Program-made: the position numbers and the translations under genes
Shown here: positions 1-64,000 of the stretch, piece after piece
Position numbering within the stretch: the stretch's first letter is position 1
Layout: each line of letters starts with the position of its first letter
From: Artemia franciscana
Taxonomy: Eukaryota; Arthropoda; Branchiopoda; Anostraca; Artemiidae
Length of the DNA: 64,000 nucleotides
Assembly (NCBI RefSeq): GCF_032884065.1
Contig: NC_088875.1
Coordinates: forward strand, 45,364,519-45,428,518
Reading direction: 5' to 3'
The notes under the pieces: generated by a model
The model's input: only the letters and a program-made list of their open reading frames with translations
Told to the model about the DNA's origin: nothing
The model's database searches: none

Positions 1-1456
1 AGCATAGTGGAACAGTACAGCAGCTATGTTTCTAAAGATATTTATTTAAAAATTTATTTAAATTTTTTTTGAGACAATTTTTTTTTATTTAATAAATTTT
101 GAGACCACCATTTTGTTCAGCATAGTGGAACAGTACAGCAGCTATGTTTCCAAAGATATTTATTTAAAAATTTATTTTAATTTTTTTGAGACAATTTTTT
201 TTTTTTAATAAATTTTGAGACCACCATTTTGTTCAGCATAGTGAAACAGTACAGCAGCTATGTTTCCAAAGATATTTATTTAAAAATTTATTTTAATTTT
301 TTTGAGACAATTTTTTTTTTATTTAATAAATTTTGAGACCACCATTTTGTTCAGCATAGTGGAACAGTACAGCAGCTATGTTTCTAAAGATATTTATTAA
401 AAAAAAAATTTTAATTTTTTTTTAGACAATTTTTTTTTATTTAATAAATTTTGAGACCACCATTTTGTTCAGCATAGTGGAACAGTACAGCAGCTATGTT
501 TCTAAAGATATTTATTTAAAAATTTATTTTAATTTTTTTTTAGACAATTTTTTTTTATTTAATAAATTTTGAGACCACCATTTTGTTCAGCATAGTGGAA
601 CAGTAGGCTACAGCAGCTATGTTTCCAAAGATATTTATTTAAAAATTTATTTTAATTTTTTTGAGACATTTTTTTTTTATTTAATAAATTTTGAGACCAC
701 CATTTTGTTCAGCATAGTGGAACAGTACAGCAGCTATGTTTCCAAAGATATTTATTTAAAAATTTATTTTAATTTTTTTGAGACAATTTTTTTTTATTTA
801 ATAAATTTTGAGACCACCATTTTGTTCAGCATAGTGGAACAGTACAGCAGCTATGTTTCTAAAGATATTTATTTAAAAATTTATTTTAATTTTTTTTGAG
901 ACAATTTGTTTTTATTTAATAAATTTTGAGACCACCATTTTGTTCAGCATAGTGGAACAGTACAGCAGCTATGTTTCTAAAGATATTTATTTAAAAATTT
1001 ATTTTAATTTTTTTTGAGACAATTTTTTTTTATTTAATAAATTTTGAGACCACCATTTTGCTCAGCATAGTGGAACAGTACAGCAGCTATGTTTCCAAAG
1101 ATATTTATTTAAAAATTTATTTTAATTTTTTTGAGACAATTTTTTTTTATTTAATAAATTTTGAGACCACCATTTTGTTCAGCATAGTGGAACAGTACAG
1201 CAGCTATGTTTCCAAAGATATTTATTTAAAAATTTATTTTAATTTTTTTGAGACAATTTTTTTTTTATTTAATAAATTTTGAGACCACCATTTTGTTCAG
1301 CATAGTGGAACAGTACAGCAGCTATGTTTTCAAAGATATTTATTTAAAAATTTATTTTAATTTTTTTGAGACAATTTTTTTTTATTTAATAAATTTTGAG
1401 ACCACCATTTTGTTCAGCATAGTGAAACAGTACAGCAACTATGTTTCTAAAGATAT
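1..1456. repeat. 118-bp AT-rich satellite, about 12.4 head-to-tail copies, cut by the window start
   Basis: Units begin at 1, 119, 235, 353, 471, 589, 711, 828, 946, 1064, 1181, 1299 and 1416 (period 116-122, mostly 117-118). Copies differ by a few substitutions, T-run length changes and one 4-bp insertion near 606. Short open frames within it do not persist because the period is not a multiple of three. About 55 bp of each unit, around TTTTGAGACCACCATTTTG and the following TTCAGCATAGT, matches the HHE body (for example the stretch around 47025-47060, reverse complemented), so the satellite appears to be derived from that element. Confidence 0.95.
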
Positions 1457-2001
1457 TAGGTAAGTGCAAATTATTTTCTGGTCTTGAAAAGGTGTGGGGA
1501 TATTCAGACCTACTTATGCTAATTTTTGCTCGTTTTGAGTGTGACTCGGTTGTTAATTGTAATTTTTGTTCGTTTTGAGTTTTGTTTATTTATTGACGGT
1601 GATTTGTTTGTCTTTTACAATTAAAAGGTTACTTTACTTTATTTTTGCTCGTTTTTGACTTAGTACAATTTCGAAAATCAGCTTGATTTGACCAGGTGCA
1701 GACAGGATACATTTTTATTTTACGTTGTACCAACTGTTAATCAAATTTGAACCTGAACATCAGATTCTAATTCTTACAAGTTAAGACACAATTTTTTACA
1801 ACTAAGCTCTTGACTTTTTTTTATATATACAACAGTTCAACCAAAACAGCGAAGAAGACCACACAGCCTTTCCATAAAAAAACAAACACAAAGTAAGAAC
1901 AATAGGGAAAAATTAATTCTGAGTAAGAAAAATATTTCTGAGCAATTATTAAAAAAAAATTGAAGAAAATTACCACTTAATCGAGATATCTTCATTTTAA
2001 T
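1457..2001. other. Non-coding flank of the satellite with a short dispersed repeat
   Basis: I see no gene. Positions 1465-1560 resemble 45567-45665 and the reverse complement of 19740-19856, sharing a stretch ending GCTCGTTTTGAG and then a GACTCGG motif. It is therefore a dispersed repeat. The remainder is AT-rich and unassigned. Confidence 0.5.
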
Positions 2002-2717
2002 TCAAATCACCCCCCACAAGTTAAAATAGCAGGTGTAACTTCTTTCGTTGATCGTGCCCTTAACATTAGCTCCGATTCATACATAAATACTGAAATAAAT
2101 TTTATCAGAGATATTCTTTTTGGTAATGGATTCCCCATTCCTTTTGTCAATAAGATAATTAATTGTAGACTAAAAAGACATCCCCGTAAAATCGAAGAAG
2201 ACATTTCACAATGTGAGGCTAGTGATAAGCCCTCAAATATTATCTATCTTCTGTATATCCCAAAAACTAAAAAAAAAAATTGCACAAAAAATAATATGTA
2301 TGTTGTTTTACTAATGATTTTAAAATCACTGATTTCTTAAATGCCGGTAAAGATAAAACCCCAGTTACTCGCCAAAGAGGGGTCTATCAAATACCTTGCG
2401 ACTGTGAAAATTACTATCTTGGCAGGACTCATCTGAATCTAGAAAAACGGCTACACCAGCATAAAAAAGATATAGACAAGACATTAATTTCAAATAGTTC
2501 TAATTACTCTTTTGATTCTGCTTTAGCTTGGTATATATTTAATAATCCCTCCCACACGATACTTTTTGAAAAATCTTTACTCATCAGTAATGATTTGGGG
2601 GTAAAACAGGTGGTTCAGGAATCAATTGAAAAAAATTTCGAAATAAATAATAAAATTTCTTTGAATAGGTACTTGGGAGATTACTCACTAAATTCTTTAT
2701 ACTCAAACTTAGTTTAA
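2002..2717 (+). mobile_element. Penelope-like element fragment: end of reverse transcriptase plus GIY-YIG endonuclease, broken
   Basis: Translating from 2002 gives an open stretch with VTSFVDRALNISSD and then FIRDILFGNGFPIPFV, which is the linker region typical after the RT of Penelope-like elements. A +1 frame change near 2306-2312 is needed to continue into TDFLNAGKDKTPVTRQRGVY. From 2364 a 117-residue tail with GVYQIPC, YYLGRT and LEKRLHQHKK looks like a GIY-YIG nuclease domain (GVY/YLG and the conserved Arg). It ends at TAA 2715-2717. The RT core with its aspartates is absent upstream, so this is a 5'-truncated, frameshifted relic. The family assignment rests on motifs only. Confidence 0.75.
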
Positions 2718-3229
2718 GGTTGAGCTTCAAGTATAAGAATTTAAAATTCATAACGTTTTCAGACTTGGTCCTAGACTGATTCCTGTGTTTGAACTCTACA
2801 CAAGATATAGATATCAATAAAGAACTTTGCTACGCCGTCCCAAGTTGAAAGGTAAAAAGAATAAAAAGAATTAAATACAAAAGTAAAAAGAAAACTACGA
2901 GCCTAAGCAAAAGAAAATTAAGAGATACTAAGTCCCACGTCATACGATGTAATACAAACTTAATATGATTTAGTCTGTAGTTTTTTTTAGATTTGTATTT
3001 TTATTTGGTTTACATGTTTCTATTTTATGTTTCTTCTCATTTTAGCTGTACGGATGGCTCAGTCATAGTGTTTGCCGAGATATTTACATTATTTTCTTAT
3101 TTTCATTTGATGAAATATTTTCCTGTTTCGTTATTTTTGTTCCTGTAGTGGGACTGACAGGTCAAATCGAGTCTCTCTAGGCTAAAATTGTGAAACTTGA
3201 GATAAAATGGATTTTTTTGAACAAGATTG
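2718..3229. other. AT-rich non-coding stretch
   Basis: This lies downstream of the Penelope-like relic. No convincing open frame, RNA gene or repeat match within the window was found. Confidence 0.4.
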
Positions 3230-4745
3230 TTGGACAGATTTGTTATAGCTCATATAAACGATATTACTCATATCTACGTTCTTCCCATAAGTTCTAACAT
3301 CTGCAAATTCCAAATGGCAACTAAAATGGCACTTTTAGTGCCACGTATCAAGTGGAAAAGCTTGGACTATTAGGCTATCAGAACTTTTAAAAGTTTTTAT
3401 CAGTTGTGGAAAAGCTCTGAAGTACAACACAGGTACTATTATAATAGTTATGTTCCAAAACCCTTAACTGGATTTTTACAAGAGCCCTTCTCGTACAGTC
3501 CCCTCCCATCTCCTTAGTAAGTTTTATAAATCGTCTACTCACCTCTAAGATACTGCAACATTAGCAGACTAGCCACGACATCATAGATCGATGTTCAATG
3601 GCTCAATTAAAAACTATTGTTTATATTTACGAGGTTTTTTTTTTTTTTACAAATTCTACCATCTATTAGATTCCACAGATTTCAATATTACCTAGTTTGT
3701 TGGGAGAGTTTGCAATGAACCCTTTGCCATGGTTGAAGAAGTACTTACAACCAAGTAAAGAGCGAACCACAGTTTATAGTAACTAAAAGTTAAAAAACGT
3801 TGAAACGTTTATTTTCTTCTTTTTTCTAGCCATAACGGGTTACTAAAGCATAAGAGCTCATTCAAAAACTTTTTCTCAAATATACGTGGTTTTCATAAAT
3901 TCTGCCATCTGCAAGTACCATATGGCACGAAAAATGGAACTTTTTATGTCATTTCTCAACGGCTGGGGCTTGTGGGCTACCAGAACATCGATGATAGACT
4001 TTTAATAGCTCACATAAGAGATATTGATCTTATCTACGTTCTTTAAATTCCGCCGTCTGCAAGTTTCAAATGGTACTAAAACTGGCACTTTTGGTGTCAT
4101 GTCTTAAGTAGAAAAGCTGGGCTAGTGGGGTACCAGAACTTTTTAGAGTGATGTTTAATGACTAATTTGAAAATTATTGTTCATATCTACATGCTATTTA
4201 CTAATTATATCATTCATAAGTGAGATATAGCACTGAAAACAACACTTTTGGTGCCACTTCTTAAGTGGAAAATCTTGGAAGTATAAAACGGTATCATTGT
4301 AATAATTTTGCTTCAAAACCCTTAACTGGAGGTTTTCATCCTCTTCTAAGCCCCCTAAATATGTTACATAATTACATTCCTGCAAATACCAATGCACAAA
4401 ATTAGATTACTAGAGGTGTGGTTCTGTTAGTACAGCGCAGAATCTCAAATTAGTTTATCTTGCGTTCAATTCCTGCTTGTTTTTTGAAGTTACAGTTTTT
4501 CTCTTCTTATGACTACTTTTCAGATTATTACTCATTTTTAAAGCAAATCCCACGAAGGCTCATTTTGAAGATATTACTCATGTCTGAGTGCTTTTTATCC
4601 ATTCTACCATCTATAAGTGCCATATAGTGATAAAAACGGTACTTTTTGTGCCACTTATTAAGTGGAAAAGTTTGGAAGCATAAAACAGTACCGCTGCAAT
4701 AACTATGTTCCAAAGCCCTTAACTGGAGGTTTATAAGAGCCTCTC
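3230..4745. repeat. Diverged array of a unit with the core TGCCACTTCTTAAGTGGAAA
   Basis: At least five diverged copies occur at about 3265-3370, 3880-3990, 4030-4125, 4180-4320 and 4565-4745. Each runs from a 'tcatatctacg'-like start through 'ccatctgcaagt', a short A-rich stretch, 'ggcactttt', then the core in which a short inverted repeat (CACTTnTTAAGTGG) is visible. Spacing is irregular (150-600 bp). Short minus-strand open frames here are not conserved between copies. Class unknown. Confidence 0.7.
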
Positions 4746-5619
4746 ACGTATAATCACCATCCAAAACTCTCTTAGTATGTTTTATATATCGTCTATTCAT
4801 CTTAAAAGTAGAAGATAATTGCAAAATGAAAAATTAAGCTTGAATGATCAACAGTTTTGAATTGAACTTTAAAACTTCACTCTGCGTTGAGGCCTCTGTG
4901 CTAGTTCTAACGACGGTAATTGAAGAGAAGGGACACCCTTGCCCCTTAGTTTTTTTTCTCTGGCCTAGATTCTGAAAAAGATCCAAAAAGTTACTTTTTT
5001 CATTTGATAAGAATTGGGGAAACAACCAAAAATGCACTTAATGGGAATATGCTATCAAGTCAAATTTATAAAAAGCGATTAGGTATAAAACAAGTTTTTA
5101 AATAAGCCCGTTAACACCTCTCTTTTGTTACATTAGCCTTCTAGTTTTTACTAGTCAGTAGTCAATTTATAAACTTATAAAACCCGATTAATGTCAGAAT
5201 TCCCTCTCACTCAATAGGGACTATCTGTCTTGGCTTTTTCTACAATTAGCCATGACTCGATGCCCACAACTATTCCATTTTAATTCATTATGGCTTCTTC
5301 AGGTGAAGATGGCCGAGTGAAAACAGCTTTTCGTTCATCAAAAACAAACGTTCCTAAAAAACATTTGTTGTTTTGTAAAGTTTGGATAATGAACTTCTTG
5401 TTATAAACTGAAAGTTTGTTGCTGCCGAGGTTGTCTGCAGTATTTAAAGAGGTGTCTTTTCTCCCCTAAATCGGTGACGATTAGAAATTGTATTAAAATA
5501 TAACCTTTCAACTGAGAGTAAGGAACGATATTAAAACTTAAAACGATCAGGTTTTATTCCGTACAAATAAACAAGATTTTGTTTCTACATTAAACTTTAA
5601 TCATAAACGAGCAAAGATT
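4746..5619. other. Non-coding stretch with a fragment of the HHE hairpin arm
   Basis: No gene is recognised. Positions 5508-5545 resemble the subterminal HHE hairpin arm (GAGAGTAAGGAACGATATTA), so a decayed HHE scrap is likely. A 38-codon open frame at 5291-5407 is discussed under rejected items. Confidence 0.4.
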
Positions 5620-6684
5620 AATTTAAAAAAAAAACACCTAAGTTCTTCTGAGGCAAGTAAAGAGTAAAGTTGAAACTTAAAACGGCCAAAAATTATTAGT
5701 TCAAAGCCTATCTCATATATACGAATAAAAAATGTACAAATAAACCGACTAATTATGATTTCCTCTGTTTCTAAGATTATAGAAAACTAGCACTTTACTG
5801 AAAACACAAAATAATATATTAGTTTTGGTACAATAAAAGCAAACCAATTAAGGCCACTTTTCACAGAATAAAAATATAGCATTTTAGGATTGATACTTTA
5901 TTATTATTTTTTTTCGTTGAATTTGGTATTACTTCTTCACAACTGCTCAGTTCAATGACTGGCTCTCATTTTGGTTCTGAAAAGGACATTTCATGATTAG
6001 TTAATAGACAAGATCGAAATAAAGCCCTCTTGATAGTATTAGGAGCACACGCTTGATAGTTTTACATTAAACTAGTACGATATTTGGTATTATGATAATA
6101 TGATATTAAAATTCACTGTTGTACAGAGAGAAATAATCTGATTCCCAGAGTTCATATTATGTCCTATTTGATCTTCATTTCGAGTAACAATAAAGCATAT
6201 TTCTTACAATTTAGGATCGTATATTACTCACTATTGGTATTATAGCTGGAAAGACCAAAATGCTACCTGATAAATCAATCCAATATCTCTATGTGCTGTT
6301 CAATGACTTTGCGGTTATTAAAAAAATATTTAATTTCACGCTTATGTTTTCAAGGTAATTTTAATCGTATACTGAAAATTACTGATGTCACAGCTGGTGT
6401 AAGACTATGAAAAGCCTTATAGATTGGTTTATTGTTGTCAGGCTATGTACTCACTTTTGAATCCGAAATCAATATCCCTGTTGGCTTTTGGGTTTTCAGT
6501 AAAGTGCTAGTTATCTATGATCCTAGAAACGTTAGTTGAAATAATTAGTTGGTTTATTTGTGCTAGTTTTATTGTAATATATATTAGATAGACTGTGAAG
6601 TAATAATTTTTGTCTGTTTTAAGTTTCAACTTCGCTCTTTACTTCCCTCGATAAAAAACTCTGTTTTTTAAAATTAACTTACAA
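5620..6684. mobile_element. Foldback element with about 185-bp inverted ends
   Basis: The segment from 5620 to about 5810 is the reverse complement of about 6495-6684, with moderate divergence. Landmarks are AAGTAAAGAGTAAAGTTGAA on the left and TTCAACTTCGCTCTTTACTT on the right. The interior (5811-6494) has no supported open frame. The end sequence resembles the HHE hairpin arm (GTAAAGAGCGAAGTTGAAAC against GTAAGGAGCGACATTAAAAC), suggesting a distant relationship. Its right half from 6403 is mirrored at 63725-64000. Confidence 0.75.
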
Positions 6685-7997
6685 AAAAGCAGAAATACTC
6701 GAACAATGAAACCTTGAAGCCTACTAGTCCCTGAGCTGTTAAATTCGATAAGCTAAAACTTGTTTTGTTGAATTTACTTAGCTGTAGGCTATATGCCCGC
6801 CTAAATTTTTTTTAAAGGAACACAGACACAATAGCGGGGAAGGTAGATGGCTCACAAGTAATTGAGCCCTCTGAGGACCTACTCGCTCTGTTCAATCGGT
6901 CCAAATATGGATGCCCTGTAAGTTTTGAATAGATTGGAGGTTAACGAAAAGGATCAGTCCTCATTCTAACGTCCCGCTGGTCTAGAGTTAATAAATTTCA
7001 ACCCTATAAGTGAAAAAAAGTACCTGCCATGCCTTTTGCTCAAAACTTAGTTGCAGGGAGTGTTGTTGGAAGAGTTGAGGCCGTGGTGTTGGAATCGTGC
7101 CATCTGCTATAGAGAAACAGAATTGAGGTAAGTTTCTGATTTAAAAAGGTCGCACAAATGCCTAATTTTCTGCTAAGAGAGGAAAGTGAGAGCCAGGGGT
7201 GTTTGACGGGCAATGGGCCTGCACTATGCCATAAATCTTAAACATTGAATATAATCATACGTTTTGTATTAAAAAAAAGGTACAACATACCTACATTTCC
7301 GCTTAAAAGTTGAAAGTGGGTGAGAAAAATACACTGCTTTGGTTTTCTAATCATTTAGATTCAAAAACATTAAATGATTCTAGTTCACACAGGGTGCAAC
7401 AGACCTATTAATTGTGCTAGAAAGTTTAGGTTCAAAATTTATGCTTTGGTTCAACAAAGATTGAAAATGATTGCTTGATACTTCCTCAAACAAGATTTTT
7501 TTGACCAAAATAACGCAGATTGAAAACTATTGCATGTTTTTAAATTTAAAAAGGGGTAGAGTGCCTCTTTTATGCTAAAAATCTGGAGATGAGTGGAGCA
7601 GTGAGCTTTTTGCAAAAGCTACAGACCCACTATAGGTGACTCGTTGCAAAAAATTTCTACTGCAAATTAATCCTAACTAACTTTACTGGTACTAAGAGTT
7701 TTTCACCCCTGCTTTTATCCCTTGTTTAACTGTCAGCTTTATCAAGGTATGCATGAAACTTCAATTAATGGATGAAATGTTGTCAATATTGCATAAAAGT
7801 TCTCAAGTCCTATTTTCACTATTAGCAAATCAAACAATAGCACATCCTACACATGCAATAATATTATTCGTATTCGTATTTTTGTTGTTGAAATAGCTGT
7901 TATAGCACTAAAAAATTAACACTAAATTACGCTACTTTTACAATCACAAAATGGTCACTTTTTAGCTACACTTACGAAATATAGCACAACTTTCAAT
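6685..7997. other. Arm sequence without recognised genes
   Basis: This matches 62412-63724 in the other arm with scattered substitutions and small indels. No open frame is shared by both copies and no known element is recognised. Confidence 0.4.
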
Positions 7998-8216
7998 TCA
8001 CTTGTTAAATGCGCTTAGGAAATATGGTACAAAGGTTTTTGTGAATCTGTTCGCACGGCAGTAGACTGGTTCCAATTTGTTGTAATGCCTAGCATGTCTG
8101 CTGATTGATGCAGATGGTGGAAGTATGGATCGGTGCTTCTCGTTTGTTAATAGTGAGTCTGCTGAGCAAGAAGAGCGAGTCCACTGAGTCATTTTAGTTC
8201 TTAGCCGCGATTCCAA
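7998..8216 (-). pseudogene. LINE ORF2 C-terminal tail (fragment)
   Basis: The minus-strand frame ends RANRFTKTFVPYFLSAFNK then a stop. The pattern R..RF..SF(I/V)P....LN is the usual end of CR1/jockey-type LINE ORF2 proteins. The preceding residues HYNKLEPVYC fit the same tail. No RT domain is next to it, so it is a 5'-truncated relic. The copy in the other arm (62190-62411) has stops in the same region. The LINE assignment is an inference from a short motif. Confidence 0.5.
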
Positions 8217-8446
8217 TCGTCTTAAGGGAGGAAAAATCCCACAGCAGACGCCGCATTGACAGGTAGGTTCATGAGGAGCTTAAATGTTTAAAATGGTTTA
8301 AAATGTTTGGGGAAATGTCAGCATCGCAGTTCTGTGAAGTTTCTCCTGGTGGTTTGGGCATCCTACCTACTCCGATATTCTCTTAAACAAAGCCACTAAG
8401 GTTTCCACAATGTCACTTCTCCACCCAGGACAGATTCACAAAGTTT

Positions 8447-9756
8447 TTCTTCTTCAGGGATGGTCGTATCGACCTAGTGGTCCTAGATTGTCGCGAGAGG
8501 GCTCATTCTAGCGGAAATTAAAAGTTTTAGTGCCCTTTGTAAGTGACCAAAAACTGGAGGGCACCTAGGTCCCCTCCCAGGCACATTTTCCCCCAAAGTC
8601 ACCAGATCAAAATTTTGAGATATCCATTCTGTTCAGCTTAGCCGAAAGCCTAATAACTATCTCTTTGGGGACGACTTAATCCCCCATAGGCCAAGGGGAA
8701 GGAGCTGCAAGTTACAAACTTTGACCATTGTTTACATACAGTAAAGGTTATTATGAAGTGCACTGACGTTTTCAGGGGAATTTTTCGCGTTGTGGTGGGG
8801 GTGGGTCGGGTAGAGGGCGTTACGTCGGAGGATCTTTCCATGGAGGAATTTATCGTGAGGGAAGAGAATTTCCATGAAGGGGCCGCAGGATTTTCTAGTA
8901 TTATTCAAGAAAAAAGAGAAAATAAATGTTTTTTTTAACTGGAAGTAATGAGCAGCATTAAAACCTAAAACGAACAGAAAATATTACGTATATAAGGGAT
9001 TTCGTCTCCTCCACAATCCTTTGCTCTGTACGCTAAAGTATTTTTTAGTAATTTCAGCTATTTATTTTACGGCCTCTGTAATTCTTAGAGAATTGGGACA
9101 AAATTCAAGCTCTAGTGTAAAGAGCGAAGTATTGACGAGGGGGCAAACCCTCTCATATACGTAATAAAAATACACACATATAGAAGTTCATTACTTAAGT
9201 TAATTCGTAAGTTACGTGTATTTATTACTAACAAAAACGTTCGTAAAAAAATAATAAAAATTCTAGTTGCATTTTTAAGTAGCCAAAAATTACAGGGCAA
9301 CTAGGCCTCCTCCCCCGCTCCTTTCTTTTATCAAGATCGTTCGATCAAAACTGAAAAAGCTATTTAGCAAAAAAAAAATTAATATGCAAATTTCGTTTTA
9401 ATTATTCATGTGCGGTGAGCCAAAACCAAAACATGCATTAATACATAAAACGTCCACAAATTAAATTAACAAAACAACTTCTTTTAACTGCAAGTAAGGA
9501 GCAACATTAAAACTTAAAATGAGCAGAAATTGTTCCTTATATGAATGGGGTTGCCCCCTCTTTAATGCCTCGCTCTTAACGCTAAAGTTTTTATTGTTTT
9601 AAAAAGTAAAGTTGTGACAAAAAGTCAAACTTTAGCGTAAAGAGCAAGGCATTGAGGAGGGAACAACCCCTTTCATATAAGGAACAATTTCTGTTCATTT
9701 TAAGTTTTAATGTCACTTCTTACTTGCAGTTGAAAAAACTTGATTTTTTTATTTAA
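8447..9756 (+). mobile_element. HHE copy 1, truncated at the TC end
   Basis: The body begins at a point equivalent to about 61330 of the full copy at 60074-61719, and the terminal TCAAACAG segment is missing. The hairpin end is intact: arms at about 9485-9620 and 9625-9756, ending in TTTTTATTTAA|T. Its hairpin variant (cctcaatgcctcgctctt type) is the same as that of the mirrored copy 60074-61719, so the two are the same ancestral insertion. The left arm has lost roughly 600 bp that the right arm keeps (61340-61965). Confidence 0.85.
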
Positions 9757-10221
9757 TTACGTGTAAATCTGGCTCAATTATCCCTTTATTTACCTTATTA
9801 AAGTTTTTTAAAGGCTTTTCTCCTCCTGATGGTTGAGTTGCACATGTTTAATAAGGTCCTTAACATGGCTTGCCGCTGACGCAAGTTCCAAGCTCTTCAC
9901 CTGAAACTAGAAACTTAACAGCTAAGCTAGTCGAGGCAATTTGTTAAGATAATAAATGATTACCATCCGATTGCAAGAGGAGACAGCAATCAACTGCAGC
10001 AAATTGCATTTGCTGCAGTTGTGCGTTCTTTCGAGGTACTAATTCGAGGTACCATTTGTCTGGGTACCAGATTTCAAGACATTGCGGAGGTCTGCCACAA
10101 ACAGCATTTACCATTCACCATGCTACAAACACCATTCGTGGGATCATCATTTGAAATGCTGAGAAAGCAGACATATTTTGCTGTCAATAATATAATCTCT
10201 GTGTCTCGTTTCTTTCAATAA
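9757..10221. other. Arm sequence between two HHE copies, with a perfect 13-bp hairpin
   Basis: This matches 59606-60073 reversed. A perfect inverted repeat CAACTGCAGCAAA / TTTGCTGCAGTTG with a 5-base loop lies at 9991-10021. The other arm does not preserve it, so it arose or decayed after the arms diverged. No gene is supported; the open frame at 10021-10221 is not kept in the other arm. Confidence 0.55.
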
Positions 10222-11951
10222 TTAAATAAAAAAAAACTAGTTTTTTAAACTGAAAGTAAGGAGCGATATTAAAACTTAAAATGAACAGAAATTACTCCGT
10301 ATATGAAATGGGTTGTCCCCTCCGCAATCCCTCGCTCTTTACGCTAAAGTTTTTAATTGTTTTAAAAAGAATTGTGGCAAAGAATCAAACTTTAGCGTAA
10401 AGCGCAAGGGATTGCGGAGGGGACAACCCATTTCATATACGGAGTAATTTCTGTTCGTTTTAAGTTTTAATATCGCTCCTTACTTTCAGTTTAAAAAACT
10501 AGTTTTTTTTCATTTAATTTCTGAACGTTTTTGAATTAATGCATTTTTGATTTTGGCTCTCCGCACATTAATTATTAAAATGATATTTGCATATCAATTT
10601 TTTTTTGGCTAAACAGCTTTCTCTTAGTTTTGATCAGACGATTTTGAGAAATAAGGGGTGGGGAAGGAGGCCTAGTTGCCCTTTAATTTTTCGGTTACTT
10701 AAAAAGGCAACTAGAACTTTTAATTTTTAACGAACGTTTTTATTAGTAAAAAATATACGTAACTTAAGAATTAACTTACGTAACAAACTTTTATACTCTT
10801 ATATTTTTTATTATGTATATGAGGGGGTTTGTCCCCTCGTTAATACCTCGCCTTTTACACTAAATCTTAAGTTTTGTCCCAATTCTTTAAGAATGACCCC
10901 TGAATCAGAAAGGCCGTGGAATAAATAGTTGAAATTACTAAAAATACTTTAGCATAAAGAGCAAGGTATTTATCTCCTCCTGAATACCTCGCTCTTTATG
11001 CTAAAGTATTTTTAGAATTCCTCATATGCGTAATAATCTCTGTTCTTTTTAAGTTTTAATGCTACTCCTTACTTTCAGTTGAAAAACTTTTTCGTGTTTA
11101 TTTTTTCATTGTTTTTTTTAATAGTAATGCTAGAAAATCCCGCACCCTTTTCATTGAATTTCTCTTCCCCCATGACATATTCCTCCAATAGAAGATCCTC
11201 CCACCTAGCCCCCTCTCCTCAACCCCACCCCAAACCAAAAAAATCCCCCTGAAAATGTCCGTACACTTCCCAATAACCATTACTGTGTGTAAACACTGGA
11301 CAAAGCTTGTAACTTGCAGCCCCTCCCCCAGAGACTGTGGGGGAGTGAGTCATTCCAAAGACATAGTTAATATGGTTTTCGACTATGCTGAACAAAATGG
11401 CTATCTCAAAATTTGGATCTGTTGACTTTGGAAAAAACATGAGCGTGGGAGGGGGCCAAGGTGCCCTCCAATTTTTTCGGTCACTTAAAAAGGGCGCTAG
11501 AACTTTACATTTCCGTTAGAATGAGCCCTCTTGCGACATTCTAGGACCACTTGGTCGATACGATGACCCCTGGGGAAAAAAAACCAAATAAACACGCACC
11601 CGTGATCTGTCTTCTGGCAAAAAATACGAAATTCCACATTTTTGTAGATAGGAGCTTGAAATTTTTGCTATAGGGTTCTTTGATACGCTGAATGCGATGG
11701 TGTGATTTTCGTTAAGATTCTTTGACTTTTAGGGGGTGTTTCCCCCTATTTTCCAAAATAAGGCAAATTTTCTCAGGCTCGTAACTTTCGATGACAAAGA
11801 TTAAATTTGATGAAACTTATATATCTAGAATCAGCATAAAAATTCGATTCTTTTGATGTATCTTTTAGCATCAAAATTCCGTTTTTTAGAGTTTTGTTTA
11901 CTATTGAGCCGGGTCGCTCCTTACTACAGTTCGTTACCACGGACTGTTTGA
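10222..11951 (-). mobile_element. HHE copy 2, full length, present only in the left arm
   Basis: It starts TTAAATAAAAAAAAACTAG at the hairpin end and finishes CTGTTTGA. The hairpin arms (about 10222-10352 and 10388-10517) share copy-specific variants such as GAGCGATATT and CCGCAATCCC. A second, diverged hairpin module lies at about 10810-11075. The right arm has the empty site between 59605 and 59606. Flanks join as ...ataA^TATAAATA in the filled copy and ataA^CATAAATA in the empty copy, with no target duplication. No transposase or Rep/helicase frame is present, so it is non-autonomous. Confidence 0.9.
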
Positions 11952-13299
11952 TATAAATAAATCTACAATATAAAATATAAATTTAGGAATCTTCCCTTTA
12001 GATCCAGAACGTTGTACATATGCCAATTAGCTGCACTTTCATTGCTCTGATTAAAACAAAATCACCCTTTACAAAAGCACCAAAAATATAACTGTTTCTT
12101 TTGTTACTCCGAGGGAGTCTTTACCCGACTGAGAAAGTTGTTGACATGGAATAAATTTAGAGAATGATTAAAACATGTGCGACGCTGGAAAATCTTTGCT
12201 TACTTTTGAATTTCTTGTACAGCATCAAACTGTTTCGAAAAAATCATGGTACATCTATTAATACCTACGTCACACAATTTACCAGGGACTGGAAGTGTAT
12301 TTGGGGGGGGGGAGGAATACAGACCCACTTTTTACTTTTGTAGCAAATTAGGTCTAAGCTTGTTCTTGAGCAGATTCATTTTCTTATTTTTGTTTTGTGT
12401 GCACCATGACAAAAAAGCTGTCAGGACCTCAAAAGCTTCAAAATGGTATATCTCGAACCTTTGTATTGCATCAAATTTGTGCAAAATTGATGCAATAGAC
12501 AAGCATCACCTTTTTAAGGATTATTGATTAGTGTCAAAAAGAAATTTTATGCCTCTATTTTTAAAAATTGATGTTTTTACCGTGAGCCGACTTTCTAATG
12601 TCACTACTAAGAAAAAAGTAAAGAGGGTCCTCCAATTTCTCAATTTTATTAACTAGTCAAAGAACGTTTTAAGTTATGAGACACGTGTGAATGAACTCCT
12701 CTACTTAAGTCACAAACACAGTAATTAAAATCGCAAACTCAACCAAATCATTAACAGGAATGATTTGTAAATATAAACAATAAACAAATAAAAAAAAAAA
12801 CTAAAATTAAAATTCTGACAGAACCTTATCGCAAATCTACCATTATTTTTTTATTGATTGTTTTTTGTTTCAAAACACAATTAGCAAGCTTTTTTTTACT
12901 TTTTCAGAAGAATGAATTTAAAATTAGTAATTTGCTCCATCTATTTAGTGGATCAACTTTTTTTCTATAGCCTAAAATCTCATGAAGAATTTGGATCGAA
13001 AACCATTAAGACAATTAAGCCAATATTTGACGCGTGCAACAAGTCCCAATAATTTTGCAGTAGACATTAATTAAACCTATAGCAATAAAACCTATATATA
13101 AATGCTATAAAAGCATTAAACCTATATTAAATTTCAACCTTTCTTTTTAAAGGATTTTCATTCTCTCCATGCTATACACCAGCTGAAGTTACTTTTAGCC
13201 CGTAGGCGCATGAAGTTTGCGCATAAGTATCTTTTCAAATGTTTGCTTCTTTTTTGAAAACTTTGACAATATCGAAAACATTGACAATTTTTTGACAAT
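11952..13299. other. Arm sequence without recognised genes
   Basis: It is the counterpart of roughly 58640-59605. The 93-codon open frame at 12246-12527 includes a G-run (12302-12310) and is not preserved in the other arm. The stretch is AT-rich non-coding DNA. Confidence 0.4.
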
Positions 13300-13515
13300 A
13301 TCGAAACATAATATATAGAATTTTTTTTATATAGAATTTTGTCAAAAATAGAATTATGCAAAAATAGAATTATCCGAAATTATGCAAATATTATAGAATT
13401 ATATAATTATAGAATTATGCAAAAATAAGTATAGAATTATATTGAATTATTATAGTTATTATAGTATTATTACAGTTATCTTTATATTATTATAGTTATT
13501 ATTATAACTATATTC
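13300..13515. repeat. AT-rich short-period repeat (ATAGAATTAT / TTATTATAG types)
   Basis: Repeated ATAGAATTAT and TATTATAG motifs run through this stretch. The mirrored position around 58610-58640 lacks the expansion, so it grew in the left arm only. Confidence 0.6.
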
Positions 13516-13518
13516 TAT

Positions 13519-13866
13519 GCATACTGAGTCTCTGCTTGACGGATGGTTCTGACAAAACTACCTTCCCAGGGAAAGAGTTACAGATGGATACAAAGTTTAT
13601 TTTTCAAATACCCCTACAACATTACCGGCTATTGTCGTCTTAATAGTTTCCTGCATAGAATTGGTAAAGTTCTGTCCAGCTTGTGCCATTGTTGCCAAAT
13701 TCCTGAAACTTACAGCCATCTTTTATCTGATTGTCCTTTAGATTGTACCCAGATAATGTTTTTATCTTTGGGTTTATCTGAACTAGATCTTAGCTTTCCT
13801 TTTAGTTTGAATTTAGAAGTGAGTAATAAGTATGTTAGAAACCTTGTTGTTTTTTTTTTTTTAAGA
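13519..13866 (+). pseudogene. LINE ORF2 C-terminus with Cys/His cluster (fragment)
   Basis: The frame from 13543 encodes TGYCRLNSFLHRIGK followed by LCHCCQIPETYSHLLSDCPL. This is the familiar post-RT C-terminal pattern of jockey/I-like LINEs (TGH..fn.yL.r...C.C...ET..H.L..C). There is no RT domain upstream. An A/T-rich tail with GATTAGATTAG repeats follows, as expected for a LINE 3' end. The mirrored copy at 58320-58610 has frameshifts in the same domain. Confidence 0.65.
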
Positions 13867-14579
13867 TTAGATTAGAAATTTCGTAGTTGGTGATCATTGG
13901 TTGTGTAATAATTTTCTTCATTTTTTTTTCTTCATTTGAGACTTTAAGATTTGATTAGTGTTTTCTTTTTGATGTCATGTAGTTTCAGTTTAGTATATAG
14001 AGTGAAATACCTTGTTTGGTTTACTCACTATTAAATACTTAGCCCTACAAGTTTCTTCTTTAAAGCAATGAGAAGCAGCTGTGTCACAACTCTTCATTCT
14101 ACTTCTGTATTTGCTCTTTAAATTTCTTTAGAATGGTTTAGCGTATTTAATTGATGTTTGTCTTTTGTGTTCTTCACTGATACTTTTTCCGCCTTTTACT
14201 TAAAGCGTTGTTGTCCTAACCATTTTTTTCATCATTAGAAATATGGGCAGTACCAATATTTGCCTCCAAAACTAGACCTGAGAGTGTCTTAGGTGGCTTC
14301 AAGGTACCAAAAATCATCTGGTTGCTTTAACTAGTTGTACAAAAGAGAATATAATTCTTAAAGAAAATAGAATATGGTCGCCATGGTAAAAGAATTAAGA
14401 AAAACACACTTGTAACAAAGACAAGTTTTTTTTTAAATTTAGAACAATAAGGCTTACGTTAGAAAGAATTAATTAGAAAGAGCCTAAAAAGGTTTACTTT
14501 CTAAGAAAACAAAAGGCTTTGAAATAGATTTCAATAAATAGAAGTTGTTGAAAACGATCAAAGGATTCCCTTTCAAAAT
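13867..14579. other. Intergenic arm sequence upstream of the GPCR-like gene
   Basis: It contains the probable 3' tail of the LINE fragment, then about 500 bp of unassigned sequence conserved with 57260-57756 and 58086-58300. The other arm carries an extra insertion of about 330 bp at the equivalent of 14068. Confidence 0.4.
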
Positions 14580-14612
14580 ATAAAGTTCAAGCCCGTTCTG
14601 TACAACTCAGTT
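14580..14612 (+). promoter_or_regulatory. Candidate core promoter: TATA box plus arthropod initiator
   Basis: TATAAAG lies at 14580-14586 and TCAGTT, which fits the arthropod initiator TCAKTY, at 14607-14612. The T of the TATA box is 29 bp before the initiator A, the standard spacing. Transcription would begin about 15 bases before the ATG. Both motifs and their spacing are unchanged in the other arm. The promoter call is inferred from motifs only. Confidence 0.55.
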
Positions 14613-14623
14613 GATATTCAACT

Positions 14624-15550
14624 ATGGAGCTTTTTCTGTTCCAGAAAGTGTTTCTTCTTCTAGTTGAAATAGCAATGAGTTCATTAAATTTCGCTTGCAT
14701 TGCCTTATTTCCTTTTGCAATAATGGCAGCAAGAAAATATGACACTGTGGAGAGCACATTGTTGGCAATCGAGTTCACTGGCTCTTTGAACGTTGTGAGC
14801 ACCCGGATTCTCTACACGGCGTTTATGTTTCAACGATTAGAGTCAATATTTTGTGTGTGGACGGCTGTAGCTGATATTATTAACATAGTTGTACGGAACA
14901 CAGCCCTTGGGTCGCTGCTTTTGCATAAATTTTTCAAGTACAGACTTCCTGGGTTCTATCGCTCACTGAAATTTAGTAAGAAGTTATTGATAACGATCGG
15001 ACCAGGATTTTTATGTTCACTCCCTACTGTGATTGCCCTACCAGCTTTAAAACGAAACATTGTTGTTGCTGTTTGTTTAAGAGAAACTGACAGGTTTTTT
15101 GATAATGTAAGAGGTTTACCTCCAATTTATCTAGTATTTTTAGTACCAAACTTAGTTTTTCTGTTTTTAGGAACAGTAGCTCAGGGTCATGAATACAGCG
15201 AGGCGTTCGATAGTAATCGCTCGCTAAGACTAGTAAAGGCGGAAATATATAGTTTGATTCTTTTCGAGATTTGTATTCATACACGTGTCCCTTATTTATA
15301 CCTAGATCCAGTTTTTCTGGCATCTCCTTGGGGTTTTGCTGTTTTTATTTTTGTAACGCAGTTTATATTATTCTTTTTTGCGACCTTCCCTCCCCTTTCT
15401 TACTTCGTGACTAATAAAAAGCTATTCAAAGAAGCTAAAGGTAGAGCAATCTCATTTTGGAGAAAAGTGATAAAATGGTTCAATCCTGTCAAGCCAAGAG
15501 TAAACGCCGAAACGGTTACGAATGTACAACCGTTTAGTGACAGTAGTTGA
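14624..15550 (+). CDS. Orphan rhodopsin-like (class A) GPCR, single exon, left-arm copy
   Basis: The 308-residue protein has seven hydrophobic segments at about 9-35, 44-67, 75-100, 120-141, 167-187, 208-228 and 236-262. Cys77 at the start of helix 3 and Cys151 in the second outer loop could form the class A disulfide. Helix 6 keeps a proline (FEICIHTRVPYL), and helix 7 ends in FPPLSYFVTNKKLF, a variant of the NPxxY...F ending with Pro in place of Asn. There is no DRY motif. No intron is evident; the ATG at 14624 follows a good TATA/initiator pair. Against the other arm I count 10 amino-acid changes (V9I, A24T, F29Y, S74P, I88M, L99I, I123V, I168V, L227I, T245A) and about 20 synonymous changes, which points to purifying selection. 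Ligand and subfamily are unknown; a lineage-specific chemoreceptor-type GPCR is a guess. Confidence 0.75.
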   Translation: MELFLFQKVFLLLVEIAMSSLNFACIALFPFAIMAARKYDTVESTLLAIEFTGSLNVVSTRILYTAFMFQRLESIFCVWTAVADIINIVVRNTALGSLLLHKFFKYRLPGFYRSLKFSKKLLITIGPGFLCSLPTVIALPALKRNIVVAVCLRETDRFFDNVRGLPPIYLVFLVPNLVFLFLGTVAQGHEYSEAFDSNRSLRLVKAEIYSLILFEICIHTRVPYLYLDPVFLASPWGFAVFIFVTQFILFFFATFPPLSYFVTNKKLFKEAKGRAISFWRKVIKWFNPVKPRVNAETVTNVQPFSDSS

Positions 15551-15614
15551 ATATAAAAAAATCCTTTATTTACGTCATGCCATTCAAAGAGAGGATTCAG
15601 AGTTGAATTATATC

Positions 15615-15692
15615 AGGTCTGCAAAACGGTTACGAAACGGTTACGAACGTGCAACCGTTTAGTGACAGTAGTTGAATAAAAAAAAAAAATCC
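15615..15692 (+). pseudogene. Duplicated 3' end of the GPCR-like gene beside an HHE copy
   Basis: About 60 bp repeats the last codons, stop and immediate downstream of the gene (CCGTTTAGTGACAGTAGTTG and A-run) after a 65-bp interval, with a doubled AACGGTTACGA stretch. It directly abuts the truncated HHE copy at 15704. The other arm has larger relics of the same 3' end, so this is probably what remained after a deletion. Confidence 0.7.
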
Positions 15693-15703
15693 GAACATGT
15701 ATT

Positions 15704-16818
15704 TTCATATACGGAGTAATTTCTGTTCGTTTTAAGTTTTAATGTCGCTCCTTACTTTCAGTTAAAAAAATAGTTTTTTTTATTTAATTTCTAAACGTTT
15801 TTGGATCAAATGCATGTTTTGATTTTGGCTCTCCGCAGAGGAATAATTAAAACGAAATTTGCATTTTTTTTTTGGCTAAATGGCTTTCTCATAGTTTTGA
15901 TCGAATGATTTTGAGAAAAAAGAGCGGGGGAGGAAGCCTAGTTGCCCTCACTTAAAAAGGCAACTAGAACTTTCAATTTTTTACGAATGTTTTTATTAGC
16001 AAAAGATATACTTAACTTAAAAATTAGATTACGTAACCAACTTTTGTACTCTCATGTTTCATCGATGGATAGATCGGAACTTTCAATTCCTCTATGGAAA
16101 GTTCCCCCAACATATCCCCCTCTTCTCAGCCCCTCCCACCAACCAAAAAATCCCCCTGAAAACGTCTGTACATTTCCCAATAACCATTACTACATGTAAG
16201 CACTGGTCAAAGTTTGTAACTTGTAGCCCTTCGCACGGGGACTATGGGGGAGTAAGTCGTCCCCAAAGACATAGTTATAAGGTTTTTCGACTACGCTGAA
16301 TAAAATGGCTATCTCAGAATTTTGATCCGTTGACTTTCGGAAAATAATTAGCGTGGTATAATTTTTTTGGTCATTTAAAAAGGGCACTAGAACTTTTCAT
16401 TTCCGTTAGAATGAGCCTTCTCGCAACATTCTAGAACCACTGGGTCGATATGATCACCCCTGAAAAAAAAAACAAAAAAAAAAAACAAATAAACACGCAT
16501 CCGTGATCTGCCTTGTAGCAAAAAATACAAAATTCCACATTTTTGTAGATAGGAGCTTGAAACTTCTACAATAGGGTTGTCTGATACACTGAATCTGATG
16601 GTGTGATTTTTATTAAGATTCTATGACTTTTAGGGGGTGTTTCCCCCCTATTTTTTAAGATAAGGCAAATTTTCTCAGCAAACTTATATATTTAAAATCA
16701 GCATTAAAATGCGATTCTTTTGATGTAGCTATTGGTATCAAAATTCCATTTTTTAGAGTTTTGGTTACTATTGAGCCGGGTCGCTCCTTACTACAGTTCG
16801 TTACCACGAACTGTTTGA
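15704..16818 (-). mobile_element. HHE copy 3 (left), truncated in the hairpin
   Basis: It begins inside the second hairpin arm (catatacggagtaattt) and runs through the body to CTGTTTGA at 16811-16818. It is the mirror of 51030-52705, which keeps part of the first arm. Truncation is next to the duplicated gene 3' end, consistent with a deletion that removed about 4 kb found in the right arm. Confidence 0.85.
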
Positions 16819-18600
16819 TAAAAGTATTGCAATCATAACAAGGGCTTTAATCACTGAAGGATAAAACAGTCTGGGAGTGTTCAGGCACGAAAATTAAGCA
16901 TTTGATTGCCTGTATATCGTTTACTGAATGTATTAGGTAATATTGGTCAGCTTGATGTACTTTTTATTTGCAATAAACATGTTATAAGCCATTTTGATTT
17001 ATCTTTATACGGTTCTTTTAACAACAGCTATAGAGTTTAGAATCATGTGGAATGTAATCAGTCGATTTTATTGAGGCTATTGTCGACCGATTGAGGTTGT
17101 CGTCATGAGCTGGAAATAAAATAGCATATGATAGTTATCGCAACTTCAGATAATCATAGAAAGCTTATTAGAAGTTCCCAAGGAATGGAATACCCATTTT
17201 TAAGATAAAAAATAGGGCAGCATGAATTATCCTCGAAGATTGTTTTACCCTCCTTATCCTATCCATGCGATGCGACAAGAATAGTGGGCTTACTTATGCT
17301 TGACCTACCCTTAAGATCCATCCATATTAAAAACAAAACTTATGGACTTATGACTAAAATTATAGAAGGAATCATCTTTATTTGGGATAATGCAGCGATA
17401 CAATGATTTAGTTCTTTTGGCTACTGAGACAAATTAGATGACCTAATCAACAACAAGAACGATTTGATGGACTCAATCCTTTTTTACGAATTACAATTAT
17501 GAGCTTTCAAACGTTTTGGTTTCTTTACAGCTAGTATATTACATAGCTGGGGATGAAATTACATCAGAATTTTGTATCATTCCAGCATTTCGACGCCTAG
17601 AAAAGCAATACTACTACTACTACTAACAACTCAGTTGTAGACCTATTTCAACTTCGTGCCGATATTTACAAAAAAGTGAAACCTGAGCCCATGACCAATA
17701 TACTTAAAATCAGTAAAGACTGAAACAATTAGAGAGCTTTATCATCAATTCTTAGCTGTTGTAACCAGTTTAAAAAGAGTCCGGACACTTAACTAGAATT
17801 AGAGTAGCGGGCATAGATCAAACTCTCCCAGTTAATAAATATGTATTGATAAAAATATATAGGAAGAAGCGCTAGTGCACAACAGAAGGGCTAAAAATGA
17901 GCAAAGGTTTTATTTTTAAAAGAATTATAGTTTTTTGTTTTTAATTGTATGGTTTTGTAAAGAAATTCAAAAGAGATTTATAACTTTTTTTATGCAATGA
18001 TTACAATCTTGGCATAATCTTTGAAAACAAAAATTAAATAAAAATAAAACACAAAAAAACAAAACAAAAATGAAACAAAAAATGAAACAAAAATTACAGA
18101 TATTAAAAAAAAGTACTAAATAACTAATATGTGAGCAAAAGGAACAATTTATTGAGATGGGACTCTCAATAAAGCTACAATTTTTTCGTACTCACATCTA
18201 AGCCAAGCTACCAATACCAACAACCTCCCAATATTATATGCCTCTTTTCAAATTTTTTGCGCACCTCACTTACTATATTGTTCTCACCTGGTACTTGTTG
18301 TTTAGCATGAATCAATTCATACAAACAAAACATATCCAAGGTTGTACCAAGAAAAGATTCAACCGCTAGTAAATAAATATTACATCCAATGATAAGAAAT
18401 TCTTACACTGTAAAAGAAATGATTTTCGTATTCTTTTTCTTGTTTAGATTATTACGGAAAGGCTTTAAACGTTTTGGTTTATGAACGGCTAGTATATTGA
18501 ATAGCTGAGGATAAAATTATATCAGTATTTTGTGTCATTCCAGCATTTTGACGCCAAGGAAAGCAATATTACTATTACTACTAACAACTCACAACACCAC
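16819..18600. other. Arm sequence with a 115-bp direct duplication of a LINE 3' tail
   Basis: Positions 17505-17620 and 18468-18583 are about 115-bp direct repeats (ACGTTTTGGTTT ... gcattt(c/t)gacgcc ... ACTACTACTA). Each ends in a trinucleotide run like those at RTE-like LINE tails. Both are mirrored at 50220-50345 and 49357-49470. The rest (16819-17504 and 17621-18467) has no recognised gene and is AT-rich. Confidence 0.6.
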
Positions 18601-19700
18601 AAAGCGGGCTCCAGGCCAACAAAGCTAAGCACGCTCCTCCACCATCTCAATCTATTCGAAACTATCCTCTTTCCACCCTCCCAGGAAGTTCCCATTTCCC
18701 AAAAATATTTCTCTATGACATCCTTTCATCCTAACTGTGGACAACCTGCTTTGGTTTTAGACCTTGACGGTTGGCAAAAGGATAGTCTTTGGCAATCTGT
18801 CATCCGCAAAACATGCCCAAGCCACCTCAACCTTTTTATCATTATAACCGTAGAGAGCGGGATAGAACAGCACTTTTCGTACAACCTACTGTTTGAAATA
18901 CGATTAGTCAGCCGGGTAACCACAACAATTCGGAGAAAACATCTAGCAAATCTACATCTGGTTTTCGAAGCGCCCATGCTTCAGAACCATACTGACCACT
19001 GACATCACTGTTGACATCCAATATTTCAATTTTGGTTTGCACTCTTGTCTTCTTATTCAATCAAACTTTTCAACTGTGAAAGACAAACTGAGCCTCGGCT
19101 ATTCTGATTTAACATCTTCACTGCTCCCACCGTCTTTACTAATAATTAAATAAAAAAAACAAGTTTTTTTTAAATGAAAGTAATTAGCGACACTAAAACT
19201 TAAAACGAACAGAAATTATCCCGTATATGAAAGGGGCTGTTCCCTCTTCAACACCCCGCTCTTTACGCTAAAGTTTGACTCTTTCTCTTAACTCTACATT
19301 TTAAAACAGTGAAGGGGGTGTTTCCCCCTATTTTCTAAAATAACGCAAATTTTCTCAGACTCGTAACTTTGATGGGTAAGACTAAACTTGATGAAACTTA
19401 TATATTTAAAATCAGCATTAAAATGCGATTCTTTTGATGTAGCTATTGGTACCAAAATTCCATTTTTTAGAGTTTTGGCTACTATTGAGCCGGGTCGCTC
19501 CTTACTACAGTTCGTTACCGCGAACTGTTTGATATTACAAAGGCAAGTGAAGCTGTCTACCCGATTAATCTTTTCGTTACCCAACGTAATCTTTTCATCT
19601 TCACTTATTCCTAGCCATAGCGACTTAGTCTTATTAACATTAATTTTCAAACGCATATTATACTGATATATATTCTTTAATTTTTTGATAACTTCCAATT
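18600..19700 (-). pseudogene. RTE-like LINE 3' part, split by HHE copy 4 (left arm)
   Basis: On the minus strand, 19533-19700 encodes INVNKTKSLWLG and VDSFTCL. After the inserted HHE (19146-19532), 18600-19140 encodes RLTNRISNSRLYEK and IKRLRWLGHVLRMTD. These are the end of RT (thumb) and the C-terminal GHVLRM tail of RTE-type LINEs. Frameshifts and stops make it dead. The 3' end carries an ACT/ATT trinucleotide run (18570-18590), the usual RTE microsatellite tail. Mirrored at 45690-45862 plus 48774-49330. Confidence 0.75.
19146..19532 (-). mobile_element. HHE copy 4, internally deleted, inserted in the RTE-like LINE
   Basis: The first hairpin arm (19146-19280) is joined directly to the last 220 bp before the TC end. 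It sits in the target as ataA^TATTAC without a duplication. The right arm also carries an HHE in this LINE, but 3 bp away and in the opposite orientation relative to the LINE, so the two are independent insertions. Confidence 0.85.
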
Positions 19701-19734
19701 AATTAAAGTTAAAGAAGTTAGAATATTTTAAACG

Positions 19735-19870
19735 TACTTTGTTTATTTGAATCATACAATAAATAGCCGAGTCAAGCTCGAAACGAGTAAAAATTAACAT
19801 TAAAAGGGCTGATAACCCCCATGCCTTCTCAAGACTAGAAAATAATTTATACTTTATTGGAAAAAAAAAC
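19735..19870 (-). repeat. Short dispersed repeat (CTCGTTTTGAGCTTGACTCGG type)
   Basis: It matches 45567-45665 in reverse and resembles 1465-1560. It has no coding potential. Confidence 0.55.
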
Positions 19871-20090
19871 AAATGACCGTGGGTTGTCAGTTTGATTTAC
19901 ATATGCTGATATTTATTCCCTAAAGTTTTAATAATTCCTTGTTTATTAAAGTAAAATAAGTGAAAAAAATTTAAAAGTTTTTTTTAGTAAAGTTTCATAA
20001 GAACCTTGTCTTGTCCGGGGCATAACTTACTACCCCTGCCCCTGAGCTCTAGGGGCTTGTATCCACATGAAGACGTTGTAATATGTTCTT
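19871..20090. other. Non-coding arm sequence
   Basis: AT-rich, mirrored near 45335-45545, with nothing recognised. Confidence 0.4.
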
Positions 20091-20680
20091 TGAACTATTG
20101 GTAATAAAATGGCTATCTCACAATTTTGATCGAATGTGTTTGGGGAAAGAGGATGTCAGTGAGGGGAGGGGCTAGTTTCCCTCTTTCACGTTTGACTCTT
20201 AAAAGAGAACTAAACTATACGTTTCCAATCCATCGAGGCTCCTCTGAAGCTCACACAACCACCCCTTCCATAAGAGCCTTACGGTATATGCCCCTCGGCC
20301 ATAACTTACAACACTTACCCCCAGACTCCGGGGGGGGGGGTGGTTGTCAACCCTAAAGGCCTTTTTATGTGATCTTTAGACTACTTTTGAATAAATGGCT
20401 ATCTCAAAATTTCTACTGGGTGCATTTGGGGAAAATATGACGAGGGCGGTAGCTACTTTCCGATCACTTTGACTCTTAAAAAGGGCACTAGGACTTCTGA
20501 TTTCCAATCTAATAAGCCCCCTTCTAAGTTTATACAGCCACCCTTTCGATAAAATCTTACAGACCCCAGGAATAGCTTACAACCCTTTCACTGACGGTTG
20601 TGTGGGGGGTGGGTTGTTATCCTCAAAGACATAATTTCCGGACCTTTTTATTGAAAGGTTATAAGAAATTACGGTTATCC
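20091..20680. repeat. Two tandem diverged segments of an HHE-related body
   Basis: Units at about 20100-20385 and 20386-20680 each contain AAATGGCTATCTCA, TTGGGGAAA, a GACTCTTAAAA stretch, 'ggcactag' and a C/G-rich hairpin-like stretch. They follow the order of the HHE body with heavy divergence. A G10 run is at 20331-20340. The mirror at 44715-45310 has an extra short repeat of CTAGTAGAA. This looks like an older subfamily without recognisable ends. Confidence 0.6.
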
Positions 20681-21289
20681 TTATTTCATTTTTTAAATTA
20701 TGTTCTGTTTCTTTCCGAAAACATAATTACTCATTAATCAGATCTAAGTGCCCTTTCAGATGCTAAGGCATTCCAGCCCAAAATCCTGGTCTGGAGACGT
20801 GAAAGTCACCATTTTCATGACCGGAGAAGCGCTTCCATTTTTCCAAGGATTCGGTTCGCTCCAAGGATCCAGCATTTCTTGGCTGGAAATTTCTTGCTTC
20901 TAGCATCTGAACAGAATTCACATAGCTTTAGACCGGGATTCCGGGCATGAATTTCTTTGTGTCTGAATGGACCCTAGCTCACCTAGTAACTGTCTAAAGT
21001 GCTTCCTACCGCGTGAGTTTTGACTAGTAAAGTACCTATATTGGGAAAGTGGCTTGGGAAATATTGAACTTCGTGAACAGTTTGTCAATTATAAAACTAC
21101 GATAAGACGACAGCGACGACATCACGTCGGCTGTGTGAACTCAAGGTAAGGCAATACAAAGACGGTGATACCAATCTCATTACTTTCAACACCATCACTC
21201 TCCAGTATATCCCCTAGAACTCAGAAAAATATTGAAATTGACTTGAAAAAAGGGTAAACCAGTAAGGGTGTCACACTGGTTAGAACTCA
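20681..21289. other. Arm sequence 5' of the hAT relic
   Basis: Mirrored at 44090-44714. Open frames here are not equivalent in the two arms. It may be the untranslated 5' part of the hAT element, but no terminal inverted repeat was identified. Confidence 0.35.
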
Positions 21290-22270
21290 GACTAATGTGT
21301 ATACTTTCTTTCAAGTGTGTAATTCAGCATCTGAACAAACAATTGCCAATGTTTCGTCTCCTTTGAATGAAGTAACTGTCTATCAGATCGAGCAAGCAGG
21401 AAACAAGACATCTCGAGGAACCACTATGCCTGTCGCCGGTCTGTCGGAGCCTCAGTTTCGGCGAGATACACTTCAAGATGAAGAGCCTCACCGGTCCAGG
21501 GCCCCTACGGACATTTTTTGGCGTCTTTTGATCAACTATCCCAAATGAAGCTAGTAAAATACCATGCGTAAGTGAAAGCAAACGGTAAGCCAAAACGGTC
21601 ATTCAATGCTTCATATTATGAAAAGCACCCATGGCTGGAGTACTTCGTCCAGCATGATTCTGTTTACTTTTCTGCTACAGATACTTTGGCAGCACGTCTA
21701 CTCTTCTCCGGCAGAGGTACATATTTAGACCTTTCATAGATGTTGCCATCAGAAGATGGAAAGACATATCTAACGTTTTCGAAGAGAATACTAGAAGTGA
21801 GGGCCACAAAGACAGTGCCGTTTCATGGAAGAAGTTCTAAGCCATACAAACCAAAGAGATGCAACCAATCGCATCTGTTTTAATGAAAGACGGAAACAAG
21901 GAAATCAAGGAGAACATAGAGCACGTAAAAGCCTTATTAAAAGTAACATCTCTATTGGGGCGACTCGGCACTGACTTTAGGAGACAAGACGAAACAGAAT
22001 CTCCAACAAACAAGGAAGATTTCGTCGATACCTGTATTCTTCTTACAGATTATACTCTTCAACGCTTTTCAACAAGCTGCATAGATGATAGTTCGGTCAT
22101 TAAACATCCCATCAACACCAGAGCGATCTTAGTTCAATGATCGGTTCCAGGCTTTAACGCACGATAGTGCAAAAAGTAAAAAGCGGCAAATACTTTGCCG
22201 TGCTTGTCGATGAAACGAATGGCAACTCGACAAAGAGCACCATATCATTCTTCTTAGGTACTTCGACGAA
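21290..22270 (+). pseudogene. hAT-superfamily transposase relic (ZMYM1/DUF4371-like), left arm
   Basis: Several frames together give the N-terminal half of a hAT transposase of the TTF/ZMYM1-like kind. PTDIFWRLLINYPK (ending at a stop) is followed by RSFNASYYEKHPWLEY (TTF-type entry motif near 21590-21640). Next comes IKENIEHVKALLKV with FRRQDETESPTNKEDFVD (21900-22030), and then KYFAVLVDETNG (22180-22225), the stretch around the first catalytic Asp. Stops and frameshifts separate the pieces, and no catalytic C-terminal half with the dimerisation region follows. The same breaks are largely shared with 43109-44089, so it was dead before the arms diverged. Confidence 0.7.
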
Positions 22271-23129
22271 GAAAATTCTTTTTGCTCTTGTTATGTTTTT
22301 CCGTTCTGTATGTGTATTTGATCTGGAAGATTTCTATTGAAGGTAAACCGAGATTTTGGTTACGACCATCAGAATAATAACGAAGATCAATTTCACTGAC
22401 GTATTGTTTGCTTAAATAAGAAATCTTCTCACTGAGGGAGGCCAGCCTGTAGTCTAGTTGAAATTTTCACTTTCTGTTTAAGTTTCACGTTACCTCGCTG
22501 ATTGTAATCTTCACTGTTATAACTAATCTTAGAGGTCAGTGTGACTGAGTTCCACATTTGGCTACAGTACACTTCCGAGCAATACACGGGTGCTGAAAAT
22601 AAAATTTTTATTTGGAACATTCGATTGATGTGCTGCTAAAATCCATACTTTTTATTACGCGACACGAAGTGAATCGCCAGAGGGCGGAGAAAGTCCTCGC
22701 CAAACTCAGAATTTGGCCTAAGTGGCGCATCTGGCGACGAACACCACACTGCCTTTCCATCATAAGCAAAAAAACAACTATAACAACAGGAAATTTCCAT
22801 GAGAGTAGAGCTATCAATAAGTGAATGCTTCGACCATTTATCCATGGCCCGTCATAAGAAAACAGCAAATGAAAATAAAAACGAAACCTACATTAAAATA
22901 CGATAATTAAAGTTAAAAAACTGGGAAACAGTCTTAGCATTCTTACTTCAGGGAAGTTTGAACAGGACTGATACTTGAAAAGCAGCTGAACCGGACACAC
23001 TTCAAACCATCGCACACAAAAATAAACAATATACAAAAAAGAAAAAAAACACCTTTCACATAATAAAAGACGCACTGCTACTAGAGAAAGCTCTTCAATC
23101 GGTAGCCTCTCTTACCATTTCTTAATTTT
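22271..23129. other. Arm sequence between hAT and LINE relics
   Basis: Mirrored at about 42276-43108. The minus-strand frame 22429-22620 (ISYNSEDYNQRGNVKL, RLQAGLPQ) is also readable in the other arm at 42740-42991, with a longer end there. It has no recognised relative, and I would not call it a gene without homology support. Confidence 0.35.
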
Positions 23130-25274
23130 CAAAAGTAGTAGTAGAACAATTTTATTAGAAATAAACATTTCTTAATCAATAGCACAACATAAACGAAGCT
23201 TGCGAGGCTGTGCTAAATTCAAGGAAAATAAAGAGATAATATGGAGAGTGAGAAAAATATGGAGAATGATACCATATACCGAAATCAACACCAATAAAAA
23301 AGAAACATAAACAATGCATTACCTTGTGTGACCCTAAAACAACAACAAAAAATTCATAAATAGTACAAATGAATAACCTATGGAAACTTTATTTTAGTTA
23401 ATCTGTTTCAAAAGTATACCTACCGAGCAACTCCACACGTAAATCAGACTGGCCAAAGCTACCTATTTCCTTGATATCTATACTCAATTTATTCCAAAGC
23501 TTTGAAGCTCTGTAAATAAGTGAAAAAGGAGACCTACTTGAAACTAATCGAGGAACCTCAGTATTACCTCGTATCTGAGTAATGTGGTGGTGAACATCAG
23601 ACCTCTTACAAAATATTCCTGTAAAAAAATCAGGAAGGCTCTCACTGCAATACTTATATATAAAAATCAACGTATAAGAATCACGTAATCCAGCTGAAGG
23701 CATTATATTTAAATCTCTATACACAGACCTCAAAGACTCATGGTTCCCAACACCCCAAAACTCGGATAGCATTATTCTGGATCACACGGATTGGACGAAC
23801 TATCGAAGGGAAAGTACCAAACTAAATCGACGAGCAATTCAAAATGTAAGGGTAAATCAGGAAAAAGTGTAACAATCGTAGAACATTTGGGGGGAAAATA
23901 TGTTTTAATTTGCGCATGATACCTAAGTTACGTGACAATATTTTCAAAACTGACTTCACATGATCTTTAAATGATAGGGTTTCATCAACGTTGATTCCGA
24001 GGTATTTGGTGAACCTTGTTCGTTTAATAATTCCCCGCTCCGAAACCATTTCCGTAAACCAAGGGTAAAAATTCGGAGATCGAGAGAAAATAACAAAATT
24101 TGACTAATCTATACTCAGGTCAATGCGGTTTATTTTAAGCCATGTACATATCTTGCTTATTGCAGCATTTATCGTTGACATGAGCAGTTGTTCCGTAGGG
24201 GCAACACACACCAAGGTTGTATCATCAGCAAATAAGGGCAGAATAACCTGGGTCTTACTCGGACCGTTGTCAACAAAGTCGTCAATTTTGGGCAGAGCTT
24301 TCACAACATGCGGCAGATCATTAATAAAAATTAAAAACAGAGTCGGATTCAGTATGGATCCTTGGGGAAGCCTCCAATTAACAACATTTTTACTAGACAA
24401 AAATCCATGTAAATTGACATACTGTTGTCTATTATGAAGATAACTGCAAAGCAAACCCAATGTAGCACCCCTGAATCCATAGAATTCACATTTTTAATAA
24501 TATTCGATGGTCAACAGTGTCAAACGCCTTAATTAAGTCCAAAAATGTACCAGCTACCCTATGCTTTTTATCAAGAGCATCATTAGTTATAGTAGTAATA
24601 AATCAAATCGCCATTTCTGTTGTTCTACCCTTCCTGAAACCAAACTGATTTGGATGTAGAAGTTTATGACGTTCCAAATGCTCTTAAATTCTAATATTTA
24701 CACATTTTTCTAAAACTCGTGAAACAACAGGTAATAATGAAATTGGTCTATAATTTTCCAAATCATTCTTGTTACCACCCTTAAACACAGGAGTTATCCT
24801 TGCGATTTTAAGACAATTGGGGAACTTCCCTTGCTTAAAACAAGCATGAATAAGGGACGTAAATATATGTGAAACGCTTGGATATGCAGTTTTTAAAACA
24901 AGAAGGTTAATGGAATCACTCCCAGCCAAAGAACTTTTCATCTCAAAGATATTCTTACGAATTTCATCATGAGTGGCAGGTCTTAGATACGTTGTAACAT
25001 CGACAGAAGTACCCATAAAAGTCTCAAGCGGAGGATCATTATCAGAAGCTACTGTAGTACGAGAAAATCGAGCCCCAACAGCTGCAAAATGTTCCGAAAG
25101 GGCATTACATAAAAGGAAAATATTCTCAAAGCTCTTATTCTCAAAAATGAGAAAAGTGAAAGAATGATCATTCAAAAATGCTAATAAATTTAATTGGCGA
25201 AAATAACTAAAGAAAAAAAGCATGTCCACCCTTATAACTTTCGCTCGTTTTGCAACATATGCTAAAAAACACAA
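23130..25274 (-). pseudogene. Jockey/CR1-like LINE, RT and C-terminal part, left arm, inactive
   Basis: Reading the minus strand gives a nearly complete RT. ENYRPISLLP lies near 24745-24775, AFDTVDH near 24500-24530, LPQGSIL near 24350-24370, and the catalytic FADDT near 24220-24234. Then come the YLGINVDE thumb and a C-terminal region ending LLGRYTFETD at about 23400. The 3' UTR runs to about 23130. There is no endonuclease domain upstream. Inactivating changes include a TAA after CVNIRI and a TGA after TTEMAI; the latter is also present in the right-arm copy. This is a 5'-truncated, dead copy mirrored at 38400-40510 plus 42200-42275. Confidence 0.85.
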
Positions 25275-25565
25275 AAATTATCAATGAAAGCTATTATGAT
25301 AACACAGATGCTCTATAATACTCAGCCATGCAAAGTTAACACCCTATAAACTCAGTGACATTTCCTCTAACTATTCCCAAAAAGTTTCCTCTTAATACCC
25401 TTATGGTCATTAGTTACAGTAACCATAGAAGTAATGTTAATAGTATATACATAGTGCCCTCTGGCTAGTTCAGAACCTGCCACAATTTACCCTGAAAGAA
25501 CTAACTTAGTCATGTATGCCGTTCTTGAGAAATTCCTTTGTTATAGTTTCGACAATCTACATGCT
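25275..25565. other. Innermost part of the left arm
   Basis: Closely matches 38111-38400 reversed, with few substitutions. Homology stops at 25565 (CATAATTCG), exactly opposite the first base after the N gap. Confidence 0.8.
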
Positions 25566-26089
25566 CATAATTCGTTTACATCTACATGCTATATGCTCAT
25601 AGTTCAATCTACATCTACAATCTACATGCTCATAGTTCAACATCCTCCAAAATATTCATTGAAGGCTGCACCTTAACGCCCTTACATTGTATAATAGTAG
25701 TAGTAGCAATACGTGCATAACACCTGTGGTTATCATCAAAGTCTCAACTTAGTACAACCAACCGGTTCCTGAAGCATTGCTGATATATCCCCTTAGCAAC
25801 CTGTGTGGGCCTAGTATGTTTCACTTTAGTTCAAAAGCCTTCCGTGTCTTCTAATTGCAAACGAAATGTTGAGTTTACAGTTATTCACTTGGTTGGTCGT
25901 ATATATGGGGAAATGAGACCATCCAAGTGAACAACTATAAACTCAGCTATAAACTCTTCCGGAGAAATTTTCCCATGGAGAATTTCTCCTGGTGATAACT
26001 CTCCCATGGAGATTTTCCCGCGGAAGTTTCACCCTCCAGGTAAAAATCACCCAGAGAATTCAAACTCTGCTGAAAATTTGTGGGGCTCT
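25566..26089. other. Start of the unique spacer, with an imperfect hairpin
   Basis: ACATGCTCATA-type short repeats continue to 25640. At 25872-25945 an imperfect inverted repeat has stem TGAGTTTACAGTTATTCACT against TGAGTTTATAGTTGTTCACT (reverse complement) around a 28-base loop. No gene is seen. Confidence 0.5.
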
Positions 26090-28207
26090 GAAGGGTCACT
26101 TCATCCCAAAGACATAGTAATTAAACTTTTCAACTATACTGAACACGACGGCTGTGTCGAAATTTTGATCAGACGAATTTGAGGGAAAAGGGCGTGAGAG
26201 AGAAGCTAGTTACCGTCAAACTCTTTGGTTACTCAAACAGAGAACTTGGCCTTCAAATTTCCGTTCAAATGCGCCATCCCTATCTTCCAGGAACATTGGT
26301 ATGATACAATAGCCTCTGAGAAGAACGAAAAAAAAAAACAACAAAGAAACACACATCCTTTATCTTTCTCCTGGTAAAAAAAAACATTCCACATTTGTAT
26401 TGATAGGGTCTAGAAAACTCTACGGTAGGGTTCACTGATTTACTGAATTTGATAGTTCAATTTTGAATAAGATTCCATGACTTTTGGAGAATGTTTTCTC
26501 TTTTCAAAAATCAGGAACAATTTCTCAGGCTCGTAGCTTTTGATGGATAACATTAAAGTTAATGTATCTTATGTATTTAAAATCAACAGATACATCCAAT
26601 TTTCTGGTGCATCTATTGTAATAATTAAATAAAAAAAACTAGTTTTTTTAACTGAAAGTAAGGAGCGACATTAAAACTTAAAACGAACAGAAATGACTCC
26701 GTATATGAAATGGGTTGTCCCCTCCGCAGTCCCTCGCTCTTTACGCTAAAGTTTGACTCTTTGCCACAATTCTACTTTTTAAAACAATTAAAAACTTTTC
26801 CATTTCCAGGCTCGTAACTTTTGATGACAAAGACTAAATTAATTGAAACTTATATATTTAGAATCAGCGTGAAAATTCATTCTTTTGATGTATCTTTTAG
26901 CATCAAAATTCCGTTTTTTAGAGTTCCGTTTACTATTGAGCCGGGTCGCCCCTTACTACAGTTCTTTACCACGAACTGTTTGAAAAGAAAATAATTCGGT
27001 ATTTCGGGGCTTCTGACATTATTACTCCTTTGCGGAAGTTAGGCTCAAAATTGAAAAAGGATTATATTTTTTCTCTGGGCCCCTTCCACCTCTTAGTTCG
27101 TTTATTTTCCCGTTAGTTTTCACCTGTTTTCGCTTTATAGTTGTGTTATCTCTTAGCAGTTCTTTCGTTAGTTGAGTTATGGTTGTGGTATATATGTTTT
27201 ATCGCTCGTATAGTTGTGTTATTTTCAAATTATACTCCATAATAGAGAGGCTCCGAACACCCAGCATTGTATATTAAGCTCTGAATTTGACGTTTTTTTC
27301 TAACGTGACCAGATTCGTCCTGCGCCCTTTTCATTGAATTTTTTCCCCCATGGCATATTTCTCCAATGAAAGATCCTCCCACATAGACCCCTCCCTCAAC
27401 CCTACCCCCAAAACCAAAAAAATCCCCCTGAAAATGTCTGTACACTTCCCAATAACCATTATTATATGTAAACACTGGTTGAAGTTTGTAACTTGCAGCC
27501 CCTCCCCCAGGGACTGTGGGGGAGTAAGTCATCCCCAAATACATAGTTTTTATGATTTTCGACTATGCTGAACAAAATGGTTATCTCAAAATTTTGATCC
27601 GTTGACTTTGGGAAAAAAATGAGCGTGGGAGGGGGCCTAGATGCCCTCCAATTTTTTTGGTCACTTAAAAAGGGCACTAGAACTTTTCATTTACGTTAGA
27701 ATGAGCCCTCTTGCGACATTCTAGGACTACTTGGTCGATACGATGACCCCTGGGAAAAAAAAAACAACAAACAAATAAACACGCACCCGTGATTTGTCTT
27801 CTGGCAAAAAATGTAAAATTCCACATTTTTGTAGATATGAGCTTGAAACTTCTACAGTAGGGTTCTCTGATACGCTGAATCTGATGGTGTCAAGATCCTA
27901 CGACTTTTAGGGGGTGTTTCCCCCTACTTTCCTAAATAAGGCAAATTTTCTCAGGCTCGTAACTTTTGATGGCTAAGACTAAACTTGATGAAACTTATAT
28001 ATTTAAAATCAGCATTAAAATGCGATTCTTTTGATGTAGCTATTGATATCAAAATTCAATTTTTTAGAGTTTTGGTTACTATTGAGCCGGATCGCTCCTT
28101 ACTACAGTTCGTTACCACGAACTGTTTGAAAAATTCTGTTTTTAGAGTTTCGGTTATGTTGGACCGAATATCTCCTTACTTACAGTTCGTCACCACAAGC
28201 TTTGTGA
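26090..28207 (-). mobile_element. Old diverged HHE-type copy interrupted by a younger composite HHE
   Basis: Positions 26090-26624 and 28130-28207 are two halves of one strongly diverged HHE (AAAGACATAGTAATTAAAC; end TTACAGTTCGTCACCACAAG). They are split at the equivalent of the HHE 'ctattggtatcaaaattcc' region by the younger insertion at 26625-28129. This is a nested insertion. Confidence 0.75.
26625..28129 (-). mobile_element. Composite HHE with a 320-bp internal non-HHE segment
   Basis: It begins TTAAATAAAAAAAACTAG and first carries an internally deleted HHE (26625-26983, ending CTGTTTGA). A segment unrelated to HHE follows at 26984-27305 (AAAAGAAAATAATTCGGTAT ... GTGACCAGATTCGTC). A second HHE body then runs to CTGTTTGA at 28129. 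The same order, with a longer first unit, occurs at 45863-48773, so the arrangement moves or has been copied as one unit. Confidence 0.8.
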
Positions 28208-28689
28208 TAATGCATCGGTTCATCGAGTTAGTCCCTTTGGCTACTGAGAGAGTGGATTCATTTCTCAAGAAATTGTTGAACTCAAAAAGATTGAATTCAA
28301 CAAAATTCCAACTCAATCTTTTTGAAGGGTCCTTATTTGCAGGAATCAATCTTTATTTTTAAGGATTATGGGTTTTTATGAAGCATTGTAGCATTTGAAC
28401 AGCTTATGCAGTCCCTGACTGAGGAGGACAGACGTAAGAAATTCAGAGTTTAGTATCAATCTAGCGTATCGACCCGTGGAACAGCAATAAGCCATAAAAA
28501 AACACAATAAAGCCATAAAAACAGCAATAAGCCATAATAAGCCATAATAAAGTGCGGTATAGGTTGAATGAAAAAAATCGGGCCTACACACGTGGTATGG
28601 GCCAAATTCACATTTTGTCACAGAAGACCTAATTTAATGTTACTCAGTAATTTAATGTTTCTTAATTGTAGCAGCCAATTTTTTTTCTT
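28208..28689. other. Spacer sequence with short CCATAA-type repeats
   Basis: AGCCATAA and AATAAAGCC motifs repeat at 28490-28550. No gene is recognised. Confidence 0.45.
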
Positions 28690-28925
28690 ATTGGCTTCAT
28701 TTACTTCAAGATTTATGCCTCCAAAATTACCAATTCACTACAGCACGAAACCTCCTGAGGCCTTTATCGCTGCGCAAGCTCCCCTCCATCGCTATCTTTT
28801 CAAGTCTTCGTTCCTTACCCCATTCCTCGAAATTCCAACTTCCTCATGACGTGATTGTGACCTGATCATCAAATCCTTCCTCAACACCTCTTCCCACCCC
28901 GTTCAGGGACGACCTGCTTTTTGCT
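28690..28925 (-). pseudogene. Very diverged RTE-like LINE tail
   Basis: The order of short blocks (AAGCTCCCCTCCATC, then CAGGGACGACCTGCTTTTTG and CTTGGCCCA) follows the RTE-like tails at 18600-18780 and 32100-32250. Too diverged for a reading frame. Confidence 0.45.
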
Positions 28926-29707
28926 TGGCCCATACACTTTTCAAACTCTAGCAAAGGTTCCAAGAAAAAAATTTCTCTCTCCATGAGTAGTGCCATTATA
29001 AAGTGACCCTATTTACCAAATTTTCATTCCAGGTTCTTAATAAAATCTACTTACTTAGGTGTCAGTCATCCTCATGGGACGTTTAGGGGCCACAACTCCT
29101 GTCCATTCAGGCACAAAGACTTGGTATACCGCTCTATTTGGTGCGGTGCTCAATAACCAGGGTATATTAACGTTCTTTAAAGTTATTCATCCATTGTTAT
29201 TGAGGCCCTTATCGTGGACGACGGTCATGGAGAGATCGTTCAAGTGCAATTTTCGAGAGACGGATCGGCATCATTTATTCGACGTGACCGAGCCAGCGCA
29301 ATTGTTGGTTCGATGAAGAATGGTTTCGATGGGCTGGAGCCTTCGGCATACTTCCGTATTATATTGATTCTCGCAGTGTGTTTGATTCTCGCATTGCAAC
29401 CCAGAAACATGCATACAGTATATAGTACGCGGTTCCATAAAAATGTTAAAAAACCTCAAGAAATCCCGAAGAAAATGTCCTAGAGAAGATTTCTATAATC
29501 ATGGAGCGAAAGCTCGATATACGTCACAAAACACCTTTTACTACTTACACTTTATTACTCTGTAGAGACCCAAAATGCCTTTAATTAGCAACTAAGAGGC
29601 GTCAACCATTGACTCCGTGTTTGTGTAGAAAAATTTGTAAAACTACAACGAATCTAATTTCAAGTTTATTATAAGAAAATTTTATACATAAAAATCGTCC
29701 GATGACC
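28926..29707. other. Downstream region of PSMD6, including a probable 3' UTR
   Basis: A candidate minus-strand polyadenylation signal (TTTATT on plus, 29665-29670) lies 38 bases after the PSMD6 stop. Around 29045-29480, open frames exist on both strands, for example a minus frame reading NRAVYQVFVPEWTG and a plus frame reading IVGSMKNGFDGLEP. None has a known relative that I can name and none shows clear splice support, so they are left unassigned. Confidence 0.45.
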
Positions 29708-29882
29708 TTAGATGTTAATAACACGAGACAATTTTTGAATACGGTTAAGCAGATGGTCACCTTGTTTGATAGTGGATTGATACTGCCAATTCTTTGTGTC
29801 GGGTCGATTCGTTTCAACAATACCTCCAACCCGGTCGATGCGTGCATGTAAGCGACCGACAGCAATGAATCTAGCCAGCTCT
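29708..29882 (-). CDS. PSMD6: 26S proteasome regulatory subunit 6 (PSMD6/Rpn7), last coding exon
   Basis: This exon encodes [32 protein letters not shown] and [17 protein letters not shown] before TAA (29708-29710). That is the conserved C-terminus of Rpn7/PSMD6, the winged-helix part of its PCI domain and its final helix. The protein is a lid component of the 19S regulatory particle, where the C-terminal helices bundle to assemble the lid. The acceptor is a pyrimidine-rich tract ending TTTTTAG, with the exon starting at 29882 in phase 2 (AG|A split Arg). The residues match the family closely with no breaks, so the gene appears functional as far as visible. The next exon upstream is 4.1 kb away at 33989. 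Confidence 0.93.
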
Positions 29883-31680
29883 CTAAAAAGGAAAAAAGGA
29901 AGAAAAACAACTAAGAATCGATCTAAAGACCTATTCACAAAGACAATTTGCACCAATGTCTAGCTATGAAAATCAGCTGGTTTTAGGCCAAAAGATATCT
30001 CAGTTCTAGTCTGCTTCGTGACGACATTTAGCTATTAGCCCGACTCCCTGCCCAGTTTATTTAAATCAGCAAAGACTCTGTCAATTAGAGAGCTTCATCA
30101 TCAATTCTTAGCTTTATAGGAAACGATTTTCTTATTCTTCTTCTTGTTTAGATTATTAAAGAAATACTTTCACATAATTTCATCTCCATAATCAGATTTC
30201 GAGCTCCTGGTTTTGTATATAAAGCTGAGGTCAATCCCACTGAGCCACCGCAGGACTAGGAAAGGAACTGAGCAGTGAATTGAGATTGTCTATTTGAACT
30301 AGTTGAAACTAGCCAATCAGATCGATCTTACATTTATCTTTCTTGGGCCAAACATTCTGACTACAAGTATCAGCTAATATATTTTTTTTTATTATTATCT
30401 GAATATATATGTTAATAAAACTTCGCAATGAGTATGTTCTAAGCGAAGCTTTTGGAAGCGAGACGGTATCAGATTATACAACATCGAAGGAAAACAGCTT
30501 CAAAACTCCTTTTTTTCAGCTTTAGTATCAAATAGCGTTCAAATCTTTAAAATAGCTAACAGTAGCTTGTTTACGAGTACGACGTATAATGCCAGGCAAA
30601 GTTAAATATGGCCAAAATACCGTATCTAATGAGCCAAATTACAAACTACAAGTATACTTTAAGAAGAAGTATTTTTAAATTATCACCATGAACTCGAATT
30701 AAAAAATCTTCTCCCTTTTAAGATTAAGGTAAATTGTTGTTGCACGAAGGTATTTCGCAATTTGACACATTTCCGGTCTGCGCTACATATCTATTGAATC
30801 ATACTTTAAAAGAAGAGGCTTTTAAAGACACCGTAGAAGAAGAAGCTTAAGAAATACAAAAAACAGAAACAATCCAGATATACATAGATGTTCCGACATA
30901 TATAAAGAGGTTAGGTTAGAGGTTATTTAGACTCCAACACGAGTCAAGGTCAGGGTTGCCACTTAACTTTGGCACTATCTTACCGACAAAAAAGGTATTG
31001 CAAGATTAGAAACAGTTCTGCCTTTAGGAATTTTACGAGAAATAGCTTTAGAAAAAAAATCTGAACATATACAGTGCGCTAACAAGAGTTGTTTCTCAAT
31101 TATTCTGCTAAGCATTGTCTCCTGTCGTTAATCAGAGTAAGCTGCAAGCTTGCGTTTTGTGCCTCTTTTTTTAAAGCAGTGGTAAAAGCCAAGAAACCTC
31201 CCAGAGGAAAGGGAATTGTGTTCCCTTTTCATAGCCAGGGAAACAGTCACTGGTCATGCCAATCCTTTCATAGCAAAAAACGGTTTCGGCCCTGCTTGAG
31301 TGTGTTCCCAGAGGTTCACTTTTCTGCTCTTTTATTGGCACAAGAGTATGTACGCTAATAATGTTTTACTCCTCTCTATTACCTTCACTCTTTTATCATG
31401 CATAGTCAATTCTTGAACAAAAATTTTTAATCCGTATTGTGATGCAAACATACTAAAGTATTTTGTCTCTTCTTCTTAGTGGCGGAAACTTAGGGAGACT
31501 TGTAGGTCTAACATTTTCTCAAAATATTCTGCCCGTCTCTATTTAACACAATATCACAAATAAAGGAATTTGTTCTATCACAAATTGTGTCTTGTAAGCA
31601 AAAATCGCAAAGCTCTTATTCATCAGGGATGAGGAAGTTACATAAACGTAACTTTGGTATAAATGTCATTTAAATATATG

Positions 31681-31955
<275 letters not shown>

Positions 31956-32049
31956 CAACCAAAGTCACATAACATTTATACAACTAATAATCATACTAAA
32001 GTTACATAAATTTAATTTTGGTAAAAATGTCATTTATAACAAACGTCAT

Positions 32050-32300
32050 TTATATAAATGTAACTACTACTACTTTTACTAATATTAACAACTCAGGCTA
32101 ACACAGCTACGCACGCTCCTCCTCCATCCCAATCCATTCAAAGCCTCCTTCTTTACATCCTCCCAGTCCCATTTCCTTCAAATCTTTCTTTATGACATCC
32201 TTCGCCCCAATCGTGGGGGACCTGCCTTCCATTTAGCCCAAGTGGAAAAGGACAATCTTTGGCAATCTACCACCCTTCATCCGCAGAAATGTAGCTTGTT
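32050..32300 (-). pseudogene. RTE-like LINE 3' tail in the PSMD6 intron
   Basis: Blocks such as CACGCTCCTCCTCCATC, ATGACATCCTT, GGACCTGCCTTCC and CAATCTTTGGCAATCT follow the same order as 18620-18800. The end carries ACTACTACT at 32063-32073 joined to the microsatellite side. This is only the 3' few hundred bases, as is typical for 5'-truncated LINE insertions. Confidence 0.65.
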
Positions 32301-32460
32301 GGTCCTAATTATTTTATTCAGAAGGTCCTTGTCAATGACTTGTTTAAAAGAACATTTTCTGACTAAGGAATTGACTAAGAATGATATTACTTAAAACGCA
32401 AGTCACCCACCCTCTCTGCCCTGTATACGGGGACAATATTAAAACAATTTTTATTTTCCC

Positions 32461-32781
<321 letters not shown>

Positions 32782-33988
32782 AGCATAGACGTCAGATTCT
32801 GCAGAATTTTGCCATTAACCAGGACTCACACTGAATTTTCAAATTTAGAAATAATGGTCGCCATTTCACAAATTTGGCGAATAATGGCAAAATTACAATC
32901 ATCATTTGTTTTTCTTTAACCATATAATAGCAGAACAGGTAATGGTCTAAACTCTCGAAATTACAAACAAGATTTCAAAATTTAACGATTTCATGTTATT
33001 GGGTAAAGCTTGCCATGATATTTTGCCAAACGCACCCCTATTTTTTATGACTACTCACAAAACAGAGGGGCAAAATCACCCTGTCTTTAACCTGCTCTAA
33101 GGACACCATTTCATAAAAAAAAGCGAAAAAATTAGAAAACCACTCTTACTATTCTTTAACATTCTCGATGTTCAGATAACTTATCATTCTTTCCTAGATC
33201 GTACAATAGCAGAACAGGCAGTATTCTAAAATCTTGAAAATACACCATTGTAATGGCTACATACGAAATAATCTAAATAAAAAAAGATAACAATTCATAC
33301 TAGTATCTTTTAAGATAACGTATAAACTTCAAATTTAAGGAAAATTTAAGATGCCGGTAATAGCCGATCTTCATTCGTCCTAAATCGCTGTTATTGGAAA
33401 TACTACTAACACCACCAAAAAAAAATAGCTAAGAATGATCACTAAAATAGACCTCAACACCGCGCTGATTTATCGGCACCACGCCATCAATGAAAGACGC
33501 AACGGCAAATGTTAGCTGATTCTCTTTGTACTACACTATCGTAATTTTTTTTTTTTTTTTTGAAAATATACTTAGCATCTTTATTTAGAAAGGGGTCCTT
33601 ATATATGCGTTTTTTTTTGTATTGTTTTTTCATTTGCCTTCCTGAGTTTTCTGTCTCGTTACGGTTTACTTTAAAAGGTTGATTTTTTTCTCTTATTTTA
33701 TATTTTTTTTTTCCTTTTTTTATTGAGCCCTTAAGACGACTTGGGCGGAGTTACTTACCGAAATATCTGCTTTGTCTTTTCTTTTCACTTCTTTTTCACT
33801 GGCTGAAAATCACCCCCCACTGCATGGATTCCAAATTATTTCTATATTTTTCCCAATTTGTTTTCTTTTTGTCAGAGGACTAGCGGAAGTTCTAGAGTCT
33901 ATTTCTTTGAAGGACGAAAGCAAATGAAAAGGAAGGAAGGGGGCAAATAAAAAGGAGAAGGGGATTAAAACAAAGGTTTAAAACTCAC

Positions 33989-34105
33989 CTATCAATAAAC
34001 TCAGTGGTGACATCGAACGCTCTAGCCATATAATCCAAGGTCAAACTTCTATAGGAATCAAGGAGCTGATTATACGCAATAATGCGCATTTCCTTCACAT
34101 AATAT
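33989..34105 (-). CDS. PSMD6: PSMD6/Rpn7, penultimate coding exon
   Basis: 117 bases encode [32 protein letters not shown] and TTEFIDR, matching the PCI-domain stretch of PSMD6 that directly precedes the last-exon sequence. The acceptor is TTCAG before 34105, entered in phase 2. The donor is AG|GTGAG after 33989, and the split Arg codon joins in frame to the exon at 29882. Together the two exons give about the last 97 residues of a protein that is usually near 390. I found no further upstream exon between 34106 and the gap at 38034, nor anywhere in the right arm. Confidence 0.93.
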
Positions 34106-34623
34106 CTGAAATGTGGTGAAAAATATCGGTCATGCTTGATTTCTTGCTCGATGCGCGCTTAAAACGAGAAGAAGTATGCGAATAAGAGCAAAGGGCCTAA
34201 CCTAGCTAACCTATTTCTAACCTAGGCTATCATTTCTTCATTAAATCTCTTATTTTTCTTAAACTCAGCGAATAAAGGGTACTTGGTAACTTCCTAGAGG
34301 TCATCTTCACCCCCTCTCTTACCCCAAAAACTAAAAAAAGTAATTTTTCTTTCTTGCTCAATTTTTTTATTTAATTATTTTCAATGTATCTCTCGTAATC
34401 TTATTTTCACTTCCTTTCCCTTTGCTCATTTCAATTTGCTCCCATTTTTGTTTTCTTTGTCCATATCTTAGACAAAACATTGCCATTGATCCACCTTAAA
34501 AAACACAAGGTTCTCAAATAAGAACACTCGTTATTCAACTACTAATAATCCATTCCAACTTCTATAATCTTTTATTAGTTCGTGTGCACGTTTTTATTTT
34601 CACAAGATAGAATAAAATATTTG
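34106..34623. other. Intronic sequence upstream of the PSMD6 exon
   Basis: AT-rich, with no coding or repeat signal recognised. Confidence 0.4.
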
Positions 34624-35052
34624 CAAATAACAGTTCAAATAGAATATATCTTTTATTAGACAGTGAAAAATAATGACAAAAACTCATATTTAGACAATGA
34701 CACTGACAAGTGAAAAGATGACAACAATATTTCAACCACATATATATGGACCGTCATTAGCAGACATACTAAAGTAATACAGTTAAAACCAATGATGTTT
34801 ATGCAAAGTTTTGAAAGGAATACCGTTTATACCAAATATCAAAATTATACCAAGTTTGTATACCAATTATATATTTTAACTTTATACCAATTTATATCAA
34901 ATTTTGGCATAAATTTCATTGGTTTTGATTGTATTACTTTGGTATATCTGCTAACGACGGTCGCTGTATGTGTGATCGAAATATTCAAAGGTTTTTGTCA
35001 TTGTTTTTCACTGTCAAATAAGAGGTTTTATTCTAATTTGAACTGTTATTTG
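34624..35052. mobile_element. Palindromic MITE-like foldback element
   Basis: The left end CAAATAACAGTTCAAAT (34624 onward, arm to about 34800) is the reverse complement of the right end ATTTGAACTGTTATTTG (about 34915-35052). Matching inner blocks include CAGTGAAAAAtAATGACAAA and GACCGTCaTTAGCAGA. Arms of about 140-170 bp surround a 115-bp centre rich in TATACCAA. The 107-codon open frame 34792-35115 runs across this palindrome and is not a gene. It lies in a PSMD6 intron. Confidence 0.85.
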
Positions 35053-36169
35053 TATGTCATAGAAAAGCAGTGTGGTTTTCTAAAATACCTAAAATTGAAC
35101 ATTTATAACGCTTAGTATAATCAATGATTTTGTCAATTTAATTCAGTGACTAAAGGGTTCTTGCTAACTTCCGAGAGGTGATTTGCATCCTCTTTTACCC
35201 CGGGAATGAAACAAATCATTTATTATTTCTTGCTCAATTTGTGTTTATTTCTACGCAACGTTTCACTCTTATATATGTTTAACATATAAATAAAATGCTT
35301 CACTCTGATTTTTAATTTTCTTTTCATTTCCTTTCCCCAAGCCTTAGATATGGTGTTGCTAATGGTTCTACTAAGAAGGCAAAAAACTTAATTCTACTAT
35401 AAAAACAAAAAATAAAGATTACTATAATCGATGATTCTGTTTTTTTGACGACAAAAGTAAAAAATAAAACTTGAGAACCTAAATCAATCATCATCTAAAA
35501 TATGTATCGTTGTTCCATTAAGACAAATGTTTTCTGATCAAAATATCGCACTTAAATGTTCATAAGTGTAAACATTTCTTAACATTAGTGTAAGATTATT
35601 CCTTAACTTTTCATCGGAAAGTAAAATAGACTGGCAGGGTCGGATGCAGAATTAATGTGCCGTTTAAAATTTGGCTCCCCACCAGTATTTTACTCCTCTA
35701 ACCCTGTAATTAGTGTTATTTTTGATATTCCGGAGAATGGTGCGTGCCCCTAAACCCACCTCTTGGATCGACCCCCTATAGACTAAACATTTAGAAAACT
35801 GTTTTCAATTAAAAATGCACCAATATAAAACATATGAAATAATGACTATGCAAAGACGATGGGCAATATGAGAAAAACTACAACTGTGGTTTTGGGTTGA
35901 GGGTAAAAAGTTTTACCAGGATGAAATATTTTAGCTCCCGAACCTCTAGGAAGGAAAAATTGGCTTTAAACGATGGAAAAACTATTATAACGATTTTTGC
36001 AATCCGCGTAAAAAACTTTGCTTCTCTACAAACAAATAATTCGCTCTTGATCCTCAATGAAACAAAAATATTTCTCTCACTGTTTCACTAGTGAAGTTCT
36101 CCAGATTAAAAAAAAAGTAAAATGTTGGAGGTTTTTACGATTACTGACGCAATTAGTGTGATTTTGAGG
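35053..36169. other. Spacer sequence, nothing recognised
   Basis: AT-rich, probably still intronic to PSMD6. Short frames lack support. Confidence 0.4.
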
Positions 36170-38033
36170 TAGCCTCAGAGGAAATCAGGGTATACTTATA
36201 AAAAACAAGAGCTAAGAGCCCATATGGCACTTGTGACGAGATCGGAAGAGCCAAGAGCTCATATGGTATGAACTCTAGCAAAATTCTAAGAATCAATAGA
36301 TTGCTTTAAAAGGAAAATCAGAGGCTTAATGCCGGTCGGGATTTAAAATAACAGCTCTGAGTCATGACGTCCTTCTAAATATCAAAGTTCATTAAGATCC
36401 GATCGCCCACTCGCAAGTTAAAAAATACCTCAATTTGTCTAATTTTTCTTCTCCTTTCAGCCCCCAGATGTTCGAATGGGGGAAAATGACTTTATCAAGT
36501 CAATTCGTACAGCTCCCTGACACGCCTACCAATTTCCATCGTCCTAGCACGTCCAGAAGCACCAAACTCGCCAAAGCACTGAATCCCGCCACATAACCCC
36601 CCAAAGAGAGTGGATCCAGTCCGGTTACGTCAGTCACGTACCTACGACATTTATAAGCATTTTCCAAGATTTCTGGTTTCCCCCTCCAGCTCCCCCGAAT
36701 GTCAACAGATCTGATCGGGATTTGAAATAAGAGCTCTGAGACATGAGTTCCTTCTAAATATCAAATTTCATTAAGATCTGGTCACCCTTTCTTAAGTTAA
36801 AAATACCTCAATTTTTCTAATTTTTCCAAATTAACAACCCCAAGCTCCCCCAAAGAGAACGGATCCGTACCAATTATGTCAATATCGTATCTATAACTTG
36901 TGCTTATTCTTCCGATCAAGTTTCATCCCAATATCTCCACTCTAGGCGTTTTCCAAGATTTCTGTTCCCCCCTCCAGCCCTCTATGTCCCCGAATCCGAT
37001 TCGAATTGTAAATGGAGCATCTGAGATATAAGATTCTTCTATATATCAAGTTTCATTGACATCCTATCACCCGTTCGTAAGTTACAAATACCTCATTTTA
37101 TCTAATTTTTCCAGATTACCCCCCCCCCCATCCCAACTCGACCAAAGAGAGCGGATCCGTTCCGGTTATGTCAGTCACCTATCTTGGACTTGTGCTTATT
37201 CTTTCCACCAAGTTTTATCCTGATCTCTACACTTTAAGCGTTTTCCTAGATTTTCGCCCCCCCCCCCTTCCTAATGACACTGGACCCAGTCGGGATAAAA
37301 AATAAAAGATATGAGTTTCGAGGTTGTTCTAAATATGAAATTTCATTAAGATACTATCACTCTTTCGCAAGTTAAAAATACCTCATTTTTTCAATTTTTT
37401 TAGAATTAACCCTCCCTCCCCCCAAAGAGAGCAGATCCGTTCCAGTTATGTCAATCCCATATCTAGGACTTGTGCTTGTTTTTCCCCATCAAGTTTCATC
37501 CCGATCCCTCCACTCTAAGCATTTTCCAAGATTTTAGGTTCCATCACCCCCCAACTTCCCCTTCACCGGATAAGGTCGAGATTTAATATAGGAGCTCTGA
37601 GACATGATATCCTTCCAAACATCAAATTTCATTAAGATCCGATCACTCCTTCGTAAGTTAAAAATACCTCATTTTCTAATTTGTTCAGAATTAACCCTCC
37701 CCCAAAGAGAGCGGATCCATTCCGGTTATGTCAATCACGTATCTACGACTTGTGCTTATTTTTCCCACCAAGTTTCATCCCGATCCCTCCACTCTAAGCA
37801 TTTTCCAAGATTTTAGGTTCTCCCCTCAATTCCCCCAATGTCACCGGATCCAGTCGGGATTAAAAATAAGAACTCTGAGACACGATATCCTTCTAAACTT
37901 CAAATTTCATTAAGATCCAATCACTCCTTCGCAAGTTAAAAAAAGCCTAATTTTTTTCTAATTTTCCAAGTTTCATCGTCCTAGCTTGCCTGGAAGTGCA
38001 TGAAGTAGCGAAACCAGGACAGACAGACAGACC
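36170..38033. repeat. Degenerate satellite of about 280-380 bp units ending at the gap
   Basis: Six units are marked by TTTCATTAAGATCCGATC-like cores at about 36392, 36770, 37050, 37350, 37628 and 37910. Each is followed by AAGTTAAAAATACCTCA, a C-rich run, GAGAGCGGATCCGTTCCGGT and a TTTTCCAAGATTT block. The last unit changes to GTTTCATCGTCCTAGCTTGC and then (GACA)n at 38016-38033, where the assembly breaks. The same (GACA)n end followed by a different stretch is seen at 57770-57790. Confidence 0.85.
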
Positions 38034-38110
38034 NNNNNNNNNNNNNNNNNNNNNNNNNNNNNNNNNNNNNNNNNNNNNNNNNNNNNNNNNNNNNNNNNNN
38101 NNNNNNNNNN
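38034..38110. other. Assembly gap, 77 N
   Basis: 77 consecutive N. The left side ends in a (GACA)n microsatellite after a satellite array. The right side starts with the first base of the right inverted-repeat arm (CGAATTATGAGCATG). Frames drawn through the N run are meaningless. Confidence 1.
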
Positions 38111-38399
38111 CGAATTATGAGCATGTAGATTGTCGAAACTATAACAAAGGAATTTCTCAAGAACGGCATACATGACTAAGTTAGTTCTTTCAGGGTAAAT
38201 TGTGGCAGGTTCTGAACTAGCCAGAGGGCACTATGTATATACTATTAACATTACTTCTATGGTTACTGTACCTAATGACCATAAGGGTATTAAGAGGAAA
38301 CTTTTTGGGAATAGTTAGAGGAAATGTCACTGAGTTTATAGGGTGTTAACTTTGCATCGCTGAGTATTACAGAGCATCTGTGTTACCATAATAGCTCTC

Positions 38400-41300
38400 A
38401 TTGATAATTTTGTGTTTTTTAGCATATGTTGCAAAACAAGCTAAAGTTATAAGGATGGAAATGCTTTTTTTCCTTCAGTTATTTTTGCCAATTAAATTTA
38501 TTAGCTTTTTTGAATGATCATTCTTTCACTTTTCTCATTTTTGAGAATAAGAATTTTGAGAATATTTTCCTTTTATGTAATGCCCTTTCGGAACATTTTG
38601 CAGCTGTTGGGGCTCGATTTTCTCGTACTATAGTAGCTTCTGATAATGATCCTCCGCTTGAGACTTTTATGGGTACTTCTGTCGATATATCAACGTATCT
38701 AAGACCTGCCACTCATGATGAAATTCGTAAGATTATCTTTGAGATGAAAATTTCTTTGGCTGGGAGTGATTCCATTAACCTTCTTGTTTTAAAAACCGCG
38801 TATCCAAGCGTTTTATATATATTTACGTCCCTTATTAATGCTTGTTTTAAGCAAGGGAAGTTCCCCAATTGTCTTAAAATCGCAAGGATAACTCCTTTGT
38901 TTAAGGGTGGTAACAAGAATGATTTGGAAAATTATAGACCAATTTCATTATTACCTGTTATTTCACGAGTTTTAGAAAAATGTGTTAATATTAGAATTTA
39001 TGAGCATTTGGAACGTTAGTAACTTCTACATCCAAATCAGTTTGGTTTCAGGAAGGGTAGAACAACAGAAATGGCGATTTGATTTATTACTACTATAACT
39101 AATGTTGCTCTTGATAAAAAGCATAGGGTAGCTGGTACATTTTTGGACTTAATTAAGGTGTTTGACACTGTTGACCATCGAATATTATTAAAAAAATGTG
39201 AATTTTATGGATTCAGGGGTGCTACATTGGGTTTGCTTTGCAGTTATCTTCATAATAGACAACAGTATGTCAATTTACATGGAATTTTGTCTAGTAAAAA
39301 TGTTGTTAATTGGAGGGTTCCCCAAGGATCCATACTGGATTCGACTCTGTTTTTAATTTTTATTAATGATCTGCCGCATGTTGTGAAAGCTCTGCCCAGA
39401 ATTGACGACTTTGTTGACAACTGTCCGATTAAGACCCAGGTTATTCTGCCCTTATTTGCTGATGATACAACCTGGTGTGTGTTGCCCCTACGGAACAACT
39501 GCTCATGTCAACGATAAATGCTGCAATAAGCAAGATAAGTACATGGCTTAAAATAAACCGCATTGACCTGAGTATAGATCAGTCAAATTTTGTTATTTTC
39601 TCTCGATCTCCGAATTTTTACCCTTGGTTTACGGAAATGGTTTTGGAGCGGGGAATTATTAAACGAACAAGGTTCACCAAATACCTCGGAATCAACGTTG
39701 ATGAAAAACTATCATTTAAAGATCATGTGAAGTCAGTTTCGAAAATATTGTCACGTAACTTAGGTATCATGCGCAAATTAAAACATATTTTCCCCCCAAA
39801 TGTTCTACGATTGTGATACTTTTCCCTGATTTACCCTTACATTTTGAATTGCTCGTCGATTTGGTACTTTCCCTTCGATAGTTCATCCAATCCGTGTGAT
39901 CCAGAATAATGCTATCCGAGTTTTGTGGTGTTGGGAACCAGGAGTCTTTGAGGTCTATGTATAGAGATTTAAATATAATGCCTTCAGCTGGATTACGTGA
40001 TTCTTATACGTTGATTTTTATATATAAGTATTACAGTGAGAGCCTTCCTGATTTTTTTACAGGAATATTTTGTGAGAGGTCTGATGTTCACCACCACATT
40101 ACTGGGATACGAGGTAATACTGAGGTTCCTTGATTAGTTTCAACCAGGTCTTCTTTTTCACTTATTTACAGAGCTTCAAAGCTTTGGAATAAATTGAGTA
40201 TAGATATCAAGGAAATACGTAGCTTTGGCCAGTCTCATTTACGTGTGGAGTTGCTTGGTAGGTATACTTTTGAAACAGATTAAATAAAAAAAAATTTCCA
40301 TAGGTTATTCATTTGTACTATTTATGTATTTTTTTTGTTATTTTTTGTTGTTTCGGGGTCACACAAGATAATGCATTGTTTATGTTTCTTTTTTATTGGT
40401 GTTGATTTCGGTCTATGGTCTCATTCTCCATATTTTTCTCACTCTCCATATTCTCTCTTTATTTTCCTTGAATTTAGCACAGCCTCGCAAGCTTCGCTTA
40501 TGTCGTGCTATTAAATAAAAAAAACTAGTTTTTTTAACTGAAAGTAAGGAGCGACATTAAAACTTAAAATGAACAGAAATTACCCCGTATATGAAAGGGG
40601 CTGCTCCTTCTTCAACGCCCTGCTCTTTCCGCTAAAGTTTGACTCTTTCTCTCAACTCTACTTTTTGAAAACAGTAAAAACTTTAGCGTAAAGAGCAGGG
40701 CGTTGAAGAAGGAGCAGCCCCTTTCATATACGGGGTAATTTCTGTTCGTTTTAAGTTTTAATGTTGCTCCTTACTTTCAGTTAAAAAAACTTGTTTTTTT
40801 TATTTAATTTCTGAACGTTTTTTAGTTAATCCATGTTTTGATTTCGGCTCTCCGCAGATGAATAATTAAAGCGAAATTTGCATATTCATTTATTTGGCTA
40901 AATGGCTTTCCCTTAGTTTTGATGGAATGATTTTGCGAAAAAAGGAGGGGAAGGAGGCCCAGTTGCTCTCCAATTTTTTGGGTACTTAAAAAGGCAATTA
41001 GAACTTTTAGTTTTTACTAACGTTTTCATTAGTAAAAGATATACGTAACTTACGAATTAGCTTACGTAACAAACTTCTATGTTCGTATGTTTTTATTACG
41101 TATATGAGAAGGTTCGCCCACTCGTCAATACCTCGTCAATAACTCTTTGCATTAAAGCTTAAATTTTATCCCCTGAATCACAAAGGCCGTAGAATAAATA
41201 GTTGAAATTACTAAAAATCCTTTAGCGTAAAGAGTGACGTATTAGGAGGAGGTGAACCCCTTATATGCGTAATATTTTTTGTTCGTTTTAATTTTTAATG

Positions 41301-42275
41301 CTACTCCATACTTCCAGTTGAAACAACTTTTTCATATTTATTTTCTCATTGTTTTTTTAAATAATGCTAGAAAATGCTGCGCCCCCTTTATGGAAATCTT
41401 CTTCCCCCATGACAAATTCCTCCATGGAAAACTTCCCCCACATATCCCCCTATTCTCAACCCCCCTCTCCCAACCAAAAAATCCCCCTGAAAACGTCTCT
41501 ACATTTCCCAATAACCATTAATATGTGCAAACACTGGTCAAATTTTGTAACTTGCAGCCCCTCCCACGGGGACTGTAGGGGAGTAAGTCGTCCCAAAGAC
41601 ATAGTTATAAGGTTTTTCGACTATGCTAAATAAAGTGGCTATCTCAGAATTTTGATCCGACTACTTTGGGAAAACTGAGGGTGGGAGGGGGCCTAGGTGC
41701 CCTCTGATTTTTTTGGTCACTTAAAAAGGGCACTAGAACTTTTCATTTCCGTTTGAATGAGCCCTCTCGCAAAATTCTAGGACCACTGGGTCGATACGAT
41801 CACCCCTGGGAAAAAAAAACAAAAAAAACAAACAAATTAACACGCATCCATGATTTGTCTTCTGGCAAAAAATACAAAATTCCACATTTTTGTAGATAGG
41901 ATCTTGGAACTTGTACAATAGGGTTCTCTGATACGCTGAAACTGATGGTGTGATTTTCATTAAGATTCTATGACTTTTAGGGGGTGTTTCACCCTATTTT
42001 CTAAAATAGGGCAAATTTTCTCAGGCTCGTAACTTTTGATGGGTAAGTCTAAACTTGATGAAACTTATATATTTAAAATCAGCATTAAAATGCGGTTCTT
42101 TTGATGTTACTATTGGTATCAAAATTCCGTTTTATAGAGTTTTGGTTACTATTGAGCCGGGTCGCTCTTTACTACAGTTCGTTACCACGAACTGTTTGAT
42201 TGATTAAGAAATGTTTATTTCTAATAAAATTGTTCTACTACTACTTTTGAAAATTAAGAAATGGTAAGAGAGGCT
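38400..42275 (+). pseudogene. Jockey/CR1-like LINE, right-arm copy, split by an HHE
   Basis: Mirror of 23130-25274. RT motifs are ENYRPISLLP near 38930, FDTVDH near 39158-39178, VPQGSIL near 39318-39338 and FADDT near 39458-39472. Breaks include a TAG after HLER (39016-39018), the TGA after EMAI shared with the left copy, and a 1-base deletion just after FADDT (TTGG to TGG near 39474). The 3' UTR is interrupted by HHE 40511-42199 and resumes at 42200. Stops shared by both arms show that the LINE was dead before the arms separated. Confidence 0.85.
40511..42199 (-). mobile_element. HHE copy, full length, present only in the right arm
   Basis: Starts TTAAATAAAAAAAACTAG and ends CTGTTTGA; 1689 bp. 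Hairpin arms are at about 40511-40642 and 40680-40808, sharing the variant GGGGCTGCTCCTTCTTCAAC. The left arm has the empty site between 23179 and 23180. The sequences read gtgctA^TTGATTAAG with no duplication of target bases. It interrupts the 3' UTR of the LINE. Confidence 0.92.
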
Positions 42276-43108
42276 ATCGATTGAAGAGCTTTCTCTAGTA
42301 GCAGTGTGTCTTTTATTACGTGAAAGGTGTTTTTTTTCTTTTTTGTATATTGTTTATTTTTGTGTGTGATGGTTTGAAGTGTGTCCAGCTCAGCTGCTTT
42401 TCAAGTATCAGTTTTGTTCAAATTTCCCTGAAATAAGAATGCTAAGACTGTTTTCAAATTTCTTAACTTTAATTATCGTATTTTAATGTAGGTTTCGTTT
42501 TTATTTTCATTTGCTGTTTTTCCTAGGACGGGCCTTGGATAAATGGTCGAAGCATTCACTTATTGATAGTTCTACTCTTATGGAAATTTCCTGTTGTTAT
42601 AGTTGTTTTTTGCTTATGATGGAAAGGCAGTGTGCTGTTCGTCACCAGAGGCGCCACTTGGGCCAAATTCTGAGTTGGGCGAGGACTTTCCCCGCCCTCT
42701 GGCGATTCACTTCGTGTTGCGTAATAAAAAGTATGGATTTTGGCAGCACACCGATCGAATGTTCCAAGTAAAAATTTTATTTTCAGAACCCGTGTAGGCT
42801 ATTGCTCGGAAGTGAACTGTAGCCAAATGTGGAATTCAGTCACACTGACCTCTAAGATTAGCTATAACAGTGAAGATTACAATCAGCGAGGTAACGTGAA
42901 ACTTAAACGGAAAGCGGAAATTTCAACTAGACTACAGGCTGGCCTCCCTCAGCGAGAAGATTTCTTATTTAAGCAAACAATACGTCAGTGAAAGTGATCT
43001 TCGTTATTGTTCTGATGGTTGTAACCAAAATCTCGGCTTACCTTCAATAGAAATTTTCCAGATCAAATACACTTACAAAACGGAAAAACATAACAAGAGC
43101 AAAAAAAT
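42276..43108. other. Arm sequence between LINE and hAT relics
   Basis: Mirror of 22271-23129. Overlapping frames at 42511-42991 have no known relative. See the note on the conserved ISYNSEDYNQRG frame at 22429. Confidence 0.35.
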
Positions 43109-44089
43109 TTTCTTCGTCGAAGTACCTAAGAAGAATGATATGGTACTCTTTGTCGAGTTGCCATTCGTTTCATCGACAAGCACGGAAAAGCATTTGCCGC
43201 TTTGTACTTTTTGCACAATCGTGCGTTAAAGCCTGGAACCGATCACCGAACTAAGATCGCTCTGGTGTTGATGGGATGTTTAATGACCAAACTATCATCT
43301 CTACAGCTTGTTGAAAAGCGTTGAAGAGTATAATCTGGGAGAAGAATAGAGGTATCGACGAAATCTTCCTTGTTTGTTGGAGATTCTGTTTCGTCTTGTC
43401 TCCTAAAGGCAGTGCCGAGTCGCCCCAATAGAGATATTACTTTTAATAAGGCCTTTACATGCTCTATGTTCTCCTTGATTTCCTTGTTTCTGTCTTTCAT
43501 TAAAACAGATGCGATTGGTTGCATCTCTTTGGTGTGTATGGCTTAGAACTTTTTCCGTGAAACGGCACTGTCTTTGTGGCGGTCAAATATTCTCTTCGGA
43601 AACGTTAGAGACGTCTTTCCATCTTCTGATGGCAACATCTATGAAAGGTTTAAATCTGTACCTCTGTCGGAGAAGAGTAGACGTGCCGCCAAAGTATCTG
43701 TAGCAGAAGAAGTAAACAGAATCATCCTGGACGAAGTACTCCAGCCATGGGTGCTTTTCATAATATGAAGCATTGAATGACCGTTTTGGCTTACCGTTTG
43801 CTTTCAGTTACGCATGGTATTTTACTAGCTTCATTTGGGATGGTTGATCCAAAGACGCCAAAAAATGTCCGTAGGGCCGCTGGACCGGTGAGGCTCTTCA
43901 TCTTGAGGTGTATCTCGCCGAAACTGAGGCTCCGACAGACCTGCGACAGGCATAGTGGTTCCTCGGGATGTCTCGTTTCCTGCTTGCTCGATCTGATAGA
44001 CAGTTACTTCATTCAAAGGAGATGAAACATTGGCAATTGTTTGTTGAGATGCCGAATTACACACTTGAAAGAAAGTATGCACATTTGTC
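43109..44089 (-). pseudogene. hAT-superfamily transposase relic, right arm
   Basis: Mirror of 21290-22270 with the same motifs in broken frames: PTDIFWRLWINHPK, a TTF-type block, IKENIEHVKALLKV with FRRQDETESPTNKEDFVD, and a VDE-like block near 43150-43200. It is inactive, with no terminal repeats identified. Confidence 0.68.
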
Positions 44090-44714
44090 TGACTTCTAAC
44101 CAGTGTGACACCCTTACTAGTTTAGCCTTTTTTTTTCAAATCCAATTTCGGTGTTTTTCTGAGTTCTAGGGGATATACTGGAGAGTGATGATGTTGAAAG
44201 CAGTGAGATTGGTATCACCGTCTTTGTATAGCCTTACCTTGCGTTCACACAGCCGACACGATATCGTCGCTGTCGTCTTATCATAGTTTTATAATTGGCA
44301 AACTGTTCACGAAGTTCAAAATCTCTCAAGCCACTTTCCCAATATAGGCACTTTAATAGTCATAACTTATGCGGTAGGAAGCACTTTAGACAGTTACTAT
44401 GTGAGTTAGGGTCCATTCAGACACAAAAAAAAATTAATGCCCGGAATCCTGGTCTAGAGCTTTGTGAATTGTGTTCAGATGCTAGAAGCAAGAGATTTCC
44501 AGCCATTTTCTTGGTCAGTTCTCTGACACGGAGCCAACGGAATCTTTGGAAAAATGGAAGCGATTCTCTGGTCATGAAAATGGTGACTTTCACGTCTCCA
44601 GACCAGGATTTTGGGCCGGAATGCCTTAGCATCTGAAAGGGCACTTAGATCTGGTTAATGGGTAATTATGTTTTCGGAAAGAAACAGAACATAATTTACA
44701 AAATGGAATAAGGA
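44090..44714. other. Arm sequence beside the hAT relic
   Basis: Mirror of 20681-21289. The 113-codon frame 44295-44636 is not preserved in the left arm. Confidence 0.35.
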
Positions 44715-45310
44715 TAACCGAAATTTCTTATAATCTCTCAATAAAAAGGTCCGGAAATTATGTCTTTGAGGATAACAACCCACCACCCAGACAACCCTCA
44801 GTGAAAGGGTTGTAAGCTATTCCTGGGGGCATGTAAGATTTTATCGAAAGATGGCTGTATAAACTTCGAAGGGGGCTTATTAGATTGGAAATCGGAAGTC
44901 CTAGTGCCCTTTTTAAGAGTCAAAGTGATCGGAGAGTTGCTACCCCCCTCGTCGTATTTTCCATCTAGTAGAAATTGCATCTAGTAGAACATGTATCTAG
45001 TAGAAATTTTGAGATAGCCATTTATTCAAAAGTAGTCCAAAGATCACATAAAAAGGCCTTTAGGGTTGACAACCCACCCCCTCCTCCCGGAGTCTGGGGG
45101 TAAGTGTTGTAAGGTATGGCCGAGGGGCATATACCGTAAGGCTCTTATGGAAGGGGTGGTTGTATGAGCTTCAGAGGAGCCTCGATGGATTGGAAACGTA
45201 TAGTTTTAGTTTCCTTTTAAGAGTCAAACGTGAAGGAGGGAAACTAGCCCCTCCCCTCCCTGATATCCTCTTTCCCCAAACATATTCGATCAAAATTGTG
45301 AGATAGCCAT
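44715..45310. repeat. Two tandem diverged HHE-related segments, right arm
   Basis: Mirror of 20091-20680. At 44963-45015 the right copy has a local triplication of CTAGTAGAA-type units that is absent from the left copy. Confidence 0.6.
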
Positions 45311-45566
45311 TTTATTACCAATAGTTCAAAGAACATATAACAACGTCTTCATGTGGACACAACCCCCTAGAGCTCAGGGGCAGGGGTAGTAAGTTATGCC
45401 CCGGACAAGACAAGGTTCTTATGAAACTTTACTAAAAAAAAACTTTTAATTTTTTCACTTATTTTACTTTAATAAATAAAGAATTATTAAAACTTTGGGG
45501 AATAAATATCAGTATATGTAAATTAAACTGACAACACACGGTCATTCGTTTTTTTTTTCGAATAAA

Positions 45567-45665
45567 GTATAAATTATTTTCTAGTCTTGTGAAGGCATGG
45601 GAGTTATCAGCCTTATTCATGTCAATTTTTGCTCGTTTTGAGCTTGACTCGGCTATACGTTTAAA
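45567..45665 (+). repeat. Short dispersed repeat, right-arm copy
   Basis: Mirror of 19740-19856 and similar to 1465-1560; ends GAGCTTGACTCGGCTATA. Confidence 0.55.
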
Positions 45666-45689
45666 ATATTTTAACTTCTTTAACTTTAA

Positions 45690-48600
45690 TTAATTGGAAA
45701 TTATCAAAAAATTAAAGAATATATATCAGTATAATATACGTTTGAAAATTAATGTTAATAAGACTAAGTCGCTATGGCTAGGAATAAGTGAAGATGAAAA
45801 GATTACGTTGGGTAACGAAAAGATTAACCGGGTGGACAGCTTCACTTGCCTCTGTAATATTATTAAATAAAAAAAACTAGTTTTTTTAACTGAAAGTAAG
45901 GAGCGACATTAAAACTTAAAACGAACAGAAATTACTCCGTATATGAAATGGGTTGTCCCCTCCGCAGTCCCACGCTCTTTACGCTAAAGTTTGACTCTTT
46001 GCCACAATTCTACTTTTTAAAACAATTAAAAACTTTAGCGTAAAGAGCGTGGGACTGCGGAGGGGACAACCCATTTCATATACGGAGTAATTTCTTTTCG
46101 TTTTAAGTTTTAATGTTGCTCCTTACTTTCAGTGAAAAAAACTAGTTTTTTTTATTTAATTTCTGAACGTTTTTGAATTAATGCATGTTTGATTTTGGCT
46201 CTCCGCACATAAATTATTGAAATGAAATTAGTATATTAATTTTTTTTGGCTAAATGGCTTTCTCTTAGTTTTGATCAGACGATTTTGAGAAATAAGGGGT
46301 GGGGAAGGAGGCCTAGCTGCCCTCCAATTTTTCGGTTACTTAAAAAGGCTACTAGAACTTTTAATATTCAACGAACGTTTTTATTAGTAAAAAATATACG
46401 TAACTTAAGAATTAACTTACGTAACAAACTTTTATATTCTTATATTTTTATTATGTGTACGAGGGGGTTTGTACCCTCGTTAATACCTCGCTCTTTACAC
46501 TAAATCGTAAGTTTTGTCCCAATTCTTTAAGAATGACCCCTGAATCAAAAAGGCCGGAGAATAAATAGTTGAAATCACTAAAAATATTTTAGCATAAAGA
46601 GCGAGGTATTTATCTCCTCCTAAATACCTCGCTCTTTATGCTAAAGTATTTTTGGAACCCCTCATATGCGTAATAATCTCTGTTCGTTTTAAATTTCAAT
46701 GCTATTCCTTACTTTCATTTGAAAAAAACGTTTTCATGTTTATTTTTTCATTGTTTTTTTTTTATAGTAATGCTAGAAAATCCTGCGCCCTTTTCATTGA
46801 ATTTTTCTTCCCCCATGACATATTCCTCAACGGAAAGATCCTCCCACAAAGCCCTCTCCCATCAACCCCACCCCCCAAACCAAAAAATCCCCATGAAAAC
46901 GTCTGTACACTTCCCAATAACCATTACTATATGTAAACACTGGTCAAAGTTTGTAACTTGCAGCCCCTCTCTCGAGGATTGTGGGGGAGTAAGTCATTCC
47001 CAAAGACATAGTTATTATGGTTTTCGACTATGCTGAACAAAATGGCTATCTTAAAATTTTAATCTGTTGACTTTTGGAAAAAAATGAGCATGGGAGGGGG
47101 CCTATTTGCCCTCCAATTTTTTGGTCACTTAAAAAGGGCACTAGAACTTTTCATTTCCGTTAGAATGAGCCCTCTCGCGAAATTCTAGGACCACTTTGTC
47201 GATAAGATGACCCCTGGGAAAAAAAAACAAAAAAAAAAAACAAACAAACAAATAAACACGCACCCGTGATTTGTCTTCTGGCAAAAAATACAAAATTCCA
47301 CATTTTTTAGATAGGAGCTTGAAATTTTTGCTATAGAGTTCTCTGATATACCGAATGCGATAGTGTGATTTTCGTTAAGATTCTATGACTTTTAGGGGAT
47401 GTTTCCCCCTTTTTTCCAAAATAGGGCAAATTTTCTCAGGCTCGTAACTTTTGATGACAAAGACTAAATTAATTGAAACTTATATATTTAGAATCAGCGT
47501 AAAAATTCGATTCTTTTGATGTATCTTTTAGCATCAAAATTCCGTTTTTTAGAGTTTCGTTTACTATTGAGCCGGGTCGCCCCTTACTACAGTTCCTTAC
47601 CACGAACTGTTTGAAAAGAAAATAATTCGGTATTTCGGGGCTTCTGACATTATTACTCCTTTGCGGAAGTTAGGCTCAAAATTGAAAAAGGATTATATTT
47701 TTTCTCTGGGCCCCCTCCACCTCTTAGTTCGTTTATTTTCCCGTTAGTTTTCACCTGTTTTCGCTTTATAGTTGTGTTATCTCTTAGCAGCTCTTTCGTT
47801 AGTTGAGTTATGGTTGTGGTATATATGTGTTTTATCGCCGTATAGTTGTGTTATTTTCAAATTATACTCCATAATAGAGAGGCTCCGAACACCCAGCATT
47901 GTATATTAAGCTCTTAATTTAACGTTTTTTTCTAACCTGACCAGATTCGTCCTGCGCCCTTTTCATTGAATTTTTTCCCCCATGGCATATTTCTCCAAGG
48001 AAAGATCCTCCCACATAGCCCCCTCCCTCAACCCTACCCCCAAAACCAAAAAAATCCCCCTGAAAACGTCTGTACACTTCCCAATAACCATTATTATATG
48101 TAAACACTGGTTGAAGTTTGTAACTTGCAACCCCTCCCCCAGGGACTGTGGGGGAGTAAGTCATCCCCAAAAACATAGTTAATATGATTTTCTACTATAC
48201 TAAACAAAATGGCTATCTCAAAATTTTGATCCGTTGACTTTGGGAAAAAAATGAGCGTGGGAGGGGGCCTAGATGCCCTCCAATTTTTTTGGTCACTTAA
48301 AAAGGGCACTAGAACTTTTCATTTCCGTTAGAATGAGCCCTCTTGCGACATTATAGGACCACTTGGTCGATACGATGACCCCTGGGAAAAAAAAAAAAAA
48401 AAAAAAATAATAAACACGCACCCGTGATTTGTCTTCTGGCAAAAAATGCAAAATTCCACATTTTTGTAGATAGGAGCTTGAAACTTCTACAGTAGGGTTC
48501 TCTGATACGCTGAATCTGATGGTGTCATTTTCGTTAAGATCCTACGACTTTTAGGGGGTGTTTCCCCCTATTTTCCTAAATAAGGCAAATTTTCTCAGGC

Positions 48601-49330
48601 TCGTAACTTTTGATGGCTAAGACTAAACTTGATGAAACTTATATATTTAAAATCAGCATTAAAATGCGATTCTTTTGATGTAGCTATTGATATCAAAATT
48701 CAATGTTTTAGAGTTTTGGTTACTATTGAGCCGGATCGCTCCTTACTACAGTTCGTTACCACGAACTGTTTGATTAGTAAAGACGGTGGGAGCAGTGAAG
48801 ATGTTAAATCAGAATAGCTGAGGCTCAGTTTGCATTTCACAGTTGAAAAGTTTGATTGAATAAGAAGATAAGTGTGCAAACGAAAATTGGAATATTGGAT
48901 GTCAACAGTGGTGTCAGTGGTCAAGTGTGGTTCTGAAGCATGGACGCTTCGAAAACCAGATGCTAGATGTTTTCTCCGAATTGTTCGGAGAAACCCGGGT
49001 ACCCGGCTGACTAATCGTATTTCAAACAGCAGGTTGTACGAAAAGTGCTGTTCTATCCCGCTCTCTGCGGTTATAATGATAAAAAGGTTGAGGTGGCTTG
49101 GGCATGTTTTGCGGATGACAGATTGCCAAAGACTATCAAATGCCAACCGTCAAGGTCTAAAACGAAAGCAGGTTGTCCACAGTTAGGATGTCATAAAGAA
49201 ATATTTATGGGAAATGGGAACTTCCTGGGAGGGTGGAAAGAGGATAGTTTCGATTAGATTGGGATGGTGGAGGAGCGTGCTTAGCTGTGTTGGCCTGGAG
49301 CCTGCTTTGTGGTAGGGTGAGTTGTTAGTA
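45690..49330 (+). pseudogene. RTE-like LINE 3' part, right arm, split by a composite HHE
   Basis: 45690-45862 encodes INVNKTKSLWLGISEDE and then GNEKINRVDSFTCL. After the HHE insertion (45863-48773), 48774-49330 encodes SEAWTLRKPDARCF, TRLTNRISNSRLYEK and RLRWLGHVLRMTD. These are the RT thumb and C-terminal tail of RTE-type LINEs. The 3' end carries TTAGTAGTAATAGTAATA (49324-49341), a microsatellite tail. Dead, with frame breaks at the insertion and elsewhere. Confidence 0.75.
45863..48773 (-). mobile_element. Composite HHE: full copy, 330-bp non-HHE segment, second HHE body
   Basis: 45863-47614 is a full HHE with near-perfect 130-bp hairpin arms (45863-45992 and 46031-46159), both carrying the variant CCGCAGTCCCACGCTCTTT. 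47615-47940 matches the non-HHE segment at 26984-27305. 47941-48773 is a second body ending CTGTTTGA. Flanks read gtaatatta^ttagtaaag with no target duplication. It is oriented opposite to the left-arm insertion in the same LINE. Confidence 0.9.
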
Positions 49331-51029
49331 GTAATAGTAATATTGCTTTCCTTGGCATCAAAATGCTGAAATGATACAAAATACTGATATAATTTTATCC
49401 TCAGCTATGCAATATACTAGCTGTTCATAAACCAAAACGTTTAAAGCCTTTCCGTAATAATCTAAACAAGAAAAAGAATACGAAAATCATTTCTTTTACA
49501 GTGTAAGAATTTCTTATCATTGGATATAATATTTAATTACTAGGGGTTGAATCTTTTCTTGGTACAACCTTGGATTTGTTTTGTTTGTATGAATTGATTC
49601 ATGCTAAACAACAAGTACCAGGTGAGAACAATATAGTAAGTGAGGTGCGCAAAAAATTTAAAAAGAGGCAGATAATATTAAGAGTTTGTTGGTGTTGGTA
49701 GCTTGGCTTAGATGTGAGTACAAAAAAATTGTAGCTTTTCAGAGTCCCTTTCGCAATAAATTGTTCCTTTTGCTCACATATTAGTTATTTGTTACTCGTT
49801 TGTAATATCTTTGTTGTTTTTTTTTTCAGTACGAAGATCATACCAAGATTGTAATCTCTGCATAAAAAAAAATATAAATCTCTTTTGAATTTCTTTACAA
49901 AACCATACAATTAAAAACAAAAAACTATAATTCTTTTAAAAATAAAACCTTCGCTCATTTTTAGCCCTTCTGTTGTGCACTAGCGCTTCTTCTTATATAT
50001 TTTTATCAATACATATTTATTAACTGGGAGAGTTTGATGTATGCATGCTACTCTAATTCTAGTTAAGTGTCTGAACTCTTTTTAAACCGGTTACAACAGC
50101 TATGAATTGATGATAAAGCTCTCTAATTGGTTCAGTCTTTACTGATTTTAAATATATTGGGCATGGGCTCAGGTTTCATTTTTTTGTAAATATCGGCACG
50201 AAGTTGAAATAGGTCTACAACTGAGTTGTTAGTAGTAGTAGTATTGCTTTTCTAGGCGTCGAAATGCTGGAATGATACAAAATTCTGGTACAGTTTCATC
50301 CCCAGCTATGCAACATACTAGCACAGAAACCAAAACGTTTGAAAGCTCATAATTGTAATTTGTAAAGAAGGATTGAGTCCATCAAATCATTCTTTTTTAT
50401 TAGGTCAGCTAATTTGTCTCAGTAGCCAAAAGAACTAAATCATTTTATCGCTGCATTATCCCAAATAAAGATGATTCCTTCTGTAATTTTAGTCTCAAGT
50501 CCATAAGTTTTGTTTTTAATATGGATGGATCTTAAAGGGTTAAGCATAAGTAAGCCCACTACTCTTGTCGCATTGCTTGGATAGGAGAAGGAGCGTAAAC
50601 AATCTTCGAGGATAATTCATGCTGCCCTGTTTTTTATCTTAAGAATGGGTATTCCATTCCTTGGGAACTTCTAATGAGCTTGCTATGATTATCTGAAGTT
50701 ACGATAACTACCACAGGCTATTTTGTTTCCAGCTCATGACGACAACCTCAACCGGTCGACAATAGCCTCAATAAAATCAACTGATTACATATTCCACATG
50801 ATTCTAAATTCTATAGCTGAGGTTAAAAGAACCGTATTAAGATAAATCAATTGCTTATAACATGTTTATTGCAAATAAAAAGTACATCAAGCTGACCAAT
50901 ATTACCTAATACATATGCATACAGTAAACGATAAACGGGCAATCAAGTGCTTAATTTTCGTGCCTTAAAACTCCCAGACTGTTTTATCCTTCAGTGATTA
51001 AAGCTCTTGTTATGATTGCAATACTTTTA
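49331..51029. other. Arm sequence with the LINE-tail direct duplication
   Basis: Mirror of 16819-18600, including duplicated tail segments at 49357-49470 and 50220-50345. No gene recognised. Confidence 0.5.
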
Positions 51030-52705
51030 TCAAACAGTTCGTGGTAACGAACTGTAGTAAGGAGCGACCCAGCTAAATAGTAAAAAAACTCTAAAAAATG
51101 GAATTTTGATACCAATAGGTATATCAAAAGAATTGCATTTTAATGCTGATTTTAAATATATAAGTTTCATCAAGTTTAGTCGTACCCATCAAAAGTTACG
51201 AGCCTGAGAAAATTCGACTTATTTTAGAAAATAGGGGGTAACACTCACTAAAAGTCATAGAATCTTAACAAAAATCACACCATCAGATTCAGCGTATCAG
51301 AGAATCCTGTTGTAGAAGTTTCAAGCTCCTATCTACAAAAATGTGGAATTTTGTATTTTTTGCCAGAAGGCAGATCACGGATGCGTGTTTATTTGTTTGT
51401 TTGTTATTTTGTTGTTTGTTTTTTTCTTTCCCAGGGGTGATCGTATCGACCCAGTGGCCCTAGAATGTTGCGATAGGGCTCATTCCAACGGAAATGAAAG
51501 GTTCTAGTGCCCTTTTTAAGTGACCAAAAAATTGGAGGGCATCTGGGCCCCCTCTCACGCTAATTATTTTCCCAAAGTCAACGGATCAAATTTCTGAGAT
51601 AGCCATTTTATTCAGCGTACTCGATAAGCCTTATAGCTGTATCTTTGGGGAAGACTCACTCCCCCACAGTCCCCGTGGGAGGGACTACAAGTTACAAACT
51701 TTGACCAGTGCTTACCTATAGTAATGGTTATTGGGAAGTGTACAGACGTTTTCAGGGGGATTTTTTGGTTGGGGGGAGGGGCTGAGAAGAGGGGGATATG
51801 TTGGGGGAACTTTCCGTCGAGGAATTTTTCATGGGGGAAGAAAATATCCATGAAAGGAGCGTAGGATTCTCTAACATTATTTAAAAAAAAAACAATGAAA
51901 AAATAAATATGAAAAAGTTCTTTCAACTGGAAGTAAGGAGCAGTATTAAAACTTAAAACGAACAGAAATTTTTACGCATATGATGGGCTCACCACCTCCT
52001 AATACCTCGCTCTTTACGCTAAAGTATTTTTCGTAATTTCAACTAATTATTCTAAGGCTTTTGTGATTCAGGGGTCATTCTTAATAAATTGGAACAAAAT
52101 TTAAGCTTTAGTGTAAAGAGCGAGGTACTGACGAGGGGGTGAACCCCCTCATAAATGTAATAAAAACATGAGAATACAAAAGTTCGTTACGTAAGTTAAT
52201 TTGTAAGCTACGTATATCTTTTACTAATAAAATTTTACCATTGCACTTCCTGGCTGAAGGGCCAAGAAACGGAGATCAGCACCGCCGGTACGGACTGTAA
52301 AGTCTAATGCCGTATCATTTACCTTTTTTTTTTTACTAATAAAAACATTCGTAAAAAATTAAAAGTTTAGTTGCCTTTTTAAGTAACCACAAAATCGGGG
52401 GGCAACTAGGCCTCTTCCTCCGCTCTTTTTTCTCAGGATCATTCGATTAAAACTATGAGAAAGCCATTTAGTCAAAAAAAATAAATATGCAAATTTCGTT
52501 TTAATGATTCCTCTGCGGAGGGCCAAAATCAAAACATGCATTTGATTCAAAAACGTTCAGAAATTAAATAAAAAAAAAAACAAGTCTTTTTAACTGAAAG
52601 TAAGGAGCGATATTAAAACTTTAAACAAACAGAAATTACTTAGTATATGAAAGGGGCTACTTCCTCATCAACGCCCAGTTATAAAAAATTTGTTTTTTTA
52701 TTTAA
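51030..52705 (+). mobile_element. HHE copy 3 (right), hairpin partly deleted
   Basis: Starts TCAAACAGTTCGTGG at 51030. The body runs to the first hairpin arm (about 52562-52678), while the second arm is reduced to its last 28 bases, ending TTTATTTAA at 52705. It carries a 98-bp insertion at 52233-52330. It is the same ancestral insertion as 15704-16818. Confidence 0.88.
52233..52330. mobile_element. Short retroposon-like insertion with a 14-bp target duplication
   Basis: 98 bp (CTTCCTGGCTGAAGGGCC ... CCGCCGGTACGG ... ACC and about 11 T) lie between two copies of TTTTACTAATAAAA (52219-52232 and 52331-52344). The left-arm HHE lacks it. The length of the target duplication suggests L1/RTE-type target-primed insertion. 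The T-run at its right end is unusual for a plus-oriented SINE, so orientation and class are uncertain. Confidence 0.7.
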
Positions 52706-53377
52706 TCTCTCCACAACCCTATCCTCCAACGGTAATTTATTCCAAGAATGTTTTCCTGCTCGGGTTTTTATTGTCCACCCAGCTGAGAATTATACAACCT
52801 CCTAAAACTCCAGCTGTGAAGTCTTACAACCTCCTAAAACCATCAACCATTCGCAGTTCCAGTCTTTGTAAATTTTAATTTTTTTCTTTTCCCCTGAAAA
52901 TGTATATCTTGACAAATCAAAAATAACGAAGTTGACATATTTGGGTGAAAACTCTATCTCCATGGGCATGCACCATTTAAAAGTGAATACTTTTCACTTT
53001 TAAATGGTAATAATCATTATTTTAAATGGTAACACGTAAAAATAGCAACAAAAATGAAAATAATCACAAAAATGCATTTCTATTCATGTATGCATTCTAT
53101 TTGACAAAATAAATTAGTAGTTTCTAATCTCCGAAGATATATAAGTCTGTTTTTTACCACTTCAAACCAATTTAATAATTCTTCATTTTCTTTACTGCTC
53201 TCAAGTTTTGTTGGAAAATGATGATAATTGTCCTAGGGAATCAGTTTCCAGTCATTTCCGTGTTGTGCAAATTATAATAGAAAGAAAAGGGCTCAGTTTC
53301 AGGAACGTAATTCCGAGCGGACATAATCCAATTTAAAAACTGGACCCCCTGTTCCTATATAGGAGCGAATCTTTATT
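52706..53377 (-). repeat. Downstream flank of a GPCR-gene relic (copy B)
   Basis: 52911-53377 is a diverged copy of 55262-55726, sharing ACGAAGTTGACA, TCTCCATGGG, TTTAAAAGTGAA, CTGCTCTCAAGTTTTG and more. It lies just downstream of the relic at 53378-53551, so the gene 3' end and its flank were duplicated together. 52960-53020 has a small inverted repeat of CACCATTTAAAAGTGAA. Confidence 0.65.
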
Positions 53378-53551
53378 TCAACTATTGTCAATAAAAAGAT
53401 TGTGACGATTCGGCATTTATATTGACTTTCTCAAATTATACCAATTTGAAACTTTGTTTTTCCAAAATGAGATTTGTCTAGCTTGTTTAGCTTGTTTGAT
53501 TATCTTTGATGTTTTACAAAACAAATATGAGAAACCGCATCCTCATGGAGA
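53378..53551 (-). pseudogene. 3' relic of a GPCR-like gene (copy B)
   Basis: Aligns with the last ~75 codons of the gene at 56282-57208. TTCAACTATTGTCA corresponds to the end of the coding region, then CATTTATATTGACTT, TCCAAAATGAGATTTG and CTCATGGAGAT correspond to blocks up to about residue 234. Heavily mutated. It is cut at 53551 where an HHE was inserted. Confidence 0.6.
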
Positions 53552-55214
53552 TTAAATAAATAAAAAAACAAGTTTTCTTAACTGAAAGTAATGAGCGACA
53601 TTAAAACTTAAAACGAACAGAAATTATTCCGTATATGAAAGGGGCTGTTCCCTCTTCAACACCCCGCTCTTTACGCTAAAGTTTGACTCTTTCTCTCCAT
53701 TCTACTTTTTAAAACATTAAAAATCATTAGCGTAAAGAGCGGGGTGTTGAAAAGAGAATAGTCCCTTTCGTATATGGAGTAATTTCTGTTCGTTTTAAGT
53801 TTTAATGTCGCTCCTTACGTTCAGTTAAAAAACTTGTTTTTTATTTAATTTCTGAACGTTCTTGAATTAATATATGTTTTTATTTTGGCTCTCTGCATGG
53901 GAATAATTAAAACGAAATTTGCATATTTTTGTATTTTTTTGCTAAATGGCTTTCTCATAGCTTTGATCGGACAATTTTTAGAAAAAAAGGAACGGGGGAG
54001 GAGGCCTATTTACCCACCAATTTTCGGCTACTTAAAAAGGGAACTAGAACTTTTAATTTTTTTTGAACGTTCTTATTAGTAAAAATATATGTAACTTACG
54101 AATTAACTTACATAACAAACTTCTATATTCGTATGTTTTCACTACTTATATGAGGGGGTTCGCCTTCTCGTCAACACCTCGCTCTTCACACTAAAGCTTA
54201 AATTTTGTCCCTAATTCCCTAATTAGGGTTCCCTAAGAATTCCTAATTCCCTAAGAATGACCCCTGAGTCAAAAGGCCGTAGAATAGATAGTTGAAAATA
54301 CTAAAAATACTTTAGCATAAAGAACGAGGTATTAGGAAGAAGTGAACCCCTCACATCCGTAATAATTTTTGTTCGTTTTAAGTTTTAATGCTGCTCCTTA
54401 CTTTCAGTTGAAAAAAGTTTTTCATATTTATTTTTTCATTTTTTTTTAAATGCTGGATAATTCTGCGCCCCCTTCATGGACATTCTCTCCCCCCATGATA
54501 AATTCATCCATGGAAAGCTCCTCCCATCTAAAAACGTCTGTACACTTCACAATAACCATTACTATATGTAAACACTGGTCAAAGTTTGTAGCTTGCAGCC
54601 CCTCCCACAGGGACTGTGGTGAAGTAAGTCGTCCCCAAAGACATAGTTATTAGGTTTTTAGACTATGTTGAATAAAACGGCTATCTCAGAATTTTGATCC
54701 GGTGACTTTGGGGAAAAAACGAGCGTGGGGGGGCCTAGATGCCCTCCAATTTTTTGGTCACTTAAAAAGGGCACTAGAACTTTTTTTTCCGTCAGAATGA
54801 GCCCTCTTGCGACATTCTAGGACCACTGGGTCGATACGATCACCCCTGGAAAAAAAAAATAAACACGCATCCGTGATCTGGCAAAATATACAAAATTCCA
54901 CATTTTTTTTGATAGGAGCTTCAAGCTTCTACTGTGGAGTTCTCTGATACGCTAAATCTGATAGTGTGATTTTCGTTAAGATTATATCACTTTTGAGGGG
55001 CGTTCCCCTTATTTTCTAAAATAAGGCAAATTTTCTCAGGCTCGTAGCTTTTGATGGGTAAGATTAAACTTGATGAAACTTATATATTTAAAATCAGCAT
55101 TAAAATGCGATTCTTTTGATGTAACTATTGGTATAAAAATTCCGTTTTTTAGAGTTTCGGTTACTCTTGAGCCGGGTCGCTCCTTACTACAGCTCGTTAC
55201 CACGAACCGTTTGA
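53552..55214 (-). mobile_element. HHE copy between two GPCR-gene relics, right arm only
   Basis: Starts TTAAATAAATAAAAAAACAAG and ends CCGTTTGA. Hairpin arms are at about 53552-53690 and 53728-53848, sharing the variant TTCAACACCCCGCTCTTTACG. The left arm lacks the whole region. Confidence 0.87.
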
Positions 55215-55726
55215 TACCAAGGTAGTTTTGATACCGCAACTACTATTAGATGCGGAATTCGTCTATGTTTTGACATATCAAAAAAAACGAAGTTGACACC
55301 TTTGGACAAAATTATGTCTCCATGGGTATGTGCAATTTAAAAGTGAACACATTCACTGATGTAATATGAATATAGCAACAAAAATGCATTCTAATTCTTG
55401 TATTTGACGAAACAATTCAGCAGCTGCTAAGCTCTGAAGATAAATGAGTCTCTTTTTACCACTTTGAGCCAAATTAATCCGTCTTTATTTTGTTTACTGC
55501 TCTCAAGTTTTGAACTAAAATGATGACACTTGTCCTTTGAAATTGGTTCTGCAGTCCTTTTCGTGTCGTACACATTATAATAAAATGAAAGTGTTCAATT
55601 TCACCCATGTAACTCAGAGAGCCTGCAGTTTGAATATAATTTTTTTTTATTGGACTTAATTCAATTTAATGCTGGCCTCTCTATTTACCTGTGGCATGAA
55701 CTAAAAATTGTATCTTTATTTTGAGT
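55215..55726 (-). repeat. Downstream flank of a GPCR-gene relic (copy A)
   Basis: Positions 55262-55726 are the paralogue of 52911-53377. No coding signal. Confidence 0.6.
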
Positions 55727-55965
55727 ACTGTCACTACACGTTAACAGCTTCGTAACATTTTTGGCTTTGACTCTGGACTTGACCATGATACATCGATTCC
55801 CAACCTACTTTTTCCAAAATGGTATTTGTCAATCTCTAGATTCTTTGAATAGCTTTTTGTTTGTCTCAAAGTAAGAAAAGGGAAATAATTTTGCAAAAAG
55901 AAAAATATAATCTAAGAAACAATTGCAAGAAACCACAGAACCCCATAGAGATACCAGAGCCTCAT
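55727..55965 (-). pseudogene. 3' relic of a GPCR-like gene (copy A)
   Basis: Clear alignment with the intact gene's last 80 codons: TACTGTCACTACACG, TTTGACTCTGGACTTGACC, TTTTTCCAAAATGG, TTCTTTGAATAGCTTTTTG, AAGTAAGAAAAGGGAAA and CCCCATAGAGATACCAGA. Frameshifts and substitutions destroy the frame. Like copy B it stops near residue 233 of the protein, which suggests that both derive from one truncated ancestor. Confidence 0.72.
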
Positions 55966-55982
55966 TTTTTCTTCAACTTAAT

Positions 55983-56086
55983 CTAACTTAATACTGACTC
56001 CTCTAGTCATCTATGCCATGAAACAAATCACTCTCTAACTTAATACTGACTCCTCTAGTCATCTATGCCATGAAACAAATCACTTA
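55983..56086. repeat. Two tandem copies of a 52-bp unit
   Basis: CTAACTTAATACTGACTCCT through AAACAAATCACT occurs at 55983-56034 and again at 56035-56086, almost identical. It is a recent local duplication. A further short GPCR 3' scrap (TTTGGCATTTACTCTTAGCT) follows at about 56137-56160. Confidence 0.85.
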
Positions 56087-56281
56087 ATCTTCCTTTAATT
56101 TACTGTCTCCAAATGTTTGAACCTACTTAATGTTTTTGGCATTTACTCTTAGCTAGGGGGTAATACCGTATGGAGACGCTAAATCTTATACCTTGATGTT
56201 TTGTTTTGCAGACCTGATATAATTCAAGTCTGAATCCTCTGTTTGAATGGCATGAAGTAAATGAGGGATTTTTTTTTATAT

Positions 56282-57208
56282 TCAACTACTGTCACTAAAC
56301 GGTTGCACGTTCGTAACCGTTTCGGCGTTTACTCTTGGCTTGACAGGATTGAACCATTTTATCACTTTTCTCCAAAATGAGATTGCTCTACCTTTAGCTT
56401 CTTTGAATAGCTTTTTATTAGTCACGAAGTAAGAAAGGGGAGGGAATGTCGCAAAAAAGAATAATATAAACTGCGCTACAAAAATAAAAACAGCAAAACC
56501 CCATGGAGATGCCAGAAAAACTGGATCTATGTATAAATAAGGGACACGTGTATGAATACAAATCTCAAAAAGAATCAAGCTATATATTTCCGCCTTTACT
56601 AATCTTAGCGAGCGATTACTATCGAACGCCTCACTGTATTCATGACCCTGAGCTACTGTTCCTAAAAACAGAAAAACTAAGTTTGGTACTAAAAATACTA
56701 AATAAACTGGAGGTAAACCTCTTACATTATCAAAAAACCTGTCAGTCTCTCTTAAACAAACAGCAACAACAATGTTTCGTTTTAAAGCTGGGAGGGCAAT
56801 CACAGTGGGGAGTGAACATAAAAATCCTGGTCCAATCGTTACCAATAACTTCTTACTAAATTTTAGTGAACGATAGAAGCCAGGAAGTCTGTACTTGAAA
56901 AATTTATGCAAAATCAGAGACCCAAGGGCTGTGTTCCGTACAACCATGTTAATAATATCAGCTACAGCCGTCCATACACAAAATATTGGCTCTAATCGTT
57001 GAAACATAAACGCCGTGTAGAGAATCCGGGTGCTCACAACGTTCAAAGAGCCAGTGAACTCGATTGCCAACAATGTGCTCTCCACAGTATCATATTTTCT
57101 TGCTGCCATTATCGCAAAAGGATATAAGGCAATGCAAGTGAAATTTAATGAACTCATTGCTATTTCAACTAGAAGAAGAAAGATTTTCTGGAACAGAAAA
57201 AGCTCCAT
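56282..57208 (-). CDS. Orphan rhodopsin-like GPCR, single exon, right-arm copy
   Basis: 308 residues, intact and collinear with 14624-15550. It has the same seven hydrophobic segments, Cys77/Cys151 pair, helix 6 Pro223 and FPPLSYFVTNKKLF helix 7 end. The ten replacement differences are mostly conservative (Val/Ile/Leu, Thr/Ala), and I count about 20 synonymous differences, so both copies appear constrained. Downstream lie at least two truncated relics, so the gene belongs to a local tandem family. A plus-strand frame at 56503-56859 inside the gene is an antisense shadow. Confidence 0.75.
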   Translation of the reverse strand: MELFLFQKIFLLLVEIAMSSLNFTCIALYPFAIMAARKYDTVESTLLAIEFTGSLNVVSTRILYTAFMFQRLEPIFCVWTAVADIINMVVRNTALGSLILHKFFKYRLPGFYRSLKFSKKLLVTIGPGFLCSLPTVIALPALKRNIVVAVCLRETDRFFDNVRGLPPVYLVFLVPNLVFLFLGTVAQGHEYSEAFDSNRSLRLVKAEIYSLILFEICIHTRVPYLYIDPVFLASPWGFAVFIFVAQFILFFFATFPPLSYFVTNKKLFKEAKGRAISFWRKVIKWFNPVKPRVNAETVTNVQPFSDSS

Positions 57209-57756
57209 AGTAGAATATCAACTGAGTTGTACAGAACGGGCTTGAGCTTTATATTTTGAAGGGAATCCTTTGATCGTTTTCAACAACTTCTATGTATTGA
57301 AATCTATTTCAAAGCCTTTTGTTTTCTTAGAAAGTAAACCTTTTTAGGCTCTTTCTAATTAATTCCTTCTAACGTAAGCCTTATTGTTCTAAATTAAAAA
57401 AAAACTTATCTTTGTAACAAGTCTGTTTTTCTTAATCCTTTTACCATGGCGACCATATTTTATTTTCTTTAAGAATTATATTCTCTTTTGTACAAATAGT
57501 AAGAACAACCAGATAATTTTTGGTACCTTTGAGCCAGCTAAGACATTCTCAGGTCTAGTTTCGGAGGCAAATATTGGTACTGCTCACATTTCTAATAACA
57601 AAAAAATGGTTAGGACAAGAACACTTTAAGTAAAAGTCGGAAAACAGTTTCGGTGAGGAACACATAAGACAAACAGCAATTAAATACGCTAAACCAGTCT
57701 TGAGAAATTTAAAGTGCAAATGCAGAAGTTGGATGAAGAGTTGTGACACAGCTGCT
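57209..57756. other. Upstream region of the right GPCR-like gene
   Basis: Mirror of 14080-14623. Apart from the promoter motifs nothing is recognised. Confidence 0.4.
57220..57253 (-). promoter_or_regulatory. Candidate core promoter of the right-arm GPCR-like gene
   Basis: On the minus strand TATAAAG (57253-57247) and TCAGTT (57225-57220) have the same spacing as in the left arm. The 5' UTR would again be about 15 bases. Confidence 0.55.
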
Positions 57757-58085
57757 AGGACAAACTAGGACAGACAGACAGACAGACCAACAGAATTTGT
57801 GATCGCTATATGTCACTTGGTTAATACCAAGCGTCATAAAAATCACTAGGAGTGGCAACCCTGAGCAGAAGACAGACTGATTCAAACAAAACAAGCCATT
57901 ATAAATGAGAATAATCACCAGTTAGATTTGGCAAGAATTCTCTTTTTAATTATTGATTTAGATTGCCTACTGACCTAATTGTGTTGCGAGAGCAACACTT
58001 TGGTTTTGTCCTTTTTTGTGCTAGCACCCCGATTTCAGCTTATTTCTACAAAGTGGTAAGGGTCTAACCTCAGCAGCTTTTACAA
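57757..58085. mobile_element. About 330-bp repeat insertion with (GACA)n, right arm only
   Basis: The left arm is continuous at about 14068-14090 (cagctgct then tctcattgct) where the right arm has this extra stretch. It contains AGGACAGACAGACAGACAG, a palindromic CTTGGTTAATACCAAG at about 57818, and TGTTGCGAGAGCAACA at 57980-57996. The (GACA)n end matches the end of the satellite at 38016-38033, so the two belong to one dispersed family. Confidence 0.65.
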
Positions 58086-58319
58086 AAAGTGTCTTCTTCT
58101 CATTGCTTGAAAGAGGAAACTTGTAGGGGTAAGCAAGTATTTATTCATGAGTAAACCAACCAAGGTATTTCACTCTATGCACTAAACTAAAACTACATGA
58201 CATCTAAAAGAAAACACTAATCTAGTCTTAAAGCAATCTAATCTAACAACACTAATCTAATCTATTAGCAAAGTCTCTAATATACTTACTACTCACTACT
58301 AAATTCAAGCTAAAAGGAA

Positions 58320-58610
58320 AGCTAATACCTAGTTCAGATAAACATAAAGACAAAAACATTTTCTGGGTATAATATAAAGGACATGCAAATAAAAAATGGC
58401 TGGAAGTTTCAGGAATTTGGCAACAATGCACAAGCTAGAATGACATACCAATTCTCTGCAGAAAACTATTAAGACGACAATAGCCGGTAAATTTCTAGGT
58501 GTATTTGATAAATAAAACTTTGTATCCATCTGTAACTCTTTCCTTGGGAAGGTAGTTTCGTCAGAACCATCCTTTAGGCAGAGGCTCAGTATGCATAGAA
58601 TATACTGATT
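58320..58610 (-). pseudogene. LINE ORF2 C-terminus fragment, right arm
   Basis: Mirror of 13519-13866. The ELQMDTKFYLSNTPRNLP frame and the TGYCRLN-like block are in different frames, so this copy carries additional frameshifts. Confidence 0.6.
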
Positions 58611-60073
58611 AAAATAGAGAAAGTACAAGTGGAATATTACACAATTACGATTCACCTGTTGCTGCAAACATTATTTCTAAAAAAAGCTAGCGCCGATAAA
58701 TCAGACTTGTGTAGACCTTGAAAGACACATCTTGTTCATATTCAAATTAAACTTGTTCATATTTATATTTAAAATTAACGGTAACATTAAAGTTTAACGG
58801 TAAACTTTACCGGTAACGTTTTAATGTTACAAACTGTAACAGTTAAAAAAAGTAACCTCAGTACCTAAAGGTGGTGCATAGCATGAAGAGAATGAAAATC
58901 GTTAAAAAGAAAGCTTGAAATTATACTACAGGTTTGATAAATGTCTACTGCAAAATTATTGGGACTCCTTGCACGCGTCAATTATTGACTTAATTGTCTT
59001 AATAGTTTTCGATTCAAACTCTTCATGAGACCGTAGGCTATAAAAAAAAGGTTGTAATGATCCACTAAATAGAGGGAACAAATTACTAATTTTAAATTCA
59101 TTTTCCTGAAAAAGTAAAAAAAAAAGGCTTGCTTATTGCGTTTTGAAAAAAAAAATCCATAAAAAAAAATGGTAGGTTTGCGATAAGGTTCTGTCAGAAT
59201 TTTAATTTTTCTTTGATTTGTTTATTGTTTATCAGTGGGTCTGTATCTTCCCCCCCCTCAAAAAATACACTTCCCATCCATAGTAAATTGTGCAATATAA
59301 TGGATGTACCATGATTTTTTCGAAACAATTTGATGCTGTACAAGAAGTTCAAAAGGTAGCAAAAATTTCCCAGCGTCGCATATGTTCAACATTCTCTAAA
59401 TTTATTCCATGTCAAGGACTCTCTTAGTCGGGTAAAGATTCCCTCGGAGTAACAAAAGACGCAGTTATATTTTTGGTGCTTTTGTAAAGGCTAATTTTGT
59501 TCTAACCAGAGCAATGAAAGTGGCATATGTAAAACATTCTGGGTCTAAAGGGAAGATTCCTAAATTTATATTTTATGTTTTATTTATATTATAGATGTAT
59601 TTATGTTATCGAAACGAACGAGACACAGAGATTATATTATTGACAGCAGAATCAAATCTCAGCATTTCAAATGATGATCCCACGAATGGTGTTTGTGGCA
59701 TGATGAATGGTAAATGCTGTTTGTGGCAGACCTCTCTAATGTCTTACAATGTCTTGAAATATGGTACCCAGATGAATCGTACCTGGAAATGGTACCTCTA
59801 AAGAACGCAAAAGTGCAGCAAAAGCAAAACCCTTATTGATTGCTGCCTCCTCTTGCAATCGGATGGTAATCATTTATTCTCTTAACAATTTGCCTGGACT
59901 AGCTTTGCTGCTAAGTTTTTAGTTTCAGATGAAGAGCTTGGAACTTGCATCAGCGGCAATCCATGTTAAGGACCTTATTAAACATGTGCAACTCAAACAT
60001 CAGGAGGAGGAAAGAGCTTTAAAAAACTTTAATAAGGTAAATAAAGTGATAACTGAGCCAGATTTACACGTAA
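58611..60073. other. Arm sequence holding the empty site of the left-arm HHE
   Basis: Mirror of 9757-10221 plus 11952-13500. The junction 59605/59606 is the uninterrupted target of HHE 10222-11951. No gene; frame 59595-59801 is not shared. Confidence 0.5.
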
Positions 60074-61719
60074 TTTAATAAAAAATAAGTTTTTTTTAAC
60101 TGCAAGTAAGGAGTGACATTAAAACTTAAAACGAACAGAAATTGTTACTTATATGAAAGGGGTTGTTCCCTCCTCAATGCCTTGCTCTTTACGCTAAAGT
60201 TTGACTCTTTGTCACAACTCTACTTTTAAAGCAATATAAACTTTGGCGTAAAGAGCGAGGCGTTGAGGAGGAGACAACCCCATTCATATAAGAAACAATT
60301 TCTGCTCGTTTTAAGTTTTAATGTCGCTCCTTAATTGCAATTAAAAAAACTTGTTTTGTTTATTTAATTTGTGAACTTTTTTGTATTAAGGCATGTTTTG
60401 GCTTTGGCTCACCGCGCATGAATAATTAAAACGAAATTTGCCCATTAATTTTTTGTTGTTGCTAAATAGCTTTCTCAGTTTTGATCGGACGATCTTGATA
60501 AAGCAAAGGGGCGGGGGAGAAGGCCTAGTTGCCCTCTAATTTTGGTTACTTAAAAATGCATCTAGAATTTTTATTTTTTTTACGGACGTTCTTGTTAGTA
60601 ATAAATACACGTAACTTATGAATTAACTTAAGTAATGAACTTCTATATTTGTGTATTTTTATTACGCATATGAGAGGGTTTGCCCCCTCGTCAATTCCTC
60701 GCTTTTTACACTAGAGCTTGAATTTTGTCCCAATTCTCTAAGAATGACCCCTAAATCGCAAAGGCCGTAGAGTAAATAGTTGAAATTACTAAGAATACTT
60801 TAGCGTAAAGAGCAAGATATTATGGAGGAGACGAAATCCTTATATACGTAATATTTTCTGTTCGTTTTAGGTTTTAATGCTGCTCATTACTTCCAGTTAA
60901 AAAAAATATTTATTTTCTCTTTTTTTAATAATGATAAATTCCTCCATGGAAAGATCCTCCGACGTAACCCCTCTCCCCGACCCACCCCTACCCCCACGCG
61001 AAAAATTCCCCTTAAAACGTCTGTACACTTCCTAATAACCATTACTGTATGTAAACAATGGTCAAAGTTTGTAATTTGGAGCCCCTCCCCTGGGGCCTAT
61101 GGGGGATGAAGTCGTCCCCAAAGACAGAGTTATTAGGTTTTTGGTTAAGCTGAACAGAATGGATATCTCAAAATTTTGATCCCATGACTTTGGGGGAAAA
61201 TGTGCGTGGGAGGGGGCCTAGGTGCCCTCCAATTTCTTCGTCACTTAATAAGGACACTAGAACTTTTAATTTCCGTTAGAATGAGCCATCTCGTGACATT
61301 CTAGGGCCACTGAGTCGATACGACTACCCCTGAAGAAAAAAAAAACAACAAGCAAACAAATAAACACACATCCGTGATCTGTCTTCTGGCAAAAAAAAAT
61401 ACAAAATTCCACATTTTTGTAGATAGGAGCTTGAAATTTCTACAGTAGAGTTCTCTAATACGCTGAATTTGATGGTGTGATTTTCGTTAAGATTCTATGA
61501 CTTTTAGGGGGTGTTTTCCCCTATTTTCTAAAATGAGGTAGATTTTCTCAGGCTCGCAACTTTTGATGAGTAAACTTGATGAAACTTATGTAGTTAAAAT
61601 CAGCATTAAAACGCGATTCTTTTAATGCAACTATTGGTATCAAAATTTCGTTTATAGAGTTTTGGTAACTATTGAGTCGGGTCGCTCCTTACTACAGTTC
61701 GTTACCACGAACTGTTTGA
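60074..61719 (-). mobile_element. HHE copy 1 (right), full length
   Basis: Starts TTTAATAAAAAATAAG and ends CTGTTTGA at 61719. Hairpin arms at about 60074-60205 and 60238-60368 share the CTTATATGAA and CCTCCTCAA variants. It is the complete version of 8447-9756. Confidence 0.9.
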
Positions 61720-62189
61720 CAATCCGAATAGAGCAAACCAATGGAGGTAATGTGCCAGTCTGTTCAAATTAAGAGTATTACAGACGATCGTTCTTTTTAC
61801 TTCTGTGTTAGACTCTGTCAGTTTGGAAAAAGCTATTTTTTCGTAGAAACGCTATGGAAAAGATTTGTCCCTTGTCTATGAATTGTCTGGAAACGAACAA
61901 ATAAGCATTTATGATACAATTCGTAACTTGTCAGTACGAGATAATTCAGTAGTCAGTTTACCCTCCTAATCACTTTGTGAATCTGTCCTGGGTCGAGAAG
62001 TGACATTGTGGAAACCTCAGTGGCTTTGTTTAAGAGAATATCGGAGTAGGTAGGATACCCGAAACACCAGTAGAAACTTCACAGAAATGCGATGCTGACA
62101 TTTCCCCAAACATTTTAAACCTCTTGCAGCTCCTCATGAACCTACGTGTCAATGCGGCGTCTGCTGTGGGATTTTTCCTCCCTTAAGAC
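61720..62189. other. Arm sequence, nothing recognised
   Basis: Mirrors 8217-8446 from about 61965. 61720-61965 has no left counterpart because of the deletion there. Confidence 0.4.
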
Positions 62190-62411
62190 GATTGGAATCA
62201 TGTCTAAGAACTAAAATGACTCAGTGAACTCGCTCTTCTCGCTCAGCGGACTCACTATTAACAAACGGGAAGCACCGATCCATACTTCCACCATCCGCAC
62301 GAGTCAGCAGACTCACTAGGCATTACAACAAATTGGAACCAGTCTAGTGCCGTGCGAACAGATTCACAAAAATCTTTATACCATATTTCCTAAGCGCATT
62401 TAACAAGTGAA
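62190..62411 (+). pseudogene. LINE ORF2 C-terminal tail, right arm
   Basis: Same tail as 7998-8216, reading RANRFTKIFIPYFLSAFNK after in-frame stops. Relic. Confidence 0.5.
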
Positions 62412-63724
62412 TTGAAAGTTGTGTCATATTTCGTAAGTGTAGCTAAAATGTGACCATTTTGTGATTGTAAAAGTAGCGTAATTTAGTGTTCGTTTTTTAG
62501 TGCTGTGACAGCTATTTCAACAAACAAATACGAATACGAATAATATTATTGCATATGTAGGATGTGCTATTGTTTGATTTGCTATTAGTGAAAATAGGAC
62601 TGGAGAACTTTTATGCAATATTGACAATATTTCATGCATTAATTGAAGTTTCATGCATACCTTGATAGAGCTGACAGTTAAACGAGGGACAAAGGCAGGG
62701 GTAAACAACTCTTAGCACCAGTAAAGTTAGTTAGGATTAATTTGCAGTAGAAATTTTTTGCAACGAGTCACCTAAAGTGGGTCTGTAGCTTTTACAACGC
62801 TCATTGCTCCACTCATCTCAAGATTTTTAGCATAAAAGAGGTGTACTTTACCCATTTTTAAATTTAAAACATGCAATAGTTTTTAATCTGCATTATTTTG
62901 GTCACAAAAAACCTGTTTGGGGAAGAATCAAGCAATCATTTTCAATCTTTGTTGAACCAAAGCATAAATTTTGAACCTAAATTTTCTAGCACAATTGATA
63001 GGTCTGTTGCACCCTGTGTGAACTAGAATCATTTAATGTTTTTGAATCTAAATGATTACAAAACCAAAACAGTGTATTTTTCCCACCCACTTTCAGCTTT
63101 TAAGTGGAAATTTAGGTATGATGTACCTTTTTTTTAATACAAAACGCATGATTATATTCAACGTTTAAGATTTATGGCATAGCGCTGGCTCATTGCCCGT
63201 CAAACACTCCTGGTGTCCAATTTCCTTTTTTAACAGAAAATTAGGCATTTGTGCGACCTTTTTAAATCAGGAACATACCTCAATTCTGTTTCTCTATAGC
63301 AGACGACACGATTCCAATACCACGGCCTCAACCCTTCCAACACCACTTCCTACGACTAAGTTTTGAGCAAAAGGCATGGCAGGTACTTTTTTTCACTTAT
63401 AGGGTTGAAATTTATTAACTCTAGACCTGCGGGACGTTAGATTGAGGACGGATCCTTTTCTCGAACCTCCAATCTATTTGAAACTTACAGGGCATGTATA
63501 TTTGAACCGATCGAACAGAGGGAGTAGGTCTTCAGAGGGCTCAATCACTTCTGAACCATCTACCTTTCCGCTATAGTGTCTGCGTTACTTTAAAATTTGT
63601 TAGGCGGGCATATAGCCTACAGCTAAATAAATTCAACTAAACAAGTTTTAGCTTATCGAACTTAACAGCTCAGGGATTAGTAGGTTTCAAGGTTTCATTG
63701 TTCGAGGATTTCTGGTTTATTCTA
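62412..63724. other. Arm sequence without recognised genes
   Basis: Mirror of 6685-7997. Confidence 0.4.
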
Positions 63725-64000
63725 AGTTAATTTTAAAAAACAAAGTTTTTTTCGAGGGAAGTAAAGAGCGAAGTTGAAACTTAAAAGTGACAAGAATTAT
63801 TACTTCACAGTCTATCTAATTATATATGTCAATAAAACTAGCACAAATAAAACAACTAATTATTCAAATAATGTTTCTAGGATTATAGAGAACTAGCACT
63901 TTACTGAAAACACAAAAGCCAACAGGGATATTGATTTCGGATTCAAATGGGAGTACATAGCCTGAAAACAACAAACTAATCTATAAGGCTTTTCACAGTC
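63725..64000. mobile_element. Foldback element, right-arm copy, cut by the window end
   Basis: Matches the reverse complement of 6403-6684, with GAAGTAAAGAGCGAAGTTGA and the following end block. The rest lies beyond the window. Confidence 0.75.

Follow-up and report, generated by a model that had tools for sequence, protein, structure and literature searches.

A mirror-image region around an assembly gap, probably two diverged haplotypes joined head to head

Mirrored and duplicated haplotypes in published assemblies

In the published passages drawn on here, a gap most often separates the two copies of a false duplication (Ko et al., 2022, PMC9516828), and overlapping haplotype contigs align up to contig ends, within 10 bp in 11,113 of 13,576 cases in chimpanzee (Kelley & Salzberg, 2010, PMC2864568). 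The same passages give haplotype false duplications as adjacent or tandem, and the words "inverted" and "orientation" are absent from them (PMC2864568, PMC9516828). For Ciona savignyi, tandem misassembly of alleles is reported for just 148 of the 16,747 contig pairs whose gap estimate was positive (PMC1868934). Erroneous scaffolding can create artificial palindromes, according to an excerpt that also mentions the palindromes of Y chromosomes (PMC7953838). For the 2013 assembly of Adineta vaga, Nowell et al. (2018, PMC5916493) count 23 palindromes among 25 homologous blocks lying on the same scaffold, and many of the breaks in collinearity that were detected lie across scaffold gaps. Palindromes of B. 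schlosseri were checked by depth and long reads and are considered real by the authors (PMC12448946).

Our locus lies in a window of 64,000 nucleotides, the whole stretch of DNA that was analysed. Like Y-chromosome palindromes, it has inverted arms round a spacer and a gene in each arm. Conversion keeps the arms of Y-chromosome palindromes near-identical, whereas here the arms diverge by 6.5% and no identical tract exceeds 160 bp. The genome of A. vaga was reportedly reassembled later, by Simion et al. in 2021. With the palindromes of the 2013 A. vaga assembly the locus shares head-to-head homologous blocks, several percent diverged, and a suspected scaffolding origin; it differs in holding one gene and many mobile elements (PMC5916493, PMC7953838). 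With heterotype false duplications and haplotigs it shares two versions in one scaffold, a gap between them and homology to the contig end, a likeness drawn from sequence alone, but here the second version is flipped and highly diverged, whereas placement there is adjacent (PMC2864568, PMC9516828). As in the C. savignyi haplomes (Small et al., 2007, PMC1868934), alleles diverged enough to assemble apart would share one scaffold; misplaced alleles there lie in tandem. A term search of a limited library found no paper that treats uncollapsed haplotypes, palindromes and artefacts together.

Layout of the mirror and divergence between its arms

Self-BLAST of the 64-kb window aligned 6403-25574 with 64000-38111 as inverted, collinear stretches, joined in a chain of 13 segments that runs from 6403/64000 to 25574/38111. 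This confirms the mirror order that a sequence-only reading of the window had described, with arms of 19 and at least 26 kb round a 12.5-kb spacer: the left arm measures 19,172 bp and the right at least 25,890 bp, and between them lie 12,459 bp of spacer plus the gap (Table 1). The piece after the gap was also compared with the piece before it by strand, with the intervals of the main repeat family set by hand from self-BLAST. Outside that family, 13,851 bp matched in inverted orientation versus 277 bp in direct orientation, by which chance or repeat-only similarity was ruled out as the cause of the mirror.

Homology of the right arm begins at the first base past the gap, and the spacer stops where the gap begins. 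Two inverted homologous arms are thus present on one sequence, as in a palindrome, though only across a gap; of the two inner junctions, over both of which the sequence of a palindrome should be continuous, the left is continuous and the right consists of 77 N. As in heterotype false duplications, a gap lies between two copies, at the edge of the right one, and homology reaches the end of that copy's contig (38111), the last 160 bp being identical. The left inner edge, 25574, falls inside the first 33-bp unit of a minisatellite that continues uninterrupted into the spacer. The outer end of the right arm is the end of the window, and the ends of the left arm are mere counterparts of the gap edge and the window end. 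Since every arm end is the gap, the window end or a counterpart of these, no rearrangement breakpoint is visible. At its right end the spacer holds a tandem array of 280-285-bp units (36654-37965) followed by a GACA run, which is a typical sort of place for a contig to end. The sequence-only reading had missed that a gap directly adjoins the right arm on its inner side, that divergence falls toward this gap and that no breakpoint is visible.

The arms differ by 6.5% on average (1007 substitutions in 15,457 aligned bases), with 3.4-13.5% in individual blocks; this alignment took in the nine longer of the 13 chain segments, excluding 13130-13193, 15703-16004, 15991-16059 and 19144-19276. Divergence was then scored in intervals of 300 bp, of which 52 remained when those with fewer than 150 aligned bases were dropped, and 48 after removal of four over the gene. 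It falls toward the gap, from 9.1% in the outer intervals (423 of 4652 bases; 6403-14078), where repeats and low-complexity DNA may inflate the value, through 6.2% in the middle (398 of 6388; 16085-23168) to 3.5% in the inner intervals (82 of 2325; 23168-25574). Divergence rises with distance from the inner edge (Spearman 0.65) and is far from uniform (dispersion 4.4), both over the 48 intervals outside the gene.

Within the first 246 bp from the gap there is one difference between the arms. At the local divergence rate the run of identity at the edge has a probability of 0.0038; as a run occurring anywhere in the alignment, 160 bp is an unremarkable length (permutation mean 126, 95th percentile 180). 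Near-identical arms or long identical tracts, the marks of a palindrome kept by conversion, were not seen at 6.5% divergence and a longest run of 160 bp. The low inner divergence is not due to strong coding constraint, because the reverse transcriptase shared by the inner parts of both arms is broken and the two pieces of it that were compared carry 23 nonsynonymous versus 9 synonymous changes.

Table 1. Features of the mirror region and of its repeat families, in window coordinates.
Feature	Positions	Strand	Remarks
Left arm (haplotype A in the preferred reading)	6403..25574	+	Contiguous with spacer; self-BLAST, chain
Spacer	25575..38033	+	Only dispersed repeats in common with right piece
Assembly gap, 77 N	38034..38110	.	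Sole N-run in the window
Right arm (haplotype B, flipped, in the preferred reading)	38111..64000	-	Runs to window end; self-BLAST, chain
160 bp identical to first 160 bp past gap	25415..25574	+	Longest identical run in the nine aligned blocks
33-bp minisatellite, 2.7 copies	25552..25640	+	Homology stops within its first copy
308-aa hydrophobic ORF with several membrane-spanning stretches, left copy	14624..15550	+	
308-aa ORF, right copy	56282..57208	-	10 of 308 residues differ from left copy
Decayed LINE-type reverse transcriptase, frame in pieces	23398..25277	-	In both arms; right copy from 38453
Helitron-like element, left arm only	10222..11951	+	Without target duplication; right-arm site empty
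Helitron-like element, right arm only	40511..42199	+	Left-arm site empty
Internally deleted Helitron-like family copy, left arm	19146..19532	+	
Composite Helitron-like family copy, right arm	45863..48773	+	Opposite orientation, 3 bp from site used at 19146
Further Helitron-like family copies, plus fragments	53551-55215, 60073-61719, 26619-28129		

The shared reading frame and the mobile elements

The 308-aa ORF is open in both arms and strongly hydrophobic. The sequence-only reading had put the divergence of the shared gene at about 3%, which holds for the gene itself (32 of 930 nt, 3.4%), but the whole arms diverge more, by 6.5%. Between the two copies dS is 0.105-0.109, dN 0.015 and dN/dS ~0.14. 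This purifying selection on both ORFs bears out part of the earlier suggestion of two functional gene copies, but alleles would show the same; it is compatible with alleles and paralogues equally. Searched as a 311-aa frame, the shared ORF matched no Pfam family at E 0.1; against the PDB it gave a single chance-level match (E 0.3), and among viral_contigs none of five pattern matches was confirmed. With two input sequences, an AlphaFold2 model reached a mean pLDDT of only 34.2 and was of no use. Flanking the ORF are TATTCAACTA (14611-14624) and its reverse complement TAGTTGAATA (15551-15565), an arrangement that may be due to chance. Three shorter frames within 21258-22892 have dN/dS of ~0.45-0.7 and may not be genes. 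The right arm also holds a perfect 52-bp tandem duplication at 55982-56084.

Clean mobile-element insertions, as claimed earlier, are seen as precise one-arm insertions with empty counterpart sites at two places, one in each arm, both of an abundant family of ~1.7 kb. Helitrons insert between A and T and do not duplicate their target, carry a short hairpin just before the 3' end, and begin with 5' TC and end with 3' CTRR. In the family described here, both loci with empty sites show this mode of insertion (one of the sites now reads A|C), and a hairpin precedes the 3' end in four of five folded ends (z -2.4 to -4.9), the fifth being without one (z -0.03). The family ends are TTAAATAAA and GTTTGA rather than 5' TC and 3' CTRR. 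A 13-bp target duplication considered at 40511 was rejected, as the flanks show a chance overlap of BLAST ends.

Because they lie 3 bp apart and in opposite orientation, the family copies at 19146 and 45863 are best interpreted as two separate insertions at one favoured AT-rich site (AATAATATTA). A long, imperfect palindrome takes up the first 300 bp of six copies (82-91% self-complementary by self-BLAST), and a term search of a limited library found no paper on a Helitron with palindromic ends. The composites at 26619 and 45863 each consist of a 3' end, then ~335 bp of other DNA, then another 3' half; their halves at 26803-28129 and 47432-48773 are 96.6% identical (self-BLAST), an arrangement suggestive of read-through past the element's end.

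Elsewhere in the window, a 118-bp satellite occupies 1-1457 (12.4 copies, 96% matches), and a retroelement remnant at 1981-2717, which we take to be Penelope-like, contains a GIY-YIG domain that passes the Pfam cut-off (E 1.8e-5). A tRNA search of the window found none, and an Rfam search of the window returned no family at gathering score. Decayed reverse transcriptases, the GIY-YIG frame and simple repeats identify the DNA as eukaryotic; in keeping with this, a 28-base pattern taken from the Helitron-like family had no match in genome_contigs or viral_contigs.

Origin of the mirror

We conclude, with a probability of about 0.72 and on the evidence of the sequence, that the mirror probably represents two diverged haplotypes converging into a shared spacer, one of them attached flipped at the far end by scaffolding. 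Haplotypes A (6403-25574) and B (38111-64000, reverse-complemented) would converge at 25574, past which they would be similar enough to collapse into one stretch, the spacer, leaving haplotype A contiguous with it. The true neighbour of B's inner end would be the left end of the spacer, a place already occupied by A, and a proximity-based scaffolder could put that inner end against the free right end instead, across 77 N, with the order A, spacer, flipped B as the outcome. This proposal agrees with the account of A. vaga in the part of Nowell et al. (2018, PMC5916493) cited above. Haplotype contigs have to part in strongly diverged sequence and stop once the differences disappear, so that a gradient, an identical tip and a gap would coincide if the arms are haplotypes; in a real palindrome, conversion between the central parts of the arms would yield the gradient as well, but not the gap. 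Both origins had been offered in the sequence-only reading. Boundary gap, gradient and terminal identity make the head-to-head join of two diverged haplotypes the better supported, while the large palindrome is weakened in that its sole junction lies in an assembly gap and that gradient and terminal identity are as expected of converging haplotypes. The second copy of the gene probably does not represent an additional gene.

The main point against a haplotype origin is the level of divergence: a dS of ~0.11 and an overall difference of 6.5% would be very large between alleles and would call for suppressed recombination, a hyperdiverse species, or a genome that is hybrid or asexual. It also counts against such an origin that PMC2864568 and PMC9516828 present false duplications as adjacent or tandem and not flipped, that the 160-bp run is not unusual by length alone, and that the gradient fits arm-to-arm gene conversion in a true palindrome too. 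Real haplotypes of a recombination-suppressed region, sex-linked or within an inversion, are a special case of the haplotype explanation in which assembly still accounts for the head-to-head arrangement; the divergence, deeper than most outbred species allow, and the numerous arm-specific insertions would suit it, but nothing in the sequence points to sex linkage or an inversion, and we consider this case distinctly improbable.

The paralogue-like divergence fits two explanations by duplication. One is an old, true inverted duplication of a segment, in which the arms of a palindrome would flank the 12.5-kb spacer, with two gene copies maintained by selection, occasional conversion toward the centre and a right junction that falls by chance in a gap; this appears unlikely, though it accounts for the intact ORFs with dN/dS ~0.14, the independent insertions in each arm and the divergence minimum near the centre, and the B. 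schlosseri palindromes are described as having passed depth and read checks (PMC12448946). Against it, the gap hides the only place where a junction could show, the left edge lies within an uninterrupted minisatellite, the lack of identical tracts above 160 bp gives no sign of recent arm-to-arm conversion, and the uneven divergence is unlike that of a single event without conversion. Its full form, a genuine palindrome several million years old, with 3.5% divergence at the centre rising to 9% outward, conversion strongest centrally, two functional membrane-protein copies and separate invasions of the arms, seems to us quite unlikely. Alternatively, the right piece may be a paralogous contig of another locus that was misjoined, since the join is a gap and simple or tandem repeats at both contig ends invite false links. 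Such a misjoin predicts neither the fall of divergence to zero at the contig end nor a piece that ends exactly where it matches the left contig's continuation, and we regard it as very improbable.

A flipped second haplotype thus described would offer a signature by which flipped haplotigs of other assemblies, too, may be recognised without reads: a gap right at the edge of the homology, divergence declining to zero as the contig end is reached, and a head-to-head arrangement round a single-copy stretch. Should reads prove the mirror real, the locus would represent a palindrome whose arms show a gradient of conversion. If the region is two haplotypes and is nevertheless counted as real, the genome would be credited with a gene duplicate and a palindrome that are both false.
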